A model generated the notes under the pieces. That model was given only the letters and a program-made list of their open reading frames with translations, was not told where the DNA came from and ran no database searches. Source: Halichondria panicea (Eukaryota; Porifera; Demospongiae; Suberitida; Halichondriidae). Taken from it: a stretch of 64,000 nucleotides of DNA. Shown here in pieces: positions 1-64,000 of this stretch (its first letter is position 1; each line of letters begins with the position of its first letter). Position numbers and translations under genes: made by a program. The stretch spans positions 4,696,620-4,760,619 of the forward strand of contig NC_087389.1 of the NCBI RefSeq assembly GCF_963675165.1, read 5' to 3'.

Positions 1-667
1 ATCATGTACACTGTTCGCATACAAACACTCCATTTTTTCTGTACACCTTAGGCAAAAGACATCAGTAATGATATGGACGAGCGGATCGATATGTTATTAC
101 TAGACTATCATGCAAAGGTTTGATGTATGATGGGTACTGATACTGATTATCACATAGGTGACCTCCAAAAAAGAAAAAAAAATTAGGAGACACTTGAGGA
201 GATTTATTATTATAGCAGTTGCTTTCTGCGCATGATCATCTGGAGAGCCTCACCCACAAAACCTGCAAAACAGTATACAGCAGCCCTACCCCTCTTTTCT
301 AACCAAAGAGTTTGATCCTATAGCGATAGACGGACAGCATAGTTCAGGAGCAGCAACCTTTAAAATCCGGGACATTTCAGGTAAATAGCAATTTCCGGAC
401 AGGACACAGGACAGAGCCTCCAAATCCGGGACTGTCCCGGGAGTTTTAAAACAGTTGGCACCTATTTTATCATGTTGATATTCATATAATTATAGTATTC
501 ATCTATTTTGGGATGCACCTAGCCTCAGTCCCAGGCCGATTAAGATAATTATGGCCTGGTATCTATGCATTGGGTGATAGTAATACGCAAGCCTAACATA
601 GGCGTGGTTCGTCCACGCGCATCTACTATATATACATGTTGATATTGTATGGTAAAGCAGCTTACCT

Positions 668-922
668 GTGGCTTATGCCCTCTATTTCGTTGTCGAGAAG
701 GCTTGCACACGAGTCTGAGCTATGCAGAAGAGGCTCTCAAACGATGATGCCTGAGCTTGGTTCCTGTACAGGCTATAGCAAGTCTTTTTTTGCTTCCAAC
801 TGCAAAATAACCCGACCATGCATACGACCATGCATACGACCATTGTAGAGGTAAAAGAGAGCCTCTTCTGGCTTCAGACTAGTGTCAGCCTTCTCGACAA
901 CGCAGTAGAGAGTATGAGCCAA
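668..922. repeat. Imperfect hairpin MITE
   Basis: Two arms of about 65-70 bp pair in inverted orientation. Both contain TGTCGAGAAGGCT and CAGAAGAGGCTCTC with scattered mismatches. The loop carries a short tandem repeat of CATGCATACGAC. This is the form of a non-autonomous inverted-repeat DNA transposon; the superfamily is not identified. Confidence 0.6.
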
Positions 923-1069
923 TTAAGCTTCACAAGAACTGTCACAACGTAATTGTTAAAATTAGCTCATGTGCACTGTCACCCATGCATGCATGCAATA
1001 GACACCAGGCTGTATTTTAATTGGCCTGGATTCGAGGCAAGGATGCACCTATGTACAGGCATGTTATAT

Positions 1070-2038
1070 CAGGGGCGTAGCTTAATGGTTTCCTAGTTGC
1101 CCAGAAACCCCCTTGCTTGCTGAAAAATGGGTGGGGCTGATCATGTGCTGAAGTTAATATTGACCACGAGTAGATTAATATCCAGTCTGTATTTATTGTG
1201 CCTATTAGTTACCTTCTGCAATCCAAGATAAGAGACCAAGATCAGCCCAGTTCCTCTACTACTGCTCAGAGTCAGACTCCAGACTGTATTTTACAGTGTA
1301 TACTGCTAATGGCTGGAGACTAGCAAGAGTATGGATTGATATCTAGCCTGGATTTATTTCAATGCCTATTATTAATACTAGTTTAGCTTCTGCAATCCAA
1401 GATAAGAGACCTGATTGTCAGCCCAGTTCCTCTACTGCATGCTCAGACTCCAGACTGCATGTATATGCAGTCTCACCACAATCTGATTCTCAGCCACCAA
1501 CCTCAGAGCTCATGCCCACTGTCAATGTCAATGGTACTGATCTCCTGGTAGTATATTTGTACTTACAACTATAAAGTTTAGGAGATGAGGCCGAGGAGAA
1601 CTGAAGCTGCTGCTAAGGCCACTCCAAGTGACACTCTGGTTTCTGGTCCTAAAGTTTTTCTAATTGCATGCGGGCGGGCGGCTTTTCTCATTATGTCATT
1701 ATCAATTTCACCTTATGAATCTCATTATTTTGCAAATGAATATCATTATCACACTATTTTGTACCACATGGACCATTATGCGCATGCGTAGAAGAAATAA
1801 TGGGATAGAAATCCAATAATGAGATAGAAATCCAAGAATAAAATCTGATGCGGGCGGTGGACCAGAAACCAGAGTATCACTTGGAGTGGCCTAAGACTTA
1901 TCAGCCATAAGGGGTGTAACCGGCATAATTAAGGGGCGCGGCACCGGAAGTGGGCGTGGCCTCAAAAAATTTTGCGGCGCTATCGCGCCGCCTTATTTCT
2001 TCAGAAACCCCTTTAGTAAATGTCTAGCTACGCCCCTG
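1070..2038. mobile_element. hAT-like non-autonomous element with CAGGGGCGTAGC ends
   Basis: The left end CAGGGGCGTAGCT and the right end AGCTACGCCCCTG are inverted copies. Both sides are flanked by GTTATAT, which fits a target-site duplication. CAGGGGCG ends and a 7-8 bp duplication resemble hAT elements. No transposase frame is visible inside. A shorter relative with the same ends lies at 56439-57101. Confidence 0.65.
1172..1470. repeat. Local direct duplication inside the hAT-like element
   Basis: Two adjacent diverged copies, about 175 bp apart, share stretches such as CTGCAATCCAAGATAAGAGA and CAGCCCAGTTCCTCTACT. The open frame crossing the second copy is a by-product of the repeat and shows no protein features. 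Confidence 0.6.
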
Positions 2039-2985
2039 GTTATATAGTAGTGGCAGATTTGCAAAGCCCAACCCTGGACACTTGTATAGGTTGGGAACCA
2101 CTGCAATGTCAGGTTTTATTCCATCGGTACTTATAGTCTTAGGGTGTGTATGGCTAAGCATGAATATGATATCCTAAGTGGGCGGAAACCGCTAGATTGC
2201 TACTGCAAGAGAGTCAATTGTGCATGCTAATTGACTTCAGTTGGTGTATTCCTTGCTTAAGCTATGAAGAGTGTTGCACAAGATATTATGTTACTAAACA
2301 ACTGTAAAAAAACTATCTCTGGCTTACTAGGGTAAAATATAGTTCAGCAGTGCTGCATGTATGCACCAGCTCAGCAAAAGTGATCGTGTCGTATTAATGT
2401 GATAAGTGAACGATTATCCACTGCTGTTTTCAAAGCCTTGTCGCTTAGTTTCATTGACCCTGTTAGTTGCTTCAATGTTTATATAATTATACTGCTTCAT
2501 TTTGTACTGCTTCATTTTGTACTGCAATATCTGCATGGTTGTGAGACGCCAACTACCGAAGATTAGCACTGTAGTGCTGTGTTTGTTGCAGCAGTATAAT
2601 TATCAAACAAGCTATAATAATGTGTACAGTAATCCGGCTTTCTGAATTATGGTCCTCTCGATAATTATACTGGTCATTTCTTTCGGCACGGATTGCTAGC
2701 TTGATCATTACTATACATAAAACTCGCCCTGAAATGCGGCCACCTCGCTATTCCGTGTACTGGTGGTATATATGACATTTTGGGTGGTTTGATAGAATAT
2801 AGAGAGCATAAAAGTAGCGATTCATTATCCTCGTGACATAGCTGCAAAATTAGTCAAGCTATTTTAGCCGCGGCTACTTTCTAAAAGGCAGCCACCACAT
2901 AATTATGCTGCACTGGGTGACTGGACCGCCGTATACTACGGTGGCCCTGAGTAGTTCACCTTAGCTACTTGATAGTTCATAGCTA

Positions 2986-3274
2986 TAGATGGGCGTGGCC
3001 CGCCTCCAAAAAGGGAGACGGGTTGCAGCCCTATCTAGCATTCGTTCTTGCATTACGTAAGCAGTCTGCATTCAGGAATGCATGTGCACCAATCAGATTG
3101 TATATCCCTTACGTAATGCATTTCTGTTGGCTTCCCAGCTCCTCCTCTTCTCTGCAGCAAGCTGAGCTCTGTGGTTATAGGCGCGGCTAATATTATCATA
3201 GTTAGTACGCGATGCAGCAGAACGAATGCTAGATAGGGCTGCAACCCGTCTTACTTTTTGGAAGCGGGCATCTA
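2986..3274. repeat. MITE with about 60-bp inverted ends
   Basis: The arms share CCAAAAAG, then the run GACGGGTTGCAGCCCTATCT and AGCATTCGTTCT in opposite orientation. The outermost bases are TAGATG and CATCTA. Open frames on both strands across the element are mirror images made by the inverted repeat, so they are not genes. Confidence 0.7.
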
Positions 3275-3497
3275 CCTTAGCTATTTCGAAGTTGACCTCT
3301 GAACTGTATCCTTTCACACAAGAACACACTGGAGACCAACTTACTATAGCTAGCAACTCAGCTTGATTGATCGTGATCTGTAGTTACTATACATAGGCTG
3401 ATTCTGGGCAAGGCTCTCTAATGCGCATGCTCATTACTTATAGGAAAAGTGATGATCTTTTTATGCCTCGGTGCGCATGCGCAAGCGAGGTATACGG

Positions 3498-3499
<2 letters not shown>

Positions 3500-3528
<29 letters not shown>
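3500..3528. repeat. GT dinucleotide microsatellite
   Basis: An uninterrupted GT run of about 29 bp in the spacer. Confidence 0.9.
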
Positions 3529-3532
<4 letters not shown>

Positions 3533-4082
3533 CCGCTACAGCTGCTCAAGGATGAATCAAGTGCAAGTAAGAGTTTCTATAGGCTTCTAGTCATGTTTAT
3601 TTTAATTTGTGATTTGGATTTACAAAATAATGCTTCGTTCTCGAGTTATGCTTAGTTTTGCTTACTTGGAATGCCATTGCAGCCTTTTCAGATGAGTCCA
3701 TAGCAAAACTTGTTCACCGAGTGTTACTACTCTACTTAGTAGTTAGCTCTGCACTAAAACGCTAGCTATTGGTAGCTGCAAGAGTGAGCAGAGAGCTGCA
3801 AGGCTCTGCTAACTTGCAGCCATTAATTTTAGACTTGAACTTTTGGCATCGATCGTTTTTAACAACAATCATGGTTGATCATTACCCACTATTAGGTTGA
3901 TTGCATGCAGCAATTAAAGATGTTCATCATGATAATTATTATCAATGTGTGTATAAAAGCTAGCTATTAGGTAGTTTTATGTTATGTAGCTTTGGCACCT
4001 CCACCGAGGCATCAGCACCCGCGGTGCTTTCATTTTTAACTGTTTTGGAACCTCCCTCTCAGCATTCCTGGATCCACCACTG

Positions 4083-4364
4083 CTAACAGCAATGCCAAGA
4101 CGAGAGTACCACACTTGATTCATTTGGAAGTTACATGTTATCAACAAATACAATACTAGCTAGGCAAATCAAATAGAGCTAGGATTAAGATACCTTTTTC
4201 TTCTCTTCCCCCTCCCCCCTCTGAGAAAAAGTCTGGTCCCCAGACTAATACAATACATGCAGTTCAAGTTGTCCACTTTTATATCTCCTAATCCCATCGC
4301 AGCACAAGAATTCTGTACTATACAATGGTTCTGGTGTGGTACTCTCGTCTTGCATTGCTGTTAG
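4083..4364. repeat. MITE with about 30-bp inverted ends
   Basis: The left arm CTAACAGCAATGCCAAGACG continues into AGAGTACCACAC. It is matched by GTGTGGTACTCTCGTCTTG then CATTGCTGTTAG at the right, with about one mismatch. Length is about 282 bp and no coding capacity is seen. Confidence 0.7.
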
Positions 4365-4545
4365 ATAATCCTCAGTACCTGTATATGTACATGATGTAGC
4401 TCTCATTATTGATCTCTAGTCGCTCGCGCTATGTAGAGTATGGCTACAGCAGCATTAATTAGAATTAACATACAGTTCAAAGGTTAACTGCGAAGTAGCT
4501 AAGGTAGGTAAACTATCCAGTAGCTGAGGTAGGTAAACTGTCAAG

Positions 4546-4755
4546 TACCATATAGCGGGTAATTTTCGGGGGACAAAATATTCGTGGTTCAGCAATATTG
4601 AGACATTTCGTGGGTAATATTTTTGTGGTTGCTGCTTGGATTGTAGGTAAAGTTAGCCAAGGTCGCTTCATTCATGGGTAAAATATTCGTGGTCAGACCT
4701 CCAACCACAAAAACCACAAATATTTTGCCCCACGAAAATTACCCGCTATACGGTA
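4546..4755. repeat. MITE of the GCGGGTAATTTTCG family
   Basis: The left end TACCATATAGCGGGTAATTT is mirrored by AAATTACCCGCTATACGGTA at the right. Related ends occur at 22745-22925, 33719-33883 and 55720-55906. It sits inside the GTAGCTAAGG tandem units, which continue on both sides. Confidence 0.7.
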
Positions 4756-4915
4756 GCTAAGGTTGTTGAACTACCAACTTAGGTAGTTGAACTATCAAGT
4801 AGCTAAGATAGGTGAACTATCAGGTAGGTGAACTACTAAGTAGCTAAGGTGAACTACTAGTAGCGCTCAGGGCCACCGTAGTATACCCTTAGCTATACAT
4901 AAAAATCGTATTAAA

Positions 4916-4971
4916 CAAAGCAGGTGACTTGCGAATGTAATTATAAGTACATTTGCAACTCACCTGCTTTG
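4916..4971. repeat. 56-bp hairpin upstream of the first ANK-Roco gene
   Basis: Two 24-bp arms, starting CAAAGCAGGTGA and ending TCACCTGCTTTG, pair with two mismatches around an 8-bp AT-rich loop. It lies about 50 bp before the start codon at 5023. It may be a tiny MITE relic or a structured 5' leader/promoter element. Confidence 0.6.
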
Positions 4972-5022
4972 TCGTGTTTACGTCATATGACTATACTCGT
5001 TTGCTTTCACAGGGGTTGAATA

Positions 5023-8000
5023 ATGGCTATTAATACCAAGTATCAAAACCTTTTTGAATTCTGTATCCAAGGGGATCGGATTGGTTTAGCTGATTACATC
5101 ATTACTAATAGTTGTAACCCAAGTGCGTACGACGCTCGAGACATTAATGGACGAACAGCTCTTCATATTGCATGTCAGCATGGACACTTGTTCACTGTAC
5201 GCTCATTGATAGAAGTGTTTGGTTGTTCATCTACGATTGTTGATAAATCAGGGAATCTTCCTTTTCATGTTGCTTGCTTATATGGTCACTTGCCCATTGT
5301 GGACTATCTGTTTAGTCTTGTTGCCAACGAAGACATTTCTACAGCTGTTTTCCAGACTGACTCAGAAGGAAACAATCTACTTCATAAAGCATGCCAGTCT
5401 GGATCAGTCTCTACTGTTAGATACATTCTACAACTTGTTGGCTATCCAAAGAAAGATCTAATCTGCAAGAAACTCAACTTATACCAAGACAGCATTTCTG
5501 TGTATAATGCTGCTTCTATTGAAACAACCTCTTTATGCCAGGTGCAGTCAGTAATCAAGTGTATTACAAAGCAAAATACTCTAGGTGACACTCCAATCCA
5601 TGTAGCGTGCCGCCATGGTCATCTGAAGGTTTTGAAGATTTTTCAAGTATATTTTCCTTATAGTAATTTGCTGGAATCTCTATTTCTTATTGCTATAGTC
5701 TGCAATAACATGAGTATAATTAACTATTTCAAAGCTCTTAAGAATACGACTGTCTTAGATTTCAATTCTGAGGAACCAGGACTCTGCAAATGTGAGAAAA
5801 TAGATTCTCGTCAAAGATTCAGATTAATAACTTCGTTGGGATTGCGTGAAGACAGAGAATTATTCAGAGACAGAACCATGTACAGACGTAAGAATGTTCA
5901 TCCAATGGAAAGCGCAATCTGTGAACGTTGTCAAGATAGGTTAACAGTACTCAGTATACCAGCTTTTAATAGGTCTACATCAATGGGCCACTGCCCTTTT
6001 TGTAATGAAAAAGGTAATTATAAGAGAGAGTTTAGTTTTCATTGTGAGTCGTGTTCTTCAGTTTTGGCTAGTGATAAAATTGTAAGAGTGAACTGCTTAC
6101 TATGTAAATCGTTAAAGCTTACATTGTCGGCATTGGAAGACCCAGCCCACCTCCGTTTAGTTCATCCCTTACAGACTCATAAGCATCCAAAAGGACCCTC
6201 CCAAGCTGCAGCGTTATGTGGAAATCTGGAACCTTACCGGCAAGCACAAATGATGTTTTCTTCCACAGAAAAATATCTTTTTCATGCTGCGTGCATTTCT
6301 GATAATGTGGAGCTAGTTAAGCACATCATGGAAACATTAAATGTTGGTATTAATGAACTTGATTCAGAAGATAATACTCCTCTACATGTGGTATGTGAAT
6401 GGGGGTCTTGTAAGGTCTTTTCATTCCTCTTATCTTTTAGTAACCTCCAAATGACAAAGATTAATAAATTTGATCAGACTCCACTTTCACTTGCTGCTAA
6501 ACACTCAAGAATTGATTTTGTCACCAAACTCTTAGAGTGTGACATCAAAAATGATGGAAATTCTTTCCACCTTGCATGCGGTACGGGAAACATCGACCTT
6601 GTTAAGGATCTAACACAATGCAAGGATGATACACTGATCAATCATGTAGATAAGTATGGGGAAACTCCTATATTTGATGCTTGCCGTGGTGGACATCTAG
6701 AGTTGATAAAATTTCTTGTTACGAAAGGCTGCAACCCACTATTTATAAACAAACAAACTAAAGAAACACCCATTCATATTGCATGCAGAATGAACAGACC
6801 TGATATTCTTGAAGCATTGTGTCAATCTCAGCTGATAAATGAACAGTCTCTAGAATCAAACATCTGTGGTATTTCTCCAATCCATCTGGCTATTGAAAAC
6901 AATTGCTTTGAATTAATTCAAATTATTGTTAAATATTGTTCAATTAATCTGAACCAACCTATTAATGAGAAACAAGCAACGTTGGTACATTGTGCAGTCC
7001 AAATGGACGATATAGGATTGATCAACTATCTTCTCCAACAACCGTCTGTAAATTGGAATGCACAAGATAGCGACGGTAACACAGCTCTTCATTTGGCGTG
7101 TATTGATGAAAATTATGCTATTGTGAAGCTGGTTGCATGTGAAATGAAGCACGTTGACTCTAGCTCCTCAGCTGTGCCACTGCATTCCAATGTTTGCTCC
7201 GCAGTATCTCAAAATAATGTCAGAAAATCTCCTTTACACTTGGTTTGTGAATCCGAGAATACTGTCATCCTAAAGCATCTACTAGGGAAACTCCCCAAAG
7301 CTTGTAATTTGGACAAACTCGTTGATGCTGATCAAAATACAGTCCTGCATGTTGCTGTCAAGACTGGATGTATCGACACAGTTGTACTTTTATCAGAGAT
7401 TACTTCATGTACATGTAAAAACTCTTTAGGTGAAACACCAATACATATTGCATGTGGAAGTGGTAACCTTAAAATAGCATGTATTCTTTTTTCCAAAGCA
7501 ACTGATGCCGCTGTGTATTCCAAGAATGGAGATTCTTACTTGCATTCAGCCTGCCGAGGAAAGTCACTGGAGATTATTAACTTTTTGCTGAATAAGAGTC
7601 GACTCAACTGTCCCAGTCTATTTGTTGCCAATGAACACGGAAATACTCCTCTTCATGTAGCTTGCTTGCTAGGTAATGCTGAAATGATAAAGTTGCTATT
7701 ACCTCATTGCTCGAATCAAATTCGAAGTCTAAACAGTCAGAATCACACACCATTTTGCTGTTTGCTGATAGGTAAACATCCGAATGTCATTATGGATCTC
7801 TTGTCATCGAAAAAGATGGATGATAAATGGTGTACAGACGCTCAGCCAATGCTTCATTCTGTTGTCATATTGTCATCCAGTGAAAGGGTATATGAACTTA
7901 CAACGTTTCTTTTATCTGGAAAGTATTGCGACCCTTCAGCGTGTGACAAAAATGACAATACCATTTTTCACAGTTTCATACTTCGATTCTCAATGAGTAG

Positions 8001-11000
8001 CTATAGACAACCAAGCTACGTCTACTATTTTTCAAGTGATAATAATTTAAAACTATGGAATTACCTTCTAGAAATTCTTGGATCTGAGATAAACAAACAA
8101 AATATAAATGGTGACACACCTTTGCATATGCTATGCAATATTCATAAAAGATCCAGACATGGTGGGAATAACTATTCAAAACTAATGATTGAAAGATTGC
8201 TTGCTCATGCTGAAAGCAACATCAACAAATCTCTAACATCCAGAAACAAACTAGGCAAAACTCCCGTTCAACTTGCAAACAAACAAGTTATGAGGCTACT
8301 CATTCCATATGGAGCGAATCCCGAAGACGTTTACTTTGAATTTGGTCCCATACTAGACAAATTCAAACATGAGCACCCCCTAAAACCTTCAATGAAAATA
8401 ATAGTTGTAGGTAACTCTACAGCTGGTAAGACAACTCTTGTAAAAGCCATAGAACAGCTCGAGTTGAAGCAAGGTAGCACACCAATCGAAAGTGTTGGTG
8501 GCCCAACTGCAGGAGTAGAAACAATTGGACTGGAGAGCCCAGACTTAGGAGCTGTAAAATGTCATGATTTTGCAGGACAACCTGAATTTGAAAGCAGCAA
8601 TTCAGCTTTTCTAGAGAACTCAGTGTCTCTCGACCAATCTCCAATTTTCTTACTACTTGTCGATGTTAGTAATGACCTTGATGTAATAGAAAAGCACACT
8701 CGATATTGGTTTACATTTATACAGAATCATGCACCCCAACAGCTTGAAACACCACCCCATGTAATCATTCTTGGGAGTCATAGTGACTGTATTGATACAG
8801 CTCAACACAAAAACATTGAGAAGTGTTTAGCATCTGCAATTCAAAGCGTTCATTCAACTAATTTTCATGTTATTGGTCCATTTCTACTTGACTGCCGTAA
8901 AGTGGATACTAAGTTGCAAAAATTGAGCAAGATGTTAGCAAAAAGCTGCTCAAGCTTGAGAAAAACAGTTGATATTGACATCCGGTGCCACATTTTGTTT
9001 GCTTATCTATCGGAATGGTTCGGTTCTAAACCAGCTGTAAAATTTTGTGATATTCAAGATAGAATAAAGTCCTTGACCACTACGCTGTCGTGTGCATGCA
9101 CTATTCGCCAGCCAAATTTTTTTGAGATCAGTTCACATTCTGAATCACATGATGATATTCTTCCCTTCACTAAGGAAACGTTATTAGAATTGCTAAAAAG
9201 CCTTCACGCCGGTGGACATATACTATTACTAAATACAGAACCTGCAGAAGATTGTTGGGTTGTAATGGACAATGATTGGCTATTTGAAAAAGTGAATGGC
9301 ACCCTCTTTGCTCCAATGTCCTTTGATACACCAAAGCTACCAACAAACACTGGGGTGGTATCAGAAGATATGCTTATTTCTCTGTTTGGGCAGGTTGATA
9401 TCGACTTAATAACAGCATACACGGTGTATTCAGAGTTTTGTCGGAAGATTGAAGACCCAGTGACGCTAAATCTAATTGAAGGAGGCTGTACATCAGAATC
9501 GCAGAGTTTTGATCACGAAGAAGACCCACCTTTTATTTCTGACAATCCTGCTGAAGCAGAAGAAATTTTGAGTACTTCAGGCAACGAAGCATCAGACTCA
9601 ATTACTGCTCAAAAAAACTATTATTTCTTTCCTGGTCTAGTTAAGTGTGAGCGACAAGCTGATGTGTGGTATGCCAGCTCGCCTGCAAGCTTTAATTTTG
9701 GGTGGTACTTACTTTGCAATAAGAACAGCTTTTTGGATCCACGGTTTCTTTACGTACTTTTACTTCGCTTAACATTTACTTTTACTGCTTCTACCAAAGG
9801 CTCATCTCAACACGATCTAGTACGTAAGTGCAATATATGGAAGAATGGTATTCACTGGAGCACAACACGTGGTGTAGAGGTTTTGGTCGAGGTCATTGAG
9901 CAGAATACTGCTGTACTACTTTTGGTAAGGTGTTTAAAAGATCATGAGATAGAAGGAGTTAAGTTGCGATCTCAGGTAATTAACATGATCCTTGAAGCAA
10001 AGGATCAGTTCTGCTCAAAAGCTAGAGTTACAGAAAACATTCTTGCTGAATGTTTCCAATATCCTCAGAATTTCCAGCTGAAAATTCCTATTCTTGACAT
10101 TGCACAATCTATTGCCAAGGCACATGTCTGTGTTGTCGATTCAAGAAACAAGCCACTAATGTTAAGGGACCTTCTTTTTTTCGATCCATATCTTCAGATT
10201 GGGGAAAAGCTGATAGAAAAATTGTGGTCAAAGGAATGTTCAGAAGAAGAGGTACCATCTATCTTCCTGTTTGAATTATCTGAGGCACAGAGCACACTTG
10301 TGCATCAGATTAGCAAGCTTCTAGGTGTTCCTCAAAGTGATGTTGATTCATATACTAGGCAAAAATGGGAATCCGAACCTACTAAATTACTTCTCCATAT
10401 CTATGAATTATGGAAGGTCAGACAAAAAAAACCATGTTACGAGAATCTTCGCAAGGTTTTTACCTCACACAGCATCTTCTGTGGTCGGAACCCACTAGTA
10501 AGTTCTAACCCAACATACATAACCTTAATAATAATTATATACATGCATGCATGCTATTATAATAATACATTAATTGTATAGGAAGTGATGAAAGATGTAC
10601 CTCTGGACAAATCCATGTCATCTGATCAGATGCATGTACATGCCAAACCTCAATTAGAAGCGTGTATATACAGTGACCAAAGCCCTACTTTAAAGGCAAG
10701 TGCTATATATGCACATGCTAAACGTTGAACATTAAATGTTTGCATGGTCGATATATAATTATGCAAACACTTGTTATTTATTCATAAGTATAATTATAAT
10801 TAATATACAGACTTTCACAGCTTGTGCAGTATACAATGAAGCCAAGCCACGCACTGGATCTCATTTGCTGATAGGTGCGTAAAATGAGTTTTACGGCATT
10901 TTATTAGCTATAATTATAATGTATGTTAATATGGAGCAAAATTTGGCCGAGACTTGTATATTTTTCCTTGTAGTAAACCCGATGTTGGAAAACGTATCAA

Positions 11001-11434
11001 TTAAGCATCTTATAAGTATTACATGGCAGAGCGATCAATCAGGAAGAAGTACCTCTGATTGCGAATTGTGTATCCTAAGGGATGCTTCATGTTCCTGGGA
11101 GAAAATTGCAGAGACCCTCGAATTACAGCCACTTATGTTTAATTCCGATCCTCACACCCGAAAGCCACCACAGGATTGCACAAGTGACGTATTCAAGTGG
11201 TGGCTTACTCATGACACAAGTTATGATAAAACATGGACAGGTTTACACCGCCTTCTAATTGATTCAAACATGCCTGCTTTGGCCGAGCAACTTTATGAAG
11301 CAATTAACAGTCCGACCAGCTCAGCTCTCAGAGGAAGTCCCTTCAAGAATTCACCAAAGCCGTACACAAAACGTTCAACATCATCTCAACGAAGAAAGAA
11401 GAAATCATCAATATCGGGAGCTTCCAACTTTTGA
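5023..11434 (+). CDS. Ankyrin / zinc-ribbon / Roc-COR GTPase / death-domain protein (DAPK-like without kinase), copy 1, intact
   Basis: Predicted exons are 5023-10497, 10582-10695, 10811-10874 and 10974-11434, giving about 2037 aa. Residues 1-1100 hold many ankyrin repeats (TALHIACQHGH, TPLHVACLLGN). They are interrupted at about 300-361 by four CxxC pairs (CERC, CPFC, CESC, CLLC), a probable double zinc ribbon. The Roc GTPase follows: P-loop GNSTAGKT at 1130-1137, G3 DFAGQ at 1182, and a Roco-type G4, GSHSD, at 1251-1255. COR-like sequence runs to about 1800. The last two exons encode a death domain (SWEKIAETLELQ, LAEQLYEAI). Known DAPK proteins combine kinase, ankyrin, Roc-COR and death domain; no kinase is seen here. 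The ATG at 5023 aligns with paralogue starts. Intron 2 appears to use a GC donor. A cytosolic GTP-regulated death-fold signalling role is inferred. Confidence 0.88.
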
Positions 11435-12985
11435 AGTCGTTACACACACATTCTAGTTATCCTGTTACACACTGATTTTATGCCTCCGGACAGATATTTT
11501 GTATGTAGTTGCAGTCATGTGTTCATCCATTGCACCTTAGCTACTTGCTTAATACAATACACACCCTCTTCAACTACGCTATAGTTTTATCTGTTGTAAC
11601 AATTGCCTTTCATTTCCGTGTGCATACTTGCACGTAATTAGTCATCACAAGCTATAATAAATAGTATAGTTAGTCATTATTTTTGTGTTAGTGATTTACT
11701 TACACGTACAATAATTATAACTGACAAAATTCCATCACACAAATCAAAACAGTGTTTATTAAATCGAAGTCATGTAATTCTGAAATTTCGTCGATTAAAA
11801 GACATTGCATAAATTTCCCGTAGGAGGATGTCAATATATGTAGTCCTCTGCTTGTACATGCATTCATGCAGCCACAGCACTTTCATGGTAGTACGTACCG
11901 TATGTGTGTTATTACACCGACAGTACGGTATAATGGGCCAAGGGGCCCTAAAAAATTAAAGATCGAGGCCACCGCTAATTATATATACGATTGTGTCACT
12001 GTGCATGTCTATACGTTTATACCTTGGATCTGATCTAAGTGTGCCTTAATTTGTGAATTCCATGCATTAGCGTTAGAAGTACGCAAAAAGCTTCTTAGGT
12101 TTAGCTTGCCTTTTCTCCTATTTAATGATACATATAATTATACAGATTTGGCACATGTAAATCATGGATTCATGCACTCGCCACTAAGACATTGGTAACT
12201 GTGGCATGCACTCCTTGGATCTCTACTGCTCTGCCTCTAGATCTGCTCCTGGAGCTTGTGAATGTAGGTGTAAGCATGTGGTGGAGTAGGTGTGGTGTAC
12301 ATGAAAGAGTAGACCTACAATCTACAAGCTCTGACATTTGAAGGTTAATTCCCTTGGAGCCCATTGGCTGTGTGTGCATACATTACAGTGTGTAGTTGTT
12401 ATGCCACGAATGCTAAATTGTTATCTCAGAATCTTGCTATTATTATTCATTAAGTATACTCTCTAGCCAGTCCCACATCCGAACGGAAGGGACTGATAAT
12501 TATTATAGATTGTTACTCCGGTGGAATTTTAATGACTTGTGTGACATCATCATGTGGTTTGTACAGTGGTCAATATTGTGTAACTATCAGTTGCATGCGT
12601 GGGTTATGTAGGGGGGGATGAACTGTTACGTAAAATATTGAATTCTTAGTCTTAGATGTTGTCCGCCTCCCCCCCCCCCTGTGGGTTATCCTAACCTAAC
12701 AACGTGCTCCATACTAAATATGTCACATGGCGTTGGTTCTGCTCTCGGATTGGTCATTAATTATACCAGTTAGGTAACAGCACTACTCTCTGATAGGCAA
12801 TCTACCAGTCCCTTCCCTTGCGGAGGAGAGATGTGAGATTGGCTATAGCGAGTCTAGTTTGGGAACATTTTCCCATGAGGAAAGAGTACGTAGCATCAAG
12901 GGCGTATACAGAGAAGAAGGCATGCAAACCGCAACTTACCCTATTCTCAGAATCATCCGACTTCGTATTGAGCTATTTTTAGAAC
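11435..12985. other. 3' flank of copy 1 and spacer toward copy 2
   Basis: AATAAA at 11656-11661, about 220 bases after the stop codon, is a plausible polyadenylation signal for the preceding gene. From about 12400 to 12880 the sequence matches 26510-26900, upstream of copy 3, and is annotated separately. No exon was recognised. Confidence 0.6.
12400..12880. repeat. Segment duplicated upstream of ANK-Roco copies 2 and 3 (first copy)
   Basis: It shares long stretches with 26510-26900, including GGAATTTTAATGACTTGTGT followed by GACATCATCATGTGG, and CAGTCCCTTCCCTTG. In the second copy this segment lies directly before the paralogue at 27101. Here it is separated from copy 2 by retroelement remains. 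It therefore looks like 5' flank of the tandem duplication unit, possibly with promoter function. Confidence 0.7.
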
Positions 12986-14019
12986 TGCCCACAAAAACGC
13001 CCACGCGTAACCTTTGACGCTTTTGGTGCCTGCAGACTCATAGCTTTGGACAAATGCCCAGGAGTCCGCCCCATAGGCATTGGAGAGACCGCTAGGAGAA
13101 TTATCGGGAAAGCTATTGCATCAACCCTCAAAGAAGACATCCAAGATGCAGCAGGTCCCCTTCAGGTATGCGCAGGTCATATATCGGGATGTGAAGCAGC
13201 TGTTCATGCCATGCGTGAAGTCTATGATTCTCAACCGACAGAAGCAGTTATCCTAGTGGATGCCTCAAACGCTTTCAATTCACTTAACCGTGAGGCTGCT
13301 CTACGCAACATTCAACAGTTATGCCCTTCTCTTTCAAGAATTATTATCAACACCTACAGAAATGAGTCAGAACTATTCATTGAAGGGAACACACTCCATT
13401 CCCAGGAAGGCACCACCCAAGGGGATCCACTAGCCATGGCCATGTACGCAATCGCCATAACCCCACTCATCTATCGACTAGAAAATGCAGGAATCAAGCA
13501 AGCCTGGTATGCTGATGATGCTACGGCTGCATGGTGGGTCACTTCAAGATCTTAGAGAATGGTGGGACCGCTTAGCGCAATTGGGCCCAGACTACGGATA
13601 CTACCCTAATGACCTGGCTTATCGTGAAAGAAGATTACCTAGAAGAGGCCAAAGCGAAATTTAATGGTTCAGGAGTGTCAATCACAGCAGACGGTAAAAG
13701 ACATCTTGGAGCAGCTGTTGGCACCCCTCATTTTATATCCGGATATGTCCAATGCAAAGTGACCGAATGGGTCAACGAAGTTGATCGCTTATCATCTATC
13801 GCTGTCACTCAGCCACATGCAGCATTCACACACGGGCTGAAACACAAATGGACCTACCTAATTCGAACCATCCCGAATATCGCTGATCTACTGCAACCTC
13901 TTGAAGATGCGATAAGGCACAAATTCATACCATCCTTGACAGGTCAGAGTGCACTAAATTGCGAAACCAGAGAATTGATGGCACTACCAATACATAGTAT
14001 ATGTCCACCGGTGTGGTGA
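12986..14019 (+). mobile_element. Decayed LINE-like reverse transcriptase, lineage A
   Basis: The frame at about 13046-13555 encodes a reverse transcriptase core: [11 protein letters not shown], the metal-binding region [25 protein letters not shown] and the catalytic box YADDA. A frameshift near 13530-13560 passes to a second frame at 13609-14019 with C-terminal sequence (HLGAAVGTPHF, QPLEDAIRHKF). Both frames are truncated and no endonuclease, gag or 3' end is seen, so it is an inactive fragment. The QGDPL-YADD arrangement indicates a reverse transcriptase distinct from the copy downstream. The clade cannot be named by eye. Confidence 0.75.
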
Positions 14020-14456
14020 GTGGGTGGGCAGTTGCTGGATATTACCGAGGTCTATAAGCTGAATGGACAAAGGTTCTGGTGGCAGCTCGAAACCATACGT
14101 TGAAGCTGCAACCAGGCCAACTTATACTGGAGCAAGCTAGCAGCCCTCTGCACTCAGGCTGTAGTCATGTATCTGAAAGTGTAGGGTTGTAGCAGAGGTT
14201 CTCTGGGGTTGTATGGTCATTTTCAAGTTTGCAACAACAGTATAGAGGGGTGGGGCTGCTTGATAACTTGCACTGAGCATGCGCAAAAATACGAGAATCT
14301 ACCCCAGGGTGGATTTACCCCTACATAAACTTATCCTTCACCCCGGGATAAGTTCCTTACCCCGGCGTAAGAGTGACCCTACCCCGGGGTAACGGTTTGG
14401 TAATTTTGTTACACTTGGCTTCCCATACATGCGCACTATCACCCCTGCAATAAGGT

Positions 14457-14498
14457 ACCAGGCCGTATTTTAATCGGCCTTGAATCGAGGCTAGGCTT
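14457..14498. repeat. Short TAGCCTCGAT-family hairpin
   Basis: CCAGGCCGTATTTTAATCGG followed by CCTTGAATCGAGGCTAGG is a short inverted structure. It is related to the ends of the 610-bp element at 59989-60598 and to similar relics near 1007-1045, 39709-39776 and 56036-56083. Confidence 0.5.
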
Positions 14499-14643
14499 GT
14501 ACTAGCAGTGTCAAAGGCAAACATCCAACAGTTGCAATGCCAAGAAGATAAAACCTAGGTACAATAAACCTGTCTTCCTAAGTCTCTGGTACTTCTTAAC
14601 AATACGCCCAGCACTTAACTTCCCGCTCGAAGGGGTTGTCTTG

Positions 14644-14725
14644 GACCTGGCTTAGTTGGGCGTGGCCCCACCCTGGACGCGAACGTTCGCGTCCAGGGTG
14701 GGGCCACGCCCAACTAGACCTGGCT
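14644..14725. mobile_element. Perfect 64-bp palindrome flanked by 9-bp direct repeats
   Basis: Bases 14653-14716 form a perfect palindrome with two 32-bp arms, no mismatch and no loop, starting TAGTTGGGCGTGG and centred on GAACGTTC. The 9-bp word GACCTGGCT flanks it exactly on both sides (14644-14652 and 14717-14725), as a target-site duplication would. It looks like a transposed element reduced to its two termini. A 9-bp duplication is typical of Mutator-like elements, but assignment from this alone is tentative. Confidence 0.75.
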
Positions 14726-14929
14726 GTACTATAGGACTGGTCATGACACTTCTCTAAAATAAATTTTACTGCACTGTTAGATATAGCTAGCTATAGGCTA
14801 GCTAGCTAGCAAAGGCACAGGCAATTCTGATGTACACACCCATAATTATATTTATGACTCCGTAAATAACACTGCCCACCTGTTCACGTCGTATACTGTA
14901 TTCTATTTTTAGTATATCCGGCCTCTGAT

Positions 14930-16490
14930 ACGAAGGAATGTTATTTTAGATGAGGTGGCCTCCCAGATAACGGTTTCTGACATTGAAGAGGTTGATATTT
15001 CAGTGGAACTTGTAGAACACTGTCTAAAAGATCTTGGCCGTAACAAATCTGACGGCTCCAATTTGTTATCAAACCATTTTGTGCTTGCTGCATCTGTCAT
15101 TGCGCCATCCCTTGCAACCTTCTTCACGGCTGTCCTTCGTCATGGATACATTCCTTCTGCGCTTAGAGATTGTGTACTTGTTCCAATCCCAAAACCACTT
15201 AAAGATCCCTCTGTCTCTGACAGCTACAGGCCTATCGCTCTGGCCCCAAATCTTAGCAAGATAGAGTCTACTTGAGAAGTGTGTACTCCTCAGATACAGG
15301 TCTAACCTTTTAACGTCTGACCTACAGTTTGGCTTCAAAGAGGGATTTTCCACTGAATTATGCACTGGAACTGAAGAATGTTGTCTCTAAGTATCTGCAA
15401 GGCAATACTAATGTTTTTGGATGTTTTTTAGACGCCAGCAAAGCTTTTGATAGAGTTAACCATACTACCCTGTTTAAGATGCTCATTGATAGGAACCTTC
15501 CTCCCACAGTACTGCGATTTCTCTTCTCATGGTACAGGGACCAAGAACTAGTTGTTCGCTGGAATGCAGATATTTCAGCATCTTTTAATGTTTCGAATGG
15601 TGTACGTCAGGGTGGTGTTCTCTCTCCAATCCTTTTCACGGTTTATATTGACGAGCTCCTGCAAAGACTATCTCGACTCGGAATTGGTTGCCAACTTGGT
15701 GGGCACTCTGTCTGTGCACTTGGTTATGCTGACGATATAGCCCCCTCACCATCTGCCATGCGTATCTTATTGAAAGAATGTGAAGTATTTGCCTCTGAAT
15801 TCGATATAACTTTTAATGCCAGCAAAACTCAACTTATTTGTTTCAGCAATCGTCCGATGACACTACCTAACGGAGTATTCAGGTTCAATGGAGTTGCTCT
15901 TCAATTTACAGACATAGTGACCCACCTTGGCCACACCCTTCATCGCAAGTTGGATGACGAAGTTGATATTGCACAAGTAACTTCCGCTATGTGCAGGAAA
16001 GCTAACTACCTGCTCCATACATTTAGTGGGTGTGATATGAGAGTGAAAGCTAATTGTGACCCACTGCCTCTCACTATATGATTGTGTTTTGTGGAGAATT
16101 GACAGTAAGAAAATTCGTGCTCTTGAAACCGCTTTTAACAATATTTTGAGGGAAATTTGGAGATTGCCTCGTCAATGTCACACAAGAATTCTCCACTGTG
16201 TTGCTGGAGTTCAGAGTTTGTTTAATAGAATACCAGATCTTTTTTCTAACTTCATTTTTCACGTGCTTTAGCATCGAAATTTACCCTCATTAGATCGGTT
16301 TTCTCGTGGGCGTCTAGCCATGCATTCACAGCAGTCGGGGCTAACAACCTGATCAAACGGAATTTTATAAAAGTTTATAGCAGTGACGACATGGTTTGTG
16401 CAGACTTTGTTCGGGATGTCAGGCTTGGCCGCATTTCATTCAACTCGCGTGAAGATACATCAATGATAATTAACTCTATCTGCTGCGATT
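14930..16490 (+). mobile_element. Decayed LINE reverse transcriptase, lineage B (Jockey/CR1-like)
   Basis: From about 14955 the frame encodes the N-terminal RT region (CLKDLGRNKSDGSN, VLVPIPKPLKDPS, SYRPIAL). After frame breaks near 15270-15330 it continues at 15329-16081 with CFLDASKAFDRVNHTTLF, NGVRQGGVLSPILFTVYID and the catalytic GYADDI. A further shift leads to C-terminal LINE sequence (RALETAFNNILREIWRLP). Several frameshifts and no upstream endonuclease make it a dead 5'-truncated copy. The RQGGVLSP and YADD motifs are usual for Jockey/CR1-type LINEs. It lies between the duplicated upstream segment (12400-12880) and ANK-Roco copy 2. Confidence 0.8.
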
Positions 16491-16790
16491 GACTTTAAGT
16501 TGGACTAACTATTCTTGCACTATAGCTATAGTACTATACTATTACTATACATGTAATATAATATGTACACCTATTCTGGTGTGTTCAATGATAATAATTA
16601 TTATTAATTATTATTATTATAGTGAGTTGCATGCCCTCTTCTCTGTATACGCCTATGGTAGCATTCAACTATATTATCAACTCTCTGTTCTCTCCGGATT
16701 AACTGATTCAGAGAAGATACATTCTCTGCAGTGTACTATAAAACTATGTGTTAATGTTATACATTATATATAGGTATGGCCACAATCACG
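16491..16790. other. AT-rich 5' flank of ANK-Roco copy 2
   Basis: The sequence is AT-rich with runs of ATTATT and no protein features. The last 20-30 bases before 16791 resemble those before the start codon of copy 3 (CCACAATCA then ATGTCGGACAA). Confidence 0.5.
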
Positions 16791-19700
16791 ATGTCGGACA
16801 ATTAAAAGTTTAAGAGATTGTTTAAATTCTGTGTCAAAGGGGATCGAATTGGTCTAGCTGATTACATCATTACCAATAGTTGTAACCCAAGTGCGTACGA
16901 TGCTCACGACAGTCTCGGTAGAACAGCTCTTCATATTGCATGTCAGCATGGACACTTGTTCACCGTACGCTCATTGATAGAAGTGTTTGGTTGCTATTGA
17001 TTTGTTAGAGATAATGCTGGAAACCTTCCTGTTCATTACACTTGCCTGCACGGTCATTTGCCGATAGTAGACTATTTGCTTCACTTTAAAGGTGAGAGCA
17101 TTACTAATGCAGTGTTTGAGACTGACTCTGAAGGCAACAACTTGCTCCACAAAGCTGGATCAGCACCTGTTGTCAGGTACTTGCAAGAGATTCTGTGCTA
17201 CAATTCAAAGGATCTTATTCCAAGAAATCTCTATCTGTATTGTGATAGTGTTGCAGCTTATAGCATGTCTTTACCAAAGAAAATATGTCATCACACACGT
17301 TTAGTAGTTCTCGGTCTACTGACAAAGAATAAGCGTGGTGACACACCGTTGAATGTTGCATCTCGCCATGGTCATTTGTCTGTAGTTAAAATCTTCAAGT
17401 CATATATACCATTCTTGAAACAACTCGAACTAGCACTAACTGCTACAAAATGTAATCATATCCATACTGCAAGGTATATTATGAATTTGTACCCCCAGCT
17501 TGTTGATGTCGACTCGGAATCACTAATCGGACAAAAGGAATCTTCATATAACACCATTGGAAGAGATTCTATTTGAACGTTGCGAAATAATTTCTAACTT
17601 TGGCAGTGAAATTGTACACAAATCCATTAAATGTGTGGAGTGTAGTAGCTCGTTTGCAACCGATGAAATACTTAGACCATTCCCTATACTAGACGCTTTA
17701 CATGAACAAAAGCGAACAAATGAACGAAAATGGTCAATATCGTGTCCGGTATGTTCTGAAAAAAGGGCGAAAAATGTATACCACTTTGTTTGTCCTGAAT
17801 GCAATGTATCGTCTCAAAGCTCAAGTCTTTTACAATATCAGTGTGGCAGGTGCTTTGTGGAAACTAACCTGTCGACTAATCTAGATGCTAATAACTTTGT
17901 TCTGAAGAATATTAATGATGCTCAAGTTGGTTTTTCTCCTCTTTATGTTAACTGTTTGCAAGCTACTGTCCTTTTCGGAAATGTGCTGGCATTCAAGGAA
18001 TTTCAAGCCACTCACAATATTCCTTTTGATGTAACAATACTGCATGCTGCATGTGTATCTGATAATGTCACGTTAGTAACTTACATTATGGAAGTTTTAA
18101 ACTGTGGGCCAAATGTGCTGGACTCTCAAGGAAATAGGCATTTATGCATTTTTTGCATGTATCATGTGAATGGGGATCGTACAATGCGTTCTTGTACCTA
18201 TTGAAGCACAAAGACTTGCGGAGAGATATCCTCAACTTTAAAAATGAGAGTCCATTACTACTGGCATGCAAATATGATCGATATGATATTTGTGAGCATC
18301 TGCTTGACTCCACCACCACAACCACTGTTACTGATCAGGACACTCCCTTGCATCTAGCCTGTAGCAACAATAACATGAACCTTGTTATTAAATTTGTCAA
18401 TGGTGCTTCTTTGAACGCTGTTGGCCAGTATGGGGACACACCTATTTTCAATGCTTGTCGTTCTGGTGATCTGGAGATGGTCCAATATCTTATCAAAAAA
18501 GGCTCAAATCCAATTTATGTTAATATTTCAACAAAAGAAAGTCCTGTACACATTGCTTGTCGAATGGGTAGGTACAATGTTCTTTAAGCTTTGTTAGTAA
18601 AATCTTCAAAAATTATGTTTGGCGCGAACTCGTATGGCGCAACTCCTATTCAACTGGCTATTGAAAGTGGTTGTCAAAAAACTATTGAGGTGCTGTTAAA
18701 TTCCTATGACAACAAAGTATTTAAAAATGTACATAATGAAAGCCAGCAAACTCTGGCCCATTTGGTGTCTTTAGCAGGACAGACACATGTTGCCGAGTAT
18801 CTAGTGAAACATTCTGTTAACTGGAATGTTCAAGACATCGATGGAAACACTCCTCTTCATCTTGCCTGTAATAAAAACAATACAGATATTGTTAAGTTAA
18901 TTGCTGGCCATTGCACAGTGACAATTCAAAACAAGGACCTTAAGACCCCCATTCATATTGCAGTTCTCAGTGGAAAGGTTGTCATTCTAGATGCCTTGCT
19001 GGAAGGATATTCAGGTTCATTAGATGAATTTGCAGATTTGGATGGTAATACTGCACTGCATTCAGCGTGCCAAAGCAATAACGATTCCTCCTGTTATATC
19101 GTCAAAAGATTGTGTGACTACTGTTCTCTAACAGTTGAAAACAAGGAGAAATCAACACCCATGCATTTTGCTTGCAAATTTGGAAACTTTGCCTTGGTAG
19201 ATCATCTTTTTAAGAGATATAGCAGCTTACATTTGGATTGCTTGCTTGTTGACGATGATGAGAATACAATTCTTCATGTAGCCGTGGAAAACAGTGCTTC
19301 TTTAGAAGTAGTCACAGTGGTTTCAAATCATATAAGTCCTGTTCATAAGAATAAGCAAGGGGAAACATCAATACACATTGCCTGCAGAAACGGTGACCTC
19401 CCTATTGTTCGTCTGCTTGTTACTAAGGCTGCTGAACTTGTATTCACTGACAGTGACGATTCGTATTTACACTCTGCATGTTGTGGCAAATCTCTTAAAG
19501 TTGTGATGTTCCTAGTTGAAGAGAGTGGGCTTGCTTTTGACAGACTTATGAATACAAACAATGACGGAAACACACCATTGCATTGTGCTTTTATCACAGG
19601 TATTTTTGAGATCATTTCTTATCTAATGAGATATGCTAATTTGTATACTCAAAATCTTAACAAGGAAGGACTTACACCCTATTAGCCTCAGGACATTTTG

Positions 19701-22700
19701 CAGTCGCAGAACAGATCGATGAAATCATTGGCGAATGTAAACCTGAAAATCCTTTATTGCATTGTGTTTTCAACTATCTGAAGGATCCTACATTGCTTTT
19801 CAGAGTAGTTCAGTTCATTGTAAAGAATAGGATATCAGATGCATTAAAGTGTGATTCGAAAGGTAACACACTATTGCATTCCTTCCTGCATCAAATTGAA
19901 GTATGGTGCCTAACTGATTATGATGATAACATGATTCGAGAATGTTTACCGAAGCTGATCCCAGAATTTTGGAAATTCCTTTTAACCATACCTGGGCTTA
20001 ATATTTGCACTCAGAATCAACAAGGTTATACTCCTCTGCATATTCTTGTCCAGTCAAAGCTCTACTATGTTATGGGAATGATTAAGAAATACCTGGACCA
20101 TCTTACTAATGTAAGCGACAAGGTGAATTTAAGAAATGGAAATGGAAAAACTGCAATTCAGTTAGCTGATAGAAGTACTTCTTATCTTCTAATCAAGTAT
20201 GGTGCCAACCCTGATGATGTCTCTGCTTTGTATAGTGATATTCTCAACAGATTCAAGAAAGAGCACCCACTAGAACCGTCAATTAAGATAGTTGTTCTTG
20301 GTAATTCAAAAGCAGGGAAGTCAACACTCATTGAAACAATAAAGAGACAAGATTTACCTACTGCCTCACAACAGAATTGTACACATGTTGATGGTCCTAC
20401 TGCTGGAGTAAAGAGTACTGATCACACCAGTAATGTTTTGGGACATGTAACTTTTCACGATTTCGGTGGACAACCTGAGTTTGAAAGTGGAAATGCAGTA
20501 TTCTTAAGGACTTCAGTCTCCATTGACTATCCACCTATATTTCTATTGCTGGTTGATGTTCGTCAAGACTTTGTGAAAAGCGCTCAGTACTGGTTCTCTT
20601 ATATAAAAGACAACACACCCGTTCAGTTGGAAACGCCCCCTCATGTTATCATACTTGGTAGCCATAGTGATAGCATTTCCGTAACTGACCAAGACAAAGT
20701 GAAAAAACATATTGGATCTGTAATGAGAAGTGTTGGTTCAGGAAAATTTAAATTGAATGTCGCTGATCCAATAATTCTAGACTGTCGAGCAGTAGGCTCT
20801 GAGCAAATAAAGGTGTTAAGCCAAGTGCTAGCTGACAGCAGCACACAATTGCGACACTTGCTAGAAGTTGACTGTCGTTGCCATATCCTCATTGCTCATT
20901 TATTAGGATGGTATCACCAACAACACCCTGCTGTTAAATCTGTTAAATTCGAAGAAGTTAAAAAAAAAATTGAGTCTTCTACTGTTAATGATTATCATGA
21001 CGTTTTACTTCCAGCTACTACCCGTGATTTATTAGCTCTTCTAAAATGCCTTCATTCTGGGGGACATATCATCTTACTGAATCCTGACGACATTAATAGT
21101 TGCTGGATTGTTTTGGACAAACATTTTTTGTTTGAAATGGTAAATGGAACTTTGTTTGCTCCTCCTGATGATGACGGTTTTGATCACGTGACTAAAGTGC
21201 AAACAAACACTGGTGTTGTTACTAGCAGTATGCTCAAATCTCTTTTCAAAACGAGTGAAATTGATCATATTATCGAGTACATTACCTACTCAGAATTTTG
21301 TCAGAAGATAGAAGACGATGAAACTGTTACGCTGATTGAAGCTGCTTGTTCTAGCAGCACAAAGTCAGCAATGCAAATCGAATGTGAAGAGAGTGGACAT
21401 GTGTCAAGCGTTGAAGTAACTAGACAGCAATTGAAAGAGGAGTATTTTTTTCTTCCATGTCTTGTACGATGTGAACACCCGGATCATGTTTGGAGTGATG
21501 ATGAACATACATCACATACCGGTACTTTCAGTTGGTATATGAAATGCAACAGATCTCACTTCTTGAATCCAAGGTTTTTGCATGTGCTACTGCTGAGACT
21601 AACTTTCGACTTTGTCACCCAATCCAATTCTGAGCCACTGCAACGTAAATGCAACATATGGAAGAATGGTATTCACTGGAGCACAAGGTCTGGAGTGGAG
21701 GTGTTAGTCGAAGTCGTTGAGCAAAACACTGCTGTTGTACTCTTGTTGCGCTTTATTGATGGGCACGAGTTGAAAGGAATAGAACTTCGGTCTAAAATAA
21801 TCGAGAAAATTCTTCACACCAAGGAAGAATTTTGCCCAAGTTCTGAAGTCATGGAATTTGTAATTCCTCAATATTTGAGCTATCCAGCCAATTTTTGCGA
21901 TGTACGAAAAGTATCAATCGGTGAAATTTCCCAGGCTATGTCTGAAGGCAATCCTTGTGCTTTTGATTCAAACCATAAAAGTCATAAATTGAAGTCAATT
22001 CTACACTATGACTCGTATCTTCAATTTGATCACAGTCTTATCGAGTATTTGTGGTCGAACGATGATGATCAGACAGAAGTTCCATCTGAACAACTGTCAA
22101 AACTCACTAAAATGCCAACTGGTGAACAAATGAGAGTACTGGGACAAGAACTTGTTATACAAATTGAAGGCCAGGAGAAAATATCTTACAGGAAGCTCCA
22201 TGAAATATTGGGAAGTTTTACTATCTTTTGCAATCGGAATCCTTTGGTAAGTGACTTATACATGCAAACTGGATAAAATTGTTACCACATTTTGTTCTTA
22301 GAAATTAGCCTCAGCGAAGATCCCAGAAATGTACAAAGAATCTCGATGGCAGCCCAATGTTAACAGTAAATGACACCAATAATGCCCAATTTTAAGGTGT
22401 TAAATAATGTATGCTTTCTTACCATAATTATAAAGCACCCAGCTCCAGTATAGTCACACAAAGGCTGCAGGACCACATCATAGGATCTGATAACCCTCTG
22501 CAAAGCCTACCTCCACACTCAACAGTGAGCCAGGATTCTCAAATAACCAATGTTATTATTCCAACGATCACCGAAAAGGTACGTAAGCTATAATAGTTAG
22601 ATTATAATTATAGTATGGATACAGATTGGCTCTTCTGTTGTGTCTCTCCCAACTAGTGCACCTGTAACGTACAGTGAGTTGGTTTATAGCCATGTATGTG

Positions 22701-23652
22701 CGTAATGTATTTTCCTCTGCTTATTAATCTATAATTTATACTGTATAGGGGAGGGTATAAATTTTCGCGGAAATGCCTTTAAAAGGTTTTTGTGGATTTT
22801 ATTTTCGTGGAATAACAGCCTTTTTGCAGCATGCATGCATGCGATATTAAATTCGCGGTACATGTTTAATCCGCAAAAACCACGAACATTTATACCCACA
22901 AAATATATACCCTCTATAATACGGTATACTTATCATTTTATGTACACTCATATGGCGTACGTATATATGTAGGTACCTCAGGACCTTGTAAGGTGACTGT
23001 GAATGAGCTAAAGAAGCAATTTAATATTAGCGATGATCAACTTGGCAATAGAGTCGAAAAATCTGACATTAAGAACTTGGCTTCTTTTTTTGGTGATGTA
23101 GAACTCTATCTCCCAGGCTTACGTCTGTGTGAAGCAGATGACGCAGATGTCCGAACAGCAGTTCACCTTCATGGCAATCAAACTGGAATGAACAAAGCTC
23201 TTACCATTTGGATTAACTCGTATAAAGCAACTTTCAAAGATTTGATTTCTATCGCTTTGGATGTACGTAAAGCAATTGTGGCTGAAAGGATTTGCAAGCA
23301 TTTGCAGCAAAACAGTGAGTGCATGCAGGTTGTGCAGGTTGTGCATGCTTCCTACGTGTTCATATAAACATCCATACATGCATGCATGCATATACCGATA
23401 AAGGTAAATTTGGTGACCAATTAATTTTGACAATTTGGCGAATCAAAGTGAGGGTGGTCCCCGATACACCGCCAGCTTATTATCGTTAAATTAAACTTCA
23501 CCAATAATAATTCCATTGCCTCCTTTGTTGGTAATGAAACCCTTGAAACCTCATTTATGTCGTATATTCAACCATTACAGATCACAGTGAATCCAGTCTA
23601 CCAAGTAGTTCACCCCCCTAAACGACCAAGGCGTGACCCAGACATGCGATAG
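16791..23652 (+). pseudogene. ANK / zinc-ribbon / Roc-COR / death-domain paralogue, copy 2, broken in the ankyrin half
   Basis: It aligns with copy 3 throughout. The start is ATGTCGGACAA, but codon 5 is TAA (16803-16805; GAA in copy 3). Further lesions are TGA at 16998-17000, a 9-base in-frame deletion near 17157, frame changes near 17550, 18150 and 19683, and TAA at 18585-18587. From about 19757 on, the frame is open through the Roc domain (GNSKAGKST, DFGGQPEFES, GSHSD), COR and small exons 22302-22365, 22436-22578, 22625-22673 and 22973-23314 encoding the death domain. The last exon starts at 23581. A 2-base deletion relative to copy 3 moves its stop to 23619-23621 and removes the PPKRPRR tail; the ancestral stop would be 23650-23652. 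A shortened Roc-COR-death protein starting near the ATG at 19931 remains possible. Confidence 0.82.
22745..22925. repeat. MITE in an intron of copy 2
   Basis: GAGGGTATAAATTTTCGCGG at the left faces CACAAAATATATACCCTC at the right, followed by TATAATACGGTA as in the GCGGGTAATTTTCG family. It lies in the intron between the last two death-domain-proximal exons. The corresponding intron of copy 3 (33034-33137) is much shorter and lacks it, so insertion followed duplication, or it was lost there. Confidence 0.55.
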
Positions 23653-23898
23653 GATTTTGTACACTTTCAACATAATTAGGAGTATAGTTACTGCACCTGT
23701 CAATATTTTTTGACCCACAATTTTGTATAGTAGCTACAGTTTACGTACACTATCTAGTTGACCTCAATATACACTTATACTGAAACTGAACTTATAATGT
23801 TATTAAGGTGCTCAGTTTTTTTCTTTATAGATTATAGTACATGTCTAGTTCATAACCACTTGTACGTCTATAGTTAATTGGTAGTTTATATGTAATTA

Positions 23899-23995
23899 TA
23901 CCATCTTTCTATTGATCAAACATCAGCACAATGTTTAGATTAAGTTTACATACCATCTTTCTATTGATCAAACATCAGCACAATGTTTAGATTAA
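23899..23995. repeat. 45-bp direct tandem duplication
   Basis: TACCATCTTTCTATTGATCA and the following 25 bases occur identically at 23899-23943 and 23951-23995, a period of 52 bp. A diverged single copy lies near 34335-34375 after copy 3, so the duplication here followed the gene duplication. Confidence 0.8.
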
Positions 23996-25514
23996 CATTC
24001 AAGTCATGTCAATTGAGAAGGTGTAGCAACTCTAAAGTTCCCATAGAATCTATAGCCGAGAAGTGATTAGAGAGTTCGCCAGAAATTAAGGCTTTGAACT
24101 TTTTGAATTACCCAAATAGTCTATAATTACCAATAGAGGGTCTAGCTAGGCTGTGTGACATATCATCCAATTTATTGAGTGGGTGTCTTACATGTACATG
24201 TGTACATGTACATTGTTGTGGAGTAGGTGTGGTGTAGACATAAAAGGTATAAGCCACAAGTTTCCTTGGTCAAGGACATATGCACTGTCTGCCTGCAAAC
24301 CCTTCTTTACCTTCTGGCTGAGATTAATTATAAGGTGATGTATATGTAATACTTAGTAGACTACCACAGTAAAGAAGGGGGGGGGGTTGAAAACGGAGCA
24401 TTTACGCACAGTCAATTACTTCGAATTCTGTGTTTGATATCCATGCATATAATCATGTTGATCCGTGTTTTTCGCCTAAGCCAGATAGCCCACCAATCCA
24501 GCGGAAATGTTTTTACTATCATTTACCATTTGCAGCTCCCCTCTGATTCTTTGGCTGGCTGAGCATCTGCGCCGCGTCCATGCGTACTTACTGTGCATCA
24601 TATAGAAGCGTTGTGTATGTCATGTCACCTGGTCCAGCTAGCTAGGAGCTTGGATTTTTGAGTGTTGTATTATCGTTTCGGCTCCATCTATAGTGGCTTT
24701 GTTCTACAAGGAGAAGCTTGTGACTACACAGTACAATTGATTCTAAAGTAGCTGCATAGGCATTGTAATTAGTGAAATAAAAGCCTTGGTAGGTTGGTCT
24801 GTAACATTTACTTTTGCCTAATTATAAGCGGGTTTGACTAAACGTGTCTTGATAGTTGATTCATTGTTTGGCACAGTATTTTACGACAGAACATCTCCAG
24901 TCATCATGGCATGATTATGACTCTACTGTAATACCTCAAAGTGAAACAGTGCAGATAGAAATCCTAAGAATGTGCTTCCTATGCTGTTTTTATTGCTTGA
25001 AGGGGACTCACTAACTATTACTGCTGTCTTGCTGTGACTGTTCCACTAGCCACAATAAATTATTGCTAGCTTGCTTAACCTAGTACTACTGTATGAGCTA
25101 GAAAACATGGCCTGGAAGAAATACAGACGAAAACGCGAATCGTAACCACATTGCGTCCAACCCCCTTCCCTTTGGTAGTACATATTGCTATCGTAAACTG
25201 GTTAACTATTATACCTATTATAGACAGGTAATAATTTTAGAGTTTTCAGATTTGACTCTATTTTTAGGGCACTATATAATTCATTAGTCAATTTTAAGGT
25301 TGAAGGGAACGTTTGGGAGTCAGGCTAGCTTGATTAGCATAATTATACTCTTATTAAAAGGTAATTCATAATCCTCTTTCAGTCGAATGGCCAAGGCAGA
25401 AATTTATCGCACAGACCGGAAGTACTTCCTGTTGTCCATTTGGATATGCGGTTTCAAGCTCAATTTTTGCACAAACTTTAGCTTAATTAGTGTAGCATTT
25501 TATCATTGTCTATA

Positions 25515-25850
25515 CAGTGGAACCTCCATAAAACGAACACTATTGGGGAACAGCCTTTTGGCCGTTATAGAGAGGTAGTCTTCTTTGGGAGGTTTTGATT
25601 GCCAGCTATAATTATATGTATGCTCTATGAGTCGTTTTTTGCTGCAAATGAATCTTGGAGCATGCTAACTGCTTCTTAGCTCATACAAGCTTTGAAAGGC
25701 TGTAGAGACAAGCTACAGCTAGATTTTCACGATTGTAAAAAATAATGCTATCTCAGCAATAATTTTCTGCTAATTCTGGGTGTGGCTGTCCGTTCTGGGA
25801 GATTATTTTCCATTGCTAAAGCTGATCAGAGACTACAAAGCTGCTCGTTA
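25515..25850. mobile_element. Truncated CAGTGGAACCTC element (Tc1/pogo-like ends)
   Basis: The left end CAGTGGAACCTCCATAAAAC, preceded by TA, and about 300 following bases match the complete element at 51052-51476. The right inverted terminus is not found, so this copy is truncated or decayed. No transposase frame is present. Confidence 0.65.
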
Positions 25851-26509
25851 TGTATTCATTACGGTGGAGCATATAAAAGTTTAGCATGATTTTACACACG
25901 GAATTACAAGAGTGTCTAGCTTTTGTAAGCTATAAAACAATGCACATACACATACATCGTGTTACAACAACAAAATGTAATACAATGGGGAAGTTAATAC
26001 ACTGGGGAATCACAAGGAGATCTGTTAAGAGACTTTTTCACTCAAAATAGAGCATGTGACATCCATGCACTGTCCACATCCAGACGAATCAAATACCCTT
26101 ACAGAGAGCTAGGGTTGATCAAAATTATCCCCTTAGTATAGTGTTCTCCATGCAGTCTCCCCTCTTATTCTTCATATGCCTCCGAGTACTCCCACCTCAA
26201 ATCCTGAGCTGATAATGCAGAAGCAGAAGCTAGTAAAGACACCCAAAATACACTTAATCCACATACTGGCTTGTTGCCATGCAAGCTCAAGTATGATTAC
26301 AATCCACCTGTAGCTGAAATGATGCCCTTCCAGTTTGTAGAGCTATTTCCTACCATATAACTATAACTAACGCGTGCTTCTAAACTGGCCTCAAACTCAA
26401 GCCCCTCGTTTTTGCTTACTCTCCAACATGACGTAATTATTAAATTAACCGTTAGGCATTTATACATAGACTTAAGGTGCCTTGGCCGTTTGACTGTTAT
26501 TAGAGCGGA

Positions 26510-26900
26510 CATAATGTAAATGTCACGAATGCTATAACTCAGAATCTTGCTATATTCTTTAAGGGTTTAGGTTACAGGGACTAGACTCTCTAGCCAGCCC
26601 CACATCCGCAAGGGAAGGACTGGTATAGATTGTTATTCCAGTGGAATTTTAATGACTTGTGTGACATCATCATGTGGTTTGTACAGTGGTCAATATTCAG
26701 TTGCATGCGTGCATGGGTTATCCTAACCTGACAACGTGCTCTATACTAATTATGGTGTTGGTTCCGCACTCTGATTGATCATTACCAGATTTACGTAATC
26801 GCACAACTCTCAGATAGGCAATGCACCAGTCCCTTCCCTTGTGGAGGCGAGATGTGAGATTGGATTGGCTATAGCGGCAACACTTTCCTATGGGGAAAGG
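26510..26900. repeat. Segment duplicated upstream of ANK-Roco copies 2 and 3 (second copy)
   Basis: This is the counterpart of 12400-12880. It lies about 200 bp before the start codon of copy 3, which makes it the likelier original arrangement of 5' flank and gene. Confidence 0.7.
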
Positions 26901-27100
26901 TATAGCGATTCAACCATATCCTACATGTAACACCACTGTACACATTATCCACTCTCTGGATTAAAACCCATGAAGAGATGAGAAAGAAGCGCCAGATACA
27001 ATTTCTATAATAATACAAATGTACGACAAAAAACTGTATAAATGGTGTACTATTTATAATTTATACAACTGACTATTATAGATATATCGCCACAATCAGT

Positions 27101-30100
27101 ATGTCGGACAATGAAAAGTTTAAGAGATTGTTTGAATTCTGTGTCAAAGGGGATCGAATTGGTCTAGCTGATTACATCATTACCAATGGTTGTAACCCAA
27201 GTGCGTACGATGCTCATGACAGTCTCGGTAAAACAGCTCTTCATATTGCATGTCAGCATGGACACTTGCTCACCGTACGCTCATTGATAGAAGTGTTCGG
27301 TTGCTATCGATTTATTAGAGATAATGCTGGAAATCTTCCTGTTCATTATGCTTGCCTGCACGGTCATTTACCGATAGTAGACTACTTACTTCACTTTAAG
27401 GGTGTGAACATTACTAATGCAGTTTTTAAGACTGACTCTGAAGGCAACAACTTGCTCCACAAAGCTTGTCAGTCTGGATCAACACCTGTTGTCAGGTATT
27501 TACAAGCAATACTCTGCTACAACTCAAAGGATCATGTTTCTAGAAAGTTGAATTTATATCACGATAGTCATGAAACATACAACCTAGCCACAAGTGTGAA
27601 ATTACTATTACACCGAAAACTTTTATTAATCCATTGTCTGTTGACCAAGAATAAACGTGGTGACACTCCTCTGCATATTGCATGTCGTCATGGTCATTTG
27701 CCTATTCTGAAAATATTCAAGGTATACATACCACTCTTGCAACATCTTAAGCTATCAATAACTGCTAGCAAGTCGACACATTATGATGTTGCTGCCTTCA
27801 TTTTAACAGTGGGCACTAAACTTGCTTTTGTTGATGTTGACTCTGAATCACTACTTGGAGGCCCAGTTTTTCCAAACATTCAATCATTTGAGCTGCTGAC
27901 CGACCCAATAGTAGAAAAAGAACGATTTTATCTACTCAAAAAACTATCGATTCAATGTCAATCATGTTGGAAATTATTTGATCTCGAAGACATTTCTAAT
28001 TTTAATCGTAACGATTTAACAGGTGTTTGCCCAACTTGTTTCGACCTTAGCTCAAGAGATAGGTTTTACTTTCATTGCAATAAATGTGAAAAGTATTTTA
28101 TTCATCAATCTCTATCATCGAAATGTAGGGAATGCTTTTTTGAAGGTGAAATTAATCTAATTAAATCTATTATCAACACTGAACCCCCACAAACTCTGTT
28201 TGAAAATGACGATCAGTTTGGCTTTGATTTTTTTTGTATGTCTGTTGGTCATTCAGCCGCTCAGAGTGGTAATATACAGGCGTACAAGCAAATAGAAGAC
28301 GTTCATTTGGTAGTGCCTAGTGCTGAAACACTCCTTCATGCAGCATGCATCTCTGATAATGTTTTTCTTGTTGACTACATCATGGCAACAGCAAAGTATG
28401 GGATTGATGTACTTGACTCTAATGGAGTTACTCCTTTACATGTAGCTTGTGAGTGGGGCTCGCTTAAAGTGTTTTCACATCTGTCCCGTTTAATTGTATC
28501 GGTAGTGGATATCCCCAACAAAGAGCTTTTGCTTTTACTTGCTTGCGAACATAATTGTGTTGATTTGTGCAAAAAGGTGATTGCTGTGTTTGGCTGTGTC
28601 ACACTTCAATCAAATTATGATTTTGAAACTCCGTTGCATGTAGCTAGTGCTAATAATAATATCGAACTTGTCATGTTGATTGTTGAAGAGGGTGGCCTAT
28701 GCTTCATAGATAGTATTGACGAGTTTGGAGACACTCCTCTTTTTAATGCTTGTCGTTGCGGAAACTTAGAGATGGTTAAGTATCTTATTGAAAAAGGTTC
28801 AAATCCTTTATTTGTGAATGCTGTAACAAAAGAAACAGCTGCCCACATTGCGTGCAGAATGGGTAACTCAGACATCCTTTGTGAAGTGATTAAGAAACCT
28901 ACGGACAATTACCCTTTATCAGAGAACTGGTACGGGGCAAAACCAATTCATTTGGCCATTGACAGTGACTGTAAAAAATGTGTGGAATTGTTGGTACAAC
29001 ACACCCGAATGGATTTAAACCAGGTGCTTAATAACCGAAATCAAACCCTAGCTCATTTTATCTCAATGACTGGGAAGCTGGAATTTTCTGAATCATGTCT
29101 CAAGGTGTTACACGATTCACTAGACTGGAATGCTGTGGATTGCAATGGTACCATGGCTCTTCATAACGCTTGCATGAGTGACAATGAAAACGTTGTGAAG
29201 CTTATTGTTGATGTATGCTCCATCACACTACAAACCAAGAACACCCTCAATACCCCGGTACATTTTACGGCTCAATTGGGAAGCATGGAAATATTTAGAT
29301 TGCTAATGCAAAGGAAATCTCAGATTGCTGGTTCATTGGATGAATATAGAGATATCAATGGTGAAACTCCTCTTTATTTAGCCTGTCGAAGAAATTTTGA
29401 ATCCTCATACGAAATGGTCTCTACTTTGTGTGAATATTGTTCTGTGACAGCTCAAAACAAAAAACTACAAACACCCTTGCATATTGCTTGTCAAACTGGG
29501 AATATTGCTGTTGTGAGATTTCTTTCAGAAAGATTTAATGGAGATTATGTAGATGAGGAGGAAAACACGGTATTACACATAGCCTCAGAAAATGACTCTT
29601 TAGAAGTAGTCAAAACTGTCTTAAGTCTCGTTTCTCCTGTATGCAAAAACAAAAATGGTGAAACTCCAATTCACATTGCTTGTAGAAAGGGCAGTGTAGA
29701 TATTGTTCGAGCTCTTGTTGGCAAGAAAGTAGATCTTGTTTATACAACCAGCGGAAACTCATATTTGCATTCAGCATGTAAAGGCGAATCTCTTGAGGTT
29801 GTCGAATTCTTGCTCAAAGAGAGTGGACTAGACTGTAGCCAAATGATGGTGGAGAATGAAGAAGGCAATACACCATTGCATTGTGCTTTTCAAGAAGGGT
29901 TGTTGGACATCATCTTGTTTCTGTTAAATTGTAACCAATGGCATATTCTACAAAAGCGAAATAAAAGCGGATTAACTCCATTCTATTGCATTTTGGCTTC
30001 TGAGCACGTGGCCGTTACAAGGCAGCTTTTGTCAAGTACAGATATTGACATAAATATATTATACACGCGTGAGGAGCCGCTGCTGCATTGCATCCTAAAA

Positions 30101-33100
30101 TATTCAAAGGATGTTCCATCAATTCGTAGTTTGGTTCGTTTTATCGTAGAAAACGACATTTGCGACCCACTAGCGTGTGATTCTGAAGGATATTCAATTT
30201 TACACTATTTTTTCATTCGAATTATGGAGTGGTACCTTTTAGGGAGAGAATTGCACCCATATCTCGACTTAGTGCTCCCAGATCTCTTGGATTACCTCCT
30301 GGAAATACCACGAGCTCAGATAAGCAAGCAGAATCAATGTGGGAATTCCCTGCTGCACACTTTTGCAATGCATAGCCAATATAATATATATAAGATTGAA
30401 TATCTGGAGAAGCTACTACGTAAAGCAGATATTAGGGACTCAGTAAATACAAAAAATGCCGAAAAAAAAACTCCTATTCAGTTAGCACAAAGAGGGAGGT
30501 CTACTCGTCTACTAATAAAGTATGGTGCTAACCCTGGCGAAGTTTCAGAACAATTAACTTCTATTCTTAACAAGTTTAAGAAAAAACACCCGCTAAAACC
30601 TTCGATTAAGATTGTTGTTGTTGGTAACTCAAAGGCTGGAAAAACAACGCTTATTGAAACCATAAAACATTTTGACTCCCCAAATGCAGCTAGTACAGAG
30701 CCCATGGTTGTTGAAAGCCCTACAGCTGGAGTAAAGATAACTGATCACACCAGCCAAGTTTTGGGTCTCATCACCTTCTATGATTTCGGTGGCCAGCCGG
30801 AATTTGAAAGCGTAAATGCTGCATTCTTAAGTAATGCTGTTTCTCTGGACTATCCTCCTATATTTTTGTTGCTAGTTGATGTTGCTAGATATGTCTCTCA
30901 ACTTGCACGAAACACTCAGTACTGGCTTACTTACATTAGAAACTGTATCCCTAATCAACTGGAGGTCCCACCACATGTAGTTGTCATTGGTAGTCATGCT
31001 GACTCCATTCAGAACACTGAACATTTTAAATGCCATTTCAAATCTGTTGTTGAGAAACTCTATTGTGACAAATTTCATATAGCTGATCCAATTCTGTTAG
31101 ATTGCCGTGCAATATGCTCTGAGCAAATACAGAAGTTACATCAAGTGTTGGCTGATAGCAGCACTAGCTTACAAAAAACTCTCGAGATTGATTGCCGATG
31201 TCATGTACTGTATGCCTTCTTATCAAATTGGTTTGCTAACGTCTCAGTCGTTAAATTTTCTGATGTGCAAGCAAAAGTTGACTCTGTAACGGGCTCAAAA
31301 TATTATGATAAGGATATTTTGCTCCCAAGTACCACACCTGACTTGTTGCCTTTACTGGAAAGCCTCCACTCTGGAGGGCACATTGTCTTACTGAATAGAA
31401 AGCATGTAGACAACTGCTGGATTGTCTTAGACAGCAAACTATTGTTTGAAAAGGTGAATGGGACTCTTTTTTGCCCAAGTGATCCTGGATTTCACCCAAA
31501 ATTACCAAAAAATATTGGTGTCTTAACTCGGAAAGATCTTGAATCACTTTTTGGGACGGAACATCTTGAATCAATCATTGCATATGTCATGTACTCGGAG
31601 TTTTGTCAGAAGATTGAAGATTCAGAAGTTTTACAATTGATTGAAACTGCTTGTTCAACTGTGTCCAAAAACGGCAGTGAACGAACCAGTATGTTGTTTA
31701 CCCCGTCACACCTTAGTGAAATGCAGACAGATACTGCAGGTTGTATTGAAAGTGATACTACTAGTATTACTATTGCTTCCACCACAGATGAACTCGAGAC
31801 TTACTTCTTTTTTCCAGGATTAGTGAAACGGGAACGTCCCAATAATGTGTGGAGTGATGGTGGTGGAGATTCATCCTATACTTTCAGTTGGTGTTTGATA
31901 TGCTATGATAATAATTTTTTGGACACAAGATTCTTGCAAGTGCTTCTACTGTGACTCACTTTCAATTTTGCTACTGCAGTTGAGCAGCTTCGATGCTATT
32001 GCAACATTTGGAAGAATGGCATTCATTGGAGCACCCATCAAGGTGTGGAGGTGTTAGTTGAAATTGTGGAACAAAATACTGCTGTAGTACTATTGATGAG
32101 ATTTACTGAAGGACTTGAAATAGAAGGAGTCAAGCTTCGTTCTAAAATAATCAAGAAAATCCTTGTCACCAAGAAAGAATTTTGTCAGAATGTGGAAGTA
32201 ACTGAGTTTGTACTCCCAAAAACTGTCCAATATCCTATCAACATTCACCAAGCAGCAAAAATTTCTATCTCTGAAGTTGCACGGGCATTTACTCACAATT
32301 ATCCCATTGTAATTGATTTAAAGCAAAAGAATCATCTTTTATCAAAACTTCTCTATTATGAGCCTCCCCTTGATAGCAAGTCCATTGAGTACTTGTGGTC
32401 TGAAACGGATGAGCAAAAAGAAGTTTCATCTGAACTATTGTTAAATATCTCTCAATCACTTGAGAAACCAACTCATAAAGAAATGAGAGAACGGGGAAAA
32501 GAACTCATTGAACAAATTGATTCTTATCTAAATCGAGATAAGATGTCTTATGAGGCACTGAGAAAACTTATTGGCAGTTTTAGTATCTTTGGCGATCGGA
32601 ACCCTTTGGTAAGTGAGATATCATATCACACAACTTACATTAATTATGTGCAATGCACTTTTTTCAATTTAGAAATTAGCCTCAGTGAAAGAACATTACC
32701 CGGAGATGTACGACGAAGAATCCCCCAATATTAATGGTAAATGAAACCATTAATGTCACGCTTGTATATAATTTATGCTGTCGTACTGTAGCTCCCAGCT
32801 TCAGTATAGTCACACAAAGGCTGCAGGACCACAACATAGGAGCTGATAACCCTCTGCAAAGCCTACCTCCACATTCAATAGTGAGCCAGGATTCTCAAAT
32901 AACCAATGTGATTACAATTCGAACGGTCACTGAAAAGGTAAGCTGAATAGTTCTTTTGATTATAATTATAGCATGGATCCACAGATTGGCTCTTCTGTTG
33001 TGTCTCTCCCAACTAGTGCACCTGTAACGTACAGTAAGTTGGTTTATAGCCATGTATGTGCATAATGCATTTTCCTCTGCTCATAATAATAATATTTTAT

Positions 33101-34010
33101 GTGCACTCATATACGGCGTACGCATATTTATGTGTAGATACCTCAGGACCTTGTAAGGTGACTGTGAATGAGCTAAAGAAGGAATTCAATATTAGCGATG
33201 ATCAACTTGGCAATAGAGTCGAAAAATCCGACATTAAGAACTTGGCTTCTTTTTTTGGTGATGTAGAACTCTATCTCCCGGGCTTAGGTCTGTGTGAAGC
33301 AGATGAGGCAGATGTCCGAACAGCAGTTCACCTTCATGGCAATCAAACTGGAATGAACAAAGCTCTTACCATTTGGATTAACTCGTGTAAAGCAACTTTC
33401 AAAGATTTGATTTCAATCGCTTTGGATGTACGTAAAGCAAATGTGGCTGAAAAGATTTGCAACTATTTGCAGCAAAACAGTGAGTGCATGCATGTGCAGG
33501 TTGTGCATGCTTCCTACGTGTGCATATAAACATATCCATATACATGCATGCATAATTATACCCTTGGTAATTTTCGGAATTTGGCGAATCAATGTGAGAA
33601 TCCCAGCTTGCAGTAAAATTATCGCATGATCGTCAAAATAAACATTGCCAATAATTATAGTTCAATTGCCTCCTTCATGCATGCCAAATTTACCTGCTTA
33701 TAAATTATATGCGGTTTATATCGTATATAGCAGGTTATTTTCGTGGTTATTTTCGTGCTCAAGCTGACCTCCACGAAATGTTAACTTAAGCGTGGCTTAC
33801 CGGAACATATAAATGCAGTGCAGGCAACGAGACTAAACAAAATTTATACTCACGAAAATCACCGTTCGCATTATACGGTATGCGGTAATTGTATGGAACC
33901 CTCGTTTATGTTGTATATTGAACCATGCATTCACAGATTGCAGTGAATCCAGTCTACAAAGTAGCCCACCACCCCCTAAACGACCAAGGCGTGACCCAAA
34001 CATGCGGTAG
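27101..34010 (+). CDS. Ankyrin / zinc-ribbon / Roc-COR / death-domain protein, copy 3, complete except for one in-frame TGA
   Basis: Predicted exons are 27101-32608, 32673-32736, 32792-32937, 32985-33033, 33138-33479 and 33937-34010: 6183 bases, or 2061 codons counting an internal TGA. Ankyrin repeats fill about 1-1140, with four CxxC pairs (CQSC at 286, CPTC, CNKC, CREC at 342) at the same place as in copy 1. Roc carries GNSKAGKT at 1175-1182, DFGGQPEFES and GSHAD. COR-like sequence follows. Exon 5 encodes a death domain (GNQTGMNKALTIWIN, LISIALDV) and the C-terminus is a basic PPPPKRPRR tail. TGA at 31952-31954 replaces an arginine codon present in both paralogues (LLLRLTF), and the frame continues undamaged to the end. 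It may be a recent or polymorphic null allele, a sequencing error, or a truncated product of 1617 aa lacking the death domain. Confidence 0.85.
33719..33883. repeat. MITE of the GCGGGTAATTTTCG family in the last intron of copy 3
   Basis: The left end GGTTATTTTCGTGG, with AGCTGACCTCCACG inside, faces CTCACGAAAATCACCG and TATACGGTA at the right. The internal part matches the element at 55720-55906 (CAAGCTGACCTCCA). Confidence 0.6.
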
Positions 34011-34456
34011 GATTTTGAATTATTTGAATATGTACTAGCAGTATCATTAACTGCTGTCAATTTTTTTGTGGCACTATTTTATTATTGTTTTGCCAGGTCA
34101 CTTTATCTGAATGTTAATTTTGAACAATTATTAGCTATATTATTTATATACCTTTTCCTTTAAAAAAGCGTGCACATACCATAATTATGTCTATATAATT
34201 ATTATAGTCTTTCTAGCTTGCTCAAGATTTCACAGACTTATACATTATAGCTATAATGTATGTATAATCATTATACAGTAGTTCAATTTTTTCATGACCA
34301 CTTTAGTTATTGTAATACGCCTCGTTCCAGGCCAATTTTTCTATATCAAGCATCAGCACAATTTATGATTAGACAATAATTATTCATGATAAGTGTATAT
34401 TATACAAGTCATGTAATTCATCAATTGAAAATATGTAGCAACTTCTAAACTAGTTC
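34011..34456. other. Short intergenic region between convergent copy 3 and SSR4
   Basis: AT-rich sequence holding the 3' untranslated ends of both convergent genes. A diverged copy of the CATCAGCACAAT motif also found after copy 2 is visible near 34350. No further gene is seen. Confidence 0.6.
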
Positions 34457-35979
34457 CTAGTCCTGAATCTTGGTCTTGGTAGTGAAGGCCAGCCACCAAA
34501 CAAGGAGCGCTATCACCATGGCAATGAACGAGGGGGCGATCCACAGACTGCTCCTGGCTCCCTACACAAGGCAAAAAGAGATCACATGATAACTGAAGCC
34601 TATAGAAAGACATAAAGTTAGTCATATTATAAGAATGGTTGAGGCATCACCGCACTAAGCACTGTGGCTCACCCTGTGATCAATGTTAACTGAAAAGAGA
34701 GGCTTTGCTGTCAACTCTTCACCATAACGAGCAGACTGTGTGTGTGTGTGGAGGGGGGGGGGGGGGGAAGTAGGTGAAACAGTGGTCGAAAGTAAGAGGC
34801 ACGTGCACAATGTATATGCATTATATCTACATGTATTAACACAAACAGACAATGACGTCATTGAATGGCCCCCTACAACCTGCACCTTTATAGACCTGCT
34901 TTGACTATACATACATGTATTCTGGCAACCACTAAAGCACACATACACATGCACCAAGACACAACAAACCTACCACAGACACATGTACTGTACAGGAACA
35001 CACAATCTGAAGTACACATGCAAAAACACACACTCACCTTTTTAATGGCGGCTGTCCCCTCATCGTCAAAGAACTTGATGGTCCTCTGTCCAGTCGCAGC
35101 ACTTTCATGGCTCTCAGTCCAACTCACCTACATTGTACAAGTACACAGTACGGTAACGACAATGTACACACAGCAGGCCCTGGGGCCAATGTTAGAGTAA
35201 CTAATGGGATCTATACAAGATTACAACAAAACGTCCGCCACGGCATTAGGGAAATTAATAATTAATTACGTCCTACACAATGTGTAAAGAGAGCACACAG
35301 AAATTAATAAATGCACATGCAGAGATTATATACATTGCTCCCAATTAATAATAGTCAGCGGGCACTATACAATAATAATTATAAGTTGTACTTGTTAACG
35401 AGCTAGGGATCACCTGATACTCGTTGTCTCTGGCAGACCTGGCGGCCTGGATGAGCTGTCCGTCCACCAACCCATGAATAATCAGACTCTGCGTAGAGGA
35501 CACATACAGACAAAACGATACAAATCTGACTATAGTAAAACGTTATTACTGGGATCACCACAAAATTAATCAGTGTAGGTAAATTAGCATACTCCCACGG
35601 ACATTTGCAAAGGGAATAAATTGTGAGATATATGACAGTAGTTGAATAATAGCCACACATTTTTAATTGTCAGCTATTAGAGATAGTATTACATGTGTAT
35701 GTGTATGTACTTACATCTCCTCCGTCACACTTGACATTGACTTTGATAAGAAACGCTGTTTCCGTTGACAGTAGTACATCGTTAGTGGAGTACGTCTCAC
35801 TGGTCACACTTGGGTTGGTACAGGCACCTGTATAGAGACACACAGTGACAAACGTACCCACAAGTGAACACATATCCTAAATAATACCCACCCTTAGAGT
35901 GAAAATGGCTGCTTTGCTCACCTCTACTGTAGAGAACAGCCACTGATAGGAACACTAGGAGAGAGAGGAGCTTGGCCAT
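34457..35979 (-). CDS. SSR4: Translocon-associated protein subunit delta (TRAP-delta)
   Basis: Predicted exons, in transcript order: 35979-35922, 35827-35715, 35488-35414, 35127-35038, 34735-34673 and 34561-34457. They give 167 aa, against about 173 in vertebrates. The N-terminus MAKLLSLLVFLSVAVLYSRG is a signal peptide. The luminal part has the family pattern: a cysteine just after cleavage, YSTNDVLLSTETAFLI, a second cysteine in VKCDGG, FFDDEGTAAIKK and FSVNIDHR. One membrane segment (SFIAMVIALLVWWLAF) and a short cytosolic tail (TTKTKIQD) follow. TRAP is an ER membrane complex at the Sec61 translocon that helps insertion and glycosylation of secretory proteins. The gene is divergent from GRIPAP1, and the two starts are about 208 bp apart. 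Confidence 0.95.
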
Positions 35980-36085
35980 TCTATTGAGACGAGTTTGGCT
36001 TGAAATTGAGTCGACAAACAAAGAAAACCAGAAACCTTTGTCACACGTATAAAAATATTTCAGGTGAGAATGGAGTTAACTTCAA

Positions 36086-36150
36086 TGACCTTTGACCCGA
36101 TTGCAAGTGGATTCCAAGCCCAAGGTTAGAGGTCGAAGGTCATTGACCTT
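36086..36150. promoter_or_regulatory. Nuclear-receptor-like half-site cluster in the shared SSR4/GRIPAP1 promoter
   Basis: TGACCTTTGACC at 36086-36097 is a direct repeat of the AGGTCA half-site with one-base spacing (DR1), read on the minus strand. AGGTCGAAGGTCA at 36130-36142 is a second DR1-like site. AAGGTCATTGACCTT at 36136-36150 is an inverted repeat with one-base spacing (IR1). All lie between the two divergent start codons. DR1 sites are classic targets of HNF4/RXR-type receptors; binding in this organism is inference. Confidence 0.5.
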
Positions 36151-36187
36151 CAGGGCTAGTGGATAAAGATTGGCTGTAGAATTAGAA

Positions 36188-39100
36188 ATGGCTACTGACT
36201 GTGCTAGTGCTGAAGCTGGCAGCACGATGCTCTCCATCGAGAAGTCGGAGTTTGAGCGGTTGCAGGTGAGAGGGTTCTCTATAGCTCATGGCTGGTTGCT
36301 TTGGCATGGTTTGCAAGCTTGTGAAGACCCATATCCATTGCATATAGCTCCGATACATAATGAATCCATCTAGTTTGATTCCATTTGTAGGGTATGCTCA
36401 CAGTGGGAGTGGGTTTGTGCGCTGTATTTCTAGAGTTAGTTAGAGTGGACAGTATGAAGTAACTATCTGTTCTTGCAATTTCGTCTAGCCTCGATTCTAG
36501 GCAGCAATACAAAAAGCTGAACCTCTATTAAATACTCGTGTAATAAACAAGCTCTTACATGTAGTCAAATAGCTGCCTCTTAAATATTAAAACCTAGCCA
36601 CAATTCTCCCACCTCTCATTAAGTTAACTCTTACTTGTGCTATCGATATTTTCATTGTCTAATCCTCTCCCTCACACACAGACCCAGCTGATAGACCTGA
36701 GGACTGCCAACTACACTGTCAAAGAGGAGCACTCCAAACTAAAGACAGGTCACTACAGTCAGTGTGTTATTAGTGTTTGTGCAATGAGTGGATGAGGAAT
36801 GTGTTGTAGTCATAGGTCGATGGAGGGTAATACCGTATAGACAGGGATGTGCCCACACTTGTCGGGGTGGTGGTAGGTGGTCAGTGCTAACCACCTCTTA
36901 GGCACCCTAGTTTATCACATGTTAGGCGATAAATAATTGAGATTGAGTATTGAAAATAGCCACCAATTCCCTGAACAGTATAATTATACATGTACAAAGG
37001 GAATATTTTATATATGTGGGAATATTTTTATCTTCTGATCTGTGTGTGTGTGTGTGTAGCTGCTATTGTGTTGCCTAGTGATGGAATGTGTGTGATGAGG
37101 TTGTGGCATGTTCAGCAGCACCATTATTAATAGCACTCATAGTAATGCCCAGCCTGTTTGGTATACATTAACAAGTATTTGTAATCATAGATAGTCATAA
37201 TAAGTGATAATTTACTGAAACCTGGTACTAATAGAATACGCCGTGATCCCGCTAGAAAAACATTTGCAATGTGAAAAGTCGCTAGGATTGGCCGGGGAAA
37301 GCACCAAAAAGTGTGGAAACATGAAATCCGGCGAGAGAATAGCTTCACATGTACATTTTTCGCGAAATGTTTCATTTGATAATAATTATCACCCATATCA
37401 ACTGTACTGTAACTATGCAGAGGTGACCCAGCTGCAGTCTACACTACAGACTCAGACCAGGGAGCTGGAGAAAGCCAACAAGGTACTTACTCATCCATCC
37501 GCTCTCCTAGATATACTGTTCACTGACATTACTGATGATTTCTTTTGTCCCCTCCAGACTATTCAAAGAAGCAAAAAAGCCAGGGTGAGAACATGTGTTT
37601 AATGCAGCACCTTGAAGTGGGTACATTTCTATGGTAACCAGGGAGGACCAAATTCTTTGCATCTTTATTTAGAAATTGCGGTTTTATTTGAAGCTTGAAT
37701 TTGTTCTATCCAGGAGGTGTCTGCTTTGGTTGAGGAGAATGATCGGCTACAGCAGAAGATGGAGGTGAGATAGTGGGTATAGCATTACAAGTATTACTGT
37801 GGGAATAACCTACATGACTATGATAATGAATATACCAAACTAGGACTATTGGCATACATGTAGGGAGCAGTATATCTTCAAGGATATTGTGGTTTCAGTG
37901 GCTTTTGTCCATACATGTACGTACATGTGTAACGGTTTTTTGATCTAGACATGTTGTAACTCTCATGAACTTGAATGTACACGTCTCTTGTTTTCTCACC
38001 CCTACAGACTCAGGAGGAGGACTTTCGACTACAAAACAAGACTCTAATGGACGAGCTGTCACGGGTGAGTGGGTCTAGCTACATGTTGTGTGTAGAATAT
38101 TGACACTGCAGTGAACCGTGTCTATAGCGGTGGCCCTTGGCCCTTGGGCAGACCAACAGTGGCTGTAATAAAGAGATGGCTTGTTAACACATGCAGAGAC
38201 TTAGGGGTCCATTAACCTGCCTGTATTATAGAGGGTGACCTGCTTACATGTCCACAATAGACTGGCTTCACTGTTACAGTACTATTACGTACACGTACAG
38301 TAAGCAGGGTCATGATTATCTACAGGTAATGGATGAGAAAGAACACGCCTCGTCTGAACTAGACGATCTGCGTCAGAGGACAGCAAACAAATTGGGCGGT
38401 GACTCTCCCAAAATGGGTGAGGCTGGAGGTGTGGCCAGTGAGGAGGTGACATACCTGAAGGCTGAGAATTCGGCCTTGCAAAAGTCTATTCAGAGTAAGT
38501 ACAGCTTTCCAAACAATAACTTTTTTACACATAAGCTTTTACAATTTTATTGTGTAAGTGTTTAGTCGTACAGTACAGCCATGTACAGTTGCGCTGGTAT
38601 CAATCGTATCAGGGATTAATTTACCCCGGAATTTCATTTCACAATTTCGTGCATCAGGTACAATCTCAGACAGGGCTATTGTAGGGTGTTTTGATAGCTA
38701 TATACTTTGTGTCTTAGATAAGATAGTGCGTTTTCACAATTAAATAATACATTTTGTTGCCCTTTGAAATATACCTACATATACTAGAATATACTGCCTC
38801 AGCGCGAATGCACCAGGAGCTTAATGTTAATCTCTGCATGTTCTTTGAATTCAGTGATTTATCTGTGTTAACGTATTAAACTGTTGTATTTGCAGCCCTC
38901 CAGGAGAGGTTGACGGACCACACTGACTCGGGAGAGGGGTGAGTGACTGGGGTGTGTGTTGTGGGTGTGGTCATTTTTACTGGAGCTCTCTTTCCCACAG
39001 AAATGGAGAACAATCAGAGGATTCGGGCACTACAGAAAAAGGTATGTTTCATACTCAAGTTATCTGCCCCGAATTTTAATTGGTAGTTATTTTCAATCCT

Positions 39101-39593
39101 CAATCTCACCTGTAGTAAACTAGGTCCAAACCATACGTGTTGTCTCAGGGTGGTTAGTACCAACCAACCACTGACCCAGTGTGAGCACATGCATCCCCCT
39201 GCATACACTGTACACTAATAGGTTCATTTGCTGTTAATGTCAATTACCTAACATTCCTTGTCGTCCAGTGCTTGCCCTCGAGTTGAGACTGGCGACTGAA
39301 GAGGAGGAGAAGAAGTTACTGAGACAGCAACTTGAAGAGTTACAGGTAATCATATCAACTTAATCACAGGGGCTGACTCAATCCCGGGGGTGCTGATCGA
39401 TAATTATATTGAAGCTAAGATTCTTGTTTTAACTGTCTGTGTTGTAGGTCAGTGTACGCAAGCAGCAGGCGGAGCTTCAGTCAGAGCTGGACAAGGTGAG
39501 TGGGCGTTGGTGTCTCGTAGTGTTCATGCATGGTTACTGTTTCGTTCATTTGCTTCTAGTGGATGGATAAAGCAAAGAAGAAACAGGACAGGT

Positions 39594-39674
<81 letters not shown>

Positions 39675-42600
39675 TGTCGTGCGTGTATTGTGTGTGTGTG
39701 TGGGGGTAGGCTCGATTCCAGGCCGCAATGAATGGGAAAAAAACCACCATACAAAATGCCTGGAATCGAGGCTAGGGAAGGGTGTTTAGTAGAACCACGA
39801 ATCAAACAGTATTAACAATACATAACTGTTGTATCAATTAACTTGCCTGTCAACTGAACGCATGTTCTTGTTTGCACTGTGTGTCTAACATTCCTGTAGT
39901 GCATGTAACTTATAAATTCTCGTACAATTGTAAGAGTTGTGTACAGTGTAGCCACAATGCCTCCTCCCCCTCTCAGTTTGGTTCAGCTCCAGGAGGAGAA
40001 AGAGAAACACTTCCAAGAGAGTAGGTCATCGTTTGAGGAAATGGTGCGCTCTAAGGACCACCAGATCGGAGGGTTGCAGTCCAAACTGGAGGCACTAAAG
40101 AACGACCTCAACTCTAGGAAAGAGGTGTGTGTTGATTGGTTGGAGTAAGACACGCTGCTACCCTTGCATTAATTTTTAAACACAGAATTTTAAAACACAG
40201 TTTGCAAATGTTCCATAATCCTTACTACCTTAAATTTTTTATATGTCCTTATAGCGCCACATTTTTGAGTAAGTATATATTTCGCGGATTGCTCAACATG
40301 AATGTTTCTTTCATGGATATATCCTCTTTGCACTACCGAAGTGTACAATAATTCCAAATTTCGAGGTATGTAATTTTCGAGGTTTAGGTCAATCCGCGAA
40401 AACTGCAAAAATGATATGTATTGGCACTTTTATGGGTTGCAATAATTCATTCGAGTTATTTGGTCTCCTGATGCAGATATCTACGGCTGGACAGGAGATA
40501 GCCAAGCAGCTGGAGTCTCTAAGGTACACAGTGTAAATTGCCTCGAGCTATTTGTGTGCTGGTCACAAGAGTGTGCATGTGTTGTGTTTTTGCTTAGCTA
40601 TAATTATGATGAGCTAATGAGCAGTGTTTCGCAATTTATGTTCAGCACTGAGAGAGAGGAGCTCAGTCTGAGATGCTCCACTCTGATAATGGTACGTACA
40701 CACTAATAGTACCATTAATTTTTATATTTAAATTAGAACCTTAACGTGCACATATACTTGTTCCACCCACCCACCCACCACACCCACTCACCACGCACAT
40801 ACACTTGCTCCACCCACCACACACACAGGACAAGGAGTCTCTGGTTGGAGAGCAGTCACGGATGGTTGCACTCACAGATGAGTTGGGTAAAGAGCTACAG
40901 CAGGCCAGACTGGAGGCAACAGAAGAGAAGAAGAGAAGTCAGAACCTTATTACTGAACTAGAGGTAAATTGAATGGCCATAACTTTAGTTTGGAATATCC
41001 AACTTCAAAGGCACATGTAAAACATGTGTTCTGTAGTTCTAAGAGAAATCTATCACATGAGGTATTTATTTCAGAGTTCATTCCGGCCCCAAAATCGATA
41101 ACTAAGGCCCAGGTCCATTAGGCAAAAATGGGCCTGATTGAGATTATTGCATGATGTGATTGGGCATGATTATAGAGAGCTTAAGAATGGGTGTTTTACG
41201 CGTACAATTGAAATTGAACTAAAGCATGACCAATCAAAGTATTACAGAATCACTTTGCCACCATTGTGTGCCCCTCCCCCCTCCAGGAGGCCAAGTTGTC
41301 TCAAGAGCAGCTGGCTGACCAGGTGGTTAAAACAAGTGAAGAGAAACACAAGCTGCAGCAGGAGGTAGACTCTCTGCAGAAGGTGAGGACGAGAGAGTGC
41401 TATTTTGAGGGTACTGCATGCTTCAGATAGAAGGGCCCTCGGCTGGAGGTAGTATTTACACTGTTGCAAGATTTTGAATGTACTGAGTGTGAGTGACAAA
41501 ATAACTGTGGAACTTTTTGTGTGATACGTTTGACTCTTATACTGAAAATGTGAATGTTTGGCTGGAATTAGTCTGTGGGATACATGCATGTACAAGTTTT
41601 TTGTTAGTTTCAGTGTTTTGATTCATTAACTGAGAGGTTTAAACAGTCCCGCTCGTTTGTCGTCTAGCTTGCTGAGAAGCGTAAGAACCTGCTCGACGAG
41701 ATGTCCATCAAGGGCCAACTCTCCTCCACAGAACAGCAGAAGAAGTTGGACGAGCTGGAGCAGGAGCATAGCGTAAGGGGGCGGGGTTATTGTTGTGGGC
41801 TGGGTGAGTAAATTGTTTCACTTTCACTACTGCAGGACCAGATCTCTAAACTGGAGTCAATGCTGCAACAGGAAAAGGTAATAATCATTTGATAGATCAG
41901 AGATCAACCCTATGAGCAGGCCACCCTCTTATAATACAGCCAGGTTGTGCCCCGTAGTCTCTATAGCATGTGTTGGACCTGTGTTAGCAGGACATCTCTT
42001 TATTACAGCCACACAGTTTGTCTGCCCAAGGGGTAACCTAAAAAAAACAACTTCACTGCACCACTGCGACCCACACACACACACACACATCCCCACACTC
42101 CACGTACCCAGTCGTACCTGCATACCCTCTCTGAAGCCAACGAGGAGCTGCCTAGTCTGAGAGAGCAAGCCGTCACTCTCGGGGAGAGGGTGGGGGAACT
42201 TGAGGTCCAGGTGACGGGACTCACGGAGGATCTAGAGGGGGAAAGAGAGGAACATGCTCGCAGGGTGGAGGAGCTGACCAATGAGAATGAGGAGACGATC
42301 AAGGTGGGGCTGGGGTGTACAATCGCAAATTATTCAATAGTTTATTGTTAGATTTCAGATTGTATTTAACTAACACATAAATGCATTATTTAACCACCAA
42401 CGATTATTCCCCCCCCTCAGGGTCTGAGTGATGAGTTGGAGGCAGGTAAAGAGGAGTTGAGTGTGTCCGCTGAGAGAGTACGAGAGCTTGAGATGGAGGT
42501 GGAGGATAAACAGGCAGGGGTCAAAATAGTTGAGAAAAAGTCAATGGCCTTGGTGAGTTGCTGTACATGTGTAGTAATCATCAATTATGCTATGGCAGTA

Positions 42601-45600
42601 TGCTTTGGTTATATTGCAGTAAGAGGCCACGCACGGGTATAGTAGTCGTTTGGTTTGTGTGACATCTGAGTCTGCTCACCTGGATGCCATAGCACTGCGT
42701 TTACAGCACGGATGCCTCCACAACAAGTTGTTAATAGTGGTAGATTTTGATGTTAAAGCTTCGTTATCAAATAAAAGCGAGCAAAAGCTAAGAAATTTGA
42801 ACTTGTACGTTGGTGCATAGCTAGCTACACATGTAGCTACGCCCTTTATTCGAGGCACAACATGTACATATATTTGCAGCTGCAGTGATCCTGTACCCTA
42901 TTCCTGAACAATGGAAAAGGGTCACTAAAGTAGAAAGCTAGAATTATGATTGGAGTTGTTGTTTCTTTGCTTACGAGTACATACCAGGAACCATATTTCT
43001 AAGACTCTAAGTCTTCTTTGTTGACTTTGCTGTGATCCTAGTCCACAATGCATGTCTCATACATACATCTCAAAATGTCAGTGTGTCTCTAACTAACTCC
43101 TGTTACTTGCTGCTTAGCCAGCATTCACTATTTATATCTTATAATTATTATATTTTAGATCTTTATTATTCATGTCAACAGCCGAGGGTTAGCACTTCAG
43201 TGCTCTATTTACATGCATGGCCAGTCTGATACACTGTATACAAGATATTGGTACACCGTTCCCTTTGATCTTAGGTGTCAAATTGCCACAAGGCGGCAGG
43301 TCCACTTGTAGCATGTTTTTAATGCTATAGCCTACAGAGTCATTGTTTTGTTGGAGGGTGGCAGGCTAGGGGAAGTAAGTACAAATAATATACAGTGTGA
43401 TAAAAGGCTGTAAGGGTGTGTTTGAGTGGCTAGGGAGGTAGTACAACTGTAGACAGTCTGACAATAATGTGTGAGTGTGTTCTTTGTGTCCCCTCCAGCT
43501 CTGTGTGTGTTTGAGTGGCTAGGTAGGGAGTAGATAGTCTGACAATAATGTGTGAGTGTGTTCTTTGTGTCCCCTCCAGCTCTGTGTGTGTTTGAGTGGC
43601 TAGGTAGGGAGTAGATAGTCTGACAATAATGTGTGAGTGTGTTCTTTGTGTCCCCTCCAGCTCAAAGACTTGAAGCAACAGTTGAAACAGATGCAGAAGA
43701 GAGAGGAGAGACTACAGGAGCAGCTGAACCAACTCAAGGGAGGAGTGTGTGAGTCACTCCCTGTTACCATAGCTCCTGCCTGCAATAGAAAATGAATCTC
43801 ATAACCTTGTTGGTCCCCCTCTACCTAATTATAATTTGCATTTAAAATCTTGTTTACCCGTTTTTTACAGCTCTGGACTACACCTCCATGCCTTCACACG
43901 AGTCAATTGCTGACTCAGCGTCTAAACACAGCAGGTACAGTACACGAACTATCATTACTTACGTGCGTACATGTAGTTGTATCTGTGCAATGAAACTCTG
44001 TCACCTTTGGGGCAGACCAACAGTGGCTGTAATAAAGAGGTGGCCTGCTAACACATGTCCAAACACATGCTGTGGAGGCTTTGCGGCCCATGTATTATAG
44101 AGGATGGCCTGCTAACACAGGTCTAAGTACATGCTATGGAGACTTTCTAGATCGAGGGTGACCTTCTTACAGGCTGACTTTACTTACTGAAATGAACATT
44201 GCTAATGTCCTATGTATTGTTTTGCTCCTCTAGGGACAGTAGTCTGTCGTCGATGCGAGGTATTCGTGAGGGAGGGGCTGAAGGTCTCAATAGCCCACTG
44301 TCTGGGTTGTCAGGCGCCTCTTTGGTGAGTGGGTGTTGTCTCTAGTTATCACAACTTAGATGGTATTGTTTTGAGTTATCACAACTTGTGGTTGAGGGTA
44401 TTATTACAGAACGGAAATTGTGTGAAATCAAGTATAATTATTGTGGTTGCGTAGGGTTTCTTGTGAAGCCCTAAAAACCTCACTCACAATAATGTGAATG
44501 TGAGGAATGCAATGCCTTAGGTGAATTAACAAAAAGCACAGAGACAAAAGTTTGGCATACAGTCATCACCTCACTGTCTCCCTGATACACTGTATACTGT
44601 ATACACATGTTAGTGGTGCAGCTATAATGTTGTTTATGCATGTGAAGTGTTTACAGTATTTCCTTCCTACAGTTGAGTGGACAAGTCTCTGTGAATGAGG
44701 AGACTACAGAACTACTGGGGAGGGTAGCCGAGCTACAAGAGGACAAGTGGGCACTGGAAGCAAGGGTTTGTCAATGATAGCTTTGTGGACCCCTTACCAT
44801 ATACACATAGTACAGCAACACTCTTACTCTGCCAGTCGTGATTTTGACATAATTATTATTATGATTGTAGGTTTCACATTTGGAGAATACTGGATCTGCT
44901 TTGGCTGAGGATGTTATTCAGAAATCAGAGATTATCAAATCTTACTTCATGGCTAACAAAGCTGGTGAGATGAGTATTGTGCTTGTATGGCACTATTGTT
45001 TGTGTGAGGTGAATTTATCTGTAGACTATTGGAGTGCTGTGGCTTCATTAATGGCTTCGTTAATCTGCAATTAGCTATGTATACTGTAAGTACAAATTCC
45101 CATCCGTTTTACACATACAGGTACATGTGCATGTAGTACATGTGCCTAACTTATGTTACCTCTCCACTTGACCCCCCAACACCCACCCACATACCACACA
45201 CACACATAGATCACTCGCCGGTGGTCCCCAAGCGTTCCCCGACTGATAAGATGTCCCCTATGCGACTGGTGAACTGGGCCAAGGGGGGCGGGGCTAAGGG
45301 TGACGAGGTTCTTGCTGAGATCAACAGGAAGATGCAAAGAGCACTAGAGGAAGCTCTTATGAAGAATATTCACCTGCACGAGGTGAGTACTGTGTGGGTG
45401 TGTGCTTTAGCTTACGCTTGTTGAGAGGGTTGTACATTCAGTTCGTGCAATTATAACCCATCAGCCTGGAAAGATTCTGTAAAGGTGGTGTACTGTTCAT
45501 GTAAAAGCTTCATGTTATACATGTAGATTACGCTTGTGTAGCTCTCTGTCAGTATAATTATTATGTACAAGCATTTCTGTCAAAATGTTGACAGTCTGAA

Positions 45601-45899
45601 TTTCATACAGTGTGTAATATACCAACAACCCATAGACATTTGCCCCACAGTCTTGCATTTCCAAGCTCTCTCTCTCAACACAATCATATGCATGCATACA
45701 TTGTACTATAATAGCTACCCATGCAATTAATAATGTGTACCCCCTGTGATGATATGCCCCCCCCCCCCTCCAGAATATTGAGATGCTAACGACTGAATTG
45801 GAGAAACAGCCTTCACAAAGAGTCAAGACGAAGGTGGCATCTAGCGGGGAAGACTCTGAACTAGAAACTGTTCCAAAAACAAACAATGAACAAACATAG
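36188..45899 (+). CDS. GRIPAP1: GRIP1-associated protein 1 / GRASP-1, long coiled-coil endosomal protein
   Basis: I read 28 exons: 36188-36265, 36682-36748, 37421-37482, 37558-37584, 37714-37764, 38008-38064, 38326-38494, 38896-38938, 39001-39041, 39269-39345, 39448-39495, 39560-39591, 39977-40124, 40477-40523, 40646-40691, 40829-40963, 41287-41382, 41668-41772, 41836-41877, 42112-42303, 42421-42552, 43661-43748, 43871-43934, 44234-44324, 44673-44765, 44871-44964, 45210-45382, 45774-45899. They total 2424 bases, 807 aa, close to the human length of about 841. The protein is almost entirely heptad-rich coiled coil. The C-terminal block identifies it: LQEDKWALEARVSHLE, AEDVIQKSEIIKSYFM, then EINRKMQRALEEALMKNIHL, the conserved GRASP-1 tail. 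In mammals this protein acts with Rab4 and syntaxin in recycling-endosome traffic. Exon 2 has a weak donor (GTCACT). The tail is only about 140 bp from the 3' end of the convergent NLR gene. Confidence 0.88.
38105..38265. repeat. Intronic repeat, first copy
   Basis: Shares CAGACCAACAGTGGCTGTAA then TAAAGAG with 43985-44190, followed in both by ACACATG and TATTATAGAGG motifs. Both copies are in introns of GRIPAP1, and a weaker relative lies near 41915-41960. No coding capacity. Confidence 0.55.
39594..39703. repeat. GT / GCGT microsatellite at a GRIPAP1 splice donor
   Basis: A GT run followed by about a dozen GCGT units begins within a few bases of the donor GTACGT of exon 12. Long cysteine/valine or histidine/threonine open frames here arise only from the repeat. 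Confidence 0.9.
39709..39776. repeat. 68-bp TAGCCTCGAT-family hairpin
   Basis: CTCGATTCCAGGC at the left faces GCCTGGAATCGAGGCTAG at the right around a short loop. It lies in an intron of GRIPAP1, next to the microsatellite. Confidence 0.6.
43418..43661. repeat. Triplicated 81-bp unit carrying a splice acceptor
   Basis: Three tandem copies each end in TTCTTTGTGTCCCCTCCAG, with the AG at 43497-43498, 43578-43579 and 43659-43660. The period is 81 bp. The last AG is the acceptor of GRIPAP1 exon 22. Use of the second copy would keep the reading frame length but meets an in-frame TAG after CTCTGTGTGTGTTTGAGTGG, so it would truncate the protein. Confidence 0.8.
43985..44190. repeat. Intronic repeat, second copy
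   Basis: Diverged counterpart of 38105-38265, with an additional partial internal repetition (GGCCTGCTAACACA twice). It lies in the intron between GRIPAP1 exons 23 and 24. Confidence 0.5.
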
Positions 45900-46039
45900 G
45901 ATCTCAGTACAACTTCTGTTTTATATAATTATGTCATGTTTTCATATCTAGTTGCATAAACGATAAAAAAGTTCGTGATACAAAAGAACATTTACTACTA
46001 TATAATTATAATGAACGTTAAGTCACAATCAAGCTATAA

Positions 46040-49000
46040 CTAGTACATGCAGTACTTTCTCCTAATAGCTGATGACAAGTCTCCATAATCAATGTCATGG
46101 AGAGCGTCGGCAATATTGCTCCAAGTTATTCCTCGACTCTTGTGGTTTTTGGCAATGAACTGGAACAGGGCAATCTTTTGACCTTCGGTATCTGAGAGAT
46201 TTAATGTGAACTGTAATCCAATGCTTTTACAATCCATATATGTTGTTTGATTTACCGAACGGATGGTCTTGCTGGATGACCTCCAGTCGGTATTGGGGAA
46301 TGTCCAAATTGACCCCAAACTGTATTGGTTTTGTGAGTGTCTTGAGCTCCTTGTCCAGAATATTAATAGTCAACTCTGGAGGGACTGATGGATGGGAGAG
46401 GGAGATTAGTATACTATAATGTACTTGCAATGAGTGTGCGTATAATTATAATTATAGCGTTAGAGTAAAAAGTATTAGTGGCAGGTGCTCTACCTGAACT
46501 GACTTGAGTTGTTTTTGTTGGTAAACTTGGGAGGGATGGTTCATCTTTACTAGAGTAAGCAACTGATACAACAGAATCTGTATATATAATATGCATGTGT
46601 TTGTTATGTGAGGGTCCATGCCGGCCAGGTGTAAGAGATTTGAAAAGCTAGTTTCATCTTTATAGTTTCAGCTATGTATCCAAGGCTTAGAAAGATATTA
46701 TACTCAAGCGGTTATACTTCACCTGTTTCCTCTCGCTCCGTAATTATTTGGGTAGACTGTACGGTAGGACAGGTAGGCTCATCGTTGGGTGGTTCTATAG
46801 CTTGAGGAGAATTCTGGTTATGGGCACGAAGGTCTGGAAAGAAGATCACATAACTGGCAACATTACTCTCAGTGTCCAGTGCATTGTCTGTTTGGTTGAG
46901 CTGCAATAAGATCAGATTAAAATCAAATGTTCACATAAAAATAATGTGCTACATGCATGCACTCACGTCAAATAGTTCAGCTATCTCTGATAGTAGCGCA
47001 TCCCAAAGTTCATAAAAAATAGGAGTCATCTATATAGATTAAAATGATAGTGTCTATACGCCCATAATTAGATAAAGAGACTTATACCTGTGGAGGTAAA
47101 GATGTTCTCTCCCATTCATTCAACACTGCGGTTCTACGTGATTCATCTATGACCTGCAAAGTATAAAGTAATGATAATAATGAACCACAACAAAGTATAA
47201 GTACCTTCAACTGATTGTTGCACATAAGTATCAACTCCTCGCTCACAGGATTACCACCGAGAGCAACGGTATCATCCTCATCATCACTCTCGACGTTGAG
47301 GTTTTTCAGTCTAGGGAACAGCTCTGGTAAACACTCAGTGAGAGCTATCACTCCTCCATCATCAATGCAGTTGTTTATGAGGAGTAACAACTTTAAATTT
47401 CTACATGTCACATTGGCAGACTTGAGATGTTGGATAAGCATTATGATGTCGGTAGAGGTGAGAGAACAGTCAGAGCAGCTAAGGCCTTCCAGTGATTGAA
47501 ATGCTTGAAGAATCTTTGCCAGTAAGAGAGTTCCAGCAGCTCCACTGAAATTGCAGTTAGTTAAAGCCATCACTGTTAAACTGTTTGGGTGAATATCCAG
47601 CATCTCACAGGTGACTGTGTATTGAGACTCTGAAGTGGTGAGATGGGTAGCTGATAAATCTATGTAAGTCAATCCTAACGGAATGTTCTCTATAACGACA
47701 CATAATCCAGGTAAACCAAGATTATTCTTAGAGAGTGATAATTCTACCAGATCAGGACAGTGAGGGGCAATCGACTGTAAGAGGGTGGTCAGTAGAGCTC
47801 CATTGACGTCAGCATCGTCAGTGAGGGTGTTGGTGAGCTGCAGTACTTTCAGGTTGAAAAGAATACCAGACTGTACAGCTGTCTCTAATGACTGTATGCC
47901 AGACACTCCAAGAGGGTTCTCGGATAAGTCCAGTTCTGTGAGGTTGGTACAAGAAGTGTGCGTGAATGAAGACATCACGTTAGTCAAGTTGTTTTTCGGC
48001 AAAGAGATTTCATTTAAAGCAGTAAAGGCAGTTGAAGCTCTCTTGAATAGATCAGCAACACCTTTGTCAGTCAACTTAGTCTGCTGTAGGGATAATTTTT
48101 GGACTTCTAGTTTACCATTCGCATTCGAAAGTATGTCAGTTAGTTCCTTCAACAGCTTATCATTGATTGCACAATCGAATATGTTGATATCCATAACACA
48201 CCTCTGTGTAGTATGACGAAGAACATAGAATCTAGCTATAAAGTCGAAGGGAGTGCTGACAGTGTTTAATAGATGTTGTCCATGCATTACACAAACTTTT
48301 GTTGAGAAGCCAGGGTTTAAAGCTTCGAAAGCCACATCAAATAAAGTCATAAAACTAAACTCCTTACTAGCCACCAGCATTAAACCATCACTCAAACTGA
48401 TCATCTTATCACTACAACTACCATTGTGTTTACTAGCAAGACCAAACATAAATCTCCACACCATTTTGAACCCGTATCTCCTAGAATTAGCCTTAACAAC
48501 CTTCAGTTTCTCTTTATTGGGTAGAGTAGCAAGATGGAGGGCAGCCAAGAACTCTTGGATGGTCAGGTGAGCAAAGTGAAAAGACAGGCCATGACCAACA
48601 GGTAGAAGTGATCGTGCAGACTGCAACAGACCAAAGCACTGCAACTTGTCACCAACGTTGGGTAATCGAGAGGACAATTCGTCTTCTGAGAAAACCAGCT
48701 GATCTAGTAATAAGCACTCATAGGCAAACTCACAAATCAACCAAAATGTATCTTGTAGATTGTTGGGAATCTTGTCAAACCTGTTGAGGCCAATTGGACA
48801 ATCAGGGAACTTCTTTTTGATGTTGCGAAGGATAATACTAAGAATAATTTGAGTGTACAGCTCAGTTAGTGTACGAGGAAGTTCTTGGTCTAAAGTGTGC
48901 CACAAGTTACAAACAATGGCACAATTGAGGGGCACAGAACACACACTCTGAATGACTGGGTTGTTTTCAAGCTGCTCGATAAGAGAAGAAGCTTTCTCTG

Positions 49001-49742
49001 GGAATTGCTCAAACTCAGATTCTATGTACTGCTTGATATTTTCTTTATTAAAACCGACTACCTCAACCAAATGGGTCACAGAAGGAAGGTTGTGAAGATT
49101 AGCTGAAGCAGAAGGTCGTGATGTGAGGAGAACAACAGCTGAAGGAAGAAGACGTCCAAACAAAAGTTTGTATAAAACAGACTCTTTGGAACGGTTGGCT
49201 TCACTGAGCTCGTCCCATCCATCAGCTATGATCAGCACTCCCTTTCCTCTTGTCCTCTTTAGGTGTCGAGCAACAGACTCACAGATAGTCTCATCGGGGT
49301 GATGAAGGGCCAGGATGTCAGGAAGAGAAGAAGCCGAGCTGACTAACTGATCTCTTAGCGGAAGCAACAGAACACAGTCGAATTGTGCCAGGATCTTTCC
49401 CTCTGCCCACCCTTCTGCAAGCATGGTGCACAGTGTGGTTTTACCGATCCCAGCATGGCCTTCAACAATGAGCTTCTTGACTGGCTTCTTGCCTTTTTCG
49501 ACTTTGAATAAGCTACCAAGGAGGATTGGACTGCGTTTGATACGTTTGACCTTATCATCAGGTGCACCATATTGTGGCAAGCCAGCTCTATATCCGGCTT
49601 TCTTTTCTGCTTCCACTAACTGCAAGTTAATCAGCCTCTCTCCAGAAACTGGTGGCCATTTTTCCTCCATGTTTAATTGTCTCTCTCTGTAAGCCTCTCT
49701 AATACCTTCAACAAACTCGCTCAACGCTTCTTGTGCTTCCAT
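46040..49742 (-). CDS. NACHT-LRR protein with C-terminal death-fold domain, NLR copy 1, intact
   Basis: Predicted exons, in transcript order: 49742-47205, 47153-47088, 47029-46967, 46900-46723, 46577-46494, 46384-46256 and 46191-46040. They total 3210 bases, 1069 aa. After about 90 residues with no recognised effector domain comes a NACHT NTPase: Walker A GHAGIGKTT at 95-103, Walker B VLIIADGWDEL at 169-179, and VVLLTSRPSAS. A helical region follows (NNPVIQSVCSVPLNCAIVC; FHFAHLTIQEFLAALHLA). Ribonuclease-inhibitor-type leucine-rich repeats occupy about 540-835 (LTELDLSENPLGVSGIQSLE). Exons 4-5 encode a Pro/Ser/Thr-rich linker. Exons 6-7 encode a death-like fold (FGVNLDIPQYRLEVIQQ; ITWSNIADALHDI). 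NLRs are cytosolic sensors; the ligand is unknown. The ATG chosen is the first in frame; an upstream coding exon cannot be excluded. Confidence 0.88.
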
Positions 49743-51491
49743 GCCAAACAAAAATTGTCCCAGTTACTGTTCTAGCAACAATTAAGTTTATGTCTCAGGT
49801 ATGATTTTTTATTGTTTCAGTATTGTCAAGTCAATGCTCTCTAGCTGTTAATGGGTTATAGTTGATTCACTCCGTTTACGAAAACAGCCTGTGAGAGAAT
49901 GAATGCCGCTTGAGCAAGTTGTTGAATAACTCATGCAGTAATCTTGGTTCCAGAAACATATCATTTGATTGCATAAAAAATGTGGTCGATATTATATTAA
50001 AAGTAGACTATTGATCTAGATCATTATACTATAATTTGTAATATAGACTGAAGTCTCAAAATAATAGCTATCACTTGTATAAGTGACATATACTTACAAG
50101 TGATCCACAAGTCAGTGTAGGGTTTCAATACTTGGATTCTTTGCTTGTCTAATGTAAGGGGGACTTGTAGCATTAAAAAACTAAGGCAATTTGGCAGAAT
50201 CAGAATTTGCAAAGAGAAAAGGCGACTTTTTGCGTACTTCTAAACGCGGCTATTATTTGAAACAGAAGCCAATAATTACTGTTTGCTTTGTGTGATTGTG
50301 GAAAAGGGTTAATACAATAGAAAGCTAGAATTGTGTCCGGTTCGTCTCTGTTAGCTGACTCTGGGATCCGGGAGGTATCTATGTACCACTAAAACCCTGT
50401 TCTCAAATGTTTCAGCATGCCTCCAGTCTAGTTTAGCTCCTGAGTTGCTGTGCTAGACACAGTTAAGTCATACATAACATTTTTCACTACATGCACTGCA
50501 TTATATCTGGTTTCTTTATAATCATGTCTTTGATGATGACAGTGCATGTAATTTTATGCACTGTCACTATGCATGCAGCTATGAACATTTTCCAGTAATG
50601 CAGTCTACAACAGTAACACTGTTGTCAACAGAAGGCAAGACATAACAGAAATTATGCTTGGAATAATTTTAGGTGACGTGTCTAAAGGAATAATTGAGAA
50701 TACCGTATATAGCGCGAAATTTCATAGGTAAAAATTCAGATCTTAACTCAAAGAAATAGGCTAGTTCTATACCTAACATAATTATTTTCGTCAGTGCTCT
50801 TCTTCAGGAAGCCATCTTGCTGTGATGATGTAACAGGAGGTGGTCCAAGAGAAGCGCCAATACTTTATCTTTCAATACCTGTACTCATATTGAACAAAAC
50901 ACTTATATTTTTAAAGATATGAACTGAAATGTGAAAAATAAAAAGTTCCTGTCTCTTTGGTTGGAGCACTGTATATAGAACGCTATTTTCAATATCTAAT
51001 GTTTGTTATTTATATAACTGTCAACAATAAAAATGATACAACTTAGTCTATAGTGGAACCTCCATAAAACGGACACCATTGGGGACCAGCGTTTTGGCCG
51101 TTATAGAGAGGTGGTCTTCCTTGGGAGGTTTCGATTTCCAGCTATGTATTTTCTACGAGTCATTTCTTGCTGCAAATGAATCTTGGGGCTTTGCTAACTG
51201 CTTCTTTAGCTCATACAAGCTTTGAAAAGGCTGTAGAGACAAGCTACAGCCAGGTTTTCACGATTGTGCAAAATAATACTATCTCAGCAATAATTTTCTG
51301 CTAATTCTAGTTGGGGGACTAGAAAGCTGCTCGTTGTACGGAGTAGAGAAGTGGTCGCTTTTGAGAGGTTGCTTTACATTGAAGTCATTGTAGTTTCAAT
51401 CCGGACCTAAGCTCTTGGCCGTTATATAGCGTGTGGTTGCTATTCGGAGGTGGTCGTTAATAGAGGTTCCACTGTATATGAATGAATAAAG
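49743..51491. other. Spacer between NLR copies 1 and 2
   Basis: No exon recognised. It contains the promoter region of NLR copy 1 and one complete MITE (51052-51476) near the 3' end of NLR copy 2. Confidence 0.6.
51052..51476. mobile_element. Complete MITE with TAGTGGAACCTC ends (Tc1/pogo-like)
   Basis: AGTGGAACCTCCATAAAACG at the left faces GTTAATAGAGGTTCCACT at the right, each bordered by TA. A further internal pair of GGCCGTTATA motifs is in inverted order. The element is about 425 bp with no coding frame. A truncated copy is at 25515-25850. TA borders and these ends fit the Tc1/mariner/pogo group. Confidence 0.75.
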
Positions 51492-54400
51492 TCACATTCT
51501 AGATCTAGTGCCGTATTTCCCCCTAACAGCTGATGACAAGTCCCCATAATCAATGTCATGGAGAGCGTCGGCAATAATGCTCCAAGTTATTCCTCGACTC
51601 CTGTAGTTTTTGGCAATGAACTGAAACAGGGCAATCTTCTGACCTTCAGTATCTATACGTGGGTATTGAGAGATTTAATATGAACTCTAGATCAATAATT
51701 ATAAGACAAGGGTGCAATAATTATCATCCCTAATTATATGATATACATAATCAGTTACCATTTCGATTGTCTTGCTGGATGACCTCCAGTCGGTGTTGAG
51801 GAATGCCCAAACTGACCCCAAACTGCATTGGTTTTGTGAGTGTCTTGAGCTCCTTGTCCAGAACATTAAGCGTCAACCCTAGAGGGACAAAATAGGACTG
51901 GAGGATGAGGGAGATTAGTACTACCGCTTATATAGTACCGAATACTGAATACAGATAGGAAAGTCCACAAGTTTGCAATGTGCACATAATATAAGAGTTA
52001 TATTTAAAATATTACTTGGCAAGTGCTCTATACCTGAACTGGCTTGAGTTGCTCGTGGAGATGAAATTGGGAGGGATGGAGTAATTGTTCCATTTTTACT
52101 AAAGTCAGCAACTGACACAACAAGCTCTGTATGTGTGTGTCATGTGAGGGTTCGTGCAGGCCAGGAATTAGGGATTCTGATAGCTAGCTCCATTACAATA
52201 TATTATTAGTAGGTCTGGTCCATGCAGTTATGTATACCAAGGTTCAGATGATATGATGTTAACTCACCTGTTTCGTTTTGCGCTGTTACTTGAATAGACT
52301 GTACAGTAGGACAGGCAGGCTCATCATTGGGTGGTTCTGTAGGATTCTGGGCATGAGCAAGAGGGTCTGAAAAGAAGATCTTGTAATCACCGACATTACT
52401 TTCAGTGCCCAGTGCACCGTCTGTTGTGTGGAGCTACAATATAAGTTTAAAATCAAAACTATGTTCACATAAAATGTGCTATATGCTAATGCTCACGTTC
52501 AGTAGTTCAGCCACCTCAATTATCTCTAACAGAAGCATATCCCAAAGTTTGTAGAAAACACGAGTCATCTGAAATCATATATGATAGTGTCATATGCCCA
52601 TAATTTTAAAAATTACAATGTATACCTTTTCATTTTGCGGAGGTAAACACGTTCTCTCCCACTCGTTCAGCATTGCGGTTTTCCGTGATTCCTCAAAGGC
52701 CTGCATTTTTAGATAATGAGTGAAATGCAACATACTTAATTGGGAACTATGATTATATACCTTCAAGTGTTCGGTACACATATGTAGTAATTCCTTGCTG
52801 ACAGGATTACCGAGGAGAATAATACCACCCTTGTAACCGATGCTGAAGACCTTCAAACTAAGAAATAGCTCAGGTACACACTCAGTGAGAGCCATCACTC
52901 CGTTATCATCAATCATGTTGTATCTGAGATCCAACGACTTTAAATTCTTACATACTACATTGGCAGACTTAAGATGGTGGATAAGCATTATGATGTCGGC
53001 AGAGGTGAGAGAACAGTCAGAGCAGATGAGTTCTTTCAGCGATTGAAATGCTTGAAAAATCTTTGCTAGTAAAAGAGTTCCAGCAGTTCCACTAAAATTA
53101 GAGCCAGTTAAGTTTATCCTTTTTAACCAGTTAAAGTTATTTGAGTGAAGATCCAGCATATCACAGGTGACAGATTGAGACTCTGAGGAAGTATAATGTG
53201 TAACTCTAAAATCAATGCGATTCAATCTTGATGGAATATTCTTCACAACTGAACACAATCCAGGTATGCCAAGATAATTATCTGAGAGGCTTAAGAATCT
53301 CATTCCAGCACAGTGAGAGGAAATGGACAGTAAGAGGGTGGTCAGTAGAGCTCCGTTGACGTCAGCATCGTCAGTGAGGGTGTTGGCTAACTCCAGTCTC
53401 ATCAGGTTGATAAGAGCACCAGACTGTATAGCTGACTCCAATGACTGTATGCCAGACACCCCAAGAGGATTGTCGGATAAGATAAGTTCCGTGAGACTCA
53501 TACAAGATGTGTGCAAGAATGAAGTCATGATGGTAGTAAAGTTGTTCTTGCTTAAAGAGAGCATATGTAAAGCTGTAAAAGAAGTTGAGGCTCTCTTAAA
53601 TAGATCAGCAACACCTTTGTCAGACAACTTTGTCTGTATGAGGGATAACTCTCGGATTTGTAGTTTACTATTCACATTCGAAAGTATGTCAGTTAGTTCC
53701 TTCAAAAGCTTATCATCGATTGCACAATAGGATATGCTGATAACCATATTGTCACATTGTGCAGCATGACGAAGAACATAGAACTTAGCTACACAGTCAA
53801 AGGGAGCCTTGAAATAACAATATAACAAAAATTGCTCCGACATCATACAAATTTTTATTGCAAGGCCAGGATCTGAAGATTCAAAAGCCAAATGACTTAA
53901 TGCCAAAACGTCTGTATCCTTTTTAGCCATTAAAAATACATCCATCAAACCATCGTCCAAACTGATCACCTTATCACTACAACTACCATTGTGTATACTA
54001 GCAAGACCAAACATAAATCTCCACACCATGTCAAACCGACCACTGTCAGCACGAGCCTTAACAATCTTCAGTTTCTCCTCATTGGGTAGAGCAGCAAGAT
54101 GGAGGGCAGCCAGAAACTCCTGGATGGTTAGATGAGCAAAGTGAAAAGACAGGCCATGACCAATAGGTAGAAGTGATCGTGCAGACTGCAACAGACCAAA
54201 GCACTGTTGCTTATCAGTGATTTCGGGTAAACGAGAGGACAATTCAGCTTCTGAGAAAACCAGCTGATCTAGTAATAAGCACTCGTAGGCAAACTCACAA
54301 ATCAACCAGAACGTTTGCTGTAGGCCATTCGGAATGTCGTCAAATCTATTTAGGCCAATCGGACAATCAAGAAATTTCTTTTTGATATTGCGAAGAATAA

Positions 54401-55280
54401 TGTTAAGAACAATTTGAGTGTACAGATCAGTTAGCGTACGAGGAAGCTTTTGTTCTAAAGTGTGCCACAAGTTACAAACAATGGCGCAATTGAGAGGCAC
54501 GGAACACACACTCTGAATGACTGGGTTGTTCTCAAGCTGCTCGATAAGAGAAGAAGCTTTCTCTGGGAATTGCTCAAACTCTGATGCTATGTACTGCTTG
54601 ATATTCTCCTCACTAAAACCAACTACCTCAACCAAACGGTCCACAAAAGGAAGGTCGTGAAGAGGAGCTGAAGCAGAAGGGCGTGAGGTGAGGAGAACAG
54701 AAGCAAATGGAAGAACATCACCAAAAACAAGGTTGTATAGAAAGGACACTGTGGACTGGTTCTTTTCATTAAGTTCGTCCCAGCCATCAGCTATGATGAG
54801 GACACCTTCTCCCTCTCTATCCTCCAACTCCTCTATAACAGATGTGCGAATCCTCTCACTGGAGTGGAGAAGTTTGAACAGTTCAGCAAGACTTGTGGCT
54901 GAAGATACTCGATTCTCTCTTAGTGAAAGCAACAGAACACAGTCAAAGCGTTTTAGGATCTTGCCCTCTGCCCACCCCTCAGCAAGCATGGTACACAGTG
55001 TGGTTTTACCAATCCCAGCATTGCCTTCAACGATGAGCTTTCTCACTGGCCTCTTGCCTTTTTCGACTTTGAAAAGGTCACCATGGAGAATTGGAGTACG
55101 CTTGACCTTATCATCAGGTGCACCATGTTGTGTCAAGCCAGCTCTAAATCCTTCTTCTTTTTCAGCGTCCACTAACTGTAAGTTTATCAGCTTGTCCCCT
55201 CTAACTGGTGGCCATTGATTTTGGCGATTCAAGAGTCTCTCTTTGTACTTCCGGCGAATGCTAGCAATGAATTTATCCAT
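51492..55280 (-). CDS. NACHT-LRR protein with C-terminal death-fold domain, NLR copy 2, intact
   Basis: Predicted exons, in transcript order: 55280-52761, 52700-52626, 52568-52497, 52433-52268, 52126-52034, 51878-51759 and 51652-51492. They total 3207 bases, 1068 aa, with the same seven-exon plan as NLR copy 1. Walker A is GNAGIGKTT at 86-94 and Walker B is VLIIADGWDEL. The NACHT-associated helical region and leucine-rich repeats (LTELILSDNPLGVSGIQSLE) match copy 1 closely, while exons 4-5 diverge more. Exons 6-7 give the death-like fold (FGVSLGIPQHRLEVIQQ; ITWSIIADALHDI). Upstream of the ATG, the sequence TTTTTTCTCAG then GTTTTGTGC looks like an acceptor, so a 5' non-coding or coding exon may precede it. 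The fragment just before the chosen start has no recognisable domain. Confidence 0.88.
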
Positions 55281-55719
55281 TTTAGAAAGCACAAAACCTG
55301 AGAAAAAAGTAACATTTTTCAATTACACAGTTAGCACATTTTGTATAATAATTATGTTGCTGTTAATCAGATTCAGCTTTCATATAGAATGTGTTTTGGT
55401 TCTTAGCAACATAAATTGAAGTGAAGAGATGTCTCTAAAACCGAGCAAGGAGATTCCAGACAAGAACGTACACTCTAGAAGGAGCCATTTGCACTTGAAC
55501 CTAATAGTGTCTACATCACATTTTGTGTGCAGAGTATACTCGCTATAAGTGATAAAGAGTCCAAGTACGACACATGCATGAAATATCTATATCTTCCTCA
55601 ACAAAAGGATTTTAGAAGTATGCAAGCATTGTTCCATGCATGTATAATTATACTAGAGTATTCTTGCCACTGTGCGTGGGCGTAGCCAAAATTTGAAACC
55701 CCACACTTTCCAATTTCCT

Positions 55720-55906
55720 GGAATATTCGTTATTTTCGTGGGCAAGCTGACCTCCATGAAATTTTAACGTACATGTAGGTGTAGCTTAACGGAACGTAGG
55801 AATGCAGTGCAGCCACGAGACTAAACGAAATTTTTACTCACGAATACCACCGTTTTTCGAGTTGAACGAATTTTTTACCCCCCACGAAAATTACCCGCTA
55901 TATACT
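55720..55906. repeat. MITE of the GCGGGTAATTTTCG family
   Basis: TATTTTCGTGGGCAAGCTGA near the left end and CACGAAAATTACCCGCTATA at the right define the element. Its interior matches 33719-33883, and its right end matches 4546-4755. Confidence 0.65.
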
Positions 55907-56035
55907 GTAATTGATCAGGGCTGGCAATAAAGTTAATCTACACCACCACCACACTTTTTTTAGGGTGGTCTCCAGTGTGTTGCGTAAGTGTGAATAAGCT
56001 AGACCACACATTTTCTCTCCACAGTGAATACTGAT

Positions 56036-56083
56036 GGCCTCGAATCCAGGCCGCTTGAGAAAAGGCCTAGATTCGAGGCAGTA
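56036..56083. repeat. Short TAGCCTCGAT-family hairpin
   Basis: GCCTCGAATCCAGGCCGCTT and AGGCCTAGATTCGAGGC pair as inverted arms around a few bases. Confidence 0.55.
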
Positions 56084-56438
56084 ATCATCTATCAGAAATA
56101 TGGAAATCCAGCTAGAAATCTTTGAAATCATTTTGCAATCTCATGATTTAGAACTCTCGTACCTATTGCTACTTTCCAGCCCCTAGGATATGTGGGTAAA
56201 GTGACTTTGGAAACCTGAGAAGACCCTCTACCCTGATAGCAAAAGATTGCTCTATATATTCGGACCCTATAGGTCTGTGGTGCACTGAGGAATACCTGTA
56301 GTATGGTTTCTGTATGTAAAATTAATATGGTTTCTATTTATTAAATGGCAATTAATATTCGTGCCACAAATCAGATTATTGGCCCTTGCATGTAGTCCGT
56401 CATCTTGCCTAAAGGCCCCTGACCACATCTACTACTAT

Positions 56439-57101
56439 CAGGGGCGTAGGGAGGGGGAGGGCTTTGGGGGCTGGAGCCCCCCCTTTCTCTGCAAAAACCA
56501 CACTAAGAGCCCCACCTTCTCTGATGAGTCTTCAGCCTGGGAATTACTGGTATAGATTAGTGGCAGACAAACAGCATGTCCAAGAGCTAGCTATACTATA
56601 CTAGTAACTTTGATTCTTTAGTGCAACTAAGCTAGCTAGCTACGTAGGGCTAGCTAGCTAGCTTTAGCAGTATTATTAATTGAAGCAAGGTGTGGCTATT
56701 TCTTGCACATGCGCAATGCACTGTGCAACTGATTAATAATCTACTACAGAGGTTGATTGAGAAGGTTGATTGAAAGCAGCAACATGTCACAGAAACTGGA
56801 CCGCTACTTCTCAAGGGCAAGCTCTAGTGCCAGCTTGCCAAGCTCTAGTACTGCCAGCCTGAGTACTGATGAAGACATTGTTGATGAATTTGCCAGGCGT
56901 CATCCACGTAGACTAAAACTATTATAGCTATGCTATATAGCTTTGATTGTTGGCAGGATGTAGAGTTCACTTCCCGAAAATGAGTCATTAATTAGGGGGT
57001 GTGGCTTCCGGTCTACGAAAAATTTTGGCGCTCCGCGCCAAGTAGTTTCTGGCGCGTAACAGCTCAGCCCCCCCTTCCTCAAATTCCTGCCTACGCCCCT
57101 G
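56439..57101 (+). mobile_element. hAT-like element with CAGGGGCGTAG ends and a residual frame
   Basis: CAGGGGCGTAGG at 56439 faces CCTACGCCCCTG ending at 57101. ACTAT stands next to both ends. The ends match the larger element at 1070-2038. Inside, an ATG at 56784 opens a 47-codon frame (to 56927) beginning MSQKLDRYFSR and continuing with a serine-rich stretch. Such a start resembles the N-terminus of hAT-type transposases, but the rest of a transposase is absent, as in an internally deleted derivative. Confidence 0.6.
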
Positions 57102-57231
57102 ACTATACTACCTGACCAATAAACTGCTTATGCATGCATATGGCACTCATTTCCATGTAGTATATAACTATTACGTAGAAACTGACATTGTACGTAAAGT
57201 CACCGGCTGAGGTATAGCCCTGTATAGCCAT

Positions 57232-57450
57232 CAGTGGCGTAGCCAGGATTTTGTGAAGGGCAGGGCTAGATTCTAAAAAAAGGGCATCACTTTTCCTCAG
57301 CAGTAAGTATGCGCATCAGATGGCCCTGCCTACATGACATCATTCTAGTAACTATGTATACGATTCAAGCTATATTAGTTGCAGTTGATGGAGCATAAAA
57401 CCGGGGGAGGGGGCTCTAGCCCCGTGAACCCCCCTCTGCCTACGTCACTG
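57232..57450. mobile_element. MITE with CAGTGGCGTAG ends
   Basis: CAGTGGCGTAGCCAGG at the left faces CCTACGTCACTG at the right, with one mismatch. GCCAT directly flanks both sides. It is about 219 bp with no coding capacity. The interior contains a long GGGGGAGGGGGCTCTAGCCC segment. Confidence 0.65.
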
Positions 57451-57558
57451 GCCATGGGTTTGGATATAGGTATATAGTCACTATATACACAGGTTTGGAG
57501 TTGAGGCCAACCATATACAAAAGACAGACGTCAAATACCACCAAACAGTGCTACCCTA

Positions 57559-58477
57559 AGGTATGGATGGGGTGCCGTTTGTGTCAAAATCCAAAAAGAG
57601 TCTATGAAATGGAGTCAACGTTATAAAGGTCAATGTTTACCAAGAGTTGACATCATAAAGGTCTAAAGGAGTCGATGTTTACCAAGAGTCGACGTCATAA
57701 AGGTCTAAAGGAGTCGATGTTTACCAAGAGTCGACGTCATAAAGGTCGATGTTTTGCCGTTTGTGTCAAAATTAAAATGAGTCGATGTTATGAAATGAAG
57801 TCAAAGGGTCGACGCCGTTACAAAAGAGGGCGTTACAAAGGAGTCGATGTTTACCATAATAATTTAGTATTCTGTGTTTGTAGTAAGTCGACCTTTACTA
57901 ATTTCAATTTAACGGTAAACTGGAGAGTCGAGTCAGTGTAGGGCTAGGGCTAGGAGGAGTGGTGCTGCACAGGGAAGGCTGACCTTAGTTCATTAAGGTC
58001 ACTCATTGGGTTTCTCCAGTCTGTTCTGTGTAGCACACCACGGCTCCAGCTTCCTACACTCTCCACATGCTTTCCAATTTACCGTTAAATTGAAATTAAA
58101 TCATATTAGTAAAGGTCGACTTACTACAAAATACAGAAAATAGGCCTACTCTAATGTTAATGTTTAGTAAACATCGACTTATTTATACCTTAAGGTGACA
58201 TATTTTCGCGTGTATTAATTTCTGCTATTTCTGCGAATGAGAGTAAAATCGCAAAAATTAATACTCGCAAATAATTGGCCGCCCTCTTGTTTAATGTATC
58301 CAGATCGACATTTCGCAAAATATTATACCGCAAAATGTACAAAACTGTAAAAACGCAAACAAATCTACCTGTGAAAATATGTCACCTTAAGGTAATATTG
58401 ACTCTTTCATTCATAATATTGACTCAGACTCTGCATCGACTCTTTTTGGATTTTGACACAAACGGTACCCCATACTA
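57559..58477. mobile_element. Fold-back element with nested inverted arms and GTCGA-rich tandem repeats
   Basis: The left end GTATGGATGGGGTGCCGTTT continues into GTGTCAAAATCCAAAAAGAG. It faces CTCTTTTTGGATTTTGACAC then AAACGGTACCCCATAC at the right. Inside the left half, units such as AGGAGTCGATGTTTACCAAG and AGTCGACGTCATAAAGGTC repeat in tandem. A second inner pair of arms (TAAGTCGACCTTTACTAAT near 57884; its complement near 58105-58125) brackets an unrelated core. A separate MITE is inserted in the right arm (58187-58393). The open frame over the repeats lacks protein features. Confidence 0.65.
58187..58393. repeat. Nested MITE with ACCTTAAGGTGACATATTTT ends
   Basis: ACCTTAAGGTGACATATTTT at the left faces AAAATATGTCACCTTAAGGT at the right, a perfect 20-bp inverted pair. 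It interrupts the right arm of the fold-back element. Confidence 0.75.
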
Positions 58478-58851
58478 AAGAGGCTCAAACCCTCGGCACA
58501 GCTCTGGAGAATGGCCACTGTTTATATACCATACTTAAATTCTTCTTTTTACTGTTCTCTGCTATAGCTTAGGTTATTGTATATCTCTGAGTATTCAACT
58601 AGCTTGCTATAAATTTAGGTATGGTAAGTGCATATCATTACTTTTATCTAATACAAAGTACACTACATAACATAGTAGTAGACTATCATTTGTAAGTTAC
58701 ATAGATCTACTTACAATTTCCACAAGTAGAACTCAGTGAAAGCAAGACCTTGTTCAGGCTTTTGTAAAAGGGTTGTTCAGTATTAATAACCAAACATCTT
58801 AGAAACTGTGGTAAGGTCCACTGACATATCTCGTGACCACCAGAGGATGCG

Positions 58852-59033
58852 TGCACAAATCACTACAAGTTCAGTGCGTTGATGTCATTGTGGTCGCATG
58901 ACAATGTCCTGGCTAAATGCACTGAGATTCGTTATGTGTGCACGAATCACTACAAGTTCAGTGCACTGATGTCATGTGTGGTCACGTGATAACGTCCTGG
59001 CTAAATGCACTGAACTTGTAGTGATTCGTGCAC
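58852..59033. repeat. Tandem duplication with perfect 28-bp inverted arms
   Basis: GTGCACGAATCACTACAAGT then TCAGTGCA (58938-58965) faces its exact complement at 59006-59033. A diverged direct copy of the left arm and spacer, including TCCTGGCTAAATGCACTGA, precedes it at about 58852-58925. Confidence 0.75.
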
Positions 59034-59988
59034 GCATGTCGGACCTCCTCTGTGTGACCACTGTCACTAATCTATAGCATGTGCATGATAAATTGAATGA
59101 GTATAAATAATCTTCCAGGTGTAGAAAAAATAACACACTGAACAAGGTTTTAACAAACTGCAATTTTTGTAGGCAATATTTGTGTCCCTATAAGGAGAAA
59201 CTCCATCACAACAAGGATACGTACATCATACAAACAAAGTTACATACTAGTGCAGTATTTCTCCCTAATAGCTGTTGACAAGTCCCCATAATCAATGTCA
59301 CGTAGAGCGTCGGCAATAATGCTCCAAGTTATTCTTAGACTCATGTAGTTTTTGGCAATGAACTGGAACAGGGCAATCTTCTGACCTTTGGTATCTGCAT
59401 GAGAAGAAATCTATGAATTCTATATCCTGCATGGAGAAGCAGACTAAAATTTTTTCCTTTACCAAATCGATTGTCTTGCTGGATGACCTCCAGTCGGTGT
59501 TGAGGAATGCCCAAACTGACCCCAAACAGTATTGATTTTGTGAGTGTCTTAATTGAGCTCCTTGTTCAAAACACCAGGAGTCAACTCTGGAGGAAATGAA
59601 TGGGAATAGGGGGAGATTAGTACGCAGTACATATAATGTATTGGCACTAATACCACAGCTTAATTGTGTAGAACAACCTTGCAATGTGCGCAATAGTAAA
59701 AGTGGCAGGTGCTCTATACCTGAACTGGCTTGAGTTGCTTTTGGAGATGAAGGTGGGAGGGGTGATGTAACTCTCTCATCTTTACTAGAGTCAGCAACTA
59801 ATACAGCAAAGTCTGTGCATGTATGTCATCGTGCAAGATTTGAGTGCTTGAGCAACTATTTCGAGGATTGGCTTAAAATCAACATTTCGCGGATTTTATT
59901 TCGAGGATAAATGTTCAAATGAACAGAAAAGAATACCAGAAGTATATCCAATAGTACTAGGAGCAAAATTTTGAGGTTCGATGGGACA

Positions 59989-60598
59989 TAGCCTCGATCC
60001 CAGGCCGAGTTTTCGCTTTTATAACGGTTAGGCGAACAACTAGGCCTGGTACTAGTTGTCTGTGCATGCGTCAGTCGTTCGTCAGATTCTGACAAATGAA
60101 TATTCTCGTTCACTTTCGTGACATTTATATTTGTGTACTATTGTGTACTAGAAGTCAGTTCCCGTTTTATCATTATTGGGAATGGCTCTTAGCTGAAGCT
60201 TCTCTCTTCTCTGAAGCTTAGAAAACATTATTCTGAAGACTGAACAACAAGGGAAGAGGTATAAAGCTTTGTCAAGCTTGTTAAGGTCAGATACATTTGT
60301 GTGGGCCCTATGCTATCAAGTCTTGTTTATGTTTTGGTATTAAAGATCTAGCTAGACTATAGTATCATCATTAATATGGTGGATCAAGTGAAGAGTGTGA
60401 GCTAGAGAACTTGGTGCTGCCATCATCAGCTCATCAACAATGACACTATAACCTGTTTAATACGAGAAATTAGATCTACACGTATTTTGAATGTCTACTT
60501 CTCTGTACACAGAGCAATGGCTACTATCCAACTAGTACCAGGCCTAGTTGTTCGCCTAACCGTTATAAAAGCGAAAACTCGGCCTGGGATCGAGGCTA
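59989..60598. mobile_element. 610-bp DNA transposon with perfect 70-bp inverted ends
   Basis: Bases 59989-60058, beginning TAGCCTCGATCCCAGGCCGA, are matched without mismatch by the reverse complement at 60529-60598. TA lies at both extremes, which fits a TA target duplication. No transposase is seen in the 470-bp centre. It sits in an intron of the broken NLR copy 3. It is the longest member of a family whose relics occur at 14457, 39709 and 56036. Confidence 0.85.
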
Positions 60599-60954
60599 GA
60601 GGGGACAATCCACAAAAACCGCTAAAATTTTGCTATATAATGCTCTAGAGTAAGTCGCCGAACTCCGTCAGACATCAAAGTGCGTCAGGTAAAAGGGCGT
60701 GTAACGCACAAACAAAACAAGACTGATTCAAACTAATTATACACACTAACAGATAGTAGCCAATAGGTTTTGGGATCTAGAACATGGGCATGAGGTATCT
60801 ATGTGTTATAATGTCCCAAATCGAGGGATGAGGGACACTATAACCATAGATAAATAATTATACAGTAGCTTTAGATATAGTTCCCCTATGCTAGTAGGTA
60901 GCTTCAGTTATGTATCCAATGCTAATTGATTAATATATGAAGTTAACTCACTTG
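60599..60954. other. Remaining intron sequence of NLR copy 3
   Basis: No gene or repeat recognised between the 610-bp element and the fourth exon counterpart of the decayed NLR. Confidence 0.5.
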
Positions 60955-61408
60955 TTACCTCTTGCTCTGTTATTCTAGTGGACTGTACTGTAGGGGAGGT
61001 ATAGGCTCATCATTGAGTGGTTCTGTAGCCTGAGGAGAATTTAGGTTACGGGCAAGAGAGTCTGGAAAGAAGATTTTGTAATTGGCATCGTCACTAATAG
61101 TGTCCAGTGCATCGTCAGTTTGGTCGATCTACAATAATTCAGTTAAATACTCCGGTTCATAACAAGATTCTCACCCCGTGCGTTGAGCTTCATCGCGATA
61201 AACATTTTACTGTAATGACATTAACAAATGACTGGGGAATGACTGTGAATCGGAATGATCGTGAATCTATACAGCAAAGATTAGATCGATTAGAAAACAG
61301 TGTTTTGTCGTCTTCAAAGATCACCTCAAGTTTCAACTATAAGTAGCTTCAACCACCGTCATTATAGTAGTTAATGAAAGTGTATATAGTTTGCAAACAG
61401 CTTCTCCA

Positions 61409-61612
<204 letters not shown>

Positions 61613-64000
61613 CACCAATCGCTCTACCCCTGCTGTGCATTGCATGGGGTAAAAATTAATGTGCTATACGTGCACTTACGTCAAATAGTTCAGCCATCTC
61701 AACCATTTTTGACAGTAACGTATCCCACAGTTTGTAGAAAACACGGGTTATCTATAGATTGAAACGATAGTGTAAAATGATGCCCATCATGATAAAAATA
61801 GCTAGACTTACCTCTCTATTTTGTGGAGGTAAACACGTTCTCTCCCACTCATTTAGCACTGCAGTTTTTCGTGATTCTTCAAAGGCCTGTACTTAAAATA
61901 ATGAATTAAAATGATGAAAAAATATATACCTCCAAGTTTTCGTTGCACATATGTATCAACTCTTTGCTCACAGGATTACCACAGAGATCAATGTCACAAT
62001 GGTTCGCGGTACCGAAAACCTTCAAACTAGGGAACAGCTCTGGTAGACACTCAGTAAGAGCTATTACTCCATCATCATCAATGCAGTTGTCTCTGAGATC
62101 CAATTCATTTAAATTCTTACATATTACATTAGCAGACTTGAGATGGTGGATAACCATTATGATGTCGGCAGAGGTGAGAGAACAACAGTCAAAGCAGATA
62201 AGTTTTTCTAGTGATTGAAATGCTTGAAGAAACATTGCCAATAAAAGAGTTCTAGCCATTCCACTGAAATTAGAGCCAGTCAAGTACAAACTTGTTAAGC
62301 ATTTTAGGTAGAGATTCAACATCTCACAAGTGATTGTGTATTGAGATTCTGGGTGAAATGAAGTGGTAGGATGGGTAGCCGATAAATCTACGTGACGCAA
62401 TCGTAACGAAATGTTTTCCACAACTGATGAAATTAAACCAAAATTGTTACAAGAGAGGTCCAAGTATTCCAGGTCAGCACAGTGAGAGGCAATGGACTGT
62501 AAGAGGGTTGTCAGTAGAGCTTCATTGACGTCAGCATCATCAGTGAGGGTATTGGAGAGCCCCAGTTCCAACAGGTTGATAAGAGCACCAGACTGTACAG
62601 CTGTCTCTAATGACTGCATGCCAGACACTCCAAGAGGATTGTGAGATAAGTACAGTGTTGTGAGGCTCGTACAAGATGTGTGCATGAATGGAAGACATGA
62701 CGTCAGTGAAGTTATTATTATACAACGAGAGGTGGTCTAATGTTGTAAAGGCTGCTGAGGCTCTCTTGAATAGATCAGAGACACTTTTGTCAGACAACTT
62801 AGTCTGCCTGAGGGATAACTGTCGGACTTGAAGTCTATCTTCAGCCTTTGAAAGTATGTTTGTTAGTTCCGTAAGCAACTTATCTCGAATGCACAATTAC
62901 CTATTCTGATTTCCATATCATCACATTGCGTCATGTGACGAAGGATATAGAAACAAGCTTCATAGTCAAAAGGGCCGTCCCAGGAACTGATTAATTCATA
63001 TTGACCAACCAATTCACAAATTTTAATAGCAAAGCCAGGATTGGAAACTTCGAATGCTACATGACAAAAGAAGGGCGCTGGATTATTTTGCTTTACAACT
63101 ACCAGAAATTGATCCATCAAACTATCATTTAAACAGATGATTTTATCACTATGACTACCATTGTGTTTACTAGCAAGACCAAACATAAATCTCCACACCA
63201 TGTCAAACCGGCTACTGTCAGCACGAGCCTTAACAATCCTCAGTTTCTCTTTATTGGGTAGAGTAGCAAGATGGAGGGCAGCCAGAAACTCCTGGATGGT
63301 CAGGTGAGCAAAGTGAAAAGACAGACCGTGACCACCAGGTAGAAGTGATAGTGCAGACTGCAACAGACCAAAGCACTGCAATTTGTCACCAACTTCGGGT
63401 AAGTGAGAGGACAATTCAGCTTCTGAGAAAACCAGCTGATCAAGTAACAAGCATTCGTAGGCAAACTCACAGATCAACCAGAACGTGTCTTGTAGATCTT
63501 TCGGAATCTCATCAAAACTATTGAGGCCAATAGGACAATCAGGAAAATGTTTTTGGATATTGCGAAGGATAATGTTAAGAACGATTTGAGTGTACAGCTC
63601 AGTTAACGTATGAGGAAGCTTTTGGTCTAAAATATGCCACAAGTTACAAACAATGCCACAATTGAGGGGCACAGAACACACACTCTGAATGACTGGGTTG
63701 TTCTCAAGCTGCTCGATAAGAGAAGAAGCTTTCTCTGGGAATTGCTCAAACTCTGATTTTATGTACTGCTTGATATTTTCCTCGTTAAAACCAACTACCT
63801 CAACCAAACGGTCCACAGAAGGAAGGTCGTGAAGAGGAGCTGAAGCAGAAGGTCGTGAGGTGAGGAGAACAGAAGCAAATGGAAGAACATCACCAAAAAC
63901 AAGGTTGTATAAAAAGGACACTTTGGACTGGTTTTCATCACTGAGTTCGTCCCAGCCATCAGCTATGATGAGGACACCTTCTCCCTCTCTATCCTCCAAC

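Follow-up and report, generated by a model that had tools for sequence, protein, structure and literature searches.

Two arrays of receptor-type NTPase genes, each with putative C-terminal death-fold modules, lie close together in the genome of the sponge Halichondria panicea, within the 64,000-nucleotide stretch of DNA analyzed here (NC_087389.1, positions 4,696,620 to 4,760,619; hereafter the window). This arrangement raises the question of whether the two arrays constitute one signaling locus, as a preliminary description of the window had proposed, or belong together only by position.

Gene content of the window

The plus strand carries three ankyrin-Roc-(COR) genes (A1, A2 and A3) and the minus strand three NACHT-LRR genes (B1, B2 and B3). 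According to the open reading frame lists, three of the six are intact (A1, B1 and B2) and three are broken (A2, A3 and B3). Pfam places ankyrin repeats and Roc in the plus-strand giant exons and NACHT and LRR in the minus-strand ones, which confirms that a single giant exon encodes both sensor and NTPase. The C-terminal modules are located on 3' exons, separated by GT-AG introns in gene models predicted from the sequence. The features are as follows.

5023-10497, plus strand: A1 giant exon with ankyrin repeats, Roc GTPase and COR-like region (1825 codons, intact; donor GTAAGT)
10974-11434, plus strand: A1 C-terminal death-like exon, acceptor putative (Pfam Death E=0.04, below cut-off)
16806-22246, plus strand: A2 ankyrin-Roc-COR-like body, broken, with the Roc-COR part open
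22302-22673, plus strand: three A2 linker exons (22302-22365, 22436-22578 and 22625-22673), in a model with all introns GT-AG
22973-23314, plus strand: A2 putative death-module exon of the DD2 family (hmmsearch 1.6e-38)
27101-32608, plus strand: A3 giant exon with ankyrin repeats, Roc and COR-like region (in-frame stop 31952-31954)
32673-33033, plus strand: three A3 linker exons (32673-32736, 32792-32937 and 32985-33033), all GT-AG
33138-33479, plus strand: A3 putative death-module exon (DD2), with donor GTGAGT at its end
33480-46039: region between the Roco and NLR arrays (about 12.5 kb) with exon-like frames
46040-46384, minus strand: B1 putative death module (DD1) in two exons (46256-46384 and 46040-46191), forming the protein end
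46494-47029, minus strand: B1 linker exons 2-4 (46967-47029, 46723-46900 and 46494-46577), all GT-AG
47088-49742, minus strand: B1 giant exon with NACHT, HD2-like region and LRR, intact (Pfam NACHT 88.4 bits)
51492-51878, minus strand: B2 putative death module (DD1) in two exons (51759-51878 and 51492-51652)
52034-52568, minus strand: B2 linker exons 2-4 (52497-52568, 52268-52433 and 52034-52126), all GT-AG
52626-55280, minus strand: B2 giant exon with NACHT, HD2-like region and LRR, intact (Pfam NACHT 89.8 bits)
59243-59659, minus strand: B3 DD1 remnants, the first DD1 exon being disrupted by a frame change
61906-63999, minus strand: B3 NACHT-LRR body, disrupted by two frame changes and running past the window (gene start in locus L060)

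The Roc domains of A1, A2 and A3 score 31.5, 33.3 and 34.5 bits, respectively, against a Pfam cut-off of 27, and ankyrin repeats precede Roc in all three. A profile search of the PDB matched LRRK2 Roc structures (4.6e-6), with the matches covering the Roc part only. The COR signal is weak, being detected by Pfam in A2 only and below cut-off (PF16095, E=0.025). In the A2 body, the reading frame changes three times and is interrupted by two in-frame stops. The five exons of A3 join in frame except for its stop, and the gene probably continues, since the DD2 exon ends in a splice donor. A2 and A3 carry DD2 modules that are 93% identical, and the module of A1 is different: Pfam Death is the only family that it matches (profile positions 2–85 of 86), and it has one relative in the genome (C6:4330454, E=7e-6). 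Thus, no single module is common to the three Rocos, and of the three ANK/Roc-COR/death genes described previously, ankyrin and Roc are borne out, but COR is weak, A2 and A3 are broken and the A1 module stands apart. No kinase domain was found with Pfam in the A1–A3 giant exons or in ten upstream plus-strand open reading frames tested. A W...Y..L pattern prompted a test for a further death-like fold where the COR region ends, which gave no support.

B1 (1086 residues) and B2 (1088 residues) each read as a single open frame across six exons, with the module at its end, and have LRR_6 over the Pfam cut-off after NACHT. The NACHT-LRR/death-fold genes of the minus strand are therefore intact to the module in B1 and B2, but both the body and the module of B3 are frame-changed. 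No N-terminal effector domain was detected by Pfam in the B1 and B2 giant exons, and neither DD1 nor DD2 was found 5' of the receptor bodies among 1513 open reading frames of the window or in the 401–1191 bases upstream of 13 NLR bodies on contig C13. Across ten stop-free NLR bodies (45 pairs), dN/dS is 0.42 for the body, 0.30 for the NACHT part and 0.50 for the LRR part; it is 0.34 for DD2 from six C13 NLR loci. Neighboring copies such as those on C13 near 4765 kb and 5064–5065 kb are fragmented.

Both arrays lie within the window, with 15.7 kb between the closest Roc-COR and NACHT matches. The exon-like frames of the region between them look like a coiled-coil gene that is apparently unrelated. 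No Rfam family was found in the window at gathering thresholds.

Relationship of the modules to death domains

Profile searches relate the modules to death domains mainly through their relatives. For DD2, Pfam Death matches 19 of 30 family members at E≤1 (best 1.9e-5), and the next family matches 6 of 30. For DD1, four of the 64 genome matches fall at sites that exceed the Pfam Death cut-off, one at C14:2097084 (E=8e-5) and three at C1:3935566, C8:5423875 and C14:2857373 (0.002–0.009), in a genome scan in which the best 150 of 503 candidates were scored and gave 148 matches. The first of these (L049) scored 27.3 bits against Pfam Death on re-testing (cut-off 22.6), and a diverged NLR (L058, 51% identity) also has a C-terminal match over the cut-off (27.7 bits). 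The DD1 module of B1 reaches E=0.056, below the cut-off, and matches L049 at 30% over residues 8–92 of 95. Taken individually, the modules of A1, A2, A3, B1 and B2 all score below the cut-off; therefore, their assignment as death domains rests on relatives. The small 3' exons reported to encode a death-fold module thus do carry modules joined by GT-AG introns, and the proposed profile HMM check finds DD1 relatives over the Death cut-off and DD2 relatives down to E=1.9e-5, but the five window modules themselves stay below it. At the level of sequence, DD1 and DD2 are homologous to known death domains, DD2 through its family members and DD1 through its relatives.

Structural comparison gave a less definite picture. 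The AlphaFold2 model of the A3 DD2 from single sequence is poor (pLDDT 51, pTM 0.37), such that the predicted death fold is not confirmed by it. Searches of the PDB with DD1 and DD2 returned no significant match; the profile search placed CRADD (0.25) and FADD (0.57) at non-significant levels, with an unrelated chain ahead of them (0.063), and RIPK1, matched at 0.62 by a DD1 profile of two sequences, was absent with a profile of seven. Direct homology between DD1 and DD2 was also considered and rejected, as the two profiles do not match each other.

Genome-wide pairing of modules and receptor bodies

The genome contains at least 150 copies of DD2 (the best 150 of 583 candidates were scored, and all 150 matched), at least 63 Roc-COR loci (120 matches merged, from the best 63 of 172 candidates and with pseudogenes unfiltered) and at least 84 NLR loci (95 matches to B1 merged, from the best 90 of 265 candidates). 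Module positions were recorded within 6 kb on the same strand. Among the best 150 of 583 DD2 candidates, DD2 lies downstream of 29 of the 63 Rocos and upstream of none; conversely, it lies upstream of 18 of 39 C7 NLRs and downstream of none. The C7 count covers 39 of 40 loci, leaving out C7:3303686 (L027), where DD2 is about 5.8 kb downstream. On C13, 8 of 31 NLRs have DD2 downstream, 13 have DD1 downstream and none has both, and 13 NLR loci on other contigs have neither; these figures refer to modules among the matches entered, which for DD1 are 32 of 64 (the stronger ones and those of C13). DD2 is thus found beside three receptor classes. Ankyrin repeats are present in the Roc-COR loci that were read (A1–A3, L044 and L047).

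Close paralogs of the window NLRs are followed by DD2, and other copies of the same body by DD1, so that two tail types occur on one NLR body family. When loci were read directly, the body was followed by DD2 in all 12 of L009–L020 and by DD1 in all five of L021–L025; L009–L017 and L021–L025 had been chosen for a module already listed nearby, and L018–L020 otherwise. On a tree built from 18 NLR bodies, the tail type switches between DD1 and DD2 three times, with at least two switches forced by starred branches, and B1 (DD1) pairs with L009 (DD2) at 97/91, although recombination between copies can mislead such a tree. In the DD2 tree, the window Roco modules fall on the mostly Roco side, apart from those of C13 NLRs, and the tree thus does not support a recent local exchange of DD2 between the two; the Roco DD2 of L046 falls on the NLR side.

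These observations are best explained if the window belongs to an extensive repertoire of innate-immune or cell-death receptors that undergoes duplication. We estimate a probability of about 0.7 that a pool of exchangeable death-domain exons is attached to the two receptor NTPase families. The joint-locus proposal, in which the neighboring arrays would signal together through common adaptors, is very improbable. It can draw on the short distance between Roc-COR and NACHT, on death-like modules in both families and on the occurrence of DD2 with both elsewhere in the genome. However, of the at least 63 Roco loci, only the three in this window have any of the at least 84 NLR loci within 50 kb, and the next nearest pair is 779 kb apart. 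Furthermore, the tails differ inside the window, the window Roco DD2s are not close kin of those of C13 NLRs, three of the six genes (A2 and A3 of the Rocos, B3 of the NLRs) are broken, and a probably unrelated gene separates the arrays. The linked-locus reading is therefore not supported, and the neighborhood of the two families is most likely incidental. Within the window, the NLR tails are DD1 and the Roco tails are DD2 or a module of a different type, so that the neighboring arrays have no module in common; genome-wide, DD2 stands beside both families. As the Roco module family also occurs beside NLRs, a network of death domains common to both families is plausible.

The broken state of half of the genes, the fragmented neighboring copies and the clustering of tail type along C13 would also be expected at the decaying edge of a tandem array, where most genes are pseudogenes or decoys without signaling and tail differences reflect random turnover. 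This is unlikely, given the complete six-exon frames of B1 and B2, the intact giant exon of A1 and dN/dS below 1 both in the ten NLR bodies free of stops and in the six DD2s. It is decidedly unlikely that the 3' modules are other helical linkers or scaffolds, which would not imply a death-domain network: the window modules tested all score below the Pfam cut-off, the PDB profile matches are non-significant and the AlphaFold2 model is poor, but Pfam Death is the best-matching family for DD2 (19 of 30), and the DD1 relatives and the C-terminal tail of the diverged NLR exceed its cut-off.

With exchangeable death-domain exons as the preferred reading, a mechanism can be proposed. Sensing via LRR or ankyrin repeats would release the NTPase, upon which NACHT may oligomerize and Roc-COR may change its dimer state, bringing the attached death domains into clusters. 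These clusters could nucleate an assembly that recruits adaptors by pairing, leading to caspase activation or inflammatory signaling; a FADD-like DED-Death gene and a DED-DED-caspase gene are present in the same genome. The tail has exons of its own, which we infer to be spliced to the body in the animal, and recombination between tandem copies could therefore bring tail and sensor together in new combinations. The pairing of modules with different receptor bodies suggests that sensor and output are able to evolve separately.

Comparison with known receptor systems

DAPK1 contains ankyrin repeats, and the window Rocos resemble it in having ankyrin, Roc and a C-terminal module (death-like here, with COR weakly detected). 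The C-terminal death domain, as in DAPK1, corresponds to a family-level Pfam match for DD2 and a sub-threshold match for the A1 module. DAPK1 differs in having a kinase before Roc-COR, which was not found in the exons and open reading frames tested here, and the window Rocos differ in their giant single exon, the placement of the module on separate exons and their many loci instead of one. NLRP1 and PIDD1 are sensor proteins with a C-terminal death-fold module, and the window NLRs resemble them in the predicted type and position of the module. The fold subfamily and the linker differ, and no FIIND, ZU5 or UPA was found by Pfam in the window NLR exons tested.

In excerpts of PMC6337361, the third Roco group (DAPK1) is metazoan, with a death domain and without LRR. 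The NLRs of the sponge Dysidea avara share NACHT-LRR and clustered expansion with those of the window, and the C7 family, with DD2 just upstream of NACHT, resembles sponge NLRD (PMC12909245, excerpts). The same excerpts describe a classification based on Pfam N-terminal domains, in which NLRX, simply NACHT-LRR, shows the greatest expansion of all classes and is regarded as the ancestral one; the window NLRs are NLRX by Pfam, yet have a C-terminal death-like module. If such modules have been overlooked, the NLRX class and the inferred order of events need re-examination. The chances are about even that sponge NLRs classed as NLRX are full receptors signaling via cryptic C-terminal death domains, and that these domains are exchangeable cassettes shared with the 60-plus-locus, kinase-less Rocos and N-terminal NLRDs, body and signaling partner evolving independently from one exon pool. 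In the accessible parts of the open-access literature, no description was found of C-terminal death domains in NACHT-LRR proteins, or of sponge or death-domain Rocos of such architecture.

Amphimedon has large lineage-specific sets of death-fold architectures, which are TRADD-N proteins with N-terminal death-fold units; a Roco or C-terminal-death NLR set is not among the architectures described in the excerpts of PMC8195603. With DD2 lying downstream of Rocos and of one NLR family but upstream of another, the exchangeability of output modules becomes a hypothesis open to direct test. Brown algae, too, have an expanded ROCO family, for which an immune-receptor role and exon shuffling have been proposed; the exons that shuffle in the algal LRR-ROC-COR proteins are those of the LRR, whereas here the death-module tail varies (PMC11378527, excerpts). 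Brown algae have 9–47 ROCO genes, more than other organisms reported to 2024 (PMC11378527, excerpts), a range exceeded by the at least 63 Roc-COR loci found here, which are unfiltered for pseudogenes. Rocos are thus possible immune receptors in an early-branching animal.

Genes of the window

The window spans C13:4696620-4760619. Its plus strand carries three ankyrin-Roc-(COR) (Roco) genes, A1 to A3, and its minus strand three NACHT-LRR (NLR) genes, B1 to B3. Two features of A1 were located:

5023-10497, plus strand: giant exon of A1, 1825 codons in one exon, with many ankyrin repeats and then Roc
10974-11434, plus strand: death-like module at the end of this intact gene, a near-orphan with one relative found genome-wide (C6:4330454)

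Roc scores 31.5 bits in A1 (Pfam cut-off 27), and 33.3 and 34.5 bits in A2 and A3, which have the same domain order. A profile built from the Roc-COR regions of A1-A3 matched structures of the LRRK2 Roc domain (4.6e-6), the match being confined to the Roc part; a putative COR region is supported by its position and, in A2, by a weak Pfam match (E=0.025). DD2, a module of ~114 residues, is encoded by a single exon that follows three small exons joined by GT-AG introns in A3 and in one model of A2.

The NACHT-LRR exon is intact in B1 and B2 (NACHT 88.4 and 89.8 bits, Pfam) and is followed by three linker exons, a second type of module, DD1, spread over two exons, and a stop; joined at GT-AG introns, the six exons give a frame of 1086 residues in B1 and 1088 in B2. 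A profile search of 1513 window ORFs confined DD2 to A2 and A3 and DD1 to B1, B2 and B3, with one extra DD2 match on the opposite strand (E=0.049) taken as noise, and detected neither module 5' of any NLR body (the giant-exon part).

The anatomy given in the preliminary description is real, with corrections. A giant exon for sensor and NTPase, followed by small 3' exons for a death module, is seen in the B1, B2 and A3 models. The three plus-strand ANK/Roc-COR/death genes stand as to ankyrin repeats followed by Roc; A2 is broken by three frame changes and two in-frame stops, A3 contains one in-frame stop (31952-31954), and the A1 module differs from DD2. The three minus-strand NACHT-LRR/death-fold genes stand for B1 and B2; B3 is broken in both body and module.

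Death-domain assignment and proposed signalling

In an alignment of 30 DD2 copies, Pfam Death matches 19 at E≤1 (best 1.9e-5), and the next family six; the A3 copy had no Death match in this test, and the A2 and A3 DD2 exons had none at E≤0.1. The B1 DD1 gives E=0.056, and two of the seven DD1 members match Death. In a genome search, DD1 residues 11-91 match C14:2097084 (E=8e-5), which itself passes the Pfam Death cut-off, and three weaker matches also fall on Pfam Death sites. The profile check proposed earlier for the death segments favours a death domain for the DD2 family and, via C14:2097084, for DD1. Profile searches of the PDB and one single-sequence structure model gave no decision either way. 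Homology is the ground for taking DD1 and DD2 as death domains; the A1 module, which matches Death across the entire profile at E=0.04, is probably one as well. A diverged NLR on C4 (L058) has a C-terminal Death domain over the cut-off (27.7 bits, Pfam).

NLR and Roco families in general combine NTP-dependent oligomerisation or dimer change with homotypic death-domain assembly (in part PMC6337361). By analogy, sensor clustering would lead to death-domain assembly and then to caspase recruitment. The genome holds GT-AG introns, NLRs, caspases, and DED and SEFIR domains, which point to a probable animal, and its wealth of NLRs and death modules suggests a demosponge. Among its loci are a FADD-like one (DED frame, 44.8 bits; Death frame, 27.5 bits) and one with two DEDs and a caspase. 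Ten stop-free NLR bodies, compared in 45 pairs, give a dN/dS of 0.42; the NACHT part has the lowest value (0.30) and the LRR part a higher one (0.50). Six C13 DD2s give 0.34. These values indicate purifying selection on both bodies and modules.

Two further loci were observed. Caspase, SEFIR and Death occur in consecutive same-strand frames at C8:3218500-3222700, each over the Pfam cut-off, and are possibly a single gene. At C6:3463900-3468430 (L063 with L034), a DD2 lies downstream of an Ig-domain frame and of a GTPase whose Roc match is weak (19.6 bits, under the cut-off); this is perhaps a further receptor type with the DD2 module.

Placement and probable exchange of the tails

The best explanation is a pool of exchangeable death-domain exons serving two receptor NTPase families. 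Its probability is put at about 0.68, a value that allows for module positions being those among the matches listed and for loci that were partly pre-selected. A shared, exchangeable tail (the C-terminal module) is of greater interest than a joint locus, which is unsupported.

The genome search (131 Mb, 39 contigs) gave at least 150 DD2 copies (the best 150 of 583 candidates), at least 63 Roc-COR loci after merging (44 on C5 and C7), and at least 84 loci with the B1 NACHT query (31 on C13, 40 on C7). Among the matches listed, close likeness to A1 is confined to window genes (47-49% identity versus 28-34% in others); long ankyrin repeats also occur at C12:3674532.

Modules were counted on the same strand within 6 kb of a body, among the matches listed. 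On this basis DD2 lies downstream of 29 of the 63 Rocos and never upstream of one. Of 39 C7 NLRs, 18 have it upstream, at 219-530 bases, and none downstream; of 31 C13 NLRs, eight have it downstream and one upstream, at 4.7 kb. DD1 lies downstream of 13 of these 31 and also upstream of eight, the latter read as tails of the preceding array gene; none has both modules downstream. The 13 NLR loci on other contigs have neither among the matches listed.

Direct reading of fetched C13 loci, most of them picked from module match lists, placed DD1 after the NLR body in 5/5 at 4.06-4.89 Mb and DD2 in 12/12 at 5.07-6.31 Mb, counting one DD2 more than 5 kb away (L017), one partial match (L020) and a body in two frames (L013-L015). 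The bodies of these 12 share 47-76% identity with B1. At C7:3303000-3316000 (L027/L028), one NLR body with a 1934-aa LRR-rich frame is followed in tandem by DD2-like, DD2 and DD1-like frames, possibly several death domains within one tail.

In the tree built from 18 NLR bodies (nine DD2, seven DD1, two unlabelled), with long branches in three rows, stops written X in five and inter-copy recombination that may mislead, the tail label needs three changes, at least two of which starred branches make unavoidable; B1, with DD1, is the partner of L009, with DD2 (support 97/91). Body and tail are separable whether or not recombination misleads the tree. The DD2 tree (30 rows, body known for all but 14) splits at 89/92 into a mostly-Roco and a mostly-NLR side. 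The Roco side holds the window Roco DD2s, whose distance to the nearest other row is 1.6 changes per column; the DD2 of one Roco (L046) is placed on the NLR side, and the C-terminal DD2 of L027 clusters with the upstream-type C7 DD2s (99/96). On this evidence, sharing between the two families looks old, with later movement among NLRs.

In published work, sponge NLRs are classed by N-terminal domains, with NLRX as likely ancestor (PMC12909245), and other death-fold expansions are described in sponges (PMC8195603), Roco-TIR proteins in a mollusc (PMC9334734), and 9-47 ROCOs, among the larger sets known, in brown algae (PMC11378527). The accessible open-access literature on sponge NLRs, Rocos and death folds gave no account of the window's Roco and NLR architectures.

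Adjacency and surroundings of the arrays

The neighbouring arrays had been proposed as a possible linked locus. Among the at least 63 Roco and at least 84 NLR loci listed (the B1 family and its C7 kin among matches listed, a subset of NACHT genes), the three Rocos of the window alone have an NLR closer than 50 kb (15.7-37.8 kb); the next nearest distance is 779 kb. Within this set the adjacency is confined to the window, and a special Roco-NLR locus finds no support.

Immediately left of the window (C13:4690620-4696620) are a minus-strand 3-beta-HSD/epimerase-like gene (138.4 bits) and a frame resembling a transposase; A1 thus seems to be the outermost gene of the Roco array. Two retroelement-derived RVT_1 reverse-transcriptase fragments (Pfam) lie between A1 and A2 (12983-13552 and 15314-16078, plus strand). 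A series of small, coiled-coil-rich, exon-like frames at ~36000-45500 (plus strand), matching no family at curated cut-off, is probably an unrelated gene separating both arrays. The window also contains an 81-base tandem repeat (2.7 copies, 43449-43663) and a CA repeat (102 copies, 61407-61610).
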